Assembly: GCA_944470555.2 (NCBI GenBank)
Contig: OX104129.1
Span: forward strand, 67,387,747 to 67,451,746
Source: Heterobilharzia americana
Taxonomy: Eukaryota; Platyhelminthes; Trematoda; Strigeidida; Schistosomatidae
Direction of reading: 5' to 3'
DNA: 64,000 nucleotides
The translations under genes were made by a program, and so were the position numbers. Shown piece after piece: positions 1 through 64,000 of the stretch (position 1 is the first letter of the stretch; every line of letters begins with the position of its first letter). A model generated the notes under the pieces. The model was given only the letters and a program-made list of their open reading frames with translations, was not told the origin of the DNA and did no database searches.

Positions 1-20
1 TCTTTTAATTCACTTGTTTT

Positions 21-145
21 GGCTATTGTGTCTCAGTGACCTTGGGGATAACCGTCTGGCGTTTGAATCAGTAGGAATCAGTGAAGACAACATCACTTAC
101 TGAGTCCCAAATAGGATAAAACGTGTGCGATATAGAAAGATAATA
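21..145 (+). repeat. F1 (Sm-alpha-like) hammerhead SINE, degraded
   Basis: The tRNA-like head (A-box area around 31-52) leads to a shortened ribozyme at about 100-123 that keeps stem II (GTCC...GGAT). The segment carrying the stem I strand and most of CTGANGA is deleted, so it should be inactive. The copy has no visible tail beyond about 145. Confidence 0.7.
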
Positions 146-534
146 GAGAGCAGAACATACGACACAGGTGACTGAAATAGATCTGTCATAGATATGTTGC
201 TCTTCTGGTTGTAAATTTAAAACTTGTTTAGTAAAACAGAAACATAAAGTATCTGTCAATATAAGCTTCTACGAATTTATGATCACTATTCTAACAATCT
301 GAAAGTATGAAACATTTACTTACTTCAAACTAACGTTTCAAAGTATACACTGCTATCTTTCATTCAGTACGTTTCAACCTTCTATGTAATCAAACGGTAT
401 TTAACTTTTTTGTGATATATGTTAATCTTGGATAGTAAAAGTCTCGTACAAAGTGTTCGCGGTCAATAATTATCCACTCAACTTTATCCAGAAGAAGAAG
501 ACAGAGTAATTGTAACAAATCAATAGACGCGTTA

Positions 535-1010
535 CGTTACCCTATATCAAAGATATTTTAGTAACAGTAGACCGATTGTTTTACCCGATCTGAGGAAGTC
601 TCTCCAGCATGTTATACAAATCAAACGATGCGTTGCCAAAAGAGGACAGGACAAATATAATTTACAAAATCAACTGTAAATATTTTTCATAACATTATGT
701 TAGGCATTCTGGCCGTCGGACTGCTCAAAAAGTTCATGAACATCAACTAACAGTAAAGCGAAATGTCATACTCATTGGTTTCCATACATTGTGACAATCA
801 TGATCACAAATTCGACTTAGAGAATGTGGACATCCTCCAAAAAGCAGGTTGGAAATTTGCAAGGGAATTTCTTGGAGAACTACATTTAGACGAAAAGTCA
901 GTCAACAGATATGTGGATATAGACCCAATCTATAATCTGCTTAGAAAAAAAGAAAAACGGCCATCCATCAACCAAGGGTAAATTGATCAAACAAATCAAT
1001 GATGATGCAC
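535..1010 (+). pseudogene. Penelope-like element, GIY-YIG endonuclease fragment
   Basis: Conceptual translation across frames reads a PLE linker (VTLPYIK...), then IIYKINC, a degraded YVGQTGRR-type GIY-YIG motif near 690-720, EHQL, and a conserved C-terminal stretch (HDHKFDLENVDILQKAG) in the 72-codon ORF at 763-981. In PLEs this domain nicks target DNA for reverse transcription. Stops and frameshifts (for example in the Cys/GIY region near 683-700) show that it is dead. The reverse transcriptase part is absent. It belongs to the lineage with the YVGQTGR motif, not the YIGRS lineage seen at 62.6-63.8 kb. No terminal repeat is visible. Confidence 0.65.
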
Positions 1011-1599
1011 GAGATGCCAGCAACAAGAGTACAATTTCACTCTAACGAAGGTTATCTAACAGTGTGACTGAAAGAAATCCAAGGTCAAAGAAGCCAAGGT
1101 GTGGTTAAAAAAATCTCTTCCACAACTTACAATTGGACAATATCCAAGGTCATCAAAAGTATGCGAATAGTAATGAAACGGTCACGACAAAATATAAAAT
1201 TTCAGAATACACCAAACCATCATCTATAAATCTTTGTGTGATATACTATTTACTGACCTATGAAGAAATATACACATGAGGTAGGCGAAAGCCTTAACGC
1301 ATCAAATCATAACATTCAAAGTTACCAGATAATTTATATCCATAAGGTTAATGAGACACAATCTTATCGTCGTCCAACTTATTTTACAGCAGTCAGTGTT
1401 CATTATCACAGTGTGAAAACGTTTGTTTCGCCTTATCATCATAATTTAATTTTTATTCTTAAGGTTTACTCCTACTTTCTGGAGCTCTTTTAAAGTAAAT
1501 CCTAGGCCGTTGAATTGTAAAGCATAAAGCTGGTTAACAGTATCACTGCACATTAACGTTCTCATTTATTTAAATTACGTTTTGTCAAACAGCTGACCC
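1011..1599. other. Intergenic, nothing recognised
   Basis: AT-rich sequence that may include the decayed 3' tail of the upstream PLE. A 77-codon ORF at 1260-1493 has no recognisable motif and is probably chance. Confidence 0.5.
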
Positions 1600-1935
1600 A
1601 ATCTGTTAACTAAGCGAGTGCATAAGTACATTGATTGGTCAATGAAAGGTTGTTGTCTACTCCTATTTGCTGATCGAATTCTACCGATCATTTTGTAATG
1701 CGGCCAGCAGACTAGGCAGCTCAGCATCACGATGCTCTTTGATAGATTTTAGTTGAATAAATGCAGTCGGCAGGAAGCTCTCGACCTAAGGTTCGTGTCT
1801 GTTGGCACTCGCCAGCAAGGCTTATCTGCAACCCCAACGTAAGTGATGTCCCGTCCGGGACTCGAACCCTCGTCACCGAGTGTTTTAGTCAGCAACGATA
1901 CCATTGAACCATTCGGGGTGGGACTGGTCTTCCAT
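1600..1935 (-). repeat. F3 tRNA-derived SINE with hammerhead-like core
   Basis: Read on the minus strand: a tRNA-like head ending near 1935 (A box around 1893-1915, B box GGGTTCGAGTCC near 1856-1868), a ribozyme-like core at 1779-1820, then a tail with CCGACTGCATTTATTC and TTGGTCAATCAATG. It is the left half of a head-to-head pair with 2020-2256. Confidence 0.75.
1779..1820 (-). ncRNA. Hammerhead-like motif of F3 SINE
   Basis: Minus-strand core reads CTGGCGA, stem II GTG...CAC, then GAAC in place of GAAAC, and the self-complementary CCTTAGGTC that occupies stem III and the cleavage site. The A-to-G change in the core and the damaged GAAA make cleavage unlikely in this copy. The GTG/CAC pairing supports a real stem II in the family ancestor. 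Confidence 0.5.
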
Positions 1936-2019
1936 AGAAAGGGAGCCGCCTAGTCTGCTAGCCCATTGCGAGATAGTCGATTGGATCCCGTCAGCACATA
2001 GGGTTACACAACATGAAGT

Positions 2020-2256
2020 TAGTTAACCTCCGGTGACCAATCAATGGATCTAATCCAGTCCTATAAGAGGTCAATTGCAGCCCGAATAGCTCAGTGGTAG
2101 CGTCACTGACTACAACTCTGGTTGACATGGGTTCAAATCTCAGGCAAGATATCACTTCCGTTAGGGTTACAGATACGCTTTGCTGATGAATACCAATAGG
2201 CCCGAAACCTAAGTCAAGCAGGGCTTTCTGCCGATTGCTCTCAACCAATTAACATC
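2020..2256 (+). repeat. F3 tRNA-derived SINE, right half of inverted pair
   Basis: Starts with the F3 tail segment (GGTGACCAATCAATGG), passes directly into the tRNA-like head (GCCCGAATAGCTCAGTGG at about 2079, B box GGGTTCAAATCTC near 2130), then a core at about 2192-2215 (CTGATGA ... GAAACCTAAGTC). The stem II strands are mutated. Tail-then-head order indicates a template of more than one unit or a circular template. Confidence 0.75.
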
Positions 2257-3059
2257 TAAAAAGTGTATATATTTGATGTTTGAGTCATCTTCCAGAGGAT
2301 ATCAGATAAGTTCTTATACTATATCATGGTGTTTCAACAGCTAAACAGAAATGGATGAAATCCATAAATTTATGGTATTATGCTTAAATTCTTATGCTTT
2401 CTATATTCAACTTCATAAAAAGAAGAGTGTATACGACTATTTCTGATAGCAAGAACAAAAACCTCGAATTCAACATTGATGATAATGAACTCAGTGTATG
2501 TAGTTAAATGAGAATATTAGATCCTAAGAAAAAACCAATAGTGATTAATTTCTCTATACTAATTGAAAACTAATCTACAAATCGATTGAATTTTTTAACG
2601 GAAAAACATTAGAAATGACCCATTTTAGTAAGTAACTATGTTTAAATGTATCCAGTTCAAATGTGGGTAGACACAAAATACTCATATACACTAGTATAGA
2701 TCTCCGTATGTAGAATATTAGTCAATAGATTATTATATCCCAGTCTCCGATACCTTTAATCCATTAAGATATGTAATAATACCAATAACTGTAACATGCA
2801 GAGTAATGTGAGTGTAAAAGGGAATTCAAATAACTCCCAAAGGAATTTTATACTAATTTATTCTAATAGAACTTTACAAGATGAAATGAGAATACACAAT
2901 TCAATTCCATATTATAATTGCGTTTGATAATTATCGCTGTTATCAATGCACGTTTGTGGCTGAAAAATAATGAAGCTTAGGATAAATTTAACGGTGAAAA
3001 ATGAAATACCAACTTGAAATTAATAAATTCCCACAAACCTTTAAATTTAATTACTCCAA
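2257..3059. other. Intergenic, nothing recognised
   Basis: About 800 bases of AT-rich sequence without a recognisable gene, repeat or RNA motif. Confidence 0.5.
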
Positions 3060-3445
3060 TGATGAGTGGCAACCAGCTTCCAGAGGTGATTTGTGAAGTC
3101 CCAGGGAAAAGTCGTTAACGCTAGGGTTAACCAAGTTGAACATGAGGACCGTTATTCAGTGACAATATTGGATGGAAGTTGCGTAATGTCGTGAAATGAC
3201 AAGAGTAGGAAATATCGATCAATAGATGCTGACCCACTGGCTCAACAGTAAAGCGCAGGATGGGAAACCTGAAGGTCCTGGGTTCGATCCCTGCTCAGGT
3301 GGTGGTTGCGCACTATTGAGAAGTCCCACAGTAGAAAGGAACAGCTGTGCAGTGCTTCCGCGTTTCCAATGTCCCTTCAACTAATCTCAGTCCATGATGA
3401 ATACCTACCTGAGATCAATAAATCGTCACAAACCTTCAAACTGAA
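3060..3445 (+). repeat. F2 tRNA-derived SINE, nearly full length
   Basis: Contains the F2 leader (ATGAGTGGCAACCAGCTTCC), the conserved ATTGGATGGAAGTTGCG block, a tRNA-like head (CCCACTGGCTCAACAGTAAAG at about 3233; B box GGTTCGATCCC near 3282) and the F2 tail (CAGTCCATGATGAATACC). The hammerhead at 3309-3355 is degraded: TTGAGAA for CTGAGGA, damaged stem II and GGAAC for GAAAC. At about 385 bp this is among the longest F2 copies here. Confidence 0.75.
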
Positions 3446-4139
3446 ATAATGGGAAATATTTGCAGGTATGGAGTAGGCTGATGTTGGTTTCATGTCCTCT
3501 GAGCTTTGATATTTTGTTGTGGCCATTTCGTTATCAATCTTGGTGACATCTTCAGTACTAACTACTCCACCGAAAATCAATTCGGTCAACTAAAACACTC
3601 AGAAGACTATGTTTTCGACTGATTACTTGTAGAAATGCGCATACTTTACAGACAGTACTGATGTTGTACTCTACCTAACCAATCTATCTGGGTTGTAAAA
3701 AGAAGTGAGATCATATCCAAGGACAAGCTAAGTAAACTGTCTACTTCTATGAGTAAACACTTTGTATTTATGTTGTAAGATCGGTATTTGCCCTATCCGA
3801 GGATATTTTGTCATAATGGGGGAGGTAGCTTTCAACGTTTATGACTAGATGTCAGTTAAATAGCTTTTTTAAATCTAAGGCCTCACAAAGTGTGTTCTAT
3901 CCAAACGCATCTTCGAACACTACCCCGAATAGCTGTCTAAAGGACAGGGTAAAGCCGTCAATAGATCAACTCTTGAGCATTTGGTTACCTCTGCTCATTG
4001 CACTCTACAAGAGTCTTCCTTCAAAGTTATTTATGAAGTAAAATCAAACATTTCGAGGTGAGTACGTATTCACCACCTGAACGTAGTAGAAGCTCTATCA
4101 GTCCAGTAATAAAAGCCTGCTCTTAGATTTGTTTAATTA
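3446..4139. other. Intergenic, nothing recognised
   Basis: No recognisable coding or repeat signal. A 66-codon ORF at 3841-4041 lacks motifs and is probably chance. Confidence 0.45.
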
Positions 4140-4700
4140 GTTTATGGCAATGATACAGTATTATTTACTTGATGACGTTTTGAGGATGAATTATTACTGT
4201 TCATAATCATATCAATGTAAACACACTACTTTCAACATCTCATTTTTATAGTCCTGTCACCCCTTATCCTTTTTTTATTGATGGTAAAGTTTCGAATGTC
4301 TCTGGTATGGGTATTGTGTCATCCGTATTGCATGTGTTGGATGTTAGTTGATTCGATGAACAAAGATTCAGTAAGTAATCTCTTTCTTTCCCTCTCCACC
4401 TAATTATAGTGGTTGTGTGTGTGCATACAATGAAATACCGGAGTGTTTTTCTAGATTACTGATCTTATTGGGGTCTGTCATTCTATATTTAACTAAATTC
4501 TTATGTCCCACTAATCTAACTGACGCCAACCGGCTAGTTTGACCTATGTACTTGACCTCACAGTCATTGGATGGAATTTGATAGATTAGATTATTTTGCT
4601 TAATTGGATCCATCGCACCCTTAAGGCGACAAAACGTACTTCTCAGTGAGTTTTTAGATTTAAATGCCAGTCCACTTGACAGTTTGGAAAGTCCACTTCC
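4140..4700 (-). pseudogene. Penelope-like element, GIY-YIG endonuclease and 3' tail
   Basis: On the minus strand a 148-codon ORF (4404-4850) carries, in its second half, NNLIYQI..NDCEVKYIGQTSR and VRLVGHKNL. This is a good match to the PLE GIY-YIG core (CxxC-like, YIGQTSR, R, H). It is followed by the C-terminal HSGISLYAHTQP stretch and a non-coding tail down to about 4140 that recurs at 21.6, 25.1 and 26.1-26.5 kb. PLE endonuclease cleaves target DNA in retrotransposition. The N-terminal third of the ORF is unrelated sequence in frame by chance. The reverse transcriptase is missing, so the copy is 5' truncated. Confidence 0.7.
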
Positions 4701-4970
4701 ATTCCATCTGCTGATTTCTCGCATATTCCTAGCACTTCTATGCCATATATCCTCATCTCTTTTGCAGTCTGGGCAGCCTTGCCAGCCAGCTTCAAACATG
4801 GTGTGAACATTCTTATTTTCGCTTTGATCGAGAGAGAAGACAGCGGCCAATTGGCTTCCCGAAGGCTTTCACCAACTAGCATCATTTCGTCTTCCCGATT
4901 CCAGCGAGGAATAAGTTTGTTTTTATTTTTTTTATCTGTGCTTTGAAGTTTCTTTAGCAACTGGATTGGT
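4701..4970 (-). pseudogene. Possible LINE C-terminal fragment
   Basis: The minus-strand ORF at 4643-4960 includes LSIKAKIRMF and TAKEMRIYG, reminiscent of the (K)xKIRIFNTNVKxVLLYGxETW block after the reverse transcriptase in the LINE families at 24 and 32 kb. The rest does not align by eye. It may be a short LINE piece next to the PLE, or chance. Confidence 0.3.
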
Positions 4971-5479
4971 TTTACGGGGTAAGGTTGCTAGACCTATGCT
5001 CAACCTCCCCTCTTTATCCGGTCTTAGGACCGGTTAGTTAACTAGTGAACTAATAAACTAGGCCTTAATTTACTAACTGAGCACTCCTCATAAGGTAATA
5101 TTCTAAAGAAAACAGTCCTATCTAATTAGTTTGAAAGGATTTCTCTCCTACCCAAACTAATTGTGGATACAAATATCTATACCTCACTAAAACATTCTGT
5201 AATATCAAACAAGAAACAAAAAATTAACAATTCCGATCATATATGTATGAAAAGTAGACCTGAAGAAATGATATCATCACATCTATTCTAAAAGTTACAT
5301 CAGATAGTAATGTCCAATTAGGAAGCAGGTGCTTTTTTTACCTGGTTGTAACAATTCCGTAGACTCATATTTCCGACAATCATCCGCGCACAGGTATGAC
5401 AACATATAGCGAAATTAAGCACCAACATATAATTTCGATACAATTTTATTCTTAAAATGTGTTGGAAAATTCTTTTCTG
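4971..5479. other. Intergenic, nothing recognised
   Basis: AT-rich stretch with no recognisable gene or repeat family. Confidence 0.45.
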
Positions 5480-5680
5480 CTCATCATAATGTGAATTTAT
5501 AACTTAAAAGTGGAGAATGAGAAAACGGTGTAAATAACTGAGAAATATTGAAAGTCATAGGATATATTTCGAGGACAGAAGTGTCAGAATGGTAAGGGGA
5601 CATTTCAGTCATTATGACATCAAAAACAAGATATTCAGCGAAGAGGATTCTATTCAACGGATTTATTCTCAAACTGTACA

Positions 5681-5744
<64 letters not shown>

Positions 5745-5800
5745 ATTTAAAGGCTGTAATCTGTGAGGAAGATTTAAATCAAATAATGGAGGTTTGATAT
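5480..5800 (+). repeat. Inverted end segment of the PLE at 6.6-7.7 kb
   Basis: The reverse complement of this segment matches 7480-7690: the shared order is AAATCTTCCTCA, ATTGCAGGCTTTAAATATC-like text, the TA tract, ATGTACAG, TTGAGAAT and CTTCGCTGAAT. It therefore forms an inverted repeat flanking the PLE. The TA tract inside this arm has expanded to about 59 bp, against a few units in the other arm. Confidence 0.65.
5684..5742. repeat. (TA)n microsatellite
   Basis: About 59 bases of uninterrupted TA inside the inverted PLE end. The matching position at about 7522 has only a short TA run, so the expansion happened after insertion. Confidence 0.95.
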
Positions 5801-5844
5801 AATAATAATGGTGGTCATAACTATTTATTGATATACGTATATTT

Positions 5845-5895
5845 ATTTCCCTGAAGAAGCTCGGAACGGACTACCGTGCGAAACGCTGGAATTAT
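5845..5895 (+). ncRNA. Hammerhead-like motif near a PLE end
   Basis: CTGAAGA (5851-5857) fits CTGANGA and is followed by a stem II candidate (GCTCGG paired with CCGTGC, one mismatch) and GAAAC (5880-5884). Minimal type I hammerheads are known from PLE ends in many animals, and this sits beside PLE sequence. Stems I and III are not convincing by eye. Confidence 0.4.
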
Positions 5896-5944
5896 TTAAT
5901 TTCAAACCCGCTGTGACTTACACAAATACAATCTATATCTAATG

Positions 5945-6206
5945 TTATTTATTGATATACTTGTAATTCTATTTTGTCCCATTGGACAGAATTATTCGAC
6001 CTCTGTTAGCATATGGGTTCCTGTGCGGATACCTCGGTATTGCCTGAATGTCACTTATGGTAATTTAGTTGGTTGTGGCTAGCAGAGGGATCCAGAACGC
6101 GCGTCTCGTCCTGTTTGGGACTTGTCAGATGGATGTACCCGTACCCCAGTGAGTAATGTTGTTCCCACCGAGACTCAAACCCCGTACCCACTGCTTCAAA
6201 CGCACT
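5945..6206 (-). repeat. F1 hammerhead SINE, left half of inverted pair
   Basis: Minus-strand order is tRNA-like head (right end), ribozyme at about 6089-6138, then tail to about 5945 (GCATCCGCACAGG-type block at 6025-6045). The ribozyme has GAGAC instead of GAAAC and CTGACAA for CTGANGA. It abuts the plus copy at 6207 head to head. Confidence 0.75.
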
Positions 6207-6290
6207 GGCTGGCGAGTCCCAAATGGGATGAAACGCGCGTCCTGGACTTCTCTGCTAGCCACAACCAACTAAATTAGTACAATGGTGCTT
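6207..6290 (+). repeat. F1 hammerhead SINE, truncated right half
   Basis: Begins inside the ribozyme: CTGGCGA, GTCC...GGAT, GAAACGCGCGTC, CCTGGACTTC (6208-6250), then the GCTAGCCACAACC tail. The core has A-to-G in CUGANGA. Its start exactly at the ribozyme suggests truncation or cleavage at that point before joining to the minus copy. Confidence 0.75.
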
Positions 6291-6639
6291 ATAATTATAA
6301 TGTTGCTAGTTGATGATGTAAAGGTCGAATGATGACAAAAAAGGGTTACATAAGATTTTCAAACCGTTTATGAGGTGCATATATAAATTTAAAAGAGGTT
6401 AGAAAGTTAATAAACAACCAAAGGATTAGGTAATATGAATAAGACAACAGGTTAATTGGAATAAATTGGGAATGTCTTGTTAAAAGTTGAGGTTATTAGG
6501 AAGATCAAATGAAATAACACCGGAAACAATTAAATGTAAACTTAAACCGATTATCACGATATATAAGTACAAAGAATAATCTAACAAAAAGAAAGAGGGT
6601 GGATGAAAAACGAAAAAAGGGAATGAAGCACACCAAGAT

Positions 6640-7480
6640 TAAAATAAATTACAGCCAAGGTAGAGACAATCACTGTACATACTTCTTTTGCACACATAGG
6701 TCAGGCTTCAGTTCATGGATAGCCAAGGCCTGTACTGTTTTTATAAGCTGAACACTGAGAAAACGTGAGGTGTTTGGGCGAATTCGATAGACAACTTTAA
6801 AATCGTTGTGTTGGTTCAGTTGAATGGTTGGAATCGATTAAATACTCAAGGATAGAACTTCTAATGCATTTCCTTTTACCTCCAAAGCATCAGATGAACT
6901 GGTAGATACACATGGATGTGGTCTGTTAAGGGATATAGTCTTTCACACAAACGGAGAACAATTTACGATTAGTAAAGATCAAGTGAAGTCTGTCTGAGAA
7001 AAAAGTCCTACTAATTGATCTGGAAAGATGATTTTTCAGGATATTTGCTCCTGCATCACCTTCGAAGTCTAGATTCATGAACAAAGTCTTTTTAGAAACT
7101 GAGCTGGTGACTGGTTTCACATGTATTTCTCGCATATTCTTATTGATAAATCGGCTAGGATAGCTGTTTCCCACCAGCGTCTCTCTTAGAAAGTCAAGTT
7201 CAAGTTGGACACAGTCTGTCCTACAAGTTTTACGTATTCGATGTCAGAGTGATTGTATGAGGTTTCTCTTATTCATGATCGGCACCCAGCTATAGAAATC
7301 AGTAGGCTGTCCATTCCATGTGGGTTTCTAGTTGATGGATCTTTTCAGCATTTCATTACTACGTCTCGTAATCATTACATCAAGGAAAGGAATAGCTGAT
7401 TCCAATTCCTTCTCAATAGTGAATTCCAACGCTGAGTGACAATTGTTAAACTTGTGTAGGATGTCATCCAGATTAATTAT
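6640..7480 (-). pseudogene. Penelope-like element, RT thumb and endonuclease remnant
   Basis: Minus-strand translation from 7450 downward gives FLDV-like text (AIPFLDVMITRR), KPTWNGQPTDFYSWVP, then the ORF at 6926-7174 with KKTLFMNLDFEGDAG and SISRTFFSDRL, a degraded CIYQF, and near 6690-6735 the C-terminal motif QALAIHELKPDLCVQKKYV that ends PLE proteins. These correspond to the region after RT motif C through the GIY-YIG domain. Frameshifts and stops break it, and motifs A-C of the RT are missing. It lies between inverted copies of one end (5480-5800 and 7480-7690), the usual PLE insertion structure. Confidence 0.7.
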
Positions 7481-7690
7481 TTAAGTTAAATCTTCCTCAT
7501 GGATTGCAGGCTTTAAATATCATATATATACGAATGTACAGCTTGAGAATGAATTCGTTGAAAAGAGTCTCCTTCGCTGAATTTCTTATTTTTGATGTCA
7601 AAATGGAAATTATGAACGTATTGAAACAATGCTTGGTAGATAGTTTAACCAAACTTGTGAGAATCTTGGAATAACTCTTTTCCATTCCAA
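7480..7690 (-). repeat. End segment of the PLE, right inverted arm
   Basis: Matches the reverse complement of about 5480-5800. A 62-codon ORF (7497-7685, minus) over this arm is probably PLE sequence without a recognisable domain. Related text recurs near 10.47, 14.2, 37.8 and 50.2 kb, marking it as a dispersed PLE end. Confidence 0.6.
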
Positions 7691-8204
7691 CTTTAGTTAT
7701 TTCTTCACATTAAGCAACATTATTAAATATCTGATGATGATAATAATAATAATGGAATGCCAATCATCTTTGTATTTACATAAAACTTACTAAGCAACAT
7801 TTATGCCAGTTAAAAAAACTTTTATAAAATCATTTCCGATATGTCACCAACTGAATTAAAATGAATATCAATCGAAATCTCTTTAAGTCGCACAGTTTTT
7901 CTGACAAAACCAACACTGAATCAAAGAACTTATTTCACTTCCGTAAAAGTTTTTACAACTGTCTTCTTGTGATGAACACATTAAATACTGGAAATACTTT
8001 AACACAAGGAAAAATCATTTATTCTATAAAACTAAGACATGAGATGAGAATTCAGTGTGTCAGATGAAAAAGGCCAGTATTTTGATTATGTATTACTAAT
8101 ATTAAGATAAACATTATTCCTTTAAAAAAATTTCAAACGTTTCGATTGAAATAATTCCTTCGTAAACCATCAAGAAGTCATAAATATGCTTTTAGCTTAA
8201 TTGT
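7691..8204. other. Intergenic, nothing recognised
   Basis: AT-rich, with a short (ATA)n at 7737-7752. A 68-codon ORF at 7861-8067 has no motif. Confidence 0.45.
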
Positions 8205-8445
8205 TTTCATATGATACCGTCGCTGATTGGACCGAATTGATCGGTCCCTATTGGCATATTGTCTCCTGTGCGGATGCCACGATATTGCCAGCGTTTTATT
8301 TATGTTAATGAAGGATCGTGGCTAGCAGTGGAATCCAGGAGGCATATTTCGTCCTATTTGGGACTCGCCAACTGGATGTACCTGCTTCCATGTGAGTGAT
8401 GTTGTTCCCAGCAGGATTCTGACTCTAGAGCGATCGCTCCAATTA
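8205..8445 (-). repeat. F1 hammerhead SINE, left half of inverted pair
   Basis: Minus-strand tail (8205-8310), ribozyme at 8333-8379 (TTGGCGA instead of CTGANGA; stem II GTCC/GGAC and stem I ATCCAG/CTGGAT intact) and part of the tRNA-like head to about 8445. Head-to-head with 8452-8695. Confidence 0.8.
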
Positions 8446-8451
8446 ACGACG

Positions 8452-8695
8452 GTATGATTTAAAAACAATTATACTAAGAAAACTATACCCATCGCACAAG
8501 AAGTGGCTATCGTGGCTTGGCGGTGTTTTTGGATAACGCCCCGGAGCTTGAAGCGATTGCTTCTGAGTCCGAATCCTGGTGGGAACAACATCACTCTCTG
8601 GGATGCAGGTACATCCAGCTGACGAGTCCTAAATAGGACGAAATGCGCGTCCTGGATTCCACTGCTAGCCAAGATCCATCATTAACATAAATATG
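8452..8695 (+). repeat. F1 hammerhead SINE, right half of inverted pair
   Basis: Starts with the conserved ACTATACCCATCGCACAAG leader, then a tRNA-like head with degenerate A box (GGCGGTGTTTTTGGATAACG) and B box region (GTCCGAATCC near 8566), followed by the ribozyme and GCTAGCC tail. Confidence 0.8.
8612..8659 (+). ncRNA. Hammerhead ribozyme, core intact (F1)
   Basis: All core elements are present: stem I ATCCAG paired with CTGGAT, CTGACGA, stem II GTCC/GGAC around a 6-nt loop, GAAA, a short stem III strand TGCGCG and cleavage triplet GTC. This is the schistosome Sm-alpha type I hammerhead, which self-cleaves RNA. It is one of the best candidates for activity in the window. Confidence 0.85.
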
Positions 8696-10059
8696 CTTTG
8701 TTGAAGAATGATAATAAGGAAAGAAGCGATTTTTCAGCGTAGGAAATTTTTTTCCCGATGGCATCATTACCTAAGACTAGATTCCTTAAGAAAGACTTGA
8801 AATTAGAACGGAATATGAAGTAAGTACTCATAGCTCCAAAGAAGACTTTATTTATGAGCATTGGTTTCATAGGTGCCAAAAAAGACATTATTCTCTGCCT
8901 CTTTAGTCAGCAAGCAGGTTCCCATGGGTGCTAAGGACAACTTACCACTTTCTGTCATTTCAGTGTGTATCTGCAAATTAGCTAGCTCCAAAGAAGGTAG
9001 TTATATAGGCTCGGATACTATCCTGCCTATTTCGGAAGTAGTATACTTTTGATAGCTGTGCATGGTAGAAGCACTGGCACTTCGCCATTTTAAGCCTCAT
9101 CTCCGCGTATAGAAGAAGTATGTTCAATCTCTTACCATACAATGATCTTATCACTCACAATTTCAAATGCCGTTTAAATGAACAAAGAATATCTCTTTCA
9201 ATAATGTCTTTTTCATGCTCTACGGTTATATGTACATGATGAAGAATTATGAGTCAGGAATATAGACATTCTGCTTATAAGTTTGTTAGTAATATTATGC
9301 AACTGAGAAAGTCAATCAAGAAAAGTCGTATATGAACGTTTGTGATGAAAACAATTGTTACTGGGATTCGTTTTCGAATAACTGATTATCTAATGGATTA
9401 TACTACGTAGGTAATGCCATAAGGTAACAGTTTAATAAAGCAGTAGGAAGGTGCTTCTGACAACTGGATGAAATAAACTGAGGAAGAAACAGGTTAGGAG
9501 AGTTTGTCAAAATTGTTACAGATTATTGGGGAGAAGGGTATCTGCAGTATGGAATTAGGTTATCTGGGGCAGGATTCCAACGAATTTGTGCGTACTAAAT
9601 CGGGCTACGGTAAGCGTAGAGGTAGCACTTTCTCTTTTCAACACACAACTCGAGTTGTTCGGTCCTGGTTGCTACTGTTTCTGTAGTCAAATGAATCCTG
9701 AGCTGAATACATTTTGGTAAGTTGATTAGAATTTGGCACAGAATAGAAAACGACTCGTTTATATTCCACTTTATGGTTTCTTTGAACCAAGTGGGCTAAT
9801 ATGGAGCTGGTAATGGTCTTTGCCACATCTTTGCCTAATCACGCTGGAGGGTGTATATGCGAGCACGAAAAATCAAATTCCTAGAGCAGCAGCTGACGTA
9901 ACTGGTTCCACAAGAGTAGTCAAACTGATAAATTCAACAGAAATTGACCAGTCTAAGCAATTCACTTATCAGTCTTGGTGTCATCATTCAGCGTATGAAA
10001 AACGTTACTTAGAATTTAACGACATTGTTCGTTTTTAGAGAAGAGCATTAAGAAAAGTT
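8696..10059. other. Intergenic, nothing firmly recognised
   Basis: Short ORFs only. The minus ORF at 9638-9826 and the plus ORF at 9820-10038 show no motif I can name; given the PLE fragment starting at 10,060 they may be decayed PLE sequence. Confidence 0.4.
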
Positions 10060-10600
10060 ACTATGCTTTCTGATGTGTAAATTCCATCGCTGGGTGTACT
10101 GAGTTGAATCTGCTGATTATCTCTGACCTATTCATGTTATTTTTGCACAAGATGAACGTGTCATCCATATATTGGCAGCCAAATGAAAACTCGGCTAGAT
10201 CACTCAGTTGAACCACATTCTCTAGTTACTTTAGGATTAACACCTTCATTAGTACCCTTGTTTCTCTTTTCACCTTCTTTATATCTATCAAGTGGACAAT
10301 CAATCTTTGCATTTTACATCTACCGATAATTCCCACCTTATCAAACTTCTTACTTTTCTCGTTATTTGCTATGTCAAACAGATTATTACGCAACTTATTC
10401 ACTTCTAGGTTTCAGATTTTAACAGTCTTAATGAGATAAGAATAGCCTGCTGGTCAATAATAGACTATATATAAATACGACTGTACAGCTCTAGAAAATG
10501 ATACCGTCGATGAAGAGGTTTTTCTTTGCTGAATTGTAGCATCTCTTCTGAATGAAAATAGGCAAAAGAACGAGAACCGAAGCGGTATCTTGGCAATTAC
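10060..10600 (-). pseudogene. Penelope-like element, reverse transcriptase motif C fragment
   Basis: Minus-strand translation near 10,100-10,190 reads FGCQYMDDTFILCKNN followed by FNSVHPAMEFTHQ. YMDD is RT motif C (metal-binding aspartates), and the following text matches the stretch after motif C in PLE RTs. Upstream (to about 10,600) is decayed sequence including the GACTGTACAGCTC end-type segment also seen at 7.5 kb. This PLE has YMDD, whereas the copy at 62.6 kb has YVDD, so at least two PLE lineages are present. The copy lacks motifs A and B and is broken by stops. Confidence 0.65.
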
Positions 10601-11159
10601 CTTCAACCATCTGATTTATATAGCTACTGATACCTCTTTTCCTATGATAACCAGCTTCAACGATCATGCTTTGAGATTATGACTGTAAACGTAACTTCTT
10701 TCTTTCGTAACATTTCTTATTTATTTATTTGTATTATTAATCAAGCTGAATTCCTAAACAGGTGCTTTAATCAGTATATATCTGATCATTAGATATGCTA
10801 TTATTTTCACTAACCTTGCTTTCAACAACCCTGTGTCTGCTTTCTTAGTTAAATTACCTTCATTTCTACAGCTACCTTGACAGAAATTAATAGCTGTCTA
10901 TTCACTTATCAAGAATCCTAAGCGTTATCATTGGTCATTATGATATTATGTTGCAGTTATTTGGTTTGTTAGGCCACTTCACTCATCATTCTTCCGTTTT
11001 TGCTCACAACAAACAACTGATAAATAAGGAGAGAATACAGAAAGGAAGGCTTTGAGAAGTCAGCTGATTGCATTAAAGATCTCGGAATTACTTCCATCAA
11101 TTTAACTGAAAATGGATGTTGAAGCGTAACTTTTGTATTGAGTGAAAAAAAATTGTCGT
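10601..11159. other. Intergenic, nothing recognised
   Basis: AT-rich sequence without identifiable features. Confidence 0.45.
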
Positions 11160-11335
11160 ACAGGATGTCAGTCGCCTCCTAAATAGCTCAGTGGTAACGT
11201 TGCAGGGGACAGCAGTCATGTTGAAGTTGCAGATACACTTTGCTGACAAGTTCCAAGAAACACGAAACCAACATCGAGTAGGGCTTCCCGTCGATTCCCC
11301 AAAACCATTTAAAAGCTCACCTGAGCTTGTGCGTA
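11160..11335 (+). repeat. F3 SINE, internally deleted
   Basis: Head AAATAGCTCAGTGGTAACG (A box) is present, but the B-box stretch is shortened. The ribozyme-like core at about 11,243-11,275 reads CTGACAA, then GAAACC. The tail gives CCCGTCGATTCCCC. A solitary, old copy. Confidence 0.65.
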
Positions 11336-12544
11336 CATTGAAGTATTAGAGTCTGACCAATGAGTTCAACTCAATAAAAGGATAGCAAGGCTTACTTCTG
11401 GTTTGTCAGTATGATTAGTTTATACGACCACCATTTCGGAGAAATTTTCAGAGACATTGTAATGAGAAGAAATGCTTCTTCTTCTCTCATCTTCATACGG
11501 AAGACATAACTCACTTTATAATACTGGGATTAAGACGATTATGTCAAAGAAACGGGGGAATGTCGTAGAGTTTGACTACTGTACAGGTGGGAATGTATAA
11601 CAGATCCTGTTAGAGATCAGATTAAAAATGACCATCTGTATATTGTAGTCAGTTTGGAGTACCTAGCACTTGAAAGCTACATAAGTTACTACCAGTTGGC
11701 ATACTCATGTTTCTGCTTTCGGTTGTTAGAGATATAGTTTTCAGTCTGCACAAGAGCAGACTTCCTTTTGATGACGATTTTTCTTAAACACAACTTCTTA
11801 CCAGTTAACTAAAAGTATCCAACATTTTTACAAAACATACATGTTTACTCCCTTTCCCACACATAAGGATGAAATATTTCAGACATCGGCACTCTTTCCC
11901 GCCAAGCTATAGGCTTAAACAAGCGGAAGTTTACTTTTGGGATAAAAAAACTAACGTTTTAATTCCGTCCAGTTGCTTTAATTCGCCAAATTATTAAACC
12001 GCACTAAAATTAAGCCATATTCTATGAAATACATTGATATTTAAAAAAAAAACGTTCACAAAATCAAAACGATACTACTAATTTCAGTCGATGAATATTC
12101 ACGTTTGAGCATTAAAGAAGTAGTGACAGGAAACATGCAAATCAACGATGCAAGGTATTCAGTACGTGTTATTTACAGTTGAACCACACTCTTGCCCTGT
12201 CTGTCACTCATCTCAAAAACTTAAGTGAGTATTTCAATGTCCAATATGGATAAAAATGAGATAGTACACTTTCTTTTGTCTAAAATCAATATCATTGTGA
12301 TTACACATGAAAGGCGAATTCATTTAGTCAAATCAAAATGAAATAGTTTCCCATGGGTTTAACCTTTTCCTCAAAATTCAAACATAAATCGATCCTTCTT
12401 AGGTAAATGCAACATAATGGTGCTATGAGGAATGTTTTACTACCATAAAAAGGGAATTAGAAAACCAGAAATCTATGTATCATTTTAGTATCTTAAATAG
12501 GAAAGAACTGATTGCTTCGAAGTGCTTATCTGAATGACTATTTG
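11336..12544. other. Intergenic, nothing recognised
   Basis: 1.2 kb without a recognisable gene or repeat family. Confidence 0.45.
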
Positions 12545-12700
12545 TCATCTAATTAATGAACTAATGATGGGTAGTGGCTATCAGTGAAATCGAGGATGCG
12601 CATTTCGTCCTGTTTTGGACTCGTCAGCTGGATGTACCTGCTACCTAGTAAGTGATGTTGTTCTCACCGAGATTTCACCTCAGGACTGGTATAATACAAG
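12545..12700 (-). repeat. F1 hammerhead SINE, left half of inverted pair
   Basis: Minus-strand ribozyme at 12,588-12,634 flanked by the GTGGCTATCAGTG tail and a truncated head. Heads face the plus copy that follows. Confidence 0.75.
12588..12634 (-). ncRNA. Hammerhead ribozyme, core intact (F1)
   Basis: Minus strand: stem I ATCCAG against CTCGAT (one mismatch), CTGACGA, stem II GTCC/GGAC, GAAA, TGCGCATC with triplet ATC, an allowed cleavage triplet. Confidence 0.8.
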
Positions 12701-13022
12701 CAACAACACTAAAACTATACCCGTCGCTCAGAAGTGGCTATCATGGCTCGGTGGTCTAGTGAAAAACGCTCTGGCGTTTGAAGCAGTGTCATGAGTTCGA
12801 ATCCCAGTGGGAACAACGTTACCCACTGGAGGGCAGGTAAATCCAGCTGATGAGTTCCAAATAGGACGAAATGAGCATCCTGGATTTCGCTGGTAGCCAC
12901 TATCCATCATTATTACAATTAGAACACAGGTAATATCGAGGCATTCACACTAGAGCCCACATGCCAATATAGACCGACCAGTTAGATCTAATCAGCGATG
13001 GTATAATACACGCAATAACACT
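12701..13022 (+). repeat. F1 hammerhead SINE, full unit of about 320 bp
   Basis: Complete monomer: leader ACTATACCCGTCGC, tRNA-like head (GGCTCGGTGGTCTAGTG; B box GAGTTCGAATCCC near 12,792), ribozyme at 12,841-12,886, GGTAGCCACTATCC, and the tail with TAATATCGAGGCATTC and ATACACGCAATAACAC. The latter matches the text preceding heads elsewhere. Confidence 0.85.
12841..12886 (+). ncRNA. Hammerhead ribozyme, core intact (F1)
   Basis: ATCCAG/CTGGAT stem I, CTGATGA, stem II GTTC/GGAC with a G-U pair, GAAA, TGAGCATC. All invariant core bases are present, so this is a candidate active ribozyme. Confidence 0.85.
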
Positions 13023-13034
13023 ACATGTTATTAA

Positions 13035-13245
13035 TTGTTTATACTTATGCATCTCTTGCTTGAGTGACCCAGTGGATATCACCTTGGTGTCTGAAGTGAT
13101 CGGTAGTGGGCTTGAGTCTCAGCAAGAACACCATCACTCGCTGGGAGGTATATGTATCCCAAACGGGGAAGAAACGCGCGTCTTGGAATCCACTGTTAGC
13201 TAGTACCAAGTGTATTATATTTATCGCATGTTCGATGCTGTCCAT
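13035..13245 (+). repeat. F1 SINE, second unit in tandem, ribozyme deleted
   Basis: Follows the previous unit directly in the same orientation. The head is recognisable (GTGACCCAGTGGATATCACC) but the ribozyme core is collapsed at about 13,156-13,187; GAAACGCGCGTC remains without CTGANGA. Confidence 0.7.
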
Positions 13246-14239
13246 TGAAATGTTTGATTAAATGAGAAATACAAATGTTGCAATTTTCTACAGACCATGA
13301 AATCATGTAAAACTAATGGTAATGAATTAACACGAACGATGAACTTTCATGCTAATATTTGTACTCAAGTTAGATACTTAAACCACTAGCATAACCAGTT
13401 AGTAAGATTAAGCTTACCGAAAAATTAAAAAAACCTTGATCCATAACATTTTTTCTGTCACCCTAAAACTTTCTCAATACACTTAATTATGAGCTATAAG
13501 GTTTTCTCCGTAATTTATTTAGTAGCTTATCATAATGACCTTGTGTTTGACTGGTTGTTTCTGTCAAGGTCTTGTCATTGTCTCCATATTGATCTCGATT
13601 GGTTGTCTTGACGACCTTAAATTTAGCCTCCTTGGTTTGTGTTGATGATACTGTCTAGAATAACTATGAAAGCTCTATGAATCAACCATCTAGCTCACCA
13701 AAACACATACTTGTGAATATTTACTTTCATAATCAAAGCGCACAGTTACTATATGTACCCATTTATTCCTAAATAAGAAAGCAGAATGAGTTTCTGAACA
13801 CTACGAAAGGCGAGTGAAGAACAACAATTTCATCTATATGAGAACACCTGATGGAGTCAGGTTGTTCAACTCATTGAGATTAATTTATAGGGCTAAATTG
13901 AACTACTCCTAAAATCCACTTTTTCCCTCAATAATGCATAGGTAAAAGACTAGGTGTATATGATCAAAAGCTTAGACTACACCTTCGATAGAGCTTTGTG
14001 AAATCTTTTTCTCTAACATTTTACTTTGAGTATCATCATTTTTCACTTTTACTGACAACAACTGACCTTTAGTTCACCTTTTAACATCAGTTTTTTTAAG
14101 TTTTCAATGACTTCCTTTCTGTTTCATTCACTTCAAATAATCTCAGAACCACTATCTTCTGCATATTGACCTAACAACTATTTGATATTTCACCAATTAT
14201 AAATACGACTGTATAGCTTGATAATAGATTTATTTATAT
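13246..14239. other. Intergenic, nothing recognised
   Basis: About 1 kb with no identifiable feature except an ATAAATACGACTGTA segment near 14,200 shared with PLE ends at 7.5 and 10.5 kb. Confidence 0.45.
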
Positions 14240-14345
14240 TGAATGTTGAACGAAGGTGAAATGAAAGTTAGGATGGCGACTGTATCCGGACCATCGACCA
14301 CCAGGTTTCTGGCCTGATGCTCTACCAATTGAGCTACATGGACCT
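14240..14345 (-). repeat. F4 tRNA-like SINE, left half of palindromic pair
   Basis: The minus strand carries a very tRNA-like head: TAGCTCAATTGGTAGAGCA (D arm and A box), CAGG...CCTG (anticodon-stem-like) and GGTCGATGG (B-box side), then the tail TTTCATTTCACCTTCG. No hammerhead is visible. The near-consensus D arm makes it the most tRNA-like sequence in the window. It is still judged SINE-derived because of its tail and inverted partner. Confidence 0.65.
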
Positions 14346-14440
14346 CGTAGATTAGTTGGTAGAATATCAAGCCAGAAAACAGGTGGTCGATAGTTCGAAA
14401 TTTCCATTTCACCTTCAATGATCATTCAGTATAAATACTA
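14341..14440 (+). repeat. F4 tRNA-like SINE, right half of palindromic pair
   Basis: Starts at the head (GACCTCGTAGATTAGTTGG) abutting the minus copy with a few bases of overlap. It continues through ATCAAGCCAGAAAACAGG and GGTCGATAGTTCGAAA to the tail CCATTTCACCTTCAATG. Together with 14,240-14,345 it forms a near-perfect palindrome of two tRNA-like heads. Confidence 0.65.
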
Positions 14441-14764
14441 GTCTATCAAACTGCAGCTATGTCAGATAGTCAAAATGATAATCAATGAAGTTATTGTAAA
14501 GAAGTTTCTTTTAAGCTGATGAAAAACTGTATTCTTCTTAAAGCATATACTTATTTTATATTCCCTCTGTTACGAGTTACTAAGCCTAAAATTGAGTATA
14601 CAAACTGGTGCTGTTTAAAGCGAAATATACTAGGTAGTTTTAAATGAACTAGTGATAATCTTACTTTCTTCCTCGGCATAAGAATGTAAGTCTTCTTTTC
14701 TTATGTATCTTATTCAAGGCACTTAGAATAAATGCTTAAAACATTCTTCTACTTATATGTTATT
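14441..14764. other. Intergenic, nothing recognised
   Basis: AT-rich, no identifiable feature. Confidence 0.45.
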
Positions 14765-14945
14765 GTTTGTAATTGCTAGTCATTGGTTGGACTGAAATGA
14801 TCAGTATTATGGGCTCCTGTGGAGAAGCCTCGATATCGCCTGTATTTAGTGGGATATGTGATGTACATTTCATTCCATTTGTCGCTCGTTAGCTGGATGC
14901 ATCTACCTCACAGTAAGTGATGTTCCTCTCACAAAACCTCAATTT
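14765..14945 (-). repeat. F1 SINE, left half of inverted pair, degraded
   Basis: The minus-strand tail (GGCTTCTCCACAGGAGCCC block near 14,808-14,830) and a decayed ribozyme near 14,855-14,897 (TAACGAGCG-like) are recognisable. The head is truncated. Confidence 0.65.
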
Positions 14946-14954
14946 ATCATTACT

Positions 14955-15240
14955 ATCAAACAAAAAATACTGGCAATATCGAGCCCATATGCCAGAATTG
15001 GCTGTTTGGTCCAACCAACGATGGAAATTTACAAGTAATAACGTGAAAACTACACCAGATAGACAGGGAATAACCGCCATGATTCAGTGAACTAGTGAAT
15101 AGGGCTCCGACGTTTGAGGCGATCGATTCTGGATTCAAGTGTTAATGGGGACAACATCACTCACTGGGGTGTAAGCACAACCAGCTGACAAATGTCAAAT
15201 AGGACGAAACAATGCTACTCGTTATCCATCATTACTAAGT
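14955..15240 (+). repeat. F1 SINE, tail joined to head
   Basis: Begins with F1 tail text (GGCAATATCGAGCCCATATG), then runs into the leader (TAACGTGAAAACTACACC), head (GATTCAGTGAACTAGTG) and a damaged ribozyme (CTGACAA ... GGAC, GAAAC; 15,175-15,215). Tail-to-head order is the junction expected from a multimeric or circular template. Confidence 0.7.
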
Positions 15241-15504
15241 TTTTACTTGGTCCAGTTTCTCTGGGGCTTAGTGTATCCTCTAAAAGAATAATGAATAGTG
15301 AACAAATTTTCAGCGTTTTATTCGCCACCTTCTACACTTGTATAAAAACAAAATTATTTTGACTCTGTAAAATAGTCTGGTTATAGGAAAAACGGAAGAA
15401 AATAGTTTCACTTTAGTGGGAGAAAATAAATTAGGTGGAATATTCTAGACTTATTTCAGGTTACAGGGGAAAGTAGAACGTGATTGCGTAACCTAGGAAT
15501 ATTC

Positions 15505-15625
15505 ATTTTGGTGAAATCATGGATGTGCGATTTATTCTACTTGAGACTTGTCAGCTGCATCCACATGTAACCCAGTGAGTGGCCTTATTCACATTAAGTC
15601 TTAAACTCAACACTTATCGATTCAT
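15505..15625 (-). repeat. F1 SINE, left half of inverted pair, degraded
   Basis: Decayed minus-strand ribozyme at 15,519-15,565 (CTGACAA, stem II partly kept) and a short piece of head. Confidence 0.6.
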
Positions 15626-15734
15626 ATGCCAAGGTGTTACAGACTAGGCCACTGGGGCGCGACAGACACCTCCTGCGCAGCGGGGTATCATTTTTTTATT
15701 TTTCGAATCCTTTAATATCCCGTTGCTATACAGA

Positions 15735-15905
15735 GTCAAAATGCCCGACCACTGTTGATAGATAGGCTCTTATGCGGATGTCTGATTCAGGCTTTAGTAG
15801 GAACAACATCACTGACTGGGGTGCAAATAAATTCAGCTGGTGAGTCACAAATAGGATGAAACGCACATCATGGATTCTACTGCGTCATCAAGATGAATAT
15901 GACAT
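15735..15905 (+). repeat. F1 SINE, right half of inverted pair
   Basis: Truncated head, then a ribozyme at 15,832-15,877 with CTGGTGA (A to G in the core), stem II GTCA/GGAT and GAAACGCACATC. Probably inactive. Confidence 0.65.
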
Positions 15906-16165
15906 CATCCATCATATCCACGTATAACAAAGTGAAATTACAGCCATCAAAATATAATATAGTTATAATTTAGGAAAACCAGCAACTTCATGATGTATTT
16001 ATTCCTTTATTCACAGACATTAGTGGCTAAAGAATTAGACTTCTAGAACCTCATCTATGACCACAGGCTGATTGTCATTACATTTAAAGATCATTGAGAA
16101 GAGCTGGAAATAACAGAACTTTGCGGAATTAAAGCCCAACATCACTGTTCTCCTTTAACATAATT

Positions 16166-17590
16166 ATTATTTGTCCCTTGGGTTCATAGTAAAACATACC
16201 GATTCACTAACACATCACCATCTCACTCCATTCTCTACAGTCTTTTCAACCTGAATCCACAACTGCCTACATGCTCCCATTTCTGCATCACATCATCTCC
16301 CCCATGTCAACCTCGACTCCAACGCCCAACTCGTCACCTCCCAGCGGGTTCCACTCGATGAACTGGCCTCACCTGGCCTGACGCGTGATCTCCCCAAACC
16401 ATCTTATCAGTCTATGCCCAATCCAATCCAATCAATCTCCATCCACTCTCTTCTGCATATTTGTTGGGCAACAGCTTCTCGGTTGGTTCGTTGCAAGCCA
16501 GAGTTCGTTGTGGCTTATTCTGATTATTCTGGCCATCTCATCTTTCTCATCTTCAGTATGGAGCGAGCAGGAGTGGCAGCCGATGACGATGTATGTTTGT
16601 AGTTTGTTGGAGATGTCTTCCGTAACGTGCCAAGTCTCTCAACCATTATATAGAAACACTGACTGACTTGACTGACATTAGTGTTGAAAATCTGGATCTT
16701 GCTCACATTTTATGCTGAGTGGAGTGGGGAGGAGTGGAGTGTAATGGAGTGTGGTGGTGTGCAGTGAAATGCACTGAAGTGAAGTGAAGTAGATCTCCAC
16801 ACCGATTTCAGATTGATGAAGGGCTGTCTTGCTGTCTTTCCTACTGTGGCTTTGACATCCCCATCTGTGCCGTCGCCATCTGTGGTTGAGAGGATACTGT
16901 CTAGGCAGAGAGATAGGTGAAAGAGACAACTTCCTCTAGATTTCTCCCGTTGATGGTAGATGGTGCTTGTTGTTGGTTGGTTGGTTGGTTGGGTATCTTC
17001 ATCACCTCTGTCTTCTCTACGTTCACCTGAATGAAGTCCTATCTTCCTTCGCTGCCTCACAACACCTTTTCTACCAACTTGTTAGTTTTCGCCTATACAT
17101 CTTCGAGCTTGTGCGACATATGACATTAGACATGTCATCATCATTGGCGAAATCAAAACCTTCTTCTAGAGTCTTTTCATCAGGCCAACCAGCATTTGCC
17201 TGTCTTCTCACTCCTCACAGTTGTCTGTTGCATGATCCAGTTCAGTCGACCACAATCAGGAGGATGATTTGTGATGCTAGTAGGCGGCAACCTTGTCTTA
17301 CTCCTTCCTGTCTTCACTTCATTTCAAAGACATCGTCGTCACTGAGCTTTCCATTGTGAATCACTTGACATCTAGCATCCTCATATAGCATAGCATATAA
17401 CTGTTGAATGAGGCTGGCAAAGGTTTATGGCACTAAAATCGTAATGTTGAAGCAGCTCCCTGTGATATTACTTTTCTGTCGACGCTATCGAAAGTTTTTT
17501 CAAAGTGGATGAAGTTGAGGTCGAGGGTTGATTGCCATTCTAAGCCTTAGCTTACTTCATTTTGGCACTTATTAGTAGGATGTTTTTGTA
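16166..17590 (-). pseudogene. LINE 3' half (RT to 3' end), left inverted copy
   Basis: Minus-strand LINE remnant of the same family as 31.8-34.4 kb. From right to left: RT text near 17,450-17,550 (FIDF-like), motif B GVRQGC near 17,290-17,310, a damaged motif C (DFANDD near 17,140-17,160), then LTSW, the KTEVMKIP-like stretch, a GDGTDGDVKA block, and the 3' end GGACAAATAATAATTA at 16,160-16,180. Several frame changes occur. Bases 16,166-17,367 are repeated almost identically, inverted, at 19,058-20,258; this copy extends about 220 bp further toward its 5' end. Known role of the family: target-primed retrotransposition. This copy is dead. Confidence 0.7.
16722..16792. repeat. GTGGA/GTGAA-rich simple repeat inside LINE
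   Basis: Imperfect pentamer-like repeats (GTGGA, GTGTA, GTGAA) occupy the place of coding text found in the related LINE at about 32,340. The mirror copy is at about 19,632-19,702. Confidence 0.7.
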
Positions 17591-18622
17591 ATCATGAAGG
17601 AGTTGATGTCCATTCACTGATTTGAGTGGGCATCACTAACTACGGAATTCAAAGAATTTCCCACGAGGTTGTTAAACTAACCGCTGTAAGACTGGGTTAT
17701 GTAGAATAACTGATCACCAATGAGTAATCTTTCTAGCGGCCTACATAAACCACTCCACTACGAAATTTTCGGACTTCATGTGGTTCATTAAGTTTATTGT
17801 TTTATCTTGTTTTTAATTATCTAATTAAGTCCTAAATCGGGCTGACAACTTTCGCGAATGCTTAAAAAGTTATCAACTTATTGCTCTGGAATGCAATGTA
17901 ACAAAGATTATTAACAGTAGTTTAGTTGTTGGTGCTGTACGCTGACTGCCTTTATCAAACACCGAAACTGTAGTGCAACACAGTCTGGTTTCCTTTAACT
18001 TTGCGGCAGTATCACAAACTTGAATGATAGACTTTCATCAGTATAGATCATTAAAGTATATATAGACAGCTACATCGGTCACCTGCTGGTAACTAATTCT
18101 TCTCAAGTACGTATACCTTTCAAAGATTATTATAAATCATATGATTCATTCCAAACTACTCGGTTATTTTTGGTAATGTAAATTTCGTCAGATTGCTTTC
18201 TTCAATATGATGAGATTACCACTCATTACTGATTGATTTTTGATTTATGAGAAACGTCTAAAACCATTGTTTGTAACAATGTAAACTTCAATAGTGATGA
18301 TGATTTATTGTAGAGAATAACTGGTGTTCTTGTTGTGTTTGTTTATATTTTTGACTTGATAGAAAATGAAATCACAGTATTTATTAACTAATGAAGTTCA
18401 CAGACGGAATATAACACTGGAAGGGAGTACAATAACATTTATTTAAGTTGTTATATGATTGATTTATTTCCACTTGCCTTGATTAGGTAATGTCAACGAG
18501 ATATTTTCCTGTTCTCTGACTCCTTTTTTATCAGTTTTTAGAATAAGGGGAAAAATAATATGAAAAAATAATAAATGTTTCCAATAATCAGTTGTGAAAC
18601 TACACTAATTATTATTAGTGTC

Positions 18623-18683
<61 letters not shown>

Positions 18684-19057
18684 GTTCTCTGTATCCATCA
18701 ATTCAAGGGTCTTTTTCACTTTAATTTGTTTTATTTTGTTCCACATTGACTATGTCAAACGTCATTGAAATATACGCACGCATTTTTGACTTCTCTTTCA
18801 CCCTCCAATTCACTCATACTGTCAGCAAGTAAACAATCGAAGAGTACTTAGAAACGAGCAAAACATACAAATTTTACAGGGAAGAAGAAACGTTTTTCTT
18901 CGTGATGTTGTATTCTTAGCAATAATACTATACCATAAGATAAATCCTACCTAATCATATGCCAAAATATACTGGATATTACTAACGGACGTTTTGTAAT
19001 GTAAATACAGCAGTTAAAGAAATAAAATAAAGGGTTTCCAAAGGAGAACAATCACGA
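17591..19057. other. Spacer between inverted LINE arms
   Basis: Together with 17,368-17,590 this is the loop of the 1.2 kb inverted repeat. It holds a (TAA)n microsatellite at 18,623-18,683 and no recognisable gene. Confidence 0.55.
18623..18683. repeat. (TAA)n microsatellite
   Basis: About 20 uninterrupted AAT/TAA units. LINEs here end in TAA repeats, so it may mark an old LINE tail, though no LINE is recognised beside it. Confidence 0.95.
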
Positions 19058-20258
19058 CAAGTGATTCACAATGGAAAGCTCAGTGACAACGATGTCTTTG
19101 AAATGAAGTGAAGACAGGAAGGAGTAAGACAAGGTTGCCGCCTACTAGCATCACAAATCATCCTCCTGATTGTGGTCGACTGAACTGGATCATGCAACAG
19201 ACAACTGTGAGGAGTGAGAAGACAGGCAAATGCTGGTTGGCCTGATGAAAAGACTCTAGAAGAAGGTTTTGATTTCGCCAATGATGATGACATGTCTAAT
19301 GTCATATGTCGCACAAGCTCGAAGATGTATAGGCGAAAACTAACAAGTTGGTAGAAAAGGTGTTGTGAGGCAGCGAAGGAAGATAGGACTTCATTCAGGT
19401 GAACGTAGAGAAGACAGAGGTGATGAAGATACCCAACCAACCAACCAACCAACAACAAGCACCATCTACCATCAACGGGAGAAATCTAGAGGAAGTTGTC
19501 TCTTTCACCTATCTCTCTGCCTAGACAGTATCCTCTCAACCACAGATGGCGACGGCACAGATGGGGTGTCAAAGCCACAGTAGGAAAGACAGCAAGACAG
19601 CCCTTCATCAATCTGAAATCGGTGTGGAGATCTACTTCACTTCACTTCAGTGCATTTCACTGCACACCACCACACTCCATTACACTCCACTCCTCCCCAC
19701 TCCACTCAGCATAAAATGTGAGCAAGATCCAGATTTTCAACACTAATGTCAGTCAAGTCAGTCAGTGTTTCTATATAATGGTTGAGAGACTTGGCACGTT
19801 ACGGAAGACATCTCCAACAAACTACAAACATACATCGTCATCGGCTGCCACTCCTGCTCGCTCCATACTGAAGATGAGAAAGATGAGATGGCCAGAATAA
19901 TCAGAATAAGCCACAACGAACTCTGGCTTGCAACGAACCAACCGAGAAGCTGTTGCCCAACAAATATGCAGAAGAGAGTGGATGGAGATTGATTGGATTG
20001 GATTGGGCATAGACTGATAAGATGGTTTGGGGAGATCACGCGTCAGGCCAGGTGAGGCCAGTTCATCGAGTGGAACCCGCTGGGAGGTGACGAGTTGGGC
20101 GTTGGAGTCGAGGTTGACATGGGGGAGATGATGTGATGCAGAAATGGGAGCATGTAGGCAGTTGTGGATTCAGGTTGAAAAGACTGTAGAGAATGGAGTG
20201 AGATGGTGATGTGTTAGTGAATCGGTATGTTTTACTATGAACCCAAGGGACAAATAAT
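19058..20258 (+). pseudogene. LINE 3' half, right inverted copy
   Basis: Almost exact inverted copy of 16,166-17,367. I found one substitution (at about 19,092) and one single-base difference: this copy lacks one base in the run near 19,566, which shifts the frame. It begins abruptly at CAAGTGATTCACAATGG and ends with the same 3' tail (GGGACAAATAAT). It contains the RT motif B GVRQGC region, the damaged FANDD region and the C-terminal portion in broken frames. Either a second, 5'-truncated insertion from a nearly identical source or an inverted duplication of the left copy. Confidence 0.7.
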
Positions 20259-20734
20259 ATTAAATATAAGTTTTAAGACTTCCAGTAGACAACAAGCGAT
20301 ACGCATTCCTTCCACATGGAACTCTACAAGCGGTTTCGAAGCAAATATCCGAAGACTCTAAAGAAAACTTCTTAAGTGAATGATAATAATTTGGATTTAT
20401 TTACCCTCATGAAAATCTGAGTCTTGTGGAAACAAAGATGATGGCTATTTATACGAACTAAGTGCGTGAATATTCACGCATTTTTAGTGAATACATTTAA
20501 AGAACACTCTATCTGCATATTCGCCACAGTAATAAACCAATAAACCTTTCTAGGATTCTTTAATTAAATTTGAGGGACAACATGTGAATGGGTTCATGAA
20601 ATGGTTTATTGCTTGAATTTTGCTCCTAAGGTCCTTGAAAAACAGTTGGCTGGACAACTGGTAGACCGATTGTCCCAATTCTACGATGGAAAAAAATATG
20701 TGTAATAGCAGACTGTTGTAAGTGGAAACAATAA
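20259..20734. other. Intergenic, nothing recognised
   Basis: No identifiable gene or repeat. Confidence 0.45.
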
Positions 20735-20865
20735 GGACCTCATAATTTAGCTGGTAGGTCGTCGGTTAGGAAACCCAGTGGTCGGTGGTTCGAGTCCCAC
20801 CACGGTCTAAATTTTCACTTCACCTTTAATCACCACCCAGTATAATAAGTAAAATTGAGGTGATC
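20735..20865 (+). repeat. F4 tRNA-like SINE
   Basis: Head GACCTCATAATTTAGCTGG (A box decayed), ACCCAGTGGTCGGTGG, B box GGTTCGAGTCCCACCACGG (about 20,787-20,806), then the F4 tail TTTTCACTTCACCTTTAATC. No hammerhead. Confidence 0.65.
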
Positions 20866-21274
20866 TAGTCATCCTCGTGCTATTAAACTGTGGGTCTAAA
20901 TGAAGTCCCAATGTTTTGATCTGTGATTCTTTTATGAACTCAGAAAGTAGTCGTATATAGTGCTGAAATAGATACAATATTCATCGTTTTACAAAACGTC
21001 TCATTCATGTGAAGTCAGACCTCAGTTTAGTTCTATGATCTCCAATTACTTAACTTCATAACCTTTCAAACTGATCATAAAAAGTAATTTGTCTACACCA
21101 GTTCATAACTGGGCACAATACAGAACTGAAAGAACTCCTATCAAAATGTAACAGGGAATTTTCAATTCATACGACAGGTTTTATGTGACCTGTGACTATG
21201 AAAGCAAATGAATATACATAAGCATGAGATAATAATTACTTTCATAAATTTAAGGCTAAAACTTTGGTGGAATG
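20866..21274. other. Intergenic, nothing recognised
   Basis: No identifiable feature beyond possible F4 tail. Confidence 0.45.
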
Positions 21275-21540
21275 TCAGTAGGCTGACGGCAATTGGTAGG
21301 AAACCCTAATCCACCTAGGTTTCAGGCTTGTTCCCACTCGTCACTAAAGTGTATCTGTAACCTCAATGGAACTAATATCCTACCTGAGGTTAGAACCCAC
21401 ATCAGAGACAATACCATTGAGTTATTCGTGCCGCAATTGACCTCCTGTGGGTCCGGGTTCGGTACATTGGTAAGCATGTCGATCATCTCATAGGACCAGA
21501 CTGCCTAAAGTCGGTTACCCTCCAGTAAGCAATTAATATA
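21275..21540 (-). repeat. F3 SINE
   Basis: Minus strand: head with CGAATAACTCAATGGTA (about 21,413-21,430), B-box-like GGTTCTAACCTCAGG, core near 21,320-21,356 (GTGACGA ... GAAACCTAGGTG), then the tail. Stem III CCTAGG is kept, but the first C of CTGA is lost. Confidence 0.7.
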
Positions 21541-21569
21541 CTGTCGTAGAATGTAGCCCCATATTCGCT

Positions 21570-21856
21570 TCAATCATTTCATATAACGCATATTGATACA
21601 GCATTATTTAATTGGTGACGTTTTGAGCGGAATTTATTGCTCATAATCACATCAAAGTAATCAGGCAACTTTCAACATCTGACGTTTATAGTCTCATAAC
21701 CTCGTATTAGCAAAATATTTCACATCTCCATTATAAGTGTGGCATCATTCCTTTGACATGTGTTAGGTTTTGATTCAATGAACGAAGATTCGGAAATTAA
21801 GTCTTGTATAGTTAGGTCTACAGAGAGAAAGAGATTTATTATCGCTTGACTATAAA
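21570..21856 (-). pseudogene. PLE 3' tail fragment
   Basis: The reverse complement matches the tail at 4140-4400 and the plus tail at 26,250-26,500 (GAATCTTCGTTCATTGAATC, then TTGAAAGT and GATTATGAGC...GCTCAAAACGTCA). The last part resembles a decayed stem II plus GAAAC hammerhead remnant, but CTGANGA is not preserved. Confidence 0.55.
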
Positions 21857-22080
21857 TTGACCCCCAGCGAATTTATGAGTAATATGATGTCATCATTGAT
21901 ATTGAAGCATTCAGATGAACACAACCACAACTTTGACCCGGATAAGATGGAAACACTACAACAAGCAAGCTTAAAAACTGCAACAGAATCCCTGAAAGTT
22001 TGGTGTTCGAATCAAATCACGATCAACAAACACATGGATATGAAACTAAAATATTGACTAATAAAAAGGGGTCAGCCAAT
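21857..22080 (+). pseudogene. PLE GIY-YIG C-terminal fragment
   Basis: The 66-codon ORF (21,857-22,057) has HSDEHNHNFDPDKMETLQQA, similar to the C-terminal part of the GIY-YIG domain at 763-981 (DNHDHKFDLENVDILQKAG) and to 25.86-26.0 kb. The catalytic GIY-YIG core is missing. The segment is in opposite orientation to the PLE tail just to its left, so two PLE pieces are joined here. Confidence 0.5.
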
Positions 22081-22229
22081 CTGAAATAGATCGGGCAAGT
22101 CAGTAACAAAAGTCGGATGGTAACAACAGTTATAGAAGACAAACTCTGATGAAAATGACCGAAACTTCACCCCTAACTGCAGCTCAATAACTTTTAAGGT
22201 CTGCAAATATGTCCCAAGATCTCTTTTGC

Positions 22230-23410
22230 TGAACAACTTAGCCAGGACGCATACTAGGTCCTGGCCCTATTTCTGTTTCTCTCAAAAGTAATACCATACT
22301 GTCCTCATTGAAGCTGGTGTTCCCCAAGGTGCCATCCTTTCCCCCAACCTTTTCTCTTTTTTTCTATGTGACTCACTATATTCGTCTAGTATCGGTTTTG
22401 TTAAACATGCTGATGATCTGACAGTTTCTGTGTGTCTCATCGTCATCAAATTGTTCCCATTTGAACGATTTCCCATCTACTACTGGACGATGGTCCTCAG
22501 TGAATGGTCTTGTGCTTAATTCCTCAAAATGTCAACCTATAAGCTTTAGTTTCACAGATGAATATAGCCTATGTAAACTGCTTAAATCTCATGATTCATG
22601 TGCATTTAATGGCTGTGTGTTGGAGAATGGTGCAAGTGTGATCTATCTCAGCGTATATTTTTCTTACTAGTTTCGCCAAACTTGCTTTATTAAGAGGCTG
22701 AAAGCATCTGGTATAACTCACCATCTTCCTTTATATCTTTTTAACTCCTGCATCTTGCCTTTTCTCCCGCATAATTACCCTTTATTCTTTCCTGAGTTAC
22801 TAAAAACAGACTATTCTGTATTGCTTAGAACTCTGAACATTGTCACCAAAATTAGTGATATATCTCTAGTTGAAACTGTTGTGAAGAAATATATTAAGTC
22901 ATGTAAATATTTGGGAGGAGTTATTTTATTAGACGACTAGCATCCTCTTCACTCAAAGCTCTTTACATGTCGATCATCAGACAAGACCAGGAGTAAGTAT
23001 GTAAGAGCTTATGTACATACTGTTATTGATCATTTAACATCTACAATACCGTATTTAGCTTGGATACTGTGCTAGGACGAAAATGTTAGAAATGAACTAA
23101 TGAGTTAACTTTTCTTTTTAAAGCAAACTAATAAAAGATTATAAAGCCTACTGTTATTTATATATTATGAATTCAATTATTAATGTGACTATTTACCTAA
23201 GTTACCCCTGCTTTTAAAAAAAAATAGGGTGTTGACATAGTAAATATTCTTACTTTTGATACATATACAATTTTTTTCCTTTCTTTTGTCATATGTAGTC
23301 ATATATGTGTCCAATCTCTGCACTATGACACACTGAAAAATCTGTACAGTATTCTCGAGATACCTTGGAATAAAGCCACCATAATAATAGTAATAATAAT
23401 AATTATTATT
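22230..23410 (+). pseudogene. CR1-like (SR1-type) LINE 3' half
   Basis: Plus-strand translation gives RT motif B (GVPQGAILSPNLF, about 22,316-22,355), motif C as HADDLTV (about 22,407-22,430), WSSVNGLVLNSSKCQPISF (ORF 22,461-22,670), then KRLKASGITHHLPLYLFNSC and, in ORF 22,755-22,940, LRTLNIVTKISDISL and YIKSCKYLGG. The text ends near TTGGAATAAAG followed by AAT/TAA repeats at about 23,365-23,416. This layout fits the CR1 clade (SR1 in schistosomes). The endonuclease and N-terminal RT are missing and frames are broken. Confidence 0.6.
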
Positions 23411-23420
23411 ATTAAATATC

Positions 23421-23735
23421 CTCTATGGACAATCATGCAACCAGCAAATGCTCTACTTCTTTGGGAAGTAAATGTTGAAGTCACCTAACCTTGTGATGTT
23501 ATGTCTTAGAATAAATCTTAAAACTCGAAGAACACTAAACAAATACCATTCTCAGCTTGAGCTAAAAGTGTCTTTTACTATCTCAAAATATAATCTGTTA
23601 AGTTGAGATAAAAACAAGGTGGACAAAATTTGTAGACTAAAACAACCTCACCTGATTTCATAGCGTTTTACCAACTATAAATGACCTGAAATAAATATGA
23701 GTAAAACGTGGGCACTGTATTGTGATCATTATTAT
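23421..23735. other. Intergenic, nothing recognised
   Basis: No identifiable feature. Confidence 0.45.
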
Positions 23736-24672
23736 TATGTATATTATTTGTCCATTGGGTTCCTAGTCGAACATACCGCTTCAGTAGCACGTCTCCATTT
23801 CACTCTCTTCTCTGCAATCTGTTCAATCTGGCTCCACAACTGCCAACAACCTCTCATTTCTTCCTCATACGACCTCCTCCATGTCACCCTCACCTCGGAT
23901 GTCCAACTCGTCGTTTCTCATCGGGGTTCCACTCGAGTACCTGGCCTGACGCATTATGTCCCTGAATGGTCTTCTCAGTGCATACCCATTCCATCTCCAC
24001 TTCCTTCTGCACATTTGTTCAGCGATAGGTTGTTGGTTGGTTCGTTGCCAGCCACAGTTCCTCGTTGCTTATTCTTTCTGGTCATTTGAGCTTCAGTATC
24101 AAGTGAGTGGGTGTAGGCAGTTGTTGATGAATGTCTGTAGTTTGTTGGAAATCCCTTTCGTAACGCTCCAAGTCTCTCAACCATCACATGGAGGCACTGA
24201 CTTGACTGACGTTGGTGTTGGAAATCAGGATCTTGTTCCACATGCTGAGTGAAGAAGATCTCCACACTGGTTTCAGGTTAATGAACGCCTGTCTTGCTTT
24301 TCCAAACCTGACTCTGAAGTCCTCGTCTTTGCCGCCCGTAGTTGAAACAGTGCTGCCTAGATGGGTGAAAGAGGCTACTCTCTTTAAGTTTCCCGCATTC
24401 ATGGTGATTAGAGTTTGCTGTTGTTGTTTGGGTATCTTCCTCACCTCTATCATCTCTACGTTCACTTGAAGTCCCATCTTCCCTGCCCCTTTTCTCAGCT
24501 TGTTGGATTTTGCCTGTACAACTTCGAGTTTGTGTGATATTAGGTACAAGTCATCGGCGAAATCTAAATCTTCTAGGATCTTTCCCTGGTCTAGCGTATC
24601 CCCCTCTTCTCGCTCCTCACTGTTTGCTGCATGATCCAGTCCACCACAATCAGGAAGATCATGGATGGTCGA
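23736..24672 (-). pseudogene. LINE 3' part (same family as 31.8-34.4 kb), truncated
   Basis: Minus-strand coding text in a 203-codon ORF (24,184-24,795) includes RT motif C as DFADDLYLIS, KSNKLRKGAGKMGL, KIPKQQQQTLITMNAG, FTHLGSTVSTTGG and FGKARQAFINLKPVWR. The C-terminal domain and 3' end continue to about 23,736 (GGACAAATAATATAC). The 5' end is truncated upstream of motif C at about 24,672, where it meets PLE sequence. The FADD aspartates are intact but the rest of the RT is missing. Confidence 0.75.
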
Positions 24673-25430
24673 CTGTAATTCCATTTTAGTCAGTTTATTA
24701 GAAATATCATACAGTGAAGGAACAATAACATTTACTGGATAACGTCTCAAACACAACTTATTGTCCATATTCATTTCAGGTAAATAACTACACAACTTTG
24801 AGACATGGTTTATATATTCCTAATTTTCTCTCCTTCCTTTGTGATGACAAGGGTAGTAGAATTTTCAATATATCTGGAACAGGTGCACAATCACTTCAAT
24901 TGCATGTATTTAGTGTTGATTCGATAAACAGAGATTCGGTTATCAATCTCTCCCTCTCTTCACCCAACTAAGTTAGTTTTCAACACAGTCGCTCTATCCC
25001 ACCTTATTGTGTGATTGTGCCAAGCTTTTCTCTAGACTTCTTATCTTATTAGGACCTACTAGTCTTGATTTAGCTAAGTTTTTGTGCTCCATTATTCTAA
25101 CCGCTGGGTGTTGATTGATTCAATGAACAAAGATTTTGTAATCAGTCTTTTTCTCTCTCCACCTAATTATATGGGGGTTTTATTCTACCCACCCTATCGT
25201 GTGGTTGTGTCTTAATGCATGCAGTGTAGTAGTCGAGTGTTTTTCTATATTATTCATCTTATCGCGGTCCGTCATTCTATATTTAGATAAATTCTTATGT
25301 CCCATTAATCTAACTGACGCTGACTGGATGTTTTGACATATGTACTTGACCTCACAGTCATTGGATGGAATTTGATAGATTAGATTATTTTGCTGAATTG
25401 GTTCTATCGGATATAATTAGTGTATGCCCT
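24673..25430 (-). pseudogene. PLE tail and GIY-YIG fragments, two pieces
   Basis: 24,673-25,100 matches the reverse complement of the plus-strand tail at 60.27-60.55 kb (GATATTTCTAATAAACTGAC, GGACAATAAGTTGTGTTTGA) and runs into a decayed GIY-YIG region near 25,020-25,110. From about 25,110 a second tail and endonuclease region begins (TTGTTCATTGAATCAATC, then AAGTACATATGTCAAAAC), homologous to the copy at 4.15-4.7 kb. No intact catalytic domain remains. Confidence 0.6.
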
Positions 25431-25641
25431 GCAAGAGATGTGTATTATTGACGAAGAGAAGATTCACTGTATTCTTATATATCTTTGGGTCAGTCGGGGG
25501 CGCAAAGAGCAGGAACAACGAAGGGCATTCTTAAACTTCTACAAAAAGTGTCAGAAAGTCTATACACTGGTGAAAGGACTCCATAAGACGCTTCAATTTC
25601 CTGATGAGTTCCTACAGTGGAATATATACCAGGGTTCATAG
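25420..25641 (+). CDS. Unrecognised 73-codon ORF
   Basis: Predicted protein is rich in K, L and F (RRAFLNFYKKCQKVYTLVKG, then KTLQFPDEFLQWNIYQ). The composition is more protein-like than its neighbours, but no domain is recognised. It could be the N-terminal region of a PLE, since PLE pieces lie on both sides, or a chance ORF. No convincing donor site follows it. Confidence 0.2.
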   Translation: MYALQEMCIIDEEKIHCILIYLWVSRGRKEQEQRRAFLNFYKKCQKVYTLVKGLHKTLQFPDEFLQWNIYQGS

Positions 25642-25849
25642 AAGTAAACCAATCGATCGTAAAGTGACATTTGTTTTACGCATAAACCGACTATCTTTCA
25701 TTCTCCATTGGTGCCGTTTCATAATTTGCCTTACGTTTGCAAACTTGTCTAAGTCCTTGAAAATTTTAGTGTCAACATTTTGAGTAGGATTTCTCCCTTC
25801 TGGTTGGTGTACATTTCGTTTAACATAGGCTAGTAGTGGAGCAACATCA

Positions 25850-26530
25850 TGTATCCTCGCTCATATCAACGCAAAAAGATAATTATAAACATGAATTCGA
25901 TTGAGAAAATGCGAATATCTTGGATAGAGGAAATACAAAGAATTTCAGAGAATGTTTAGAAACTCGGTACTCACATCAGTCAGTCAGTAGACAATGAAAA
26001 TATTGACATTGACTCGATCTATCAACCAATAAGAAAGAAACACGGGAATCAACAAGATATTCAGAGTTGATATTATCAGACAACCGATCGAAATATGTGT
26101 GGATGCATTGAAAGGATTTAGAAGGTAATGGCTAATGACTCCTGAGTTTAACATAATCTAGGAAAACACTCGGCTATTGCAATACACGCATTAACATACA
26201 ACCACATAATAGGATGGGATAAAACCATTGTACTTAAGTCCAATATAATAAAGTGGAGGGAGAGATTGACCACAGAATCTTTGTTCATCGAACCAACGAG
26301 CAACACATGTAATAGAAGTGACGCAACACCTATCCCAGAGGTATAGATGATTTCACTACCACTGAAAACAAATCATATGAGGTGACAGAACTAGAAAAAT
26401 TCAGATGTTGAAAGGAGTGTGATTCCATTGATATAATTTTGAGCAGTAATAATTTATGATCGAAACGTCACTAAGGAAATAATACTGGATCACTGTGTGT
26501 TATCAGTCAAACTGATAGATCTAATATGAA
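25850..26530 (+). pseudogene. PLE GIY-YIG C-terminus and 3' tail
   Basis: Translation near 25,860-26,060 gives HEFD.ENANILDRGN and DIDSIYQPIRKK, the PLE C-terminal endonuclease region. It is followed by a tail (GAATCTTTGTTCATCGAACC, then ATAATTTTGAGCAG...GATCGAAACGTCAC at 26,435-26,475) homologous to 4.14-4.44 kb. The GAAACGTCAC segment after a possible hairpin resembles the 3' half of a hammerhead, but CTGANGA is not seen. Confidence 0.55.
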
Positions 26531-26744
26531 ATTAAAGATGGGTTTATCTTATCTGTCGAATTCCGATTTACTTTCATCAGATAAAATCCTCAAGAGATCA
26601 CCTCCTATGAGGGTACGAATGCTTCTAGAGTTAGAAATGGAAGGGGTTTAACATTCTCCTGAAGACATGGTAAAAAAATGTCTAACAGAAGCATAAAATA
26701 AAGCGCAAAATGTGAAATTTTATCTCATAGTTCCAAACCTTGAT

Positions 26745-26823
26745 GTTAGCTATTGTAAGTTATTCAGTAGGATACCCTGGATCTAGGTTTCATACCTGCT
26801 AACACTCATGAGGAAGATGTCAT
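26745..26823 (-). repeat. F3 SINE, part split by the RTE element
   Basis: Minus-strand F3 ribozyme region (CATGAGTGTTAGCAGGTATG then GAAACCTAGATC). It ends in GATGTCAT (26,816-26,823), the left copy of the target duplication; the F3 sequence resumes at 30,712. Confidence 0.6.
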
Positions 26824-29800
26824 CCCTACCGTTAGCTGCTACCTTGACGTAGTGGTTGGGTTTGCATATCACAATGACCCAACGAGCTAGGCTGGTGGAA
26901 CGATTGTTCCCTCGAGGTCCTACCATACCAGAAAGGTCTGTTGGATAGCGGTTAGACGAAAAGCAGTTACCGTTATAGTGTAAATCGCTACACTATGGTG
27001 GGGGTCTGAGGGCGAAGTCGTACTGCTGCTAGCTGGATGGGGTGTAACAGCAGTAAGGTGTTTCCCCTGGATGACCAGCAGTGCCATGCTGATGCTGCCT
27101 TCTCAGTGGAAGGGGGGTTAGAAAAGGCCGGCCCCAAAAATAACACACTCCACCATGTCCAACGGTCTGCCGGGCCGGAGGTGTTGGTTCACTTGTCGTT
27201 TCCTTTCGACCATCTGGCCCCAAAAATACAGAAGTTCAAAATAATCATACTCAAAAGGCGTCGTGTGACAGGCCTCAAGCAGATGTCCAATGGGCTCTGC
27301 GGTCACACAAATCTCTTTCAGGTACCTTAAGAAGAAATAGCCTTCCACGGTGTGGGCAGCTGGGAAGTGTCAACCGCCCTCACAACTCAATCAGCACTCA
27401 AGTTTCTTCTGACTGCTATCCACCTCCTCCATCATTACCTTCTTATCTTCCTTCACGTCTCTTAATTAATGATGCTACATCATCTTCAATTTCTCCTACC
27501 TCTGCAGCCTTCGACAACGATCTGAGTTCACAGAACAGCATCCCTGGTCTCCTTAAACCACGCTCCAAATTACATATTGGAGCCTTCAATGTCCACACCC
27601 TCCGTCAAACTGGTCAACAGGCTTTGTTAGCAAAGACTTTAGCAACTCGGGGCATGGATGTGTGCTGTGTTTGTGAGACACGCATACAGGACCCAAGTGT
27701 GGTTATTCACCTGACCTCTCCTGACCAATCTGGTGAATTTCTCATGGTCTTGCAGGTGTAGGCATAGCACTAAGCACTAAGGCAGAAAACTCACTACTAG
27801 ACTGGATCCCAGTTGATAGTCGCCTCTGCGCTATGAGGCTGAACGGCACAGTGAGAACTAAAAGGAATAGTGAGACTCGCCGTTGTCTCTTTGTAATCTC
27901 TGCTTACGCACCCACTGACTGTAGTTCGGATGAAGTGAAGGACGAGTTCTACCATAAACTGTCTAACCTCCTCTCGAAAGCCAAACGTTCGGACGTAGTG
28001 GTTGTTGCAGGTGACCTCAACGCACAGGTGGGTAGACTGAGTGAGGCAGAAAGGCACTTAGGTGGCACTTTCGGAATCCCAGCTGAACGTACAGATAACG
28101 GTGATCGCCTATTACAACTATGCTCAGATAACCGCCTATTTTTAGCCAGCACAAATTTCAGACATAAAGAAAGGCACTGTCTGACCTGGCGTCCACCGAG
28201 CTCGACTCAGCGATGGACACAGATAGACCACATTGCTATTAGTCATCGCTGGAGAGGATCGGTGGAAGACTGCCGCTCCTTCTGGAGTACGTGTTTGGAC
28301 AGCGATCATGCGTTGGTCCGAGCACGTATATGCCTGCGTCTCAATGGACGTAGAAAAAATTTGGCAACAAAACCACTACGAGTTCTGCTGGACAACGAAA
28401 ACACCAAAGCCGTGTTCAGTGAGAAGTTGGCTAGGCAGTTATCGGAACAAAAGACTGTCACTCATCCAGAAGAAGCTTGGTGCCATCTTCAGTCTACTGT
28501 AAAAGCAGCACTGGAGACTGTAGCCGACTCCAAGATAATGGCTAAAAAGAGCCAGTGGATATCAGCAGCTTCTTCCAAACTAATGGATGCACGTGAATGC
28601 ATCCCTGCAGGCTCTGAGTACAATGAAGAGCGAGCGCAACTTAAAAATAAACTGACGAAAAGTCTGCGCAACGATCGTGAACAGTGGTGGGCAGCAAAGG
28701 CTAAAGAGATGGAAAAGGCAGCGGCGATCGGTAACAGTAGACAGTTATTTAGACTTATTAAGGAGACTGGGGGGAAATGGTCAACAACAGTTAGTGAGGT
28801 TATAGCGGAGAAGGACGGATCGGCGATTCACTCGCAGGGAAGGCGACTGGGACGATGGGCAGAACACTTTGAGGAACAGTTTAACTGGCCTCCAGCCACC
28901 ATTGCGCTGCCCGCTATCCAGTCGGACCCTGAATGGGACATAGAGACAGGTCCCCCAACACTAGAAGAAGTTGAGAAAGCGGTAGGTAGCCTGAAACGGG
29001 AAGGGCAGCAGGACCAGACGGACTACCTGCTGAGGTATACAAGAATGGTGGTAGAGTTCTCTTAGTCAGGCTAACGGAAGTGTTAGCCAGTATATGGGAA
29101 TCAAATACGATCCCCTCCGACTGGTCTAAGTCACTCATCATCCCAGTCTTCAAGAAAGGCGAGAAGTCCTCTTGTGATAACCACAGAGGAATCAGCCTGA
29201 CAAACATAGTGTCTAAGATCCTAAGTTCTATAATTCTCCGACGCCTGAGTGGAGCTCGGGAACAGCAAGCCCGAGAAAACCAGGCAGGCTTTAGACCTGG
29301 CCGTGGATGTATCGACCAAATATTCACACTGCGCCAGGTCCTGGAACATAGGCATGCTTACAGACGCCCGACAATAGCTGTATTTCTCGACCTGAAGGCG
29401 GCATTTGACTCCGTTGATCGAGAAGTCTTATGGCAGTGTCTGTCACTGAAAGGCGTGCCTAGTAAGTACATCACCTTATTGAAAGCTCTCTACTCGAACA
29501 CTTGTGGGCATGTTAGAGCCTATGGTGAGTTGTCCAGGGAGCTATACTCATCAAGTGGTGTCCGTCAAGGATGCCCACTATCCCCATTCTTATTTAATTT
29601 TATCATAGATATTCTTATGGAGGTTTCCCTCTCGTCACCTAATTACAAAGACGTTGACCGGATCACAGGTGAATTTTCCTTAGATCTAGAATATGCAGAT
29701 GACATAGTCCTGTTAGGTGAAGACGCTGACAAGATGCAGAGTCTTCTGAACACTTTGAGTGGGAATTTGAGAATGTTTGGGATGCGATTTTCACCACCCA

Positions 29801-30711
29801 AATGCAAATTTTTGCTCCAGGACTGGTCTTCAGCGGTACCGCGGTTAACAATAGAGAGTGAAGTGGTTGAGTGTGTTGACCACTTCACTTACCTGGGAAG
29901 TAGGATCAACCCGGTGGGTTAGTTGCCGATGAGATTTCTGCACGGATACAAAAGGCTCGATTGGCTTTTGCCAATTTGCGCCACCTATGGCGCCGCCGTG
30001 ATATTCGTTTGTCTATTAAGGGTCGCGTGTACTGCACAGCAGTCCGCTCTGTTCTACTGTATGGCTGTGAAACATGGCCATTGAAAGTGGAAGACATGAA
30101 AAGGTTTCAGGTTTTGACCACCGTTGCCTTCGTAGTATAGGACGTATTCCGTGGTGTCACCATGTGAGTAATGCAGAAGTTAGGTGTAGAGTTTTAGGGA
30201 GAAGAGGTAAGTCAGTCGACGAGGTTGTGAACCTTCATCGACTGAGATGGTTGGGACACGTACTACGTATGCCTAGTCACCGATTGCCTCGTCACACAAT
30301 GTTGGCTGAGGTGGGTTCAGGCTGGAAAAAGGCCCGAGGTGGCCAGACTAAAACATGGCACCAATGTATGAAGTCTCTGACTGTTGGTTTAAGCCATGTA
30401 GGACGATGCAGACTAGGTGGTTGGGGTCCACGGGACAAGAGGAACCAGTGGTTGGAGACCCTAGGTGATATGGCTCAGAACCGAAGTCAGTGGCGCAGAT
30501 GTATACACACATTATCCTCATCTTAACAACGCTATACCGAATCTCACTATTTTGTCACTCCTCTTTCCTTTCTTCTCGTACTTTATATTTCTTTTGACTG
30601 CATTCACTTATCTTCATCCTTCACCTCACTACCTTTTACTTGATGTGCTGATATGAGGTGTGGCAACTCGGACCGTTACGCAGTAATGCCTGGTCCTATG
30701 TTGATAATGAT
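26824..30711 (+). mobile_element. RTE-clade LINE (SR2-like), full length, inactivated
   Basis: A 3888-bp element bounded by an 8-bp direct repeat GATGTCAT (26,816-26,823 and 30,712-30,719). The 5' untranslated region (26,824 to about 27,560) begins CCCTACCGTTAGCTGCTACC. The coding part runs about 27,570-30,526. The short 3' end finishes in GTTGATAATGAT. RTE elements are typically short, with one long ORF and a 3' end of short repeats. The size and domain order fit SR2/SjR2 of schistosomes. At least four frame disruptions make it non-autonomous. It inserted into an F3 SINE, so it is younger than that SINE. Confidence 0.85.
27570..30526 (+). pseudogene. RTE ORF: AP endonuclease, RT, C-terminal domain, frameshifted
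   Basis: The endonuclease starts near 27,573 (IGAFNVHTLRQTGQQ), with the catalytic Glu in VCETRIQD. A frameshift near 27,735 precedes the open frame from 27,833 (VISAYAPTDC, VVVAGDLNAQVG, then IDHIAIS and SDHALV at the active site). A second frameshift near 29,000 (AAGPDGLP region) leads to the RT frame 29,080-29,922: NHRGISL, QAGFRPGRGC, motif A FLDLKAAFDS, motif B SGVRQGCPLSPFLF, motif C EYADDIVLLG and FTYLGS. Further shifts occur near 29,915 and 30,115, followed by LRWLGHVLRMPSHRLPRH and the C-terminus (ORF 30,074-30,526). Catalytic residues are present, so decay is recent and mainly by indels. The encoded activities would nick the target and copy RNA by target-primed synthesis. Confidence 0.85.
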
Positions 30712-30800
30712 GATGTCATTGCAGTCATAAAGTAAGTGGTGTTTATTCTGTGATTCAAAGCTGAGTTACTCAGCGCCGATATCGAAGATTGTACTAAGAA
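30712..30800 (-). repeat. F3 SINE, second part split by the RTE element
   Basis: Continues the F3 copy interrupted at 26,823: minus-strand text matching the stretch between B box and ribozyme (TCACAGAATAAACACCAC). It starts with the right copy of GATGTCAT. Confidence 0.55.
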
Positions 30801-31019
30801 CTAGACTATGCACATTATTCGACCACTAACGATGGGATTAATCTATCCATAAAATGAGTATTGAGGACTGGACAGCCAAAGCAGTGACTCACCGTATACT
30901 TGAATCCTTCAAGCTTTTATATAGCGCGGTAATTTGAAGCGTATACACAAAGAAATTTGTAGAAATCGCTTATATGAAACTGGATTGCTTTAATTTATAG
31001 GCAGTAAAATCTTTTATGA

Positions 31020-31165
31020 TAGTAGGGAAATCCAGTACGCTCGTTCCGTCCTATTTGAGACTCGTCAGCTGAATGTAGCCGTACCTCGTTAGCGGTGTTA
31101 TTCCCACTGGGACTCGAAACTCATACCGATTGCTTCAAGCACCAATGTGATATCTAACAGGTCAT
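31020..31165 (-). repeat. F1 SINE, left half of inverted pair
   Basis: Minus-strand ribozyme at 31,027-31,075 with CTGACGA and GTCT/GGAC but GGAAC for GAAAC. A truncated head follows, with B box near 31,100-31,115 (CGAGTCCCAGTGGGAATAAC). Confidence 0.75.
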
Positions 31166-31265
31166 CGTGGCACGATAGCTCATATGCTAATGGAGGTCGA
31201 GCAGTTCGATCCACTGTAACAGTGATGAATTTCATGCACATCCACAAATAGTAACAACTAATATC

Positions 31266-31458
31266 GTTGTAAAAGAGGTGGCTATCATGTCTCAGCGGTC
31301 TAGTGGATAACGCCTTGACGTTTGAAGCGACTGGTACCAGACTTTAGTCTCAGTAAGTATAACATCACTCATCGGGGTGTAGGTGCATCCAGCTGATGAG
31401 TCCCTAAAAGGGTGTGACGCGCTTCTTTGATTCATCTGCTAGCCACAACCAAGTAAAT

Positions 31459-31505
<47 letters not shown>

Positions 31506-31540
31506 GGCAGTATCGAGGTATCCACATAGAAGCCTATAGG
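31266..31540 (+). repeat. F1 SINE, right half of inverted pair
   Basis: Head GTCTCAGCGGTCTAGTGGAT (A box), weak B box, ribozyme at 31,386-31,432 with CTGATGA but GTGAC in place of GAAAC, then GCTAGCCACAACCAAG. A (TA)n at 31,462-31,502 follows and the tail resumes with CAGGCAGTATCGAGG. Confidence 0.75.
31462..31502. repeat. (TA)n microsatellite in SINE tail
   Basis: About 41 bases of TA inside the F1 tail, where other copies have a short AT-rich link. Confidence 0.95.
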
Positions 31541-31796
31541 CCAATGCAGGTTTAACAATATGATCCAGTATAACAACGGAGAATTACAAGCATATCAACA
31601 AGTCGTAGTAAAATCTTTTGTTTGTTGAATCCATGCAATAAGTAAAAATACTTGAAAGCAGCTAATATCTCATAAGAATATCGGTGATCATCCTTTGTTT
31701 TGTATTTACGTTGTGATTTGGGATAAATATGAAATTAATATTTGGTTAAAACGATGAAGATTAAAGCGGAGTAGTTGAATATTGACTACTGTACAA

Positions 31797-31800
<4 letters not shown>

Positions 31801-31834
<34 letters not shown>

Positions 31835-34411
31835 TATTATTATTATTATTAGTCCCTTGGGTTCCTAATGGAACATAGGGCTTCACTAGCACGTCTCCAG
31901 TGACCTCTGTTCTCTGAGATCTTTTGAACCTGGTTCCACGACAACCCAGAAGCTCTCATTTCTTCCTCGCACGACCTCCTCCATGTCACACTCGGACGTC
32001 CAACTCGTCGCTTCCCATGAGGATTCCACTCGATGACCTGGCCTGATGCGTGATGTCCCCAGTCAGCCTTCTCAGTGCATGGCCAATCCATCTCCACTTC
32101 CTCCTGCATATTTGTTGGGTGATAGGTTGTTGGTTGGTTCGTTCCCAGAGCTCTTTGTTGCTTATTCTGTTGCTTTCTGACAATCCATCTGATCTTCAGT
32201 AGCGAGCCAGGGTAGGCAGTTGTTGATGAATGTCTGTAGTTAGTTGGAAATCGCTTTCTTGACGCGCCAAGTCTCTGAACCATACAGGAGCACTGACTTG
32301 ACGTTGGTGTTGAAAATCCGGATGTTGTTCCTCATGCTGACTGCAGAAGATCTCCACACTGATTTCAGGCTAATGAACACCTGTCTTGCTTTTCCGATTC
32401 TGACTTTGACATCCTCGTCTGTCCCGCCACCGCCTGTAGTTGAAACAGTGCTTCCTAGATAGATGAAGGAGGTTACTTCCTTTAAGTTTCTCCCGTTGAC
32501 GGTGATGGTGACTGGAGTTTGTTGTTGTTGTTGATGGTGGTGGTGCGGTATCTTCATCACCTCTGTCTTCTCTATATTCACCTGAAGTCCCGTCTTCGCT
32601 GCCTCGCCTCTTCTGCCAACTTGTTAGTTTTCGCCTGTAGATCTTCAAGTTTGCGTGACATCAGGCACAAGTCATCGATGGCGAAATCCAGATCTTCTAG
32701 GTCCTTTCCCGCAGTCCAGCGTATCCCCCTCTTCTCACAGCTCCCCACTGTTTGCTGCATGATCCAGTAGACCACAATCAGGAATATCATGGGGGATAGT
32801 AGGCAACCTTGTTTCACTCCTGTCTCCACTTCACTTCAACAGCATCACTGAGCTTCCCATTGTGAATTACTTGGCATGTGGCATCTTCATATAGTTGTTG
32901 AATGAGGCTGATAAAGGTTTGCGGTACTCCGTAGTAGTGAAGCAGTTTCCAAATTACTTCTCGGCCGATGTTATCAAAGGCCTTCTAAAGTCGATAAAGT
33001 TGAGGTAGAGAGCTGATTGCCACTCTATGCTCTGTTCTATGATGATGAGAAGCGTTGCAATTTGGTCTGCACATGATTTGTACTTCCTGAAGCCTGCCTG
33101 TTCCGGTCGTAGTTTTGAATCCAGTGCATCTTTAAGTCTCTCCAGGATGATGCGGCTTAATATTTTGCTTGCTCTGGGTGGACAGGAGAGTGATTCCTCG
33201 CCAGTTCTTGCAAACACTGAGGTCTCCCTTCTTCGGCAGTTTGACAAGGTAACCCTTCTTCCAATCACCAGGTACCTTCTCTTCCTTCCACACCTTCTGC
33301 AATAGTGGTGTGAGCATGTCCACTGTTGTCTCTGCGTCTGCTCTCAGTGCTTCAGGTGAGATCCCATCTGGTCCTGCTGCTTTCCCACATTTCAGTAGCT
33401 TTATGTCATTCAGGACTCCCACTTCTGTTTGAGGATTTATGTTCACTTGTAGTTCTGTGACTGGGCTGCAGGTGGTATTTCTGGACGAAGTGCAGGTGGT
33501 GGCCGATTCAAGAGCTTTTTGAAGTGGTCGGCCCATTGTTTCCTCTGTTTCTCTTCTTTCGTAATTAAACTTCCGTCACCATCTTTTATTGGTTTCGTCT
33601 GCGTTGATCTCTTCCCAGACAGCAAGTAACCTGGTTATTTGATACAATGTCGTCAGGTCTCTCTTACCTGCAGCCTGTTCTGCTTCACCTGCCAGTGTTT
33701 CATAGAAGTGTCTTTTGTCTTTCCGTGAACTCTTCTTCACTTCTTTGTCCCGTGAAGTGTTTTATACATTGTGCTCAGTTCCTCATGTCGTTGAGCATCC
33801 TTGCCCTGCACTAGTTTATCTTCTGTTTCACCATCCTCCTCTCCACACTCTATCAGCTTCCATGTATCCGCCGAGATCCATTCCTTATCTCCTTCTTTCT
33901 TCTTCCTTCCTAATACTGTTTTGCAGGTTTCTTTCCACATAGCTTTCAAAGACTTCCAGTGTTCTTCCACACAGGTTTCTTCACAGATGTTCCTCGATAT
34001 CTCCAATTTTGTCTTGATGGCTGCCGTGAAGATCTCCTTTGTAGTTTCATCCTTCAGTTCAGTTTCCGAGTGTTGCACTTGAATTGAGTCTATCACCAGC
34101 TTCCTTGAAGGCTTTTAACTTGATTTGGAAGGTTCCTTGCACTAGACAGTGAGTGGTCTGAACCTACATCTGCTCCTCTTCTTGACCTTGTGTTAAGTAG
34201 ACTGCGTCTCCATTTTCTTGAGATTGAGATAAAGTCGATTTGATTTTTAGTGTGCTGGTGTCTGGTGAAATCCATGTCGCTTTGTGGATATCTTTGTGCC
34301 TGAACACACTGCCTCCAATCACCAAATCGTTGAGCGCGCAGAATTCCGCAAACAATTCTCCATTCTCATTCATTTCACCTAGCGCCTCTCGACCCATGGT
34401 TAGTTCTCTTC
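31801..34411 (-). mobile_element. 5'-truncated LINE with 12-bp target duplication
   Basis: The 3' end is a (TAA)n tail (31,801-31,851). The 5' end stops inside the endonuclease at about 34,411. CTGTACAAATTA occurs at both borders (31,789-31,800 and 34,412-34,423); its first bases may be shared with the element. This is a standard target-primed insertion. It is the longest copy of the LINE family also found at 16.2-17.6, 19.1-20.3 and 23.7-24.7 kb. Confidence 0.85.
31849..34411 (-). pseudogene. LINE ORF: endonuclease C-half, RT, C-terminal domain, broken
   Basis: Order on the minus strand: TGREL..MGREALGEMNENGE and FCALNDLVIGG (endonuclease, 34,397-34,164) with SRRGADVGSDH; a linker; GKAAGPDGISPEALRA, WKKGYLVKLPKKGDLS and NWRGITLLS (RT start, 33,536-33,132); EQAGFRKYKSCADQIATL and LNFIDFRR (motif A, damaged, 33,268-32,954); GVKQGCLLSP (motif B, 32,829-32,578); and motif C as DFAIDDLCLMS, where an extra codon (Ile) splits FADD. 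The C-terminal FIYLGSTVSTTGG, KARQVFISLKSVWRS, LLYGSETWRV, WRWIGHALRR and WNPHGKRRVGRPSVTWRR run to 31,849. Four or more frame changes occur. It resembles ORFs annotated as endonuclease-reverse transcriptase in flukes; the clade is left open. Confidence 0.8.
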
Positions 34412-34572
34412 CTGTACAAATTAGATAGAATTAATTATCGCCCCACACTGTGGTTACATCCTGGTATATATCTGTCCGAGCTCCACAAGCTGGTATTTAT
34501 CAGAATCACTAATGGCCAACTGCTCTGAAAGGTTTATCTTTCTCCGTTTTTACCTGTTTGTACCTTTAATTG

Positions 34573-34875
34573 TACATTGACTGGTCACTGAAGAGCAGTC
34601 AATCTCATGTTGTCTAGTACTTAGCGCTGACTGAATTCTACTAATCATTTTGAAGTATATTCATCAAGCTAGGAAGCTAATCATCACGTTGCATTTTGAT
34701 CGATATTAGGCTGCTTGGAAGCAATCGGTAGGAAGCCATGATCGACCTAGGTTTCGGGATTGTTGCCACTAGTCAGCAAGAAGTATCTGCGAAACTTCAA
34801 GGAGCTGATTTCCTCTCTGAGATTTAAGCCATCAGCCCCCAGTGTTGGAATCAGTGACGTTAACACTTAGTTATG
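34573..34875 (-). repeat. F3 SINE
   Basis: Minus strand: decayed head near 34,830-34,875, core near 34,757-34,800 (CTGACTA, stem II GTGGC...CCC, GAAACCTAGGTCG), tail with CGATTGCTTCCAAGCAGCC and the CCAGTCAATGTACA end. Stem III CCTAGG and the GTC triplet are kept. Confidence 0.75.
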
Positions 34876-35024
34876 TGAGTGTAACATCTTGTTCTTGTCC
34901 TCGTGTATGGTAATCATAATAAAATGGCTATAAACAAATGCTGACAACTAAGTACTATTGAAGTTTTTAAAAGCGAGAGAAATTACCACATAGGTACTGA
35001 TGAAACTAATTCAGTTTGGGGTTT

Positions 35025-35385
35025 GTCGGGATTTATTTATCTCAGGTTGGTATTCATCATGAACCGACATCAGTTGGAGGGACAATGGAAACCTGGGAGC
35101 ACTATACAACTGTTTCGTCCAAGAGTGTGCATCCATGATCCCGCCAGGGATCTAACCCAGGACCTTCAGGTTCCGCGGCCAGCACGCTACCAATAATCCA
35201 GTGGGTCGGCATCCAGTGGTCCATATTCCCAACTTCAGTCCGTTCACAATATAGTGCGACCATCACTAAATGTCATCGTTGAGCATTTACCCTCATGCCC
35301 ACCAAATTTTTCCTACTGGAACTTCAGGAGTCACCTCTCGGAGCTAGTCACCAATGAGCACGAGATTCAATTCAGGAGTATGTAG
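35025..35385 (-). repeat. F2 SINE, left half of inverted pair with tail-head junction
   Basis: Minus strand: leader CTCATTGGTGACTAGCTCCG (35,340-35,360), block AATGTCATTT-like, head CCGACCCACTGGATTATTGG, B box CTGGGTTAGATCCC (35,150-35,165), a shortened ribozyme near 35,098-35,134, tail CATGATGAATACCAACCTG. Text before the leader (GAATTGAATCTCGTG) continues tail sequence of a neighbouring unit. Confidence 0.75.
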
Positions 35386-35690
35386 GGATTTATTTGTGAT
35401 GGTGGTGATGAGTGATGGTTATGTTATGTCGTGTACTGACAGGAGTTGGGAATATGGGCCACTGGATTCCGACCCAGTGGCTCAATGGCAACGTGCTGAC
35501 CACGAAACTTGAATATTCTGGGTTCAATCTCTGGATGGAGAGGTCATGGGTGAGCACTGTGGAGAAGTTCCATACTCAGGCGAAACACCTGTCTGGTGCT
35601 CTCACGTCTCCAATGCTCCTCCAACTAATGCCAGTCCGTGGCAGACTGATAAAATTAGTTGGATTTATCAAAGACGGTTCTATAAAATAA
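35386..35690 (+). repeat. F2 SINE, right half of inverted pair
   Basis: Head CCGACCCAGTGGCTCAATGG (35,469-35,488), B box CTGGGTTCAATCTC, ribozyme at 35,553-35,599 (CTGTGGA, GTTC...CAGG, GAAACACCTGTC; stem I GCACTG with TGGTGC), tail CAACTAATGCCAGTCC. CTGTGGA breaks the invariant A. Confidence 0.75.
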
Positions 35691-36424
35691 TTGACTACAC
35701 CTTTGTTAATTTATGCAATAACTAGTTTATTGAGTCTCATTATGGTTACTCTTCTTTCTTCCCTGCTCTTTCTTTCTCATTCACTATTTAACTCTGTCTC
35801 TCACACTGTTGCTTCATCCTTCATGAGACGTTGTAATTATTTCCAATGCCCCACTCTCTCTCTGTCACTCAGTCATACACATGCACAAACAGAGTTGAAT
35901 ACTACTCTGTCTGTGTCAAAAATTCTGTCAAGCGTTAAAGTTGTCATAATTTTCAGAAATAAGCAATCACTTTTGTGAACTAAATCTGACGCTAATGATT
36001 TTGTCTCCTTCCCCGCTAGCCCATGAACCCCCCCCCTTCCACGCCTCTTTTTGATAGGCTTTATTGCTTAATTTACCTGAGTCTTTCATCAAGAGTATAG
36101 TTTATCTACAAAAATACACATATATATGGCGTGCGTGAGATTCTATCAACAATATTATTCAGAACTAATGTCAGTCTCAGCAATTTAGACTTTGCCATTA
36201 GTTGGTTAAAATAGGTCGATGAAACAAAATAATTTTAAAAGATGCAAAGTAAATTATGGGCTGTAGGTAACTTAAATATTCTGATAATTCAACTTCAGGT
36301 AAAAAAGTAGTTTCAGAAAGTTTGAACATATTCTGAATTTCAACGGCCTAGTTGAATAGATAGAAAATCGTTTTTCACTAGAAGTTGATTCTAAGTAACA
36401 TCACAAACTGCATGACTTTGACAT
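35691..36424. other. Intergenic with pyrimidine-rich stretch
   Basis: 35,740-35,890 is T/C-rich (CTCTCTCTCTGTCACTC) and 36,027-36,036 has a C run. The 95-codon ORF at 35,691-35,978 reflects this low-complexity composition and is not taken as a gene. Confidence 0.5.
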
Positions 36425-36800
36425 ACTTGTTGTTTTCCGTTGTTTTGTTGGATTGAAATGTTCGACCTCTATTAGCATATGGGCTCCTATGCGGATGCCT
36501 TGATATTACCTGAACGTTAATTATGATAATTTGGTTGGTTGTGGCTAGCAGTGGAGTCCAGGACTGGCGTTTCGTCCTATTTGGGACTCGTCAGCAGGAT
36601 ATACCCGCACCGCAGTGAGTCATGTTCTTCTCACTGTGACTCGAACCTCGTAGCCATCACCTCAAACACCAAGACGTTATCCACTATGCCACGGAGGAAC
36701 GATAGCCACTTCTTGTACAACGGGTGGTAGTTATTATTAGTTATTGACAAACTTGTTATTCTCCGTTGTTTTGTTGGATCGAATTGTTCGCCATAACCAT
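36425..36800 (-). repeat. F1 SINE, more than one unit (tail-to-head junction)
   Basis: The tail text ACTTGTTNTTNTCCGTTGTTTTG occurs at 36,425 and again at 36,751, a spacing of 326 bp. Between them lie one tail, ribozyme (36,556-36,600) and tRNA-like head (A box CCGTGGCATAGTGGATAACG, 36,670-36,695), the expected order of a head-to-tail dimer. This gives the monomer length directly. Confidence 0.8.
36556..36600 (-). ncRNA. Hammerhead ribozyme, core intact (F1)
   Basis: Minus strand: CTGACGA, stem II GTCC/GGAC around CAAATA, GAAAC, GCCAGTC. Stem I ATCCTG against CTGGAC has two mismatches. All invariant core bases are kept. Confidence 0.8.
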
Positions 36801-36844
36801 CATATGTGTTGATATGTTACTGAATCCGGAATGTACGACTTTTT

Positions 36845-37186
36845 CTCAAGTTGGTATTCATCATGGACTGACATCGGTTAGAGGAGCGTTGGAAACCTGG
36901 GAGCACTGGATGGCTGTTTCGTTCCACTAGTACAGGACTCTTCAGTAGTGAGCACCCATGACCTTCAGTTTCCGTGGTCAGCACTTCGCCATTGAGCCAC
37001 CGGGTCGGAGAGAATCCAATACTCCATATTTCCAGCTTCTGTCAGGTTATGATATAGCGCAACCGCCACCCAGTATCCTCGTTGAGTATTTATCCTCATG
37101 GCCACCAGGTATGCCGCACTGGTCACGACTTCTCATTGGAAACTCGGGAATCATTTCTCGAAGCTAGTCACCAATGAGCACTAGTA
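36845..37186 (-). repeat. F2 SINE, full length
   Basis: Minus strand: leader CTAGTGCTCATTGGTGACTA, CTTCGAGAAATGATTCCCG, block ACTGGGTGGCGGTTGCGC, head CCGACCCGGTGGCTCAATGG, a shortened B-box segment, ribozyme 36,903-36,950, tail GTCAGTCCATGATGAATACC. Confidence 0.8.
36903..36950 (-). ncRNA. Hammerhead-type ribozyme (F2), core near intact
   Basis: Minus strand: CTGAAGA, stem II GTCC/GGAAC with one bulged base, GAAAC, AGCCATC (triplet ATC), then CAGTGC, whose stem I partner CACTA just before the core is partly mutated. Good evidence that F2 encodes a hammerhead. Confidence 0.7.
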
Positions 37187-37434
37187 TGATCTTGTACAGA
37201 ATGCTAACTATTAAAATTGATTGAAATTTTCAGTCGGTGGTAAGACTACCTGAGATAACCGTGTTTTTACAGTGTTCGCTTGGTGTACTAAGATGTTTAT
37301 TGAATATTAAGCACAAAACTAATTTTTACCTCAGTACTTAAATTTAAGGGTTATTAGTTCACACGCTATAAGAGAAGGGTTTTTTCACCTTCACTTATGG
37401 TACTACCATTGAGCCTATCTATTCAATTTGATGG

Positions 37435-37690
37435 GTGTTGGTTGGTTGAAGGGAATCTATCAGAAACCGTGCTCAACCTCGGCTTCAGGCTTGTTGACAT
37501 TCATCAGCAAGGAGTATCTGCAATCATGAAGAAACTGGTGTCCCGAGTGAGATTCAAACCCACTTCACTAAGTGTTGCTATCAGTGACTCTACTACCTAG
37601 ATATATGGGTCCCGACTTAATTCCCGAAGGATTGAATTACATACTTTGATCGGTTACCGGTGAGCATTCAATCCCTTTGATGAACTTCAA
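37435..37690 (-). repeat. F3 SINE
   Basis: Minus strand: decayed head (37,575-37,620), B box GTGGGTTTGAATCTC (37,548-37,562), core near 37,475-37,515 (CTGATGA ... GAAGCCGAGGTTG), tail ACCAACCAACACCC. GAAAC is mutated to GAAGC. Confidence 0.7.
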
Positions 37691-37739
37691 CAATCCGATA
37701 GCAATAACACTCATAAAATGAGATGAATTCATTTTGTCC

Positions 37740-38400
37740 AACTACGCCATACATGAACAGCAAGAATGGCTACTGTAAACGTTAATACAGAAGAAGCAAA
37801 GTTATTCAGAGAAGAAACTTTCCTCTTAGACGGATCATCTCCAGAAGCTATGTAGTTTTATTTATAGTAATAGGAAATAAACAAGTCTATTGTTGGCCAG
37901 TAGTTCAACATTAGGTCATGATCGGAGCAAAGTATTATGAGAATATCAATGAGAGATTGGAACCAATATGTCAAGATGTTGGAAAGCAAACCATAAGGTA
38001 AAAACAATAAAAGTGAGCCATCACTTACAGTAGGATGAATATTAAAGCAATGAAGAAACTCAAGGGGGGATAACGATCATGGCAAAACAACAGAACGGAT
38101 GTACCTTTCCTATACGCATAGCTTTAATAGTTGGATTTCCAACACCCATGCTATACATAAGTGGGCAGTGTGAACCCCTTTTGAACCGTTTCGCTTGACT
38201 TTATATCGAATTTTGTAGGAAGACTAGCTGACCATATAGTTCAACATACAAATTTTGCGTGACTTACATTCTCCTCTAAACAGCCAAACAGGAGAGTGCT
38301 AGGAGATGCGTTCGAAAGGATTGCGCTATGTACAGCCTACAAACCCAGCTCCACAAGAGCAGGTATATCGATAGACACAAATAAATGCGGCCTAAAATGT
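37740..38400 (-). pseudogene. PLE endonuclease fragment with end segment
   Basis: Minus-strand translation at about 38,390-38,260 reads CVYRYTCSCGAGFVGCT, then FERIS and VWLFRGE. This is a GIY-YIG core of a third PLE lineage (CxCG, F-V-G). At 37,790-37,870 a plus-strand segment (GAAGAAACTTTCCTCTTAGA) resembles PLE end sequence seen near 5.6 and 50.2 kb, in opposite orientation, so the copy may have an inverted end. Stops interrupt the domain. Confidence 0.55.
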
Positions 38401-38614
38401 CTGATAATACCAATTTGTGTTTTAGAGATGAGAAAACTTATGGGAATTTCACAATACAAACGGGTTAAAAACTGATGGTCGAACTCTTTGAGAGCCCCAT
38501 GGTTTGCCAAACTGATATTACTGACAGAGGTATGATTATTGAAAGTGGAATAAAGACATGGGATGTGGCAACTTTCGAAGCAGCTGCCTTTTGAGTATTA
38601 TCACATTATAGCCG

Positions 38615-38765
38615 GACAAAACCTTTGGTGATTGAAGTGTAGTGAAGATCAGGTCAACAGTGAAGTCTCGCGGCACCGAACTAGCGGAAATTCGACCCCA
38701 ACTGTAACTTAGGTTTTCATTTTACCTTGCTTCATCACCCTTTATTAATAAAGAATTATAGAAAG
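38615..38765 (+). repeat. F4 SINE, head deleted
   Basis: Upstream block CTTTGGTGATTGAAG and GGTCAACAGTGAAG match the region before the head at 48.6 kb. The tRNA-like head is collapsed (GAACTAGCGG then TTCGACCCC), and the tail TTTTCATTTTACC follows. Confidence 0.5.
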
Positions 38766-39959
38766 GGGAGGAATATTCCTAATTTTCCTAATGAAATAAG
38801 TTATGCAACAATGTTGGAAATGTGTACCAACAAAATGAAAGGCAGACGAATACAGAAACTGAAGTTGTGAGAAAGACAAAGGGTACTAAAAAGGTGGATA
38901 AGCACAAGTATAACCCAAGGGCATCAAAGTGTTTGAAAACATAAGTACGAAGCGATTCAAACTAAAATTTCCCTAGCAGAAAGAGGTGGACATGAGAGTT
39001 TGATAACTGTCACTGTTTATGCTTACAACATAGAATGAAGTCATAGTCTTATCATCACAGCTTCAACTGTCTGAAACGTGCTTCATATCTTCTATTTATG
39101 CACAACTATCAACAACTTCAGTGTATCAACATAGTATACATTATCAATCAGATGATGAACCGAAAGGTGAGGTTTAACCGTGAGGATCTATACTCTTGAA
39201 TAAGTTTTTGCACTTTTTTGCAGACAGTCATCTCATAGTTCAGGTGTTTAGATCACTGTGATCAAGTTGACAAAATCTACAGATCGATCTTATTGTTTTC
39301 TAACTAATCAACTTCTTCAAGAGAATATTTCGTTGATTCATGACATCTTCGTTTCATGATCTTGGTTCAGGGGGTTCCCAATAGGAGGCCTGCTGACACC
39401 AAAGTTGCTTTTTAAACCGTTTGTAAGTTGATCATTCATTTACACTTAGACTGATAACTGCAGTCGAAATTAGTCTAATTTGGACCATGTAACTGAAGAT
39501 ATTGTTTGATGCAGTGAGCTGAGTTACTTAGTAAAATAAAAATCATAGAGAAATAGAATAACTACACTTTATTGAATGATTTTATTAGATGCTACTGTAA
39601 ATCTGTTTAGCTTTGAAAATGGTCATTTGGATCAAGTAATATAACATGAATATTTTTCCAGCCGCTTGATTATTCTTGTGCACAGATAGATTGAATTAGT
39701 ATTGAACTGATGCTTTACCACTATCAGAAGCTACTAACACGACTGTAAAGAACTAGGTTTCTTTAGGTAGCTGTATCATAAATAGAAAAACCCAGAAATT
39801 TACCAGTTGATTAACAGTGAACAAGTGAAAATAAATCGAATGAACAGAGAATTCCAACAGTGCTGTTCTCTTGACTTATACTATTTAAGCTTAAATCATT
39901 AGTTGATCGCATCATTTCAAGTTTTGATGATGATAATTTTGACTTTTCATTTATGATAA
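38766..39959. other. Intergenic, nothing firmly recognised
   Basis: AT-rich. 39,230-39,360 shares short text (AGAATATTTCG) with 52,940-52,970, perhaps an unrecognised old repeat. Confidence 0.4.
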
Positions 39960-39976
39960 TAAAATTTATTTGGTAG

Positions 39977-40760
39977 TCAAGTCAATGTATATTAAACCAA
40001 GGACTTCGGGGGGGGGGGGGGACTAATACAACAATTAACACAATAGGGGGATTAAAATTAAGAAAGATGAGAACAAACAGGAAGAATGACATATTTGATC
40101 CTAATCTTGGTGAGATAACAAAGTTCACCAAGAAAGGTGTAGTGTAAGAACACATAAAGGTGATTTCAATTTAGCTACGGCTATACCTATGGCCTCCGCA
40201 AATCTCAGTACACATCCCTGACTGACTGTTTCTACAGAAAACTTTGAAAGTTGTTTGAACATTAGTTTTGTCACCTGTTTCTATGATATGTTTAGTTATA
40301 GATGAAGAGGTTCGTTTGCCAACAGTGTTTATCACGATTTCACATTCCATTTGTTTTTCGAAGCCATTCAATTACATATTCTCCAACTCTCAACTGCATG
40401 ACTCCATTACTCCTCCCTATGTATGTGTGACTACATGCACACACACATGTAAATTGGTGAATACAATGAGATGTGATGTAATCGTCGATGCAGTGTTTAG
40501 GTTTTTGGTGAAGCACGTATTTTGTTTTCTCCACAACGGTAAGATTCGCCGCGTAATACGTTTTCTTGATGGCTGATGTCAGTCTACGTCTCAAAATGAT
40601 ACTATTTAGCTCCCCTATACATGATAGAGTGATATGGACATTTTTCTTAAGGCCCGTGTATATAGTTGGCTTTGGTGCTACTTGACCTCTACAACTGTTT
40701 ATTTGGTAGTCGTTAGCAAAGGAAACCAGAACGCTTGTTTCATTCCATTTGAGAATCATC
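39977..40760 (-). pseudogene. PLE post-RT region and GIY-YIG domain
   Basis: The 139-codon minus ORF (40,340-40,759) has LNSIILRRRLTSAIKKTYY, the region between RT and endonuclease, then CIHQFTCVCACSHTYIGRS and LRVGEY. Compared with the copy at 62.6 kb the zinc-binding/GIY-YIG core is well kept, with an insertion in the CxC-H segment. The frame then shifts, and ORF 40,171-40,371 continues with MECEIVINTVGKRTSSSITK and HIIETGDKTNVQTTFKVF. It is closely related to copies at 46.2-46.6 and 50.9-51.5 kb. The 3' non-coding end is interrupted by a G14 run at 40,008-40,021. Confidence 0.75.
40008..40021 (+). repeat. G14 homopolymer
   Basis: Fourteen G inside the PLE 3' end, where the related copy at 50,967 reads GAAGGACAAATG. 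It is either a local insertion or a sequencing/assembly problem. Confidence 0.85.
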
Positions 40761-41529
40761 AGTTATGTATACGTCCCTTTTAGTGATTGGTAGTTTCCTA
40801 CTTCAGACCCATTACTCATCTTCTCAAACTTTGGAATATTCTCCATTAGGTTACTGAATCATAAGAGTAATCTCTTGTACAACGAGTTTCAATCACTACT
40901 CATTGGAACTTGTAATTATGCGTTAATTATTTTACTGAACTGAGTTGACCTATCTGTTGGCATATCGAGTTCAGGGTGGAGGCATCGATAGTACCTGGAG
41001 GTATATGCTGACAGAGATAGACTGTTTTCAGTGTAGATAATGATCAACGTAAACTTTGAGTATCAACAAATATACATTGTCAAAAATCAACATATTACTT
41101 TACCCTCAGTCGATAGAATTCATATAAAATAAAAATTCTCGGATGTTTGTTTTCTAAAACATGAACGCAAACTTTATGGTTACATTTCTAGAGATCAAAC
41201 TTAGTATCCTAAGATTAGAAAATCAATAACTTTTCGTTTGATTTATCACCTTATTCATTTCTGTAGTAAAGAAGGGAGCTGATCTTTAGTTGTAGCTCTT
41301 CAATTGAACTTTTTAATGATTGTTCTTCATACCTGCTGCCATAAACTTTTAGAAACAGTTAAGAGTTAATAACTTGAAAAGTTAGCATAAATTTTATATA
41401 TTTATATAAAGTTACAGAGATCTGTTTTACAGTAAACCTTAATTTTAGCTTTGCTTTAATAAACTACATTTAAGAAGCATATATGAAGAAAAGATAAGTT
41501 ACCAGTCAAGTTAATAATATACGCTTATA
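40761..41529. other. Intergenic, nothing recognised
   Basis: No identifiable gene. A weak F1-tail-like block lies near 40,940-41,010 (TGGCATATCG, GGAGGCATCGATAGTACC). Confidence 0.4.
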
Positions 41530-41695
41530 AAACCAGTGGCCTAGTGGATAACGAGTGCTTAAGCGTTTGAAGTTATAGGTACATGGGTCCACTCTTAGTG
41601 GGAACAATATCACTCACTAGGAGGTAGTTACATCCGGCTCCCAAATTGGACAAAATACACATTCTCAATTCTGATCTTAGCTAACACCAATATGT
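41530..41695 (+). repeat. F1 SINE, ribozyme deleted
   Basis: Head CCAGTGGCCTAGTGGATAACG (41,533-41,553); the ribozyme keeps CCCAAATTGGAC and AAAATACAC, but CTGANGA is gone. Confidence 0.65.
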
Positions 41696-42061
41696 GTAGT
41701 AAGACGATTAATTTTAACTTGATCCCTGTTATTCATTACTTCTACACTTGTTTACTATCATATCTGGCAAATATTACTTTGTTATCTTTCTTGTTATTGC
41801 TTACTTGCATAACTCATAAAAAGAGAAAAGAATAAGCCCAATGAATATCATAGAAGGATGGATATATTAACAATGTGACAGAAACACATATTGCAAGTAT
41901 AGAAAAAAAACAAAACAGTTTCATAAAATAAATTTTTATTGCATACTTCTCTTTTTTATCCAGTTGTGTTTTTCCCTTTTGCTAAAATATATACATACCA
42001 ACCATTGGTAGGTCCTTAGTACGGTAACATAAGAAGAGGATAAAAAGGGGTATGTATTATC

Positions 42062-42119
<58 letters not shown>

Positions 42120-42582
42120 AAGTTTAGGAGACGCAATGAAGTACTACTGAAAAGTAATCTTACTTTTAACCCTGATACTTTATACCATTCATTATGTAAG
42201 CAGATGAGTATGGGCGTGTACGTCAGTCGAAAAACTGATATCACCACTTGAGTGAAGGGTAATACTTTTATATTGTAAAAAGAAGACGTCTTAATATTGT
42301 AGTATGTATATGTTGCGAAACTTGAGAAATCATTCAGGCTAACATGCCTTGGAAGTATCTCACTTTTAAGAATAATAGGACAAATATTATTCTAAAACAG
42401 ATAAATACAAAAGAATGAAAAGCATGTTTATGTAAATTGGAAGTATAGTGAACATTTTATTGCAAATGTTTGATAATCAAGCTCAGAATTACTTACAGCA
42501 CTCAGTAAGTAGCATGGTTTTTATAGTTCTCACGCTTGCAGTCATGACTCCATTTATGCCGTTCATAATATCAAATAATTCT
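41696..42582. other. Intergenic with (TA)n
   Basis: Contains (TA)n at 42,065-42,118; otherwise nothing recognised. The 103-codon minus ORF at 41,936-42,247 runs through the TA tract and is not credible. Confidence 0.5.
42065..42118. repeat. (TA)n microsatellite
   Basis: About 53 bases of uninterrupted TA. Confidence 0.95.
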
Positions 42583-42975
42583 AGTGGTCACCGATGACTA
42601 GCTCTGAGAGGTGATTTCTTAAGTTCCGATGAGAAGTTGTGCCCGGTTAGGTTAGTCAAGTCAGACGTGAGGACAGTTATTCAACGATGACATTGTACGA
42701 AGGTTGCGCTATATGACGAAATGACAGGAGTTAAAATACAGACCATCAGATTTCGAAACAGCTACTCAACGGAAGCGTGCCGGCTGCGGAACCTGAATGT
42801 CCTGGGTTCGATCCTTGTAGAGTCGGGGTCATGAGTGCGCACTGCTGAGTCCCATACTAGGACGAAACAGATGTCTAATGTCTTCAGGTTTTCAGTGCTT
42901 CTCCAAATGATGTCAGTCCATGACGAGTGCCACCCTGAAATCAATAAATAAATCCCCACAAACCTCCAAATCAAA
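42583..42975 (+). repeat. F2 SINE, full length
   Basis: Leader TGGTCACCGATGACTAGCTC, CGATGACATTGTACGAAGG block, decayed A box (ACAGCTACTCAACGGAAGC), B box CTGGGTTCGATCC (42,801-42,813), ribozyme 42,837-42,882 lacking three core bases (CTGA joined directly to GTCC) but with CATACTA, GGAC, GAAACAG; tail CAGTCCATGACGAGTGCC and ATCCCCACAAACC. Confidence 0.8.
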
Positions 42976-43699
42976 TTTTGTGTTCTTACCACTTTTATTT
43001 TCAAAGGAATGTGTAGTGAAGTTTCACGGTTACTTCTAACTATCCTAACTATATGGTAGTCACCCTAAACTGTGTGCTTTATAAGCTAATCGATGTGATA
43101 GTAAGTTGTAGGTTTTCCTCAAAACAGTATTTGCGTACTCAATTTCATGGAATGCCAAACCCAAACGCTTCAGTAAATGATAAGTAATGTCTCTAGTTTA
43201 TGCAACACCTAGCTACTCATAAAATATTGACTTACCTTGCTCATTCATTAGGTGCATTTCAAATGTAACAGATTTTGTAGTCTATCGGTGTACGAAATGT
43301 CATACAAAGAAATGTAGCCATGTAAAGATTTAGAATAAGACTTTAAAACAAGCTTTTGTAAGGTGATAGTTAGCTCTGTCAAGTCTGACTCTTTTAAGGG
43401 AGATTAAGACCCCTGAAAGATGCAGAAGTGAACATGACTCTGACATTATCGGTGACGGTGTAAATGTAAATGAAACGAATCTCATACAGTTCAGATATCA
43501 AAGAGATGAATACCCTGAAAGGTATAAATTATTTACGTTACTTTAAATTAAATGTTTGGCATCTACAGAATAGTGTCAGAAAATCACACCAAAATTTCTT
43601 ACATACATCACTTTAATAAAAACGCATGACCAAATCGTAACATGCTCAATTATTAGGCGTCTTCACTTACCAAATCACTACTTAGGCTTAATGAATAAA
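42976..43699. other. Intergenic, nothing recognised
   Basis: No identifiable feature. Confidence 0.45.
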
Positions 43700-43885
43700 A
43701 TACTACCTAATAGGTTACGAGATCATCTCAGAACCTGTAGGTTCTGCGTTCGATCCCTGTTAGGACCATGAGTGTGCACTGCTGAGGAGTCCCATACTAG
43801 GACGAAACTTTTGACCAGTGCTCCCAGGTTTCCAGCGTTCCTCCAACTGATGTCATCCCATGAAGAATACCAACTTGAAAAAAAG
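43700..43885 (+). repeat. F2 SINE, 5' truncated
   Basis: Starts within the head (B box TGCGTTCGATCCCTG, 43,745-43,759), ribozyme 43,776-43,821, tail CAACTGATGTCATCCC and AATACCAACTTG. Confidence 0.8.
43776..43821 (+). ncRNA. Hammerhead-type ribozyme (F2), core intact
   Basis: GCACTG/CAGTGC stem I (perfect, 6 bp), CTGAGGA, stem II GTCC/GGAC around CATACTA, GAAAC. The stem III strand is mutated (TTTTGAC) and the triplet reads GAC, so cleavage is doubtful. The core and two stems match the hammerhead consensus well. Confidence 0.8.
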
Positions 43886-44049
43886 AGTAATTCGACGAAA
43901 TATTTTCGGTAGTCGAAAATTTAAGCAGGCCGCCGACTTTTTGTTTTAGTAGAATATAGTGAACTGGAAATCGAAAGATGCACAAAAGGTAACAAGCCAA
44001 TATTCCGTAGGAAAAAATATCAGGACATAGACTGATATGATTCATTTTG

Positions 44050-44190
44050 AAGTTCTGTAGGGATTCATTGATTTCAGGGTAGCAGTCATCATAGACGGAT
44101 ATCGACTGCAGAACCAATGAGACCCCTGCAAACACGGAACAGATGTTTTGTCTTAGTATGGAACTCCTCAGTAGTAGACATCAACTACCG
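44050..44190 (-). repeat. F2 SINE, left half of inverted pair
   Basis: Minus strand: ribozyme near 44,138-44,178 (CTGAGGA, GTTC...AAGA, CAAAACATC) and tail to 44,050. Confidence 0.65.
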
Positions 44191-44199
44191 CAATGGGAT

Positions 44200-44530
44200 T
44201 TACTGACATGGTTTCAGACGGATCTCTTGAAGTCCTAGTTAAGAAGTTGTGACCTGTTCAGTCAATCAAGTCGCACATCAGGACAAACACTCGCCGATGA
44301 TACTGGATGATGTTCACACTATAAAGCGAATTAACTGAAGTTCGAAGAACGTGAACCACTGAATTTTGACTAATCGTCTGGATGTCAACATGCTTGTCAT
44401 AGAATCTTAAAGTGCTGGGTTCGACCTCTAGAGAATTCGTCCTTCTGAACTACCTAGGAGTCCTATTCTAAAAAGAGGGTTACCAATGGTTCGTCAACTG
44501 ATATCAGTCCACGATGAATAGTGACTTCAA
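44200..44530 (+). repeat. F2 SINE, right half of inverted pair, degraded
   Basis: Leader with GAAGTCCTAGTTAAGAAG, block CCGATGATACTGGATG, B box CTGGGTTCGACCTC (44,416-44,429), remnants of the ribozyme (GGAGTCCTATTCTA) and tail CTGATATCAGTCCACG. Confidence 0.65.
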
Positions 44531-44759
44531 ATAAGGTGTTTAGTTTTCTAGTTTCCTAGCTTCTTCTTTTCAGAAACAAACAGTTCTATACTCTTCGTTA
44601 TTTTATGTTTGCATATACCTCTTGCGTAATATTGATTCTCTAACTTCTGTATTACATGATTTTATTGTTCGATTCATAGTTCATTGCGTGTTGTTAACAA
44701 CAAGCTTTGGTATATTTTATATCTTTAATCTACTAACTAGCGGTTCCATACACACAGAT

Positions 44760-46858
44760 CTCTCAATTGGATATTGATGGTCAGTTTGAAAATCTCTATG
44801 ACCAACTAAGTCCTCTTATCCCTCTTACATCTTCAGATCATCAAAGTTGGTTGAAGGCTAAATTAGTTGATACTTCTCATCAATTCCATAGTTCAGAAAC
44901 AATACAAAGAAGCATTTTGAGTTCATGACACCTCAAATCTTTGAAAGAATTACAGAATAGATCAGATATAATCACTGTCAAACCCGATAAAGGATCAGAT
45001 ATCGTTGTGATAAATAAATGTGACCATAAAAATGAGAATAAAATGTTATTCATCCTCAGTAATGAAAGCAAATTCATAGCTGATGTTTTATCAGAAGATA
45101 TTAGAAAATTTGAAGCAAAAGTAACCACTCATTTAGTAAAGCTGTTGAATATGAATGCTATTGATAAAGAGGAATTTAATTCATTGAAACCTATGAGATC
45201 TGAATTTCTAAATTTATATGGATTACTTAAGATTGATAAAGTTAATAATCGTTTACGCCCTATACTGTCTATCTGTCCTTCCCTCAAATATAAACTGGTA
45301 AAATGGTTAGTGAAAATGTTAAATCCAGTTAGCAAAAGAATTCTGTCAGTATTCATTGAAAGATACTTTTCAACTTGTTGACTGTCTTAGTAACATGAAT
45401 ATCAGGAACAAGACTATGTACTCTTTCGATGTAGATTCATTATCCACTAACGTGACGTTGTCTAAGACCACAAACATTCTCTGTGACTACATATCTTCTA
45501 GAAGCCTCCTGTTTCCTATTACTGCAACTTTTCTGATGGAGCTATTCTGGTTGTGTACTGACAAAGTTCACTTCACAGTTGAAAGTGAACGCTTTCGATA
45601 AGTTGACGGTGTAGCTATGGGTAGCCCTTAGGATCACTACAGGCTGATATTTATATATCATGTATCGAAAATCTGGCTGGTGATCTCATTGCTACAGGTT
45701 CTATATACAAGAGATGTCTTGATGACATCATAGTGATTTGTGAGAGGTATGAGGGTATGGCTTATCCACTAAAAAGACTTAGCACCGTACAAACTCACAT
45801 CAGTTTGACTTGTGAGAAAGAGGATAATAATCATCTGCCATTCTTAGACACACCTTTTTGTTGACGAGAAGATGGTTCAGTAAGACGGTCAGTCTACAGA
45901 AACCCTACATGAACAGGACAATACCTGAATTTTCACAGTATTTGTGTAGTCCAGTGCGAGTGAGGTTTAGTAAAATGACTGATTAATAGAATCTATCGTA
46001 TCAGTACATCAGATGCAATGGATGAAGATATCAAATTAATAAACAAAACACTTATGGAAAATGGATATATCTGACGAAGTTTATAAACCGTTGTAGAGGT
46101 CAATTAGCAGCGAAGCAAATTCTATACACGTTTCCTAAGAAAAGCGCCCAATACACAGCGAAGTTGAGATGTAGGCTCATATCACCCATTCACAAAACAT
46201 ATTAAGCAGATAATCTTATCATTATGGTAAAAACAAAACACATGCCTCACAAAAAACCTCACCAAACACTGCATCAACAATCACGTCACATCTCATTGTA
46301 TTCACCAATTTACATGTGTGTGTGTATGTAGTCACACATACATAGGGAGGAGTAATGGAGTCATGCAGTTGAGAGTTGGAGAATATGTAATTGAATGGCT
46401 TCGAAAAACAAATGGAATGTGAAATCGTGATAAACACTGTTGGCAAACGAACCTCTTCATCTATAACTAAACATATCATAGAAACAGGTGACAAAACTAG
46501 TGTTCAAACAACTTTCAAAGTTTTCTGTAGAAACAGTCAGTCAGGGATGTGTACTGAGATTTGTGGAGGCGATAGCTATAGTTGTAGGTAAATTGAAACC
46601 ACGTTTGTGTGTACGAAAGCAATTTATTCTCATACTGTCCCCACCTTTCTTGGTGAACTTTGTTATCTCACTCAGATTAGGATCAAATATGTCATTCTTT
46701 CTGTTTGTTCTTATCTTTCTTAATTTTGTTGTATTTGTCCTTTCATTTATTCTTCGGTTTAATATGTATTAACTTGACAAGTGAATGTGTGATCGAGCAT
46801 ATTGTTGGGGATGCACTATGCAAATTCATCAATCATATTGTTCAGATAAACTTCGTCT
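44760..46858 (+). pseudogene. Penelope-like element, RT plus GIY-YIG, most complete domain set
   Basis: ORF 44,941-45,381 encodes the RT N-terminal part: ITVKPDKGSDIVVINK, LYGLLKIDK and LRPILSI. A frameshift near 45,356 leads to motif A (SFDVDSLSTNVTL, 45,420-45,460) and LCTDKVHFTVE. A stop at about 45,598 precedes GVAMGSP (motif B) with another stop. Motif C is degraded to CLDD (near 45,715-45,727, YVDD in the intact copy), then PFLDT and SVRRSVYR. The GIY-YIG core (SHTYIGRS) is near 46,331-46,356 and ORF 46,391-46,591 holds KRTSSSITKHIIETGDK. The tail ends with GATAAACTTCGTCT (to 46,858). It is the only copy here retaining the RT fingers region, but it is clearly dead. Confidence 0.8.
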
Positions 46859-47149
46859 TCTAATGTACGTTATGGGGATAGCGGTACAGTTATAGGGCCA
46901 AGTCACGAAAAGAACTCTCTTTTCATTGATTAGGCTTTACATGAGTCGCACTTGTTCAGTTCACTATCCTAACCATATCATCTGTTCATACAAGAAAATA
47001 CGATACTAACAGAATGAACAGAAAAGCAATCTTCAAGGACAAAAGTTATTGAGGATGATGAGTATAACAGCCACAGTCATGATTAACAAATCGCCATCCT
47101 TGGTTGTTTTTAAGTAAAAATGTCTTTTTGAGGTGAATATGGATTTTTA

Positions 47150-47258
47150 ATTTAGAGGTAGTATTCATCATGGATTGATATCAGTTGGGGAACCACTAAG
47201 AATCTCGGAGCACTAGACAGCTGTGTCATCCTAGTATGGGACTCCTCAGGAATACGCA
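47150..47258 (-). repeat. F2 SINE, left half of inverted pair
   Basis: Minus strand: CTGAGGA, GTCC, CATACTA, GGAT, then GACA for GAAA, CAGCTGTC (47,210-47,257), and tail ATCAATCCATGATGAATAC. It begins at the ribozyme, with the head missing. Confidence 0.75.
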
Positions 47259-47269
47259 CCCACCACAGA

Positions 47270-47470
47270 AGTTAGAAACTGTGAACCACTGGAAATCGAC
47301 TCATTGGCTGAATGGTTAACGCGTTCACCGTGAAACCTGAAGGTCCTGAGTTCGACCCCTAGCCGGGTCGTGGGTGCGTACTACTAGGGAGTTCTATACC
47401 AGGACGAAACAGCTCTCAGTGGTTCCCCAACTGATGTCAGTCCATGATGAATACTACCTCTAAAAGTGTC
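47270..47470 (+). repeat. F2 SINE, right half of inverted pair
   Basis: Head CGACTCATTGGCTGAATGG (47,309-47,327), B box CTGAGTTCGACCCC, ribozyme 47,377-47,422 (CTAGGGA, GTTC...CAGGAC, GAAACAGCTCTC), tail CTGATGTCAGTCCATG. Confidence 0.75.
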
Positions 47471-48049
47471 TTTTGTTTGTACAGCAATAGGATAGGAAGA
47501 CTGTACAAAAAAATACTACTATACTGATGAGTCACCTATTATGAATATACACTTGAAAAGACATACCATTGGACATACATAGACAATAGAATAGTTAAAA
47601 TGAATACTAAACAATGCATATCTTGAGCATACGGTTTATTATACACATACGGCATACACGTCTATGCCAGCTAATAACACAGAAACTACTCGAATACTTA
47701 TCTTGTCAGGAATTTCACTAGGATTTCAGGAAACTGGGATAGAATTCCATACTGTAGCCACTGTATATAGTAATGTCACCAAATTTGTAGTGTTTAGTAT
47801 GTGTGTTACTGTGACTATGACCCTGAACAAAAGTGTATTGAACTAGGGCGCGGCATATTTTGTTTTTTCAAGGTCACAATTGGTCAATAACGGAAATCTA
47901 TTTCTCATTGAAGTCAATAAGTTCTTCTTTTTTCTTTGTCACCAGTTTTGTTGTTCTCATGATCATTATTATTCCATTTTTCATGTATTTTATTGATGGT
48001 AAAAATTCCATTGCAGGGAATTTAGCCATTTAACCTAAGATATTAATGG
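47471..48049. other. Intergenic, nothing recognised
   Basis: A 60-codon ORF at 47,664-47,846 has no motif. Confidence 0.4.
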
Positions 48050-48225
48050 TAGACTAGGGTTACCAGTGGAATCTAGGCCGTACATTTCGTCCCACCTTGG
48101 ACTCGTCAGTTGGATGTACCTCCCTCCCAGTGACCTATGTTGCTCCCATTGGGACTTGGACCTGGAGCAAATCGCTGCAAATCCCAGAGCGTTACCCACT
48201 GAACCATCAAGTCATGACATAACCA
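48050..48225 (-). repeat. F1 hammerhead SINE, 3' truncated
   Basis: Minus strand: head with TGGTTCAGTGGGTAACGC (48,190-48,207), ribozyme 48,071-48,115, tail cut at about 48,050. Confidence 0.75.
48071..48115 (-). ncRNA. Hammerhead ribozyme, core intact, triplet mutated (F1)
   Basis: Minus strand: ATCCAA/CTAGAT stem I (one mismatch), CTGACGA, GTCC/GGAC, GAAA. The cleavage triplet reads GGC instead of GTC, which should block cleavage. Confidence 0.75.
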
Positions 48226-48599
48226 ATATCATCTTGAAATTTTGTGTTTACCTGACACGATATACTAGTGATGACTAATAATACTTTCGGTTTTACCTTC
48301 ACTGACATAGGATAGTGTATGAATATAAGCAGCGAAATAGACTTCTTAACTAACTTAATCTGTGATATAATATAGAAGACTGGCTAATACTAGCGAACAC
48401 TTTTTTCACACGATTTCTTTCCTGAATATCTTTAAACTGAATGAGAACAACAGTTTTTGTAGAATAGCATGAATAGATCTTATTTCAGAGTTTTTCATCA
48501 GCTGCCTACAATCTAAAGTAGTTTCAGTATCAATATCCTAACTGGGCAGTCAATGGAAATATGATCAATTGATAGTAACGCCTCGTTGATTCACATAAC
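48226..48599. other. Intergenic, nothing recognised
   Basis: No identifiable feature. Confidence 0.45.
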
Positions 48600-48790
48600 A
48601 GTTGGGTAGGATCTTTGGTGACTGAAATTAAAGGAAAAACTGGTCAACAGTCGAACTTCGTAGTTCAATTAGTAGAATATCAGGCCAGAAACCCAATGGT
48701 CACTGGTTTGAATTCTGGCGCAGCCCAAATTTTCATTCCAGCTTCAAGTATCACACAGTATCAATAATATAAATCTGCCAAACCACGGCT
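48600..48790 (+). repeat. F4 tRNA-like SINE
   Basis: Upstream block TCTTTGGTGACTG, head CGTAGTTCAATTAGTAG (A box, 48,659-48,675), CAGGCCAGAAACCCAATGG, B box TGGTTTGAATTCTGGCG (48,703-48,719), tail TTTTCATTCCAGCTTC. No ribozyme seen. Confidence 0.65.
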
Positions 48791-48944
48791 GTCTCAGTTA
48801 AAAATATAATCAAAATATTTTAAAAAAATCTTTACATACTTTATTTGATCAACATGAAAGAAAATTATTCGTTTGAAAGAAAGACAACATTACATTCAAC
48901 TAATGCACTTGAAGTATTTGGAATGTATTCGTTTCTAAGAGAGT

Positions 48945-49180
48945 TTTTATCATGAAATCCCATTAACTGGAGAACCAATGAAAACCTTGAAGTTATGGGC
49001 AGCTGTTTCGCCCTAATATAGGACTCCTCAGTAGTGCACAACCTCGATCTTACGAGAAAATGATCCCAAGACCGTCACAAATGATAGCCAGCAATTTACC
49101 ATCCAGCCACTGAGTCGGAATACAAGGCTGCACATTTACCTGCTTCTATCAGTTCGTAATATAACGTAATAACTAAACTG
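48945..49180 (-). repeat. F2 SINE, left half of inverted pair
   Basis: Minus strand: head CCGACTCAGTGGCTGGATGG (49,097-49,118), ribozyme 48,997-49,038, shortened tail. Confidence 0.7.
48997..49038 (-). ncRNA. Hammerhead-type ribozyme (F2), core intact, stem I lost
   Basis: Minus strand: TGCACTA, CTGAGGA, stem II GTCC/GGGC (one G-U), GAAAC, AGCTGCC. The triplet is GCC rather than GTC and the 3' strand of stem I is mutated. Confidence 0.65.
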
Positions 49181-49279
49181 TGAACTAGAAGGTCCACAAG
49201 GTCAGGTGTAAAGAAAAGTACTCTCTAATAGCATCGGACGTTGGTCGGACTATTTCGCGATTGGGTAGAAGTAAGAGAC

Positions 49280-49425
49280 TGTAGACTATTCGATTCCAAC
49301 TCAGTGGCCAAGTAGTATCATGCTCATCATAAGACCTGATAATACTAGGCTCAATTCCACATGAGGTTATAGTTGTGCACATAAGATAAAATGGATGTCC
49401 AGGGCTTTCAGGCATTGATTGGTCA
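49280..49425 (+). repeat. F2 SINE, right half of inverted pair, degraded
   Basis: Head CAACTCAGTGGCCAAGTAG, B box TAGGCTCAATTCC, and a trace of ribozyme (AAGATAAAATGG). Followed directly by an F3 copy. Confidence 0.6.
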
Positions 49426-49675
49426 CGGGAGTGCAACCGATTTCGTGTTGTCCAGTCCTGAGTGTAGACCGGATTCTGTCGATCATATTTGCAATATGGC
49501 AACCAAGCTAGGAAGCTGAGCATCACGGTGAACATTAGTAGATGTTAGTTGGTTGGAGGCAATCGACAGGAAGCTCTGCTCGACCTAGGTTTTGTGCTTT
49601 TTGGCACTCGTCAACAAAACGTATCTGCAACCTCGACAGTAACTGACATCCCACCTGAGATTCGAACCCACTCAG
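49415..49675 (-). repeat. F3 SINE, left half of inverted pair
   Basis: Minus strand: B box GTGGGTTCGAATCTC at the right end, core near 49,580-49,625 (TTGACGA, stem II GTGC/GCAC perfect, AAAACCTAGGTCG), tail TCGATTGCCTCCAACCAAC and TGACCAATCAATGCC. The GTGC/GCAC stem helps define the family structure. Confidence 0.8.
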
Positions 49676-49925
49676 GACTAGACAATATGAAATTGGTTGC
49701 ACTCCCGTGACCAATCAGTACACGTAAGCCAGTCCTGCAGGAGGTCAATCGCAACCCGAACAGCTCAGTGGTAAAGTAGTTGACTACAACACTGGGTGAC
49801 GCGGGTTCGAATCTCAGGTGAAACATTAGTTCCGTCGATGTCGCAGTTACGCCTTGCTGACGAGTGCCGAAAAGGACGAAACCTAGGTTGGGTATGGCTT
49901 CCTGCCGATAGTTTCGAACCAAATA
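49676..49925 (+). repeat. F3 SINE, right half of inverted pair, tail-to-head
   Basis: Opens with tail text (GACTAGACAATATG, TTGCACTCCCGTGACC) and passes through CAGTCCTGCAGGAGGTC into the head (ACCCGAACAGCTCAGTGG, 49,756), B box GCGGGTTCGAATCTC (49,801-49,815) and core 49,851-49,898. Confidence 0.8.
49851..49898 (+). ncRNA. Hammerhead-like motif (F3), best stem II
   Basis: CTGACGA (49,857-49,863), stem II GTGCC/GGAC with one bulge, GAAACCTAGGTT. Stem III is the self-complementary CCTAGG; the triplet is GTT. Stem I can form only with an offset, so activity is uncertain. Confidence 0.55.
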
Positions 49926-50449
49926 ACAGGGCTTTCAGGTTTTCAGTGTTTCTCTGACTAATAAAATCAACCAATCTCTATTAGCCTGTATAATGAATGT
50001 ATGAATTTTGATTTGAAAATGAACTCGTCGAAATTATCAACCGGCAACATGAATCAAAGATGAAAAGTTCAAAAAACTATAAATAAACCATGAATTCACA
50101 TCCAGTCAAGTTTTTTAACCCTTCACACTAAGATTTAGGAATTATTGTGTGAAATATACCCATTCGGATATGAAAGAAGAACAAGTTTTTCAGCAAAGAG
50201 TTTCTTTCAGTGATTTCGTTCTCAAAGCTGTTCAATAGTAAATTTATACATTTTTCTGGTGTAAAGATCTATCAAGCATGGCAACACACAAATAGTGTCA
50301 ATAAATGAGATGTCATTAAAATCAAAAAAATAAAATTACTTGAGAAGTGTGCAGTGTGAAAACAGAAAAATGGAAAGAAAAGTTGGAAGGAGTTAGAGAA
50401 GATTTCAAAGACTAAAAACTAAGACCTTAAGGGAAGAAGGGGCTGAACA
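49926..50449. other. Intergenic with a short PLE end segment
   Basis: 50,170-50,250 (CAGCAAAGAGTTTCTTTC, GTTCTCAAAGCTG) matches the PLE end segment seen at 5.6 and 7.5 kb. Otherwise nothing recognised. Confidence 0.45.
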
Positions 50450-50855
50450 ATCTGCTTTTATGTACACAGTTCATGCTTCTATGTGTGGATGACAAATGCT
50501 TCGGTGATGCAGAGAATACAAAGACATACAGCATATGGGAGGTTTATTTTCTCTTTATAGATGACTATGAACCAGGAGGTTCTTGAGATTTTGTGATCCA
50601 TGTTCACGATATGTTGAACTATAGCCTTCCTTATCGCTCCATTGTTACCTCTTTGTAACCAAGTAGTAAAGTGTTATCGAACCCTTTTGGACAACAGTCG
50701 CATGGAACGACCTATATACCTGGCTCCATAAGACCTGGTGAGTTGATATATGCACACAGAATTAGTAGTATCAACCTACCATGAAACAATGATTAATGAC
50801 TTTCTAATGGATGAATGCAAAAAAATAATACACAGAAGCAGACTTCGAAAGTGTA
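50450..50855 (-). pseudogene. PLE GIY-YIG fragment, different lineage
   Basis: Minus-strand translation from about 50,760 reads VCIYQLT, GARYIGRSMRLLSKRV, HFTTWLQRG and AIVQHIVNMDHK. This is the GIY-YIG core with the downstream His-containing segment. Two internal stops are present. It lies directly next to, and in the same orientation as, the PLE at 50,862-51,620. Confidence 0.6.
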
Positions 50856-50861
50856 ACTATA

Positions 50862-51620
50862 AGACGAAGTTTATCTGAACAATATGTGTGATGTATTTGC
50901 GCAGTGCATCCCCAACAATCTGCTCGATCACAAATTTACTCATCAACTCAATATATATTAAACCGAAGGACAAATGCAACAATTAACATAATAGGGGGAT
51001 TAAAATTAAGAAAGACGAGAACAAACAGGAAGAATGACATATTCGATCCTAATCTTGGTAAGAAAACAAAGTTCACAAAGGTAGGTGGGGACAGTATGAG
51101 AATAAATTGATTTCGTACACACAAACGTGGTTTCAATTTACCTACAACTATAGCTATCGCCTCCACAAATCTCAGTACACATCCCTGACTGACTGTTTCT
51201 ACAGAAAACTTTGAAAGTTGTTTGAACACTAGTTTTGTCACCTGTTTCTATGATATGTTTAGTTATAGATGAAGAGGTTCGTTTGCCAACAGTGTTTATC
51301 ACGATTTCACATTCCATTTGTTTTCGAAGCCATTCAATTACATATTCTCCAACTCTCAACTGCATGACTCCATTACTCCTCCCTATGTATGTGTGACTAC
51401 ATACACACACACATGTAAATTGGTGAATACAATGAGATGTGACGTGATTGTTGATGCAGTGTTTGGTGAGGTTTTTTGTGAGGCATGTGTTTTGTTTTTA
51501 CCATAATGATAAGATTATCTGCTTAATATGTTTTGTGAATGGGTGATATGAGCCTACATCTCAACTTCGCTGTGTATTGTAGAGTGATATGGACGCTTTT
51601 CTTTGGAACCATGTATGTGA
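50862..51620 (-). pseudogene. PLE GIY-YIG domain and 3' end
   Basis: Minus ORF 51,138-51,410 carries SHTYIGRSNGVMQLRVGEYV, then MECEIVINTVGKRTSSSITK, HIIETGDK and TFKVFCRNSQS. ORF 50,948-51,241 (other frame) holds the C-terminus. The 3' end runs to AGACGAAGTTTATC at 50,862. It is closely related to the copy at 46.2-46.86 kb and to 39.98-40.76 kb. The RT is missing except for short text near 51,560-51,620. Confidence 0.75.
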
Positions 51621-51869
51621 AAGCTAGTTGACTGACAATGAAATTCAGCTCAGATTAATGTCAATGCAGGGATAAATAATAGTACATAGGGCTGATAAAG
51701 CAGTAACACCTATTTTGAATACAGTAGGGACTATACACACATCGGAAAATCGCTACAGTCGGCACAAATGCAAGGGAAGTTTCATAAACAGTTAGTAAGA
51801 TATACTTTGAGCGCATTCATAATCTTACATAGTGTCACCTCTGTGTTCATAAGCATAACTACTTTTCAG

Positions 51870-51962
51870 CCTACCCAAGAAGTCCGATTGAAAAAGATTA
51901 CACTAAAGCGTTTTAGGGTGCGCACCAAAGACTTCCACTTTCTTTTTATATCAACAGCCTTG
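51870..51962 (+). CDS. Candidate 93-bp internal exon of a host gene
   Basis: An acceptor-like ACTACTTTTCAG ends at 51,869, and a strong donor (TTG/GTAAGTATG) begins at 51,963. The 31 codons between are open: basic residues (VRLKKITLKRFRVRTKD), then a hydrophobic start (FHFLFISTAL). Length is a multiple of three, phase 0 at both ends. Joined to the candidate exon at 60,690 (also phase 0, same strand) it would continue the hydrophobic run into VVWNLPHCLHFL, forming an N-terminal membrane segment after a basic stretch. This recalls the N-terminus of TMEM181-type proteins, but the match is from memory and weak. It could still be a chance ORF. Confidence 0.35.
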
Positions 51963-52214
51963 GTAAGTATGAAATCCAGTTTGTAGATAGTTGGCAAACT
52001 GGTTACTTCACGTTGGCATTTATCACAAGTGAGTTTATTTTACAACCACCCACCTCTGGTACTCACATGGTTTCTGTTGGAAAAAACTCAATAGCCAAGA
52101 TCACCATAATGACATGAAATCATGAAACATACTGCTACTGAACAATATGGGTGGTTGAAAACCAATCTCAATGATCGGTGGGTTTCGCTAGCCAACCAGA
52201 TCAGAGTAATCTAA

Positions 52215-52372
52215 ACACCAAATGGTCAAGGAAGAGCAACCAATTTCATGTTGTCTAGTCCTGAGTGCAAACCAAATCCTATTGATCATATTTGCAATGC
52301 GGTCACAAAGATAGGAGGCTCAGCATCGCGGTGCACATTAGTAGATATTAGCTGGTTGGAGGCAATCGGTGA
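52215..52372 (-). repeat. F3 SINE tail, left half of inverted pair
   Basis: Minus strand tail only: GATTGCCTCCAACCAGC, CACCGCGATGCTGAGCC, TAGACAACATGAAATTGG. No head or core. Confidence 0.65.
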
Positions 52373-52640
52373 TGCTGAGCCTCTTAGCTTAGTGACCACA
52401 ATACAAATATAATCAGTAAAATTCGGTCTGCACTCAGGACTGCAGGAGGTCAGTCACGGCATGAATAGCTCAATGATAAAGTTGCTGCCTACAACACTGG
52501 GTGACGGGGTTTCGAATCTCAGGCGGGATACCAGTTCCGTCGAGGTTTCAGATACACCTTGCTGACGAGTGCAAACAAGCCTGAAACGCAGGACGAGCAG
52601 GGCTTTCTGCCGATTGCCTCCAAGTAACTAACATCAAATG
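52365..52640 (+). repeat. F3 SINE, right half of inverted pair, tail-to-head
   Basis: Starts with tail text (TGATGCTGAGCCTCTTAGC, CTGCACTCAGGACTGC), then head GCATGAATAGCTCAATGA, B box GGGTTTCGAATCTC (52,506-52,519), core at about 52,553-52,600 (CTGACGA, GAAACGCAGGACG), tail TGCCGATTGCCTCC. Confidence 0.75.
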
Positions 52641-52818
52641 GCCCTTTCCTGTATTTAGGGCCAAGTTAATCAGCTTTAAGAAATATCAACGCGAATCGTA
52701 CAATGTTTAAATCACTCGCAAACTGATCACCTTATAATAATTTTAGTTTTCAATGCAAACCAGCAAGTCTGATTTACTTGGTCTGAACAGTTAGGTTTTG
52801 TGAGCTGAATCTGTCCAC

Positions 52819-52870
52819 GTACACCGCTGATGAGCTCATCCCCAAACGAGGGAAACTGCTAGCTTGTGTT
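52819..52870 (+). ncRNA. Isolated hammerhead-like motif
   Basis: CTGATGA (52,827-52,833), a possible stem II (CTC with GAG around ATCCCCAAAC), GAAAC (52,852-52,856), then TGCTAGC, a self-complementary stretch in the stem III position. Flanking ACAC/GTGT could extend stem I. It is not part of F1-F3, and no tRNA-like head is seen upstream. Confidence 0.4.
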
Positions 52871-53839
52871 TAAATCACTGAGATTACACTGGCTGGCGAA
52901 ATTTATGGATCAGTCTGATTGGTTTTTAACTTATCAAGTTGTTCAGTAGAATATTTCGAAGTATGAAGTTCACTAAGTTTGGTAATTGCCAACATCTTTA
53001 TTTGGTACATATAAAGTATCAGTCCCATTTCTAAAAGCAGTAAGACTGTACTATATTTGATGCATTTTCAGGATGTCTTTGTTGCCTCTTGCTTTTGCTT
53101 TGCATTTTCAGAAGTTTTCACAGATTTACAGGCGCATAAATATAAACATGGAATAGGCTTTGCCTATTTATTAGTGAAAATTAAAAAGGAAAACACAGTC
53201 TAGAATAGTCTTTACAGTAAGGTTGCTTGAAACTGTCGAAGTTGACGAAAGTACTGTTTCAAATAGTAGCAATCCATGCTGCGTATAAAAAATGTATTTA
53301 GAATTTAAGCTAAACATCGATATGTAACAATGAATGTCAAGGTTCGTACTAAACTAATGGGTAAAAGAAAGTAGCATATTAGATGGGAAATTTTTGTTTC
53401 AAGGAATAGGTTTCAGTTGCGACGAATTTGCTTTCGGAATAGACAGACAAGTAAGAAGTGCAACCTTTAGGGCCTAGGTGATAAAAAAATGTTTTGAAAT
53501 GTATCAAAAGGTGTTGTCAATTACATAGGTTTAATATGATAAAGTTCTGATTCAGATTTGTCCGTTCATATGTGTAATAGAGAAGTATGTAAACATTAAC
53601 ACTGAACACGTAGTACTTACTGTCCAAAAGTTTATGTCTAAGATGTCTAGCCGTGTTCACCACTGCAACAGGCTTTCATGTTAATATAAGGCCCTTAGTC
53701 AACAAATTAGTCTATCATAAGTGTCCAGAAAAAACACCCGAAGTTTGCTGTGGACTACTGGTTGCACAACCATCGAAAGCCACCACAGCTCCTTCTTGTA
53801 GGACGGGAACAGTATAGTGTTTGGTGTTATAACATTTAA
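52871..53839. other. Intergenic, nothing recognised
   Basis: No identifiable gene or repeat. Confidence 0.45.
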
Positions 53840-53841
53840 AC

Positions 53842-53995
53842 GTCCGTCGTTGATTCGACCGAATTGATTGGCTACTACTGACACATGGGATCGTGTGTGG
53901 GTGTTTTAATATTGCCTGTAACTTTCAAATCTGATATTATTGATGGATAGTGGCTAGGAAGAAACGCGCATCCTTGATTCCACTGCCAGCCAAAA
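53842..53995. repeat. F1 SINE, collapsed inverted pair
   Basis: The left part is minus-strand tail (CAATCAATTCGGTCG, TGTCAGTAGTAGCC on the minus strand). It switches at GTGGCTAGG to plus-strand GAAACGCGCATCCTTGATTC and CACTGCCAGCC. Heads and most of both ribozymes are deleted, as expected from excision of a palindrome centre. Confidence 0.6.
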
Positions 53996-54089
53996 ATGTT
54001 TACAAAGAAAGCCTTTCTGATATATTCATTTTTTCACGTCGACACCATCTGCATTAAGGTGGATTATTTTCTTGTCTGTGATAGCAGTT

Positions 54090-54505
54090 TTAAAAACCAC
54101 TGACTGGTCACTAGAGTGCAGTCGATTTCATATTATGTAGTCCTGAGGACTGGTCGAATTCTATCAATCCAAGCTTCCCAGTGATTGCCCACAACCAACT
54201 AATAACTATTAAAGGGGACCATCGGGGTCAGCTTCCTACCTTGGTGGCTACATGGCAAAATGGTCGATAGAAGCCGATTAGCACTAAGGATTAGAAACAT
54301 AAATTTGATTGTTGTCCGAATTCAATCACCGCCTCGCTGGTAACATCGCTAACTGCAACACTGATTGACACGGGTACAAATCTCAGGCAGGACACCAGTT
54401 CCATCACGCTTGTAGATATGCCTTACTAACGAGTGACAACCAGCATGAGAATTTAGTTGCTCAGGACTTCCTGCAGATTGCCTCCAACTAACTAACAGTT
54501 TTAAA
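54090..54505. repeat. F3 SINE pair, rearranged
   Basis: 54,090-54,180 is minus-strand F3 tail (CTCAGGACTACATAATATG). 54,300-54,505 is a plus copy with decayed head, B box CGGGTACAAATCTC (54,378-54,391), core near 54,420-54,455 (CTAACGA, GAGAATTTAG) and tail GATTGCCTCCAACTAAC. Confidence 0.6.
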
Positions 54506-55021
54506 ATCATAAACTGATGTAAAAATCAAATTACCATCTGTGCTTTAGTCCTCTCAAAACGTTCTGTAGTTCGATTAAAGATTAGAGAAGAGGACCCTCT
54601 TAAAATACTGGACCATAAATTAAAAAAAGACTTAATGACAAGATGTGAAAATCTTTATTTTGCCAGATAAAACACACTGGACTAGCGGCCAATTCAGGTG
54701 ACTGACTAAAACAAATGAAGACGGCAAATTGTCATTTGAAAAAAGAATTTCAGACAAATTTATCTCTTAATTCAATCATAATGCTGTTTGCATTTCCAAT
54801 TTTAGTTGACAGGATACAGATTTTCTATCATCAGTTATTTTCTTAATATGAAGTAAACCACCTTTTATAATCAATAACTTTTAGAATAATTTACGCTTGA
54901 AAAGATTTTCAAATATTCCACTATTCAGTGAATATTGATTTTTGATGGTTAAAAACACCTGAACAGATTTTCTGCCTACCTAATCAGTTTCCTAGTGTTT
55001 TGAATACTTATTAGGATTATT
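54506..55021. other. Intergenic, nothing recognised
   Basis: No identifiable feature. Confidence 0.45.
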
Positions 55022-55290
55022 TATTTGGTTGTGGGCTAGTAGAGGGATCCGGGAAGCGCGTTTCTTCCTTTTTGGGACTCGTCAGCTATATGTACCTGCA
55101 CCCCCAATGAGCGATGTTCTTCCCACTGACTCGAACCTCATACCCATCGCTTCTGACGCCAAAACGTTATCCTTTAGCCCACTAAGGCACGATAGTCAAT
55201 TCCTATACAACGGGTATTAGTTATCACTATTTATTGATATGCTTGTGGTTCTTCTTTGATTTGCTCGATCGAATTGTTTGACTTCGACTG
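55022..55290 (-). repeat. F1 SINE, left half of inverted pair
   Basis: Minus strand: tail remnant of a second unit (55,230-55,290), leader ACCCGTTGTATAGGAATTG, head with GCTAAAGGATAACG, ribozyme 55,047-55,092 (CTGACGA, GTCC/GGAA, GAAACGCGCTTC; stem I damaged), GCCCACAACCAAATAA end. Confidence 0.75.
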
Positions 55291-55294
55291 GCAA

Positions 55295-55575
55295 ATGGGG
55301 TGTTGTGCCTCGGTGGCCTAGTTGATAACACTTTGACGTTTGAAGTGATTGATATAAGGTTTGAGTTTCGGCAGGAATAACATCATTCATTTGGGTGCAC
55401 CTACATACATTGATCAGTCCCAAATAGGACGAAACGTGCGTCGTGGATTCCTCTGCTAGCAACAACCAAGTAAATTATCATAATAAATATTCAGACAATA
55501 TCGAAGCATCCGCATAGGAGAACATATACCAATCAAGGTCAAAATATCCGGTCCAGTAAAACAGCAGAGAACTAT
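55295..55575 (+). repeat. F1 SINE, right half of inverted pair
   Basis: Head TGCCTCGGTGGCCTAGTTG (A box, 55,303), B-box region AAGGTTTGAGTTTCGG, ribozyme 55,404-55,449 with TTGATCA for CTGANGA but GTCC/GGAC and GAAACGTGCGTC kept, GCTAGCAACAACC, tail GACAATATCGAAGCATCC. Confidence 0.75.
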
Positions 55576-55864
55576 AAGCATATCAACAAATAGATTCGAA
55601 TACTGTTACTCACAAATATGGTATCGAACACATGCGAACAATTAGAAGAAATGCCAACCTGAAAGGCAAATAAACGAACAATTTGTTCAGGACATGATAG
55701 ATTCTTTAACTAAAAATACCTTTTTAAGACGAAATAAAATGTCAAATCACAAACCGAATCAGCCCCTGAAGAGTGTGTTCGTTCTCCGTCATTGAATTCA
55801 TTCAAGGTGGCTGTATTTGTCGTTGACTGAATTAAATTATTTTTTGGGGTAAGATTATTGTGAA

Positions 55865-56120
55865 AGTCTTCATCGGAGACTGATGTGATTTGGAGAATCG
55901 TTGAAAACCTGAAGAAAAACAGTGGACAACTATTTCGTCCAATTATGAGGCTACTGCATAGTGAATACCTGCGAATGTGTGAGGATCAGAATCCACAATC
56001 ATCACGTTTCATAGTAAGCACGTTGCTGTACACCGACTAAGTCAAAATACAATGGTCCACATTTTATAATTTCCGTTGATTTTAGACATAAAGTAACTAC
56101 CATCTGATGACATCGGTAAG
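55865..56120 (-). repeat. F2 SINE, left half of inverted pair, degraded
   Basis: Minus strand: decayed head, remnants of the ribozyme near 55,924-55,970 (GACGAAATAG), tail CACATCAGTCTCCG. Confidence 0.6.
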
Positions 56121-56164
56121 CATTGATCAGGCAACCAGACTTTGTCAACACCATGAATTATAAA

Positions 56165-56345
56165 GAAGAAGACTGCTAGATTCCAAATCAATAGGCTTAC
56201 ACTGGTATCCAGTAGGCCATGACGCTGTCCTTTATGAGATCGTGGTTATGCACTGCTGAGAAGTACCTAAATAAGTCAAAACAGGTATAAAAAGCTTCCA
56301 AGTTTTCTGAATGATTAAGCCGAATAAGTAAATAACTATTTTAAT
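56165..56345 (+). repeat. F2 SINE, right half of inverted pair, degraded
   Basis: Head text ACTGGTATCCAGTAGG, ribozyme remnant near 56,240-56,285 (CTGAGAA, GTACCTAAATAAGTC, AAAACAGG), short tail. Confidence 0.55.
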
Positions 56346-56567
56346 AGTTTATTTTAATACTAAGTTTTATCTCTCGAAATAAGGAGATTTTACAGCCTTT
56401 TGCTCAAAACTTAGTTGTTTGTTTTGATTTCAAACAAGTAAGTTGAAAAACCTACAGTTGTTTGTCAGTTTAATAAAGCTGAAATAGTGTAATAATAATC
56501 AGGCTAGCAGAATCAGACAGAATGTCTAAGCTGACTGGGACCCGCTCCTGGATGCTACATTCAAATA

Positions 56568-57440
56568 ATAATAATAATCATTCACTTTATTCCAAACAAG
56601 TTGTGGTATGATTTGGTATTCTCAGCATGATATATTGAAACAACAACAAAATATATGGATATATATACCCCTTTACAACATTTTCAATTGTGGTATCACA
56701 AACATTTAAGTAATGTAAAGAAAACTAATAACGAGACAAGTTTACACTGTTAATTTAAATTATTAATATGACACTAATAACTATTACAAAGTTGATATGT
56801 GAGTTCTATTCTAACACTTTTCTGCTCACATAATATGCATGTTAGATAAGACACAGTCGAATTCTTGAACTTAACAGCACGAGTGTACAGTCTCATGTAA
56901 TTTCCACTTGTCCACCCTGAGAAGATATAAAGAGACAGTTGTGAATGAAGCGTTAATCAGTTGGGGCAGAGGCACACCACTCACTCTACTGACTGACATC
57001 TTTCAAAGCCCCACAAAATATAACACACTCCTTTTCTCGCAGACCAGGAAAGATCAACGGGTACAAATAGAGAGGAATAGGTAAGATGCAGGAATAAATA
57101 AATTGTAAAAGGAGAGGTTGAGTTTCACCAGAGAGCCTCAGTTTCTTCATGTTATGTGTTAAATAAAAGATACTTTTACAAGTCAATAAGATATAAGATA
57201 ACCAACGAAGATCAGGAGTAAAACTCAATTTAAGATAGTTAAGACTTCATTCACTTCCTGCACAAATACCATCAATGCAACAGGCATCATGGAACATAAA
57301 CAGCTCACAAATCTTGTTTACTCCTGAGGCTTAAACTAATAGTCTGACATTTGAAGGGGTTTAACTTGAGACCATTTGAGAGAGACCATTGGCCAACAAG
57401 AGACAAAATCCATTTATACTCATTAAAATGACTAATAATT
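56568..57440 (-). pseudogene. CR1-like (SR1-type) LINE fragment
   Basis: The minus ORF 56,986-57,228 reads SFTPDLRWLSYILLTCKSIF, NMKKLRLSGETQPLLLQFIY and SCILPIPLYLYPLIFPGL. It lies downstream of the RT in CR1-type elements and parallels the SCILPF...LFFPELL text at 22.7 kb. Upstream (57,240-57,430) a broken frame gives LSNGLKLNPFKCQT. The 3' end reads TTGGAATAAAGTG then (ATT)n near 56,567-56,590, parallel to the 3' end at 23.37 kb. RT motifs and the endonuclease are missing. Confidence 0.6.
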
Positions 57441-57659
57441 GCACTAAAAAGTTGATGAATCAACGTACAAAATATACAATTGGCGTTGGCTGTGGTATTT
57501 GTTCAAGGGGAAGAAATAGAAAATGGGTCAATGAATAAGGAATGAATTTACATTAAATAGTGAAATATAGGTCAAATGTTGTCAATGTAGTGAAAACTGA
57601 TGATAATAAAAGAGAAGTTTACCAAAGTGAAGTGAAATGAAATTAACAAAATGACGAAA

Positions 57660-58440
57660 ATGAATTATTAAGGCCATGGTAGAGAAAATGGCTTCATAAA
57701 ACGTTTCTGAATGTAAAGTTTCGATTTCTTTTCATGCATAGCTAAAGCTTCAGCTGTGCATAAGAGTAGTTCAATTTAACTTTGTAAATTTTCTTAAAGG
57801 ATGAATCTTGAGGTGCGAAATGACCTAATTGAAAAAGGTATTGACGTATGGATGATGTTGTTTTCCTTTGCTTTCCTTTGGTAATTCATACCGGGTAATG
57901 TTCAGCAACAGATGTCTGGAGAGCCCGCTAACAATGACCAATGTAGTCAGCTCAATAGGAGCATGTCACTTTGTAGATACACTTAGATGTGCACAATAAG
58001 TGGAAGCCTATCCTTCATGCATTGACGAATAAGACGGCGGCTGGAGAATACCAGCCTCAGCCCAACAGCATAGAAGCTAATATTGATTTATCTTGACAGA
58101 CGAGTTTTGAGCACTTCGGCTGTGGTGTCTTCTTTGAATTCTAGATTCATGGTTAAAATTTTCATAGGGACTGTAATGGGATGGGGGTGATTGCTTTCTT
58201 CAGATTCTTATCTTCTGAACATATTCTATAGATTGTGGAACACAGTGAGTGAATTAGATTTCTCTTGCAACTAAGACGTACCCAACTATTAAAGTTAGTG
58301 AAACGTCCAGTCCAAGTTGGTTTTCGATAGACTGATCTATGTTTACCTTTTCCATTCTTATGTATCCTATTCAACTGATTTACCCGTTTCTTAAGTTTTT
58401 ATATATATAGTTCGACAAGTCAGTGTGTAATCAAATTGTT
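57660..58440 (-). pseudogene. PLE RT C-terminus and GIY-YIG fragment
   Basis: Minus ORF 58,162-58,374 has HRSVYRKPTWTGRFTNFNSW and CSTIYRICSED, the segment after the RT palm in PLEs. Broken frames to the left give CIYKVTCSY, ADYIGHC, RALQTSVAEHYP (57,850-57,985), a GIY-YIG core with a stop in the CxxC segment. Together they span motif D through the endonuclease. The 3' end is not clearly seen. Confidence 0.65.
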
Positions 58441-58929
58441 CGAAATGGATAATAGTAAAACATTACACATTATGGTATTTAAGCTATGAATTATTCAAAT
58501 AATTTCAACCTGATAATTAGGTCAATTTGACGTCTTTCCGGTAGATTAGTTAGGCTGAACTCTAATATAGTAACCGATATGATTTTTTTTTCTACACTTT
58601 TCTGAAAAGTTTATATTTCCTGTTGTAAATAACCTGTGAACCTAAATTTTAAATAAGGTGGACAAGATAAATGGTAATGATGAAAGATGGAAAATGTTCG
58701 ATGCATCATTCACATTTATGGCCAAAACAGTCAGAAAATAATAATTTTTAAATATTGATATGACAAGAAATTAGACATCAAGAATACCTTGAGTCTCAAT
58801 AATTACCTACCTAAAATTTATAAATAAATTCATACGAAATAGAAAGAAAATATTTACAACAGTAGTACCAGTAGTAGTAATACAGGTGTTATTACTAGTA
58901 ATTTTACTACTACTAGTAATAATGGTAAC
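58441..58929. other. Intergenic with short trinucleotide repeats
   Basis: 58,860-58,925 has interrupted GTAGTA/TACTAC repeats that could form a hairpin. No gene recognised. Confidence 0.5.
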
Positions 58930-59207
58930 AGGGTTGAGAGAGAATTCAAAACCCTTACTATGTTGCTATGCAAGGAAGGCAACTTAGAAGCATTAAGAAG
59001 AATTCTCAATAAGGCTGACTGGGATTAAAATGGCATTCAAATTAACAAATTCGCTTAGAAACAAGCTTTGTACGTTGAAAGATCCTATCGATGCAATTAA
59101 GCAAAATAATCTGGTTTACCAAATCCATTGCAACGATTACGAGGTCAAAGTATTCTACCAGAGGTGGTAAGAGTAACAGCACAAAACTTAGTTGAATCAA
59201 GATTAGC

Positions 59208-59219
59208 AGATCCTAATAA
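59208..59219 (+). repeat. Target duplication, left copy
   Basis: AGATCCTAATAA, repeated exactly at 59,796-59,807 on the other side of the F2 insertion. Confidence 0.8.
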
Positions 59220-59277
59220 TTCAAGTTGTTGTTCATCGTAGACTGACATCGGTTGGAGGAACAAAGGAAATCTGGGG

Positions 59278-59323
59278 GCACTGGATAGCTGTTTCGTTCT
59301 AGAATGGGACTACTCAGCAGTGC
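59278..59323 (-). ncRNA. Hammerhead-type ribozyme (F2)
   Basis: Minus strand: stem I GCACTG/CAGTGC perfect, CTGAGTA (G to T in the invariant GA), stem II GTCC/GAAC, GAAAC, AGCTATC (triplet ATC). Probably weak or inactive because of the core change. Confidence 0.7.
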
Positions 59324-59591
59324 AAACCCACGACCTCACCCTCCAGGGATCGAATCCACGAACTTCAGGTCCCGTGGCCAGCGCTTTATCATTGAACCAC
59401 TGGGTCAGAATCCAGTGCTCCATATTTCCAACTTCTGTTAGCTCACGATATAGTGCAACCGCCACCCAATGTCATCGCTGAGTATCTGTCCTCACGACCA
59501 TCAGGCTTTGCCCCCACCTGTCACGACTTCTCATTGGAACTTCGGGAATAGTTCTCGAAGCTAGTCACCAGTGAGCACCAGTTCAATTGAA

Positions 59592-59796
59592 TTTTGAGGG
59601 AGTTGTGGGGATTTGGAAATATTTCAAGTTGTTATTCATTGTAGACTGACATCAGTTGGAGGAACAAATGAGGAGTCCCATACTAGGATGAAACAGCTGT
59701 CCAGTACTCCTAGGTCTCCTTTGTTCCTCCAACTGATGTCAGTCTACAATGAATAACAACTTGAAATATTTCCAAATCTCCACAACTCCCTCAAAA
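59592..59796. repeat. 77-bp inverted repeat (hairpin) within the F2 insertion
   Basis: Arms 59,592-59,668 and 59,720-59,796 are complementary with one mismatch seen. The loop (59,669-59,719) is the truncated ribozyme region. Confidence 0.85.
59666..59708 (+). ncRNA. Hammerhead-type ribozyme (F2), 5' strand lost
   Basis: TGAGGA, stem II GTCC/GGAT around CATACTA, GAAAC, AGCTGTC, CAGTAC. The first C of CTGAGGA and the 5' strand of stem I are replaced at the inversion joint. It sits in the 51-nt loop of a 77-bp inverted repeat. Confidence 0.65.
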
Positions 59797-59934
59797 GATC
59801 CTAATAAGATAAGAAATCTAGAGGACAGGTAGGCTATAGCTCTGCACGCAATTACACATAATCAATCAGTAGGGTGGGATAGAGCGACGGTGTTGAAAAC
59901 TAAGCAGTTTGGAACAATTAGTCCCTTTTATGAA

Positions 59935-60268
59935 TTTGTACAATGTAATTAGACGACGTAGATTATCTTAAGTTTGTTGAAGTGCTAGCCATAAATAAAT
60001 TTAACCCCCAATGTGTGTAGAAAAACAGTTTGTCCATACATTAAGCCTACCTTGGTAATGCTTATTTTATCGTATTACCAAGATTGTCTTCAAGTCTTAT
60101 CTTTTATTTCTCTCATTATCTTTCTTATTATTGAATTCCTTTATGTCATATGTATCCTTCCCCCACTTCCAGTTTTCATATATAATGCCTTAACAAGTAA
60201 ATGTATGATCAGATTATTCGAAATGTATAGCGCTAATACATCACATTTTTCAGATAAGCTATTTGGTT
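59935..60268 (+). pseudogene. 3' end of a 62.6-kb-type PLE nested in another PLE
   Basis: Decayed coding end (LAINKFNPQCV, about 59,984-60,018) followed by CCTTGGTAATGC, GTATTACCAAGATTG, AACAAGTAAATGTATGATC and the CATTTTTCAGATAAGC terminus. It matches the 3' end of the element at 63,800-63,993. Only the last 330 bp or so are present, in the same orientation as the host PLE. Confidence 0.7.
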
Positions 60269-60586
60269 AGAGGGAGAGATTGATAACCGAATCTCTGTTT
60301 ATCGAACCAACACTAAATACATGCAATTGAAGTGATTGTGTACCTTTTCCAGATATATCGAAAATTCTACTACCCTTGTCATCACAAAAGAAGCAGAGAA
60401 AATTAGGAATATATAAACCATGTCTCAAAGTTGTATAGTTATTTGCCTGATATGAATATGGACAATAAGTTGTGTTTGAAACGTTATCCAGTAAATGTTA
60501 TTGTTCCTTCACTGTATGATATTTCTAATAAACAGACTGAAATGGAATTAATTGAATTGTATAAATGAATTTCATAGTTCCCAGAT

Positions 60587-60588
<2 letters not shown>

Positions 60589-60665
<77 letters not shown>
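60589..60665. repeat. (TA)n microsatellite
   Basis: About 77 bases of TA, immediately before the polypyrimidine tract of a candidate splice acceptor at 60,689. Confidence 0.95.
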
Positions 60666-60670
<5 letters not shown>

Positions 60671-60689
60671 TTTCTTATTACTTGCATAG

Positions 60690-61231
60690 GTGGTCTGGAA
60701 TTTACCCCACTGCCTTCATTTCTTGCCTAATACTGATAGTAAGAAGCTTAGCATAATTTTGCGTGGATTATGCTTTGAGTGTGATGCAACAGAAGTAAGC
60801 AGTATACAGTCTTCCAAAGGAAATTATAATTTTGATAATTATTATCAACAAGTCAATTTGACCAAGTTCACACACACAGTTTATTTGATCAAGGAGAAAA
60901 ATCTAGAAAAACACATATTACTTTATATAAAAAAAACACAATCAAGTGAAGTATTTAATTACACTTTAGTAACTTATGACAATCAATCTAGAAAAAAATG
61001 TCATAAACAATCACCTACAATGTTGTTGTTCACATTCAATAATCTATACATATGTCAACTTAACTATCATGAACGTATTACATTTAGAAAACAAATTGTT
61101 ATGTTTACTAATTTCATCTATTCATCATTTTCACAGAATTCTTCCATTATTCAAAGTTATAATATTACTGATATAAATATTCAAGATGATACTATGAATC
61201 TAATTTTTGAATCACCTTCAGACTATGAAAA
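60690..61231 (+). CDS. Candidate host exon, possible TMEM181-like protein
   Basis: A good acceptor (TTTGTTTTTCTTATTACTTGCATAG split by the exon border at 60,689/60,690) and a good donor (GAAAA/GTGAGTAAT at 61,231/61,232) bound 542 bp that are open throughout in one frame (about 180 codons, donor phase 2). The protein starts hydrophobic (VVWNLPHCLHFLP) and then becomes polar, with five Cys and several N-glycosylation sites (NLT, NYT, NQS, NSS, NIT), suggesting a luminal or extracellular domain. The LNYHERITFRKQIVMF segment and overall order recall the domain after the first membrane segment of TMEM181/Wntless-type proteins, but this needs a profile search. No retroelement motif is present. A further exon should lie downstream. 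Confidence 0.5.
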
Positions 61232-61489
61232 GTGAGTAATTTATTCTTTTTAGACTATTGACCATGAAACTAATTCATTTTTCAAGTTGAATGTATATCT
61301 TTTATGCATAATTTTATAATAATACTGAAATTCTAAGCAAAATGTCAAGTATAAGAATTAAGCGAACATATACTTCTACACTATCCCAACAAAAAATATC
61401 ACTGAAGACAATAAGATCTTCAAATCATAACAAGGTGTATAGCAACAACTTTTGATAGCAAAATGTACGCCTCAAATATTTTACCTAGA

Positions 61490-61725
61490 GGTTTGTGGAG
61501 ATTGATTAACTGACTTTACGTTGAATATCATCATGAACTGACGTGATTAAAAGAAACATTAGAAACCGAAGAGCGCTCACTATATAGCTTTTCCGTCCTA
61601 GTATAGGACTCCACGGATCGACCCCACGACGTTCAGGTTTCGTGGTCAGGACGTTACCATTTAGCCACTGTATCGGAATCCAATGGTCCATATTTCCAAC
61701 TTCTGCCAAAGTTATTAACAAAGTG
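61490..61725 (-). repeat. F2 SINE, solitary
   Basis: Minus strand: block AACTTTGGCAGAAGTTGG, head CCGATACAGTGGCTAAATGG (61,656-61,677), B box CGTGGGGTCGATCC, ribozyme partly deleted near 61,583-61,615 (GGAGTCCTATACTAGGAC, GGAAAAGC), tail TCAGTTCATGATGATATTC. Confidence 0.7.
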
Positions 61726-61727
61726 TA

Positions 61728-62025
61728 ATTGGTTGTTCACGGGAGAGCAACCAATTTCATGTTGTCTAGTCTCGAGTGTCGGTCAGGAGTAGACAACATG
61801 AACAATCAATACATGTAACACAGTCCTACAGGAGGTCAGTCGCGGCACGAATAGCTCAGCGGTAAAGTTTCTGGCTACAATACTGGGTGACGCGGATTCG
61901 AACGTCAGGCGGGATATTAGTTCTATCAAGGTTTCAGATACACCTTGCTGACGAGTTCCAACAAGCCTGAAACATAGGACGAGGAGGGCTTTCTGCTGAC
62001 TGCCTCCAACTAACATATATTAACT
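61728..62025 (+). repeat. F3 SINE with short inverted piece
   Basis: 61,728-61,785 is minus-strand tail (CTAGACAACATGAAATTGG). From about 61,786 the plus copy begins with its own tail text (AGTAGACAACATGAAC), then head GCACGAATAGCTCAGCGG (61,845), B box GCGGATTCGAACGTC, ribozyme-like core 61,941-61,989, tail CTGACTGCCTCCAACTAAC. Confidence 0.75.
61941..61989 (+). ncRNA. Hammerhead-like motif (F3)
   Basis: CTGACGA, GTTCC AACAA GCCT (weak stem II), GAAAC, then ATAGGAC in the stem III position. The core is intact but the stems are weak. Confidence 0.45.
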
Positions 62026-62039
62026 AAGTATTCCCAGAC

Positions 62040-62280
62040 CGTCAGAGATAAGGGATGTACAAATTTCTTTTGTATACAAAGACTAGGATTATTAGCTCGA
62101 ATTCCCTCAGCTTCTGCTGTGTGTGTGAAAGACAAGTTTGAATACTTTTCGAAAGATGAGATAGTATGCGGTAAATAATTGTGAAAGCTTTGTTCTTATC
62201 TACTAAGTGACCACTACCAACGAGGTGAGATGAAACTGAACTTCTGATGGATTTTTCCTGTCCCTTTCCCAACCGTGAAG
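62040..62280 (-). pseudogene. PLE endonuclease C-terminal fragment
   Basis: Minus strand: SSVSSHLVGSGHLVDKNKAF and TIIYRI (ORF 62,042-62,272), then after a frameshift TAEAEGIRANNPSLCIQKKF. These parallel SIAKHIIEMNHRVNTKTAF and AIRKLNPPLCVQKQF in the copy at 63.6-63.8 kb, so this is the last third of the GIY-YIG domain of a related but distinct PLE, in opposite orientation to the element that follows. Confidence 0.65.
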
Positions 62281-62396
62281 GTAGAGGCTCAGCAACACAT
62301 TATTATTATCATCATCATCGTTATTTTATAACATTTATCAAACTAACCGACAAATCTATATGATTGGTTTAATTTTATACATATTTAGCTATTTAT

Positions 62397-63993
62397 AGAC
62401 GAAGATTATCTGAAAAATGTGATGTATTTGCGCAATACATTTCGAACAATCTGATCACACATTTACTTGTCAAGTCAATTTATATATGAAAATTAAAGGT
62501 GAAATATAGTGAATATGAAAAGGTTGTGACACTAGTCTTGGTAATATAATCAAATAAGGATTACCAAGGTAAATTAAGTGAAACAACAAGAAAATGTTTT
62601 CTTTTGATGTTAACTCTCTGTTTACAAATGTGCCTCTAACGAAGACAATAAATATTCTTTGCAACCACATATCTTCGAATTATCCTTCTTTCCCTATTCC
62701 TTCAACTTATTTGAAAGAACTGCTTTTTTTATGTACTGATAAGGTTCATTTCACTTTCGAAGGTGAACACTTTCGGCAAATTGATGGTGTAGCCATGGGG
62801 AGTCCATTAGGACCGTTATTAGCTGATGTATATATGTCACATACTGAACTAATGGCTCAAGATTTAATCACCAATGTCACACTTTATAGAAGGTATGTGG
62901 ATGATATCCTTGTAATATGTGACACAGATGAGGATGCCAAGAGGTTATTAAAAAGGCTTAATACCGTACAAGATCATATCAGTCTGACATGTGAGGAAGA
63001 AAAAGACCATCAACTTGCATTTCTTGATATACTCTTGTGCCGGAGGGAAGATGGATCTATAAGACGATCAATATATAGGAAGTCTACTTGGACAGGACAG
63101 TATTTGAATTTTCATAGTTTTTGTCCGATGAAATATAAGAGAGGCTTAGTAAGATGCTTGTTCAATAGAATCCAACGTATTTGTACATCTGATACGATGG
63201 ATGATGAGAATAAGTTTCTGACAGACACTCTAGTGGAAAACGGTTATCCATTACAGTTTGTCAACCATTGTAAAAAGCAGTTGACCCCAAAGCCTACAGT
63301 TTCCTCGGTCCCGAAGAAAAGCATATTTCTTAAAGTACCATACAGAGGGGAAACAAGTAGTATGATATTGAAGCAGAGATTAAAATCTGTTAAAACAAAC
63401 TATGCAGCTCAGCTTATCATTGTTGAGACGACAAAACACCTGCTTCACCACAAACCTCAACCTCGCACAAATGATTACATCACATCCTACTGCGTTTACC
63501 AATTTACATGTATGTGTGGGCACACATACATCGGGAGGAGTAATCGTTCAATGCAGACTAGGGTGGGTGAACACATCCCCAAATGGCTAGAAAAACAGTT
63601 TAACACACAAACTTTGATAAGTGCAGGTGACAGACATCCATCGTCATCTATAGCAAAACATATTATTGAAATGAATCACAGGGTTAATACGAAAACAGCG
63701 TTTAAGATAATATACAGGAATAATCAGGGGCGTATACTGAAGTTTGCCGAAGCGTTAGCCATTCGTAAACTTAATCCCCCGCTGTGTGTACAAAAACAAT
63801 TTGTTGTTTCACTTAATTTACCTTGGTAATCCTTATCTGATTAGATTACCAAGACTAGTGTCACAACCTTTTCATATTCACTATATTTGACCTTTAATTT
63901 TCATATATAAATTGACTTGACAAGTAAATGTGTGATCAGATTGTTCGAAATGTATTGCGCAAATACATCACATTTTTCAGATAATCTTCGTCT
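62397..63993 (+). mobile_element. Penelope-like element with 193-bp inverted ends
   Basis: Arms 62,397-62,589 and 63,801-63,993 are reverse complements with a few mismatches and no net length difference. The right arm is the true 3' end (it contains the last codons and the ACATTTTTCAGATAATC terminus). The left arm is an inverted copy of it joined directly to RT motif A. The RT N-terminal region is missing. This 5' truncation with an inverted 3' end is typical of PLE insertions. It is the least decayed PLE in the window. Confidence 0.85.
62594..63829 (+). CDS. PLE protein: RT palm to GIY-YIG endonuclease, 5' truncated
   Basis: The 411-codon ORF is uninterrupted. RT motif A FDVNSLFTNVPL begins at residue 4 (Asp5), motif B GVAMGSPLGPLLADVYM at 65-81, motif C YVDD at 101-104, and FLD at 143-145. 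A linker follows (RKSTWTGQYLNFHSF, 152-166). The GIY-YIG domain has C306, C308, H310, TYIGRS at 311-316, R323 and E326-H327, then KHIIEMNH near 345-352 and the C-terminal LAIRKLNPPLCVQKQF. PLE proteins use the endonuclease to nick DNA and the RT to copy RNA. RT motifs before A (present at 44.94-45.38 kb in another copy) are missing, so the real protein would be longer and this ATG is simply an internal Met. The last nine codons overlap the right inverted arm. Confidence 0.9.
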   Translation: MFSFDVNSLFTNVPLTKTINILCNHISSNYPSFPIPSTYLKELLFLCTDKVHFTFEGEHFRQIDGVAMGSPLGPLLADVYMSHTELMAQDLITNVTLYRRYVDDILVICDTDEDAKRLLKRLNTVQDHISLTCEEEKDHQLAFLDILLCRREDGSIRRSIYRKSTWTGQYLNFHSFCPMKYKRGLVRCLFNRIQRICTSDTMDDENKFLTDTLVENGYPLQFVNHCKKQLTPKPTVSSVPKKSIFLKVPYRGETSSMILKQRLKSVKTNYAAQLIIVETTKHLLHHKPQPRTNDYITSYCVYQFTCMCGHTYIGRSNRSMQTRVGEHIPKWLEKQFNTQTLISAGDRHPSSSIAKHIIEMNHRVNTKTAFKIIYRNNQGRILKFAEALAIRKLNPPLCVQKQFVVSLNLPW

Positions 63994-64000
63994 TCTAATA

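Follow-up and report, generated by a model that had tools for sequence, protein, structure and literature searches.

Three related hammerhead SINE families

The stretch of Heterobilharzia americana DNA analysed here, 64,000 nucleotides of contig OX104129.1 (the window), contains copies of three repeat families, F1, F2 and F3, which, judged from their sequences, are most likely non-coding retroelements related to each other: each begins with a tRNA-like head and carries a type I hammerhead directly before a short 3' end. The consensus of each family matches the A box at 11/11 and the B box at 10/11 with an A-to-B spacing of 43-44, i.e. putative pol III boxes at tRNA spacing, as characteristic of tRNA-derived SINEs; no tRNA genes were detected in the window by ARAGORN. 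An initial sequence-only reading had described the families as sharing one plan and a common descent, with a tRNA-like head, a hammerhead core and a private tail. Heads and cores were confirmed by the consensus boxes and by matches to the Rfam model RF00163, and common plan and descent are supported by pairwise consensus alignment scores (298, 209 and 206) far above the respective shuffle maxima (112, 114 and 117; 300 shuffles each). The tails are private only in part, since those of F1 and F3 can be aligned as far as their short 3' end.

The 3' ends occur in two alternatives in each family, short (S) or long (L). Unit lengths are about 327-413 nt, with 327 nt for F1, and nine F1 inserts exceed one unit (370-435 nt, with overlaps of 47-81 nt), so that F1 shares with retrozymes inserts of more than one unit around the hammerhead; two longer over-unit inserts of F1 were also listed, both of which are dubious. 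The two 3' ends and the over-unit inserts had been overlooked in the sequence-only reading, as had the head-to-head paired insertion and the Penelope-like anatomy described below.

Hammerhead cores in the window and elsewhere in the genome

The window contains 13 occurrences of the motif CTGANGA-N4..24-GAAAC where 0.85 would be expected, and 0/100 shuffles reached this number. Ten matches to RF00163 (type I hammerhead) reach its cut-off of 34 bits in the window, all of them within F1, and the best copy scores 67.3 bits (8613-8657, plus strand). F1 had been assigned to the schistosome Sm-alpha type, which is supported by published work and, as far as the ribozyme is concerned, by a sequence almost identical to the consensus of RF00163. 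The F2 and F3 cores given as examples in the sequence-only reading are among the listed matches but remain below the cut-off, with 30.8 bits for F2 (43776-43821, plus strand, inside the copy at 43732-43880) and 29.2 bits for F3 (49851-49895, plus strand, a subtype with extra letters and an offset stem I). The covariance-model scan proposed at the time does, however, identify copies of both families above the cut-off elsewhere in the genome: F2 copies reach up to 52 and 47.8 bits, and four of nine F3 loci fetched outside the window match RF00163, with 42.7 bits for the best two (L055 and L062, without any non-standard pair), 38.4 for L056 and 35.6 for L059.

The perfect stem I reported for several F1 and F2 copies (ATCCAG/CTGGAT and GCACTG/CAGTGC, respectively) is flawless in the copy consensus of both families. 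The offset stem I of F3 is borne out by 10 of the 15 listed F3 cores, but it is not a general feature of the family: it marks a subfamily with three extra letters after the cleavage site, which are absent from 6 of 11 arms at the nine F3 loci fetched elsewhere, and in a second F3 subfamily stem I is fully paired. The view that F3 is nothing but a decayed ribozyme was rejected on the basis of these fully paired copies. Consensus stem III is a palindrome in each family, with differing sequences (ACGCGCGT, ACAGCTGT and ACCTAGGT). For F2, alignment A1 comprises 18 rows, i.e. every 62-nt row among 31 F2 cores, and the fold is backed by pairing in 79.4% of cells compared to 26-46% in slid controls. 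Covariation within F2 did not exceed that of shuffled alignments, which is the expected outcome for decaying copies. Minimum-energy folds of single F2 and F3 cores contain stem II without the full hammerhead, and that of a single F1 core is a different fold.

Head-to-head pairs with one long and one short end

Copies of all three families are found as head-to-head pairs in the window. F1 pairs are located at 5940-6268 (L+S), 8226-8693 (minus arm 8226-8442 with L, plus arm 8485-8693 with S), 12550-13209 (typed S+S; possibly with a tandem or two copies on the right), 15511-15883 (typed S+S), 31020-31611 (S+L, exact 13-nt target-site duplication AGTAAAATCTTTT), 53778-53995 (one end untyped) and 55001-55592 (S+L). 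F2 pairs lie at 35008-35640 and 44040-44532 (both L+S), 47117-47464 (L+S, 14-nt target-site duplication with one mismatch), 48923-49358 and 55866-56307 (one end untyped in each) and 59220-59796 (S+L, exact 12-nt target-site duplication AGATCCTAATAA; the left arm was read as exceeding one unit). For F3, pairs were found at 1651-2258 (L+S), 21261-21540 (S+L), 49403-49928 (L+S, exact 13-nt duplication; it contains the F3 example mentioned above), 52223-52635 and 61728-62014 (both L+S, 12-nt duplication with one mismatch) and 54098-54497 (L+S, 14-nt duplication with one mismatch).

Among 194 arms in 355 kb, same-family neighbours within 120 bp were head-to-head in 53 cases and tail-to-tail in none. 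With a limit of 350 bp, a 200-kb sample revealed 13 head-to-head, 7 tandem and 2 tail-to-tail same-family neighbours. In genome-wide searches, each considering the best 40 places, second matches beside the hits were head-to-head in 9/9 cases for F2 and in 12/12 for F3, four of the latter resembling one locus on small contigs. A total of 46 pairs could be typed at both ends, of which 42 are L+S, four S+S and none L+L, whereby the L and S classes, like the C|A motif described below, were defined after part of the data had been inspected; the other 7 of the 53 pairs could not be end-typed. Of the solo arms scoring above 200, 36 end at S and 29 at L, with 8 left untyped, and about half of random pairs would thus be mixed. 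One locus, L002, had been considered a tandem of 2.5 units, which was rejected upon re-reading it as a pair adjoining an older copy; it is counted, with wrong arm limits, as L+S among the 53 pairs and was excluded from the analyses of arm identity, target duplications and C|A. No title or abstract describing paired hammerhead SINEs was found among open-licence papers, and a plasmid search gave no match.

Many pairs appear to behave as single insertion events

Direct repeats around whole pairs reached a score of at least 11 in 10/51 cases, compared to 0.000 of re-paired flanks, and of at least 8 in 18/51 cases, compared to 4.7%. The duplication signal of solo copies is weak (score of at least 8 in 9/66, control 4.3%). 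The dinucleotide C|A is located at the boundary on the L side in 9/18 and on the S side in 2/17 cases, with a background of 0.070. Arms are more similar within than between pairs in F1 (0.801 vs 0.740) and F2 (0.715 vs 0.656), each with 0/2000 permutations, and in F3 (0.758 vs 0.709; 60/2000 permutations), although part of this excess is due to the two arms of a pair being equally old. In addition, the F1 tail subfamily is the same on both arms in all 16 pairs typed on both (20 examined). The arms of a young F2 pair, L052, differ at 1 of 140 positions and are flanked by an exact 14-nt target duplication; in four other fetched pairs, the identity of the two arms (88-94%) hardly exceeds, if at all, that of arms taken from different pairs (87-92.5%). 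Because of the single target duplication, the subfamily agreement and the near-identical young arms, a pair resembles a single insertion with double priming, and we conclude from these sequence comparisons that many head-to-head pairs appear to behave as single events copied from one RNA lineage.

The arm start points were considered as a footprint of hammerhead cleavage, which was rejected, since only 1 of 45 paired L arms starts within 2 nt of the cleavage site; without such a pile-up, cleavage of the RNA before copying has left no trace in the genome. Frequent starts at F1 unit position 58 were likewise rejected as true 5' ends and attributed to the alignment breaking off within AT-rich sequence.

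A Penelope-like element with the same anatomy

At the end of the window lies a Penelope-like element (62385-64000, plus strand), which consists of an inverted left arm without a tail and a right arm with an extra tail that continues beyond the window end. Its left target duplication is an exact 10-nt repeat (62385-62394), and its reverse transcriptase ORF spans 62582-63829. The inverted arms, the tail on one arm only and the short duplication correspond to the anatomy of the SINE pairs, which display the head-to-head terminal units, one-armed tail and short target duplication of Penelope-type insertions. Because of this correspondence, including the one-armed extra tail, the machinery that inserts the SINEs is most likely of the Penelope type. 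Against this view, the L-side boundary of the Penelope-like element is A|T and not C|A (one case), and Rfam detected no hammerhead in it. None of the F1, F2 and F3 units encodes the reverse transcriptase and GIY-YIG endonuclease of Penelope-like elements; with about 327-413 nt they are too short for such an ORF and would therefore be Penelope passengers and not members.

Taken together, the observations are probably best explained by hammerhead SINEs with L and S ends, which are double-primed as pairs by Penelope-type machinery. An endonuclease/reverse transcriptase would nick the target, preferring C|A on the L side, and prime first-strand synthesis at the L site; priming at the S site would come from the opposite end of the target, and the two cDNAs would meet head to head. 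The hammerhead could cut tandem transcripts into units, perhaps yielding circles that each contain a single L and a single S site. A more far-reaching reading, which we put forward only tentatively, is that the SINEs parasitise Penelope-like elements rather than LINEs, that the hammerhead releases unit-length, possibly circular RNA, and that the L+S mirror pairs, made from a monomeric circle, are genomic scars of circular-RNA retrotransposition. The four S+S pairs speak against double priming at one L and one S site.

Alternative explanations

The elements could instead be ordinary LINE-dependent tRNA SINEs with an incidental hammerhead, which insert by classical twin priming from a linear RNA template that ends at L. 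L1 twin priming gives inversions with target duplications, at rates of 18.4% in the human germline and 21.9% in somatic cells (PMC12016303), LINE-type reverse transcriptase ORFs are present in the window, and the arms overlap at the junction in 20/52 pairs. However, the same source gives a germline rate of 0.02% for Alu, as opposed to the 11 pairs among 60 arms that we found in 20 pieces of 10 kb taken at even intervals along one contig. Furthermore, the second arm has its outer end at the fixed S point. The 3' end of the single LINE inspected by eye (near 30716) showed no likeness to L or S. We regard this explanation as unlikely. The possibility that two RNA molecules of one source, perhaps joined via stem III, are copied from both target ends would be consistent with the palindromic stem III consensus of all three families. 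It would also account for the same stretch being held by both arms in many pairs (140 nt in L052), which a single molecule must supply twice. By itself, this leaves L+S rather than L+L or S+S unexplained, and it appears improbable to us.

Self-priming, in which the first cDNA serves as its own template after folding back, was put forward for rotifer Penelope elements, based on palindromes at the inverted junction; the head-to-head repeats are explained there by self-priming on an antisense template and not by double priming (PMC3846280). Simple fold-back predicts near-equal arm starts, but in only 1/53 pairs are the inner arm starts no more than 10 nt apart, and the outer ends differ (L and S), which makes self-priming very improbable here. 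Finally, large inverted repeats with short target duplications would also be expected if the palindromic pair were itself mobile, e.g. as a fold-back or MITE-like DNA element. This model is disfavoured and hardly credible, since inner breakpoints and arm lengths vary widely between pairs and solo copies are numerous.

Double priming by Penelope-type machinery bears on the unsettled question of what moves hammerhead retrozymes and SINEs, considering that, according to a 2020 review, metazoan repeats lack a conserved motif that would betray their mobilising retrotransposon (PMC7761336). The paired-insertion model would account for the abundance of mirror pairs among these SINEs and connect an integration route with the ribozyme. 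The distinctive, countable insertion anatomy in common with Penelope-like elements makes it directly testable in any genome assembly.

Comparison with known systems

Sm-alpha and Sj-alpha are described schistosome hammerhead SINEs (Ferbeyre 1998 and Laha 2000, as cited in PMC2770079 and PMC8490949). According to these accounts, they resemble the present families in their tRNA-derived head, type I hammerhead and very high copy number, whereas F2 and F3 have other stem I, stem III, leader and tail sequences; two 3' ends and head-to-head pairing are not mentioned in the passages available from the two papers. Schistosoma mansoni also harbours the SINE-like elements W25.2, W26.2 and W27.2 with hammerheads beyond Sm-alpha, and three of five candidate hammerheads from W25.2/W36.2 variants cleaved in vitro (PMC8490949). 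F2 and F3 resemble these W elements, by their description in that paper, in being SINE-like with non-Sm-alpha hammerheads.

Like F1, F2 and F3, metazoan non-LTR retrozymes have units of a few hundred bp with a type I hammerhead, form inserts exceeding one unit and are flanked by target duplications of more than 4 bp, but they are said to be without promoters, whereas the present families carry A and B boxes (PMC7229834, PMC7761336). The likeness to rotifer Penelope elements, as described in PMC3846280, comprises inverted head-to-head terminal units, an optional extra tail on one of them and partial tandems, and target duplications of Penelope-like elements measured 8-10 bp in the cases seen; unlike these elements, the F1, F2 and F3 SINEs have no ORF.

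Three related SINE families with hammerhead cores

The window contains 13 instances of the core pattern CTGANGA...GAAAC, against 0.85 expected. Iterative profile searches resolved three families of tRNA-headed SINEs, F1, F2 and F3, whose consensus heads have a perfect A box, a B box matching at 10/11 positions and equal spacing. Their consensus sequences can be aligned from head to core, which bears out the common plan proposed in the sequence-only reading. Non-consensus letters were rarer at hammerhead core positions than elsewhere, with frequencies of 0.119 vs 0.222 in F1 (leaving out loci L001-L030, which were picked by Rfam), 0.154 vs 0.221 in F2 and 0.137 vs 0.202 in F3. The three families are mutually related, and F1 probably belongs to the Sm-alpha type, so they do not represent a new kind of element. 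The earlier finding is real, and was understated.

According to the mapping, the unit measures 327 nt in F1, about 337 nt in F3 and about 405-413 nt in F2, the latter estimated from junctions in which the model end is followed by 22-30 nt and then by the model start; some inserts exceed one unit. All three families have two 3' ends, a short one (S) shortly downstream of the hammerhead and a long one (L) further on; in F1 and F3, L falls within the leader of the next unit. F1 tails form two subfamilies, CACAACCAACCAAATTATC and CACTATCCATCATTA (e.g. 8226-8693 vs 5940-6268). By eye, TCAA lies near the terminus of all four long ends, i.e. those of F1, F2, F3 and a Penelope-like element, and could be a common recognition site.

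F2 and F3 as predicted ribozymes

In the Rfam scan of the window, all ten matches to the type I hammerhead model RF00163 above the cut-off of 34 bits were in F1, and the F2 and F3 examples (43,700-43,885 and 49,676-49,925) matched more weakly. Genome copies of F2 reach 52 and 47.8 bits and are predicted ribozymes; in the F2 consensus, GCACTG/CAGTGC makes up stem I and GTCC/GGAC stem II, alongside GAAA and a GTC triplet. The offset stem I ascribed to F3 holds for the window, where three additional letters separate the cleavage site from stem I in 10 of 11 listed cores, but it is not general, since 6 of 11 arms (mapped SINE copies, single or in inverted pairs) fetched from nine other F3 loci lack them. 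The letters are present in L057, L058, L059 and both arms of L063, and absent from L055, L056, L060, L061 and both arms of L062. L055 and the L062 minus arm form all pairs of the Rfam model, with stem I GCCUUG/CAGGGC, and are predicted ribozymes (42.7 bits); L056 scores 38.4 bits, and L060, L061 and the L062 plus arm carry changes and do not exceed the RF00163 cut-off. L059, with the extra letters, still passes (35.6 bits). The stem III consensus sequences of the families (ACGCGCGT, ACAGCTGT, ACCTAGGT) are unlike one another, and all three are palindromic.

Other repeats in and around the window

Three Rfam tRNA matches, at 14271-14337 (minus strand, 29.1 bits), L003:754-826 (41.6 bits, preceding an F2 copy by about 60 bp) and L047:7354-7426 (37.5 bits), are possibly additional tRNA-headed repeats. 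Two inverted arms of about 1.2 kb (16165-17367 and 19058-20259), 1.69 kb apart, match perfectly; they consist of LINE-like sequence recurrent in many fetched loci and may reflect a recent duplication or an assembly effect. The LINE at 27144-30526 has a reverse transcriptase ORF (RVT_1, E 4.5e-35), and an endonuclease-like ORF in it scores just below the Pfam cut-off; related copies terminate near 30716, where the sequence is TGATAATGATGATG-like.

Head-to-head pairs as probable single insertions

In the window and 50 fetched stretches (355 kb, 194 mapped arms), same-family neighbours up to 120 bp apart formed 53 head-to-head pairs and no tail-to-tail pairs. The assembly, whose hammerhead type and repeats indicate a schistosomatid fluke, comprises 664.9 Mb in 337 contigs, of which the eight contigs C1-C8 make up 650.4 Mb; 20 evenly spaced 10-kb stretches of C1, taken irrespective of content, contained 11 pairs among 60 arms. 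A looser count of this sample gave 69 copies (5.6% of bases); neighbours from one family, up to 350 bp apart, stood head-to-head in 13 cases, tail-to-tail in 2 and in tandem in 7. Among the best 40 places of each genome-wide search, neighbouring second matches were head-to-head in 9/9 cases for F2 and 12/12 for F3.

Direct repeats flank 18 pairs (10 F1, 3 F2, 5 F3) and are far commoner around whole pairs than around re-paired flanks used as a control. Of 46 pairs with outer ends typed on both arms, 42 were L+S, four S+S and none L+L, whereas solo end frequencies would yield about half mixed pairs by chance (binomial p ~2e-9). C|A stands at the boundary on 9/18 L sides vs 2/17 S sides. Arms within a pair are more similar than arms from different pairs, and the F1 tail subfamily agrees in 16/16 doubly typed pairs (20 examined). 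In the F2 pair L052, the arms differ by 1 mismatch in 140 positions and the pair has an exact 14-nt duplication; this is the clearest case rather than the rule, because the arms of L051, L053, L062 and L063 are 88-94% alike, compared with 87-92.5% between different pairs. These sequence comparisons suggest that one pair probably arises in one event from one RNA lineage.

Only 1/53 pairs has inner arm starts no more than 10 nt apart, which argues against simple fold-back copying. On a circular template, L and S would each be present exactly once, which would fit both the L+S pairs and the inserts exceeding one unit; a linear RNA with its end at L would likewise yield mostly L+S. No pile-up of arm start points was seen at the hammerhead cleavage site.

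Relation to Penelope-like elements

The Penelope-like element at 62385-64000 (plus strand), which continues past the end of the window (locus L064), contains a reverse transcriptase ORF (RVT_1, E 4.6e-11) and a part, recognised by eye only, which we take to be GIY-YIG. The left arm of this element repeats the right arm in inverted orientation; the right arm alone has some 47 nt of additional tail, and the whole is flanked by the exact 10-nt duplication TTAGCTATTT. Against a link to the SINEs, the single Penelope boundary observed is A|T, and the Rfam scan of the window's element revealed no hammerhead. In the titles and abstracts of the open-licence papers listed by our searches, we found no description of paired, two-ended insertion like that of Penelope-like elements for hammerhead SINEs.

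In the part of the review consulted, Penelope-like elements are named candidate movers of retrozymes because hammerheads occur in both (PMC7761336); the insertion anatomy is an argument for the link that is independent of this one. Rotifer Penelope elements, according to the sections seen of their description, have inverted pseudo-LTRs, one with an optional tail, duplications of 8-10 bp in the described cases, partial tandems and mostly head-to-head inversions, for which the authors' explanation is self-priming with an antisense strand as template (PMC3846280). The SINE pairs share this anatomy with rotifer Penelope, as described there, and with the window's element.
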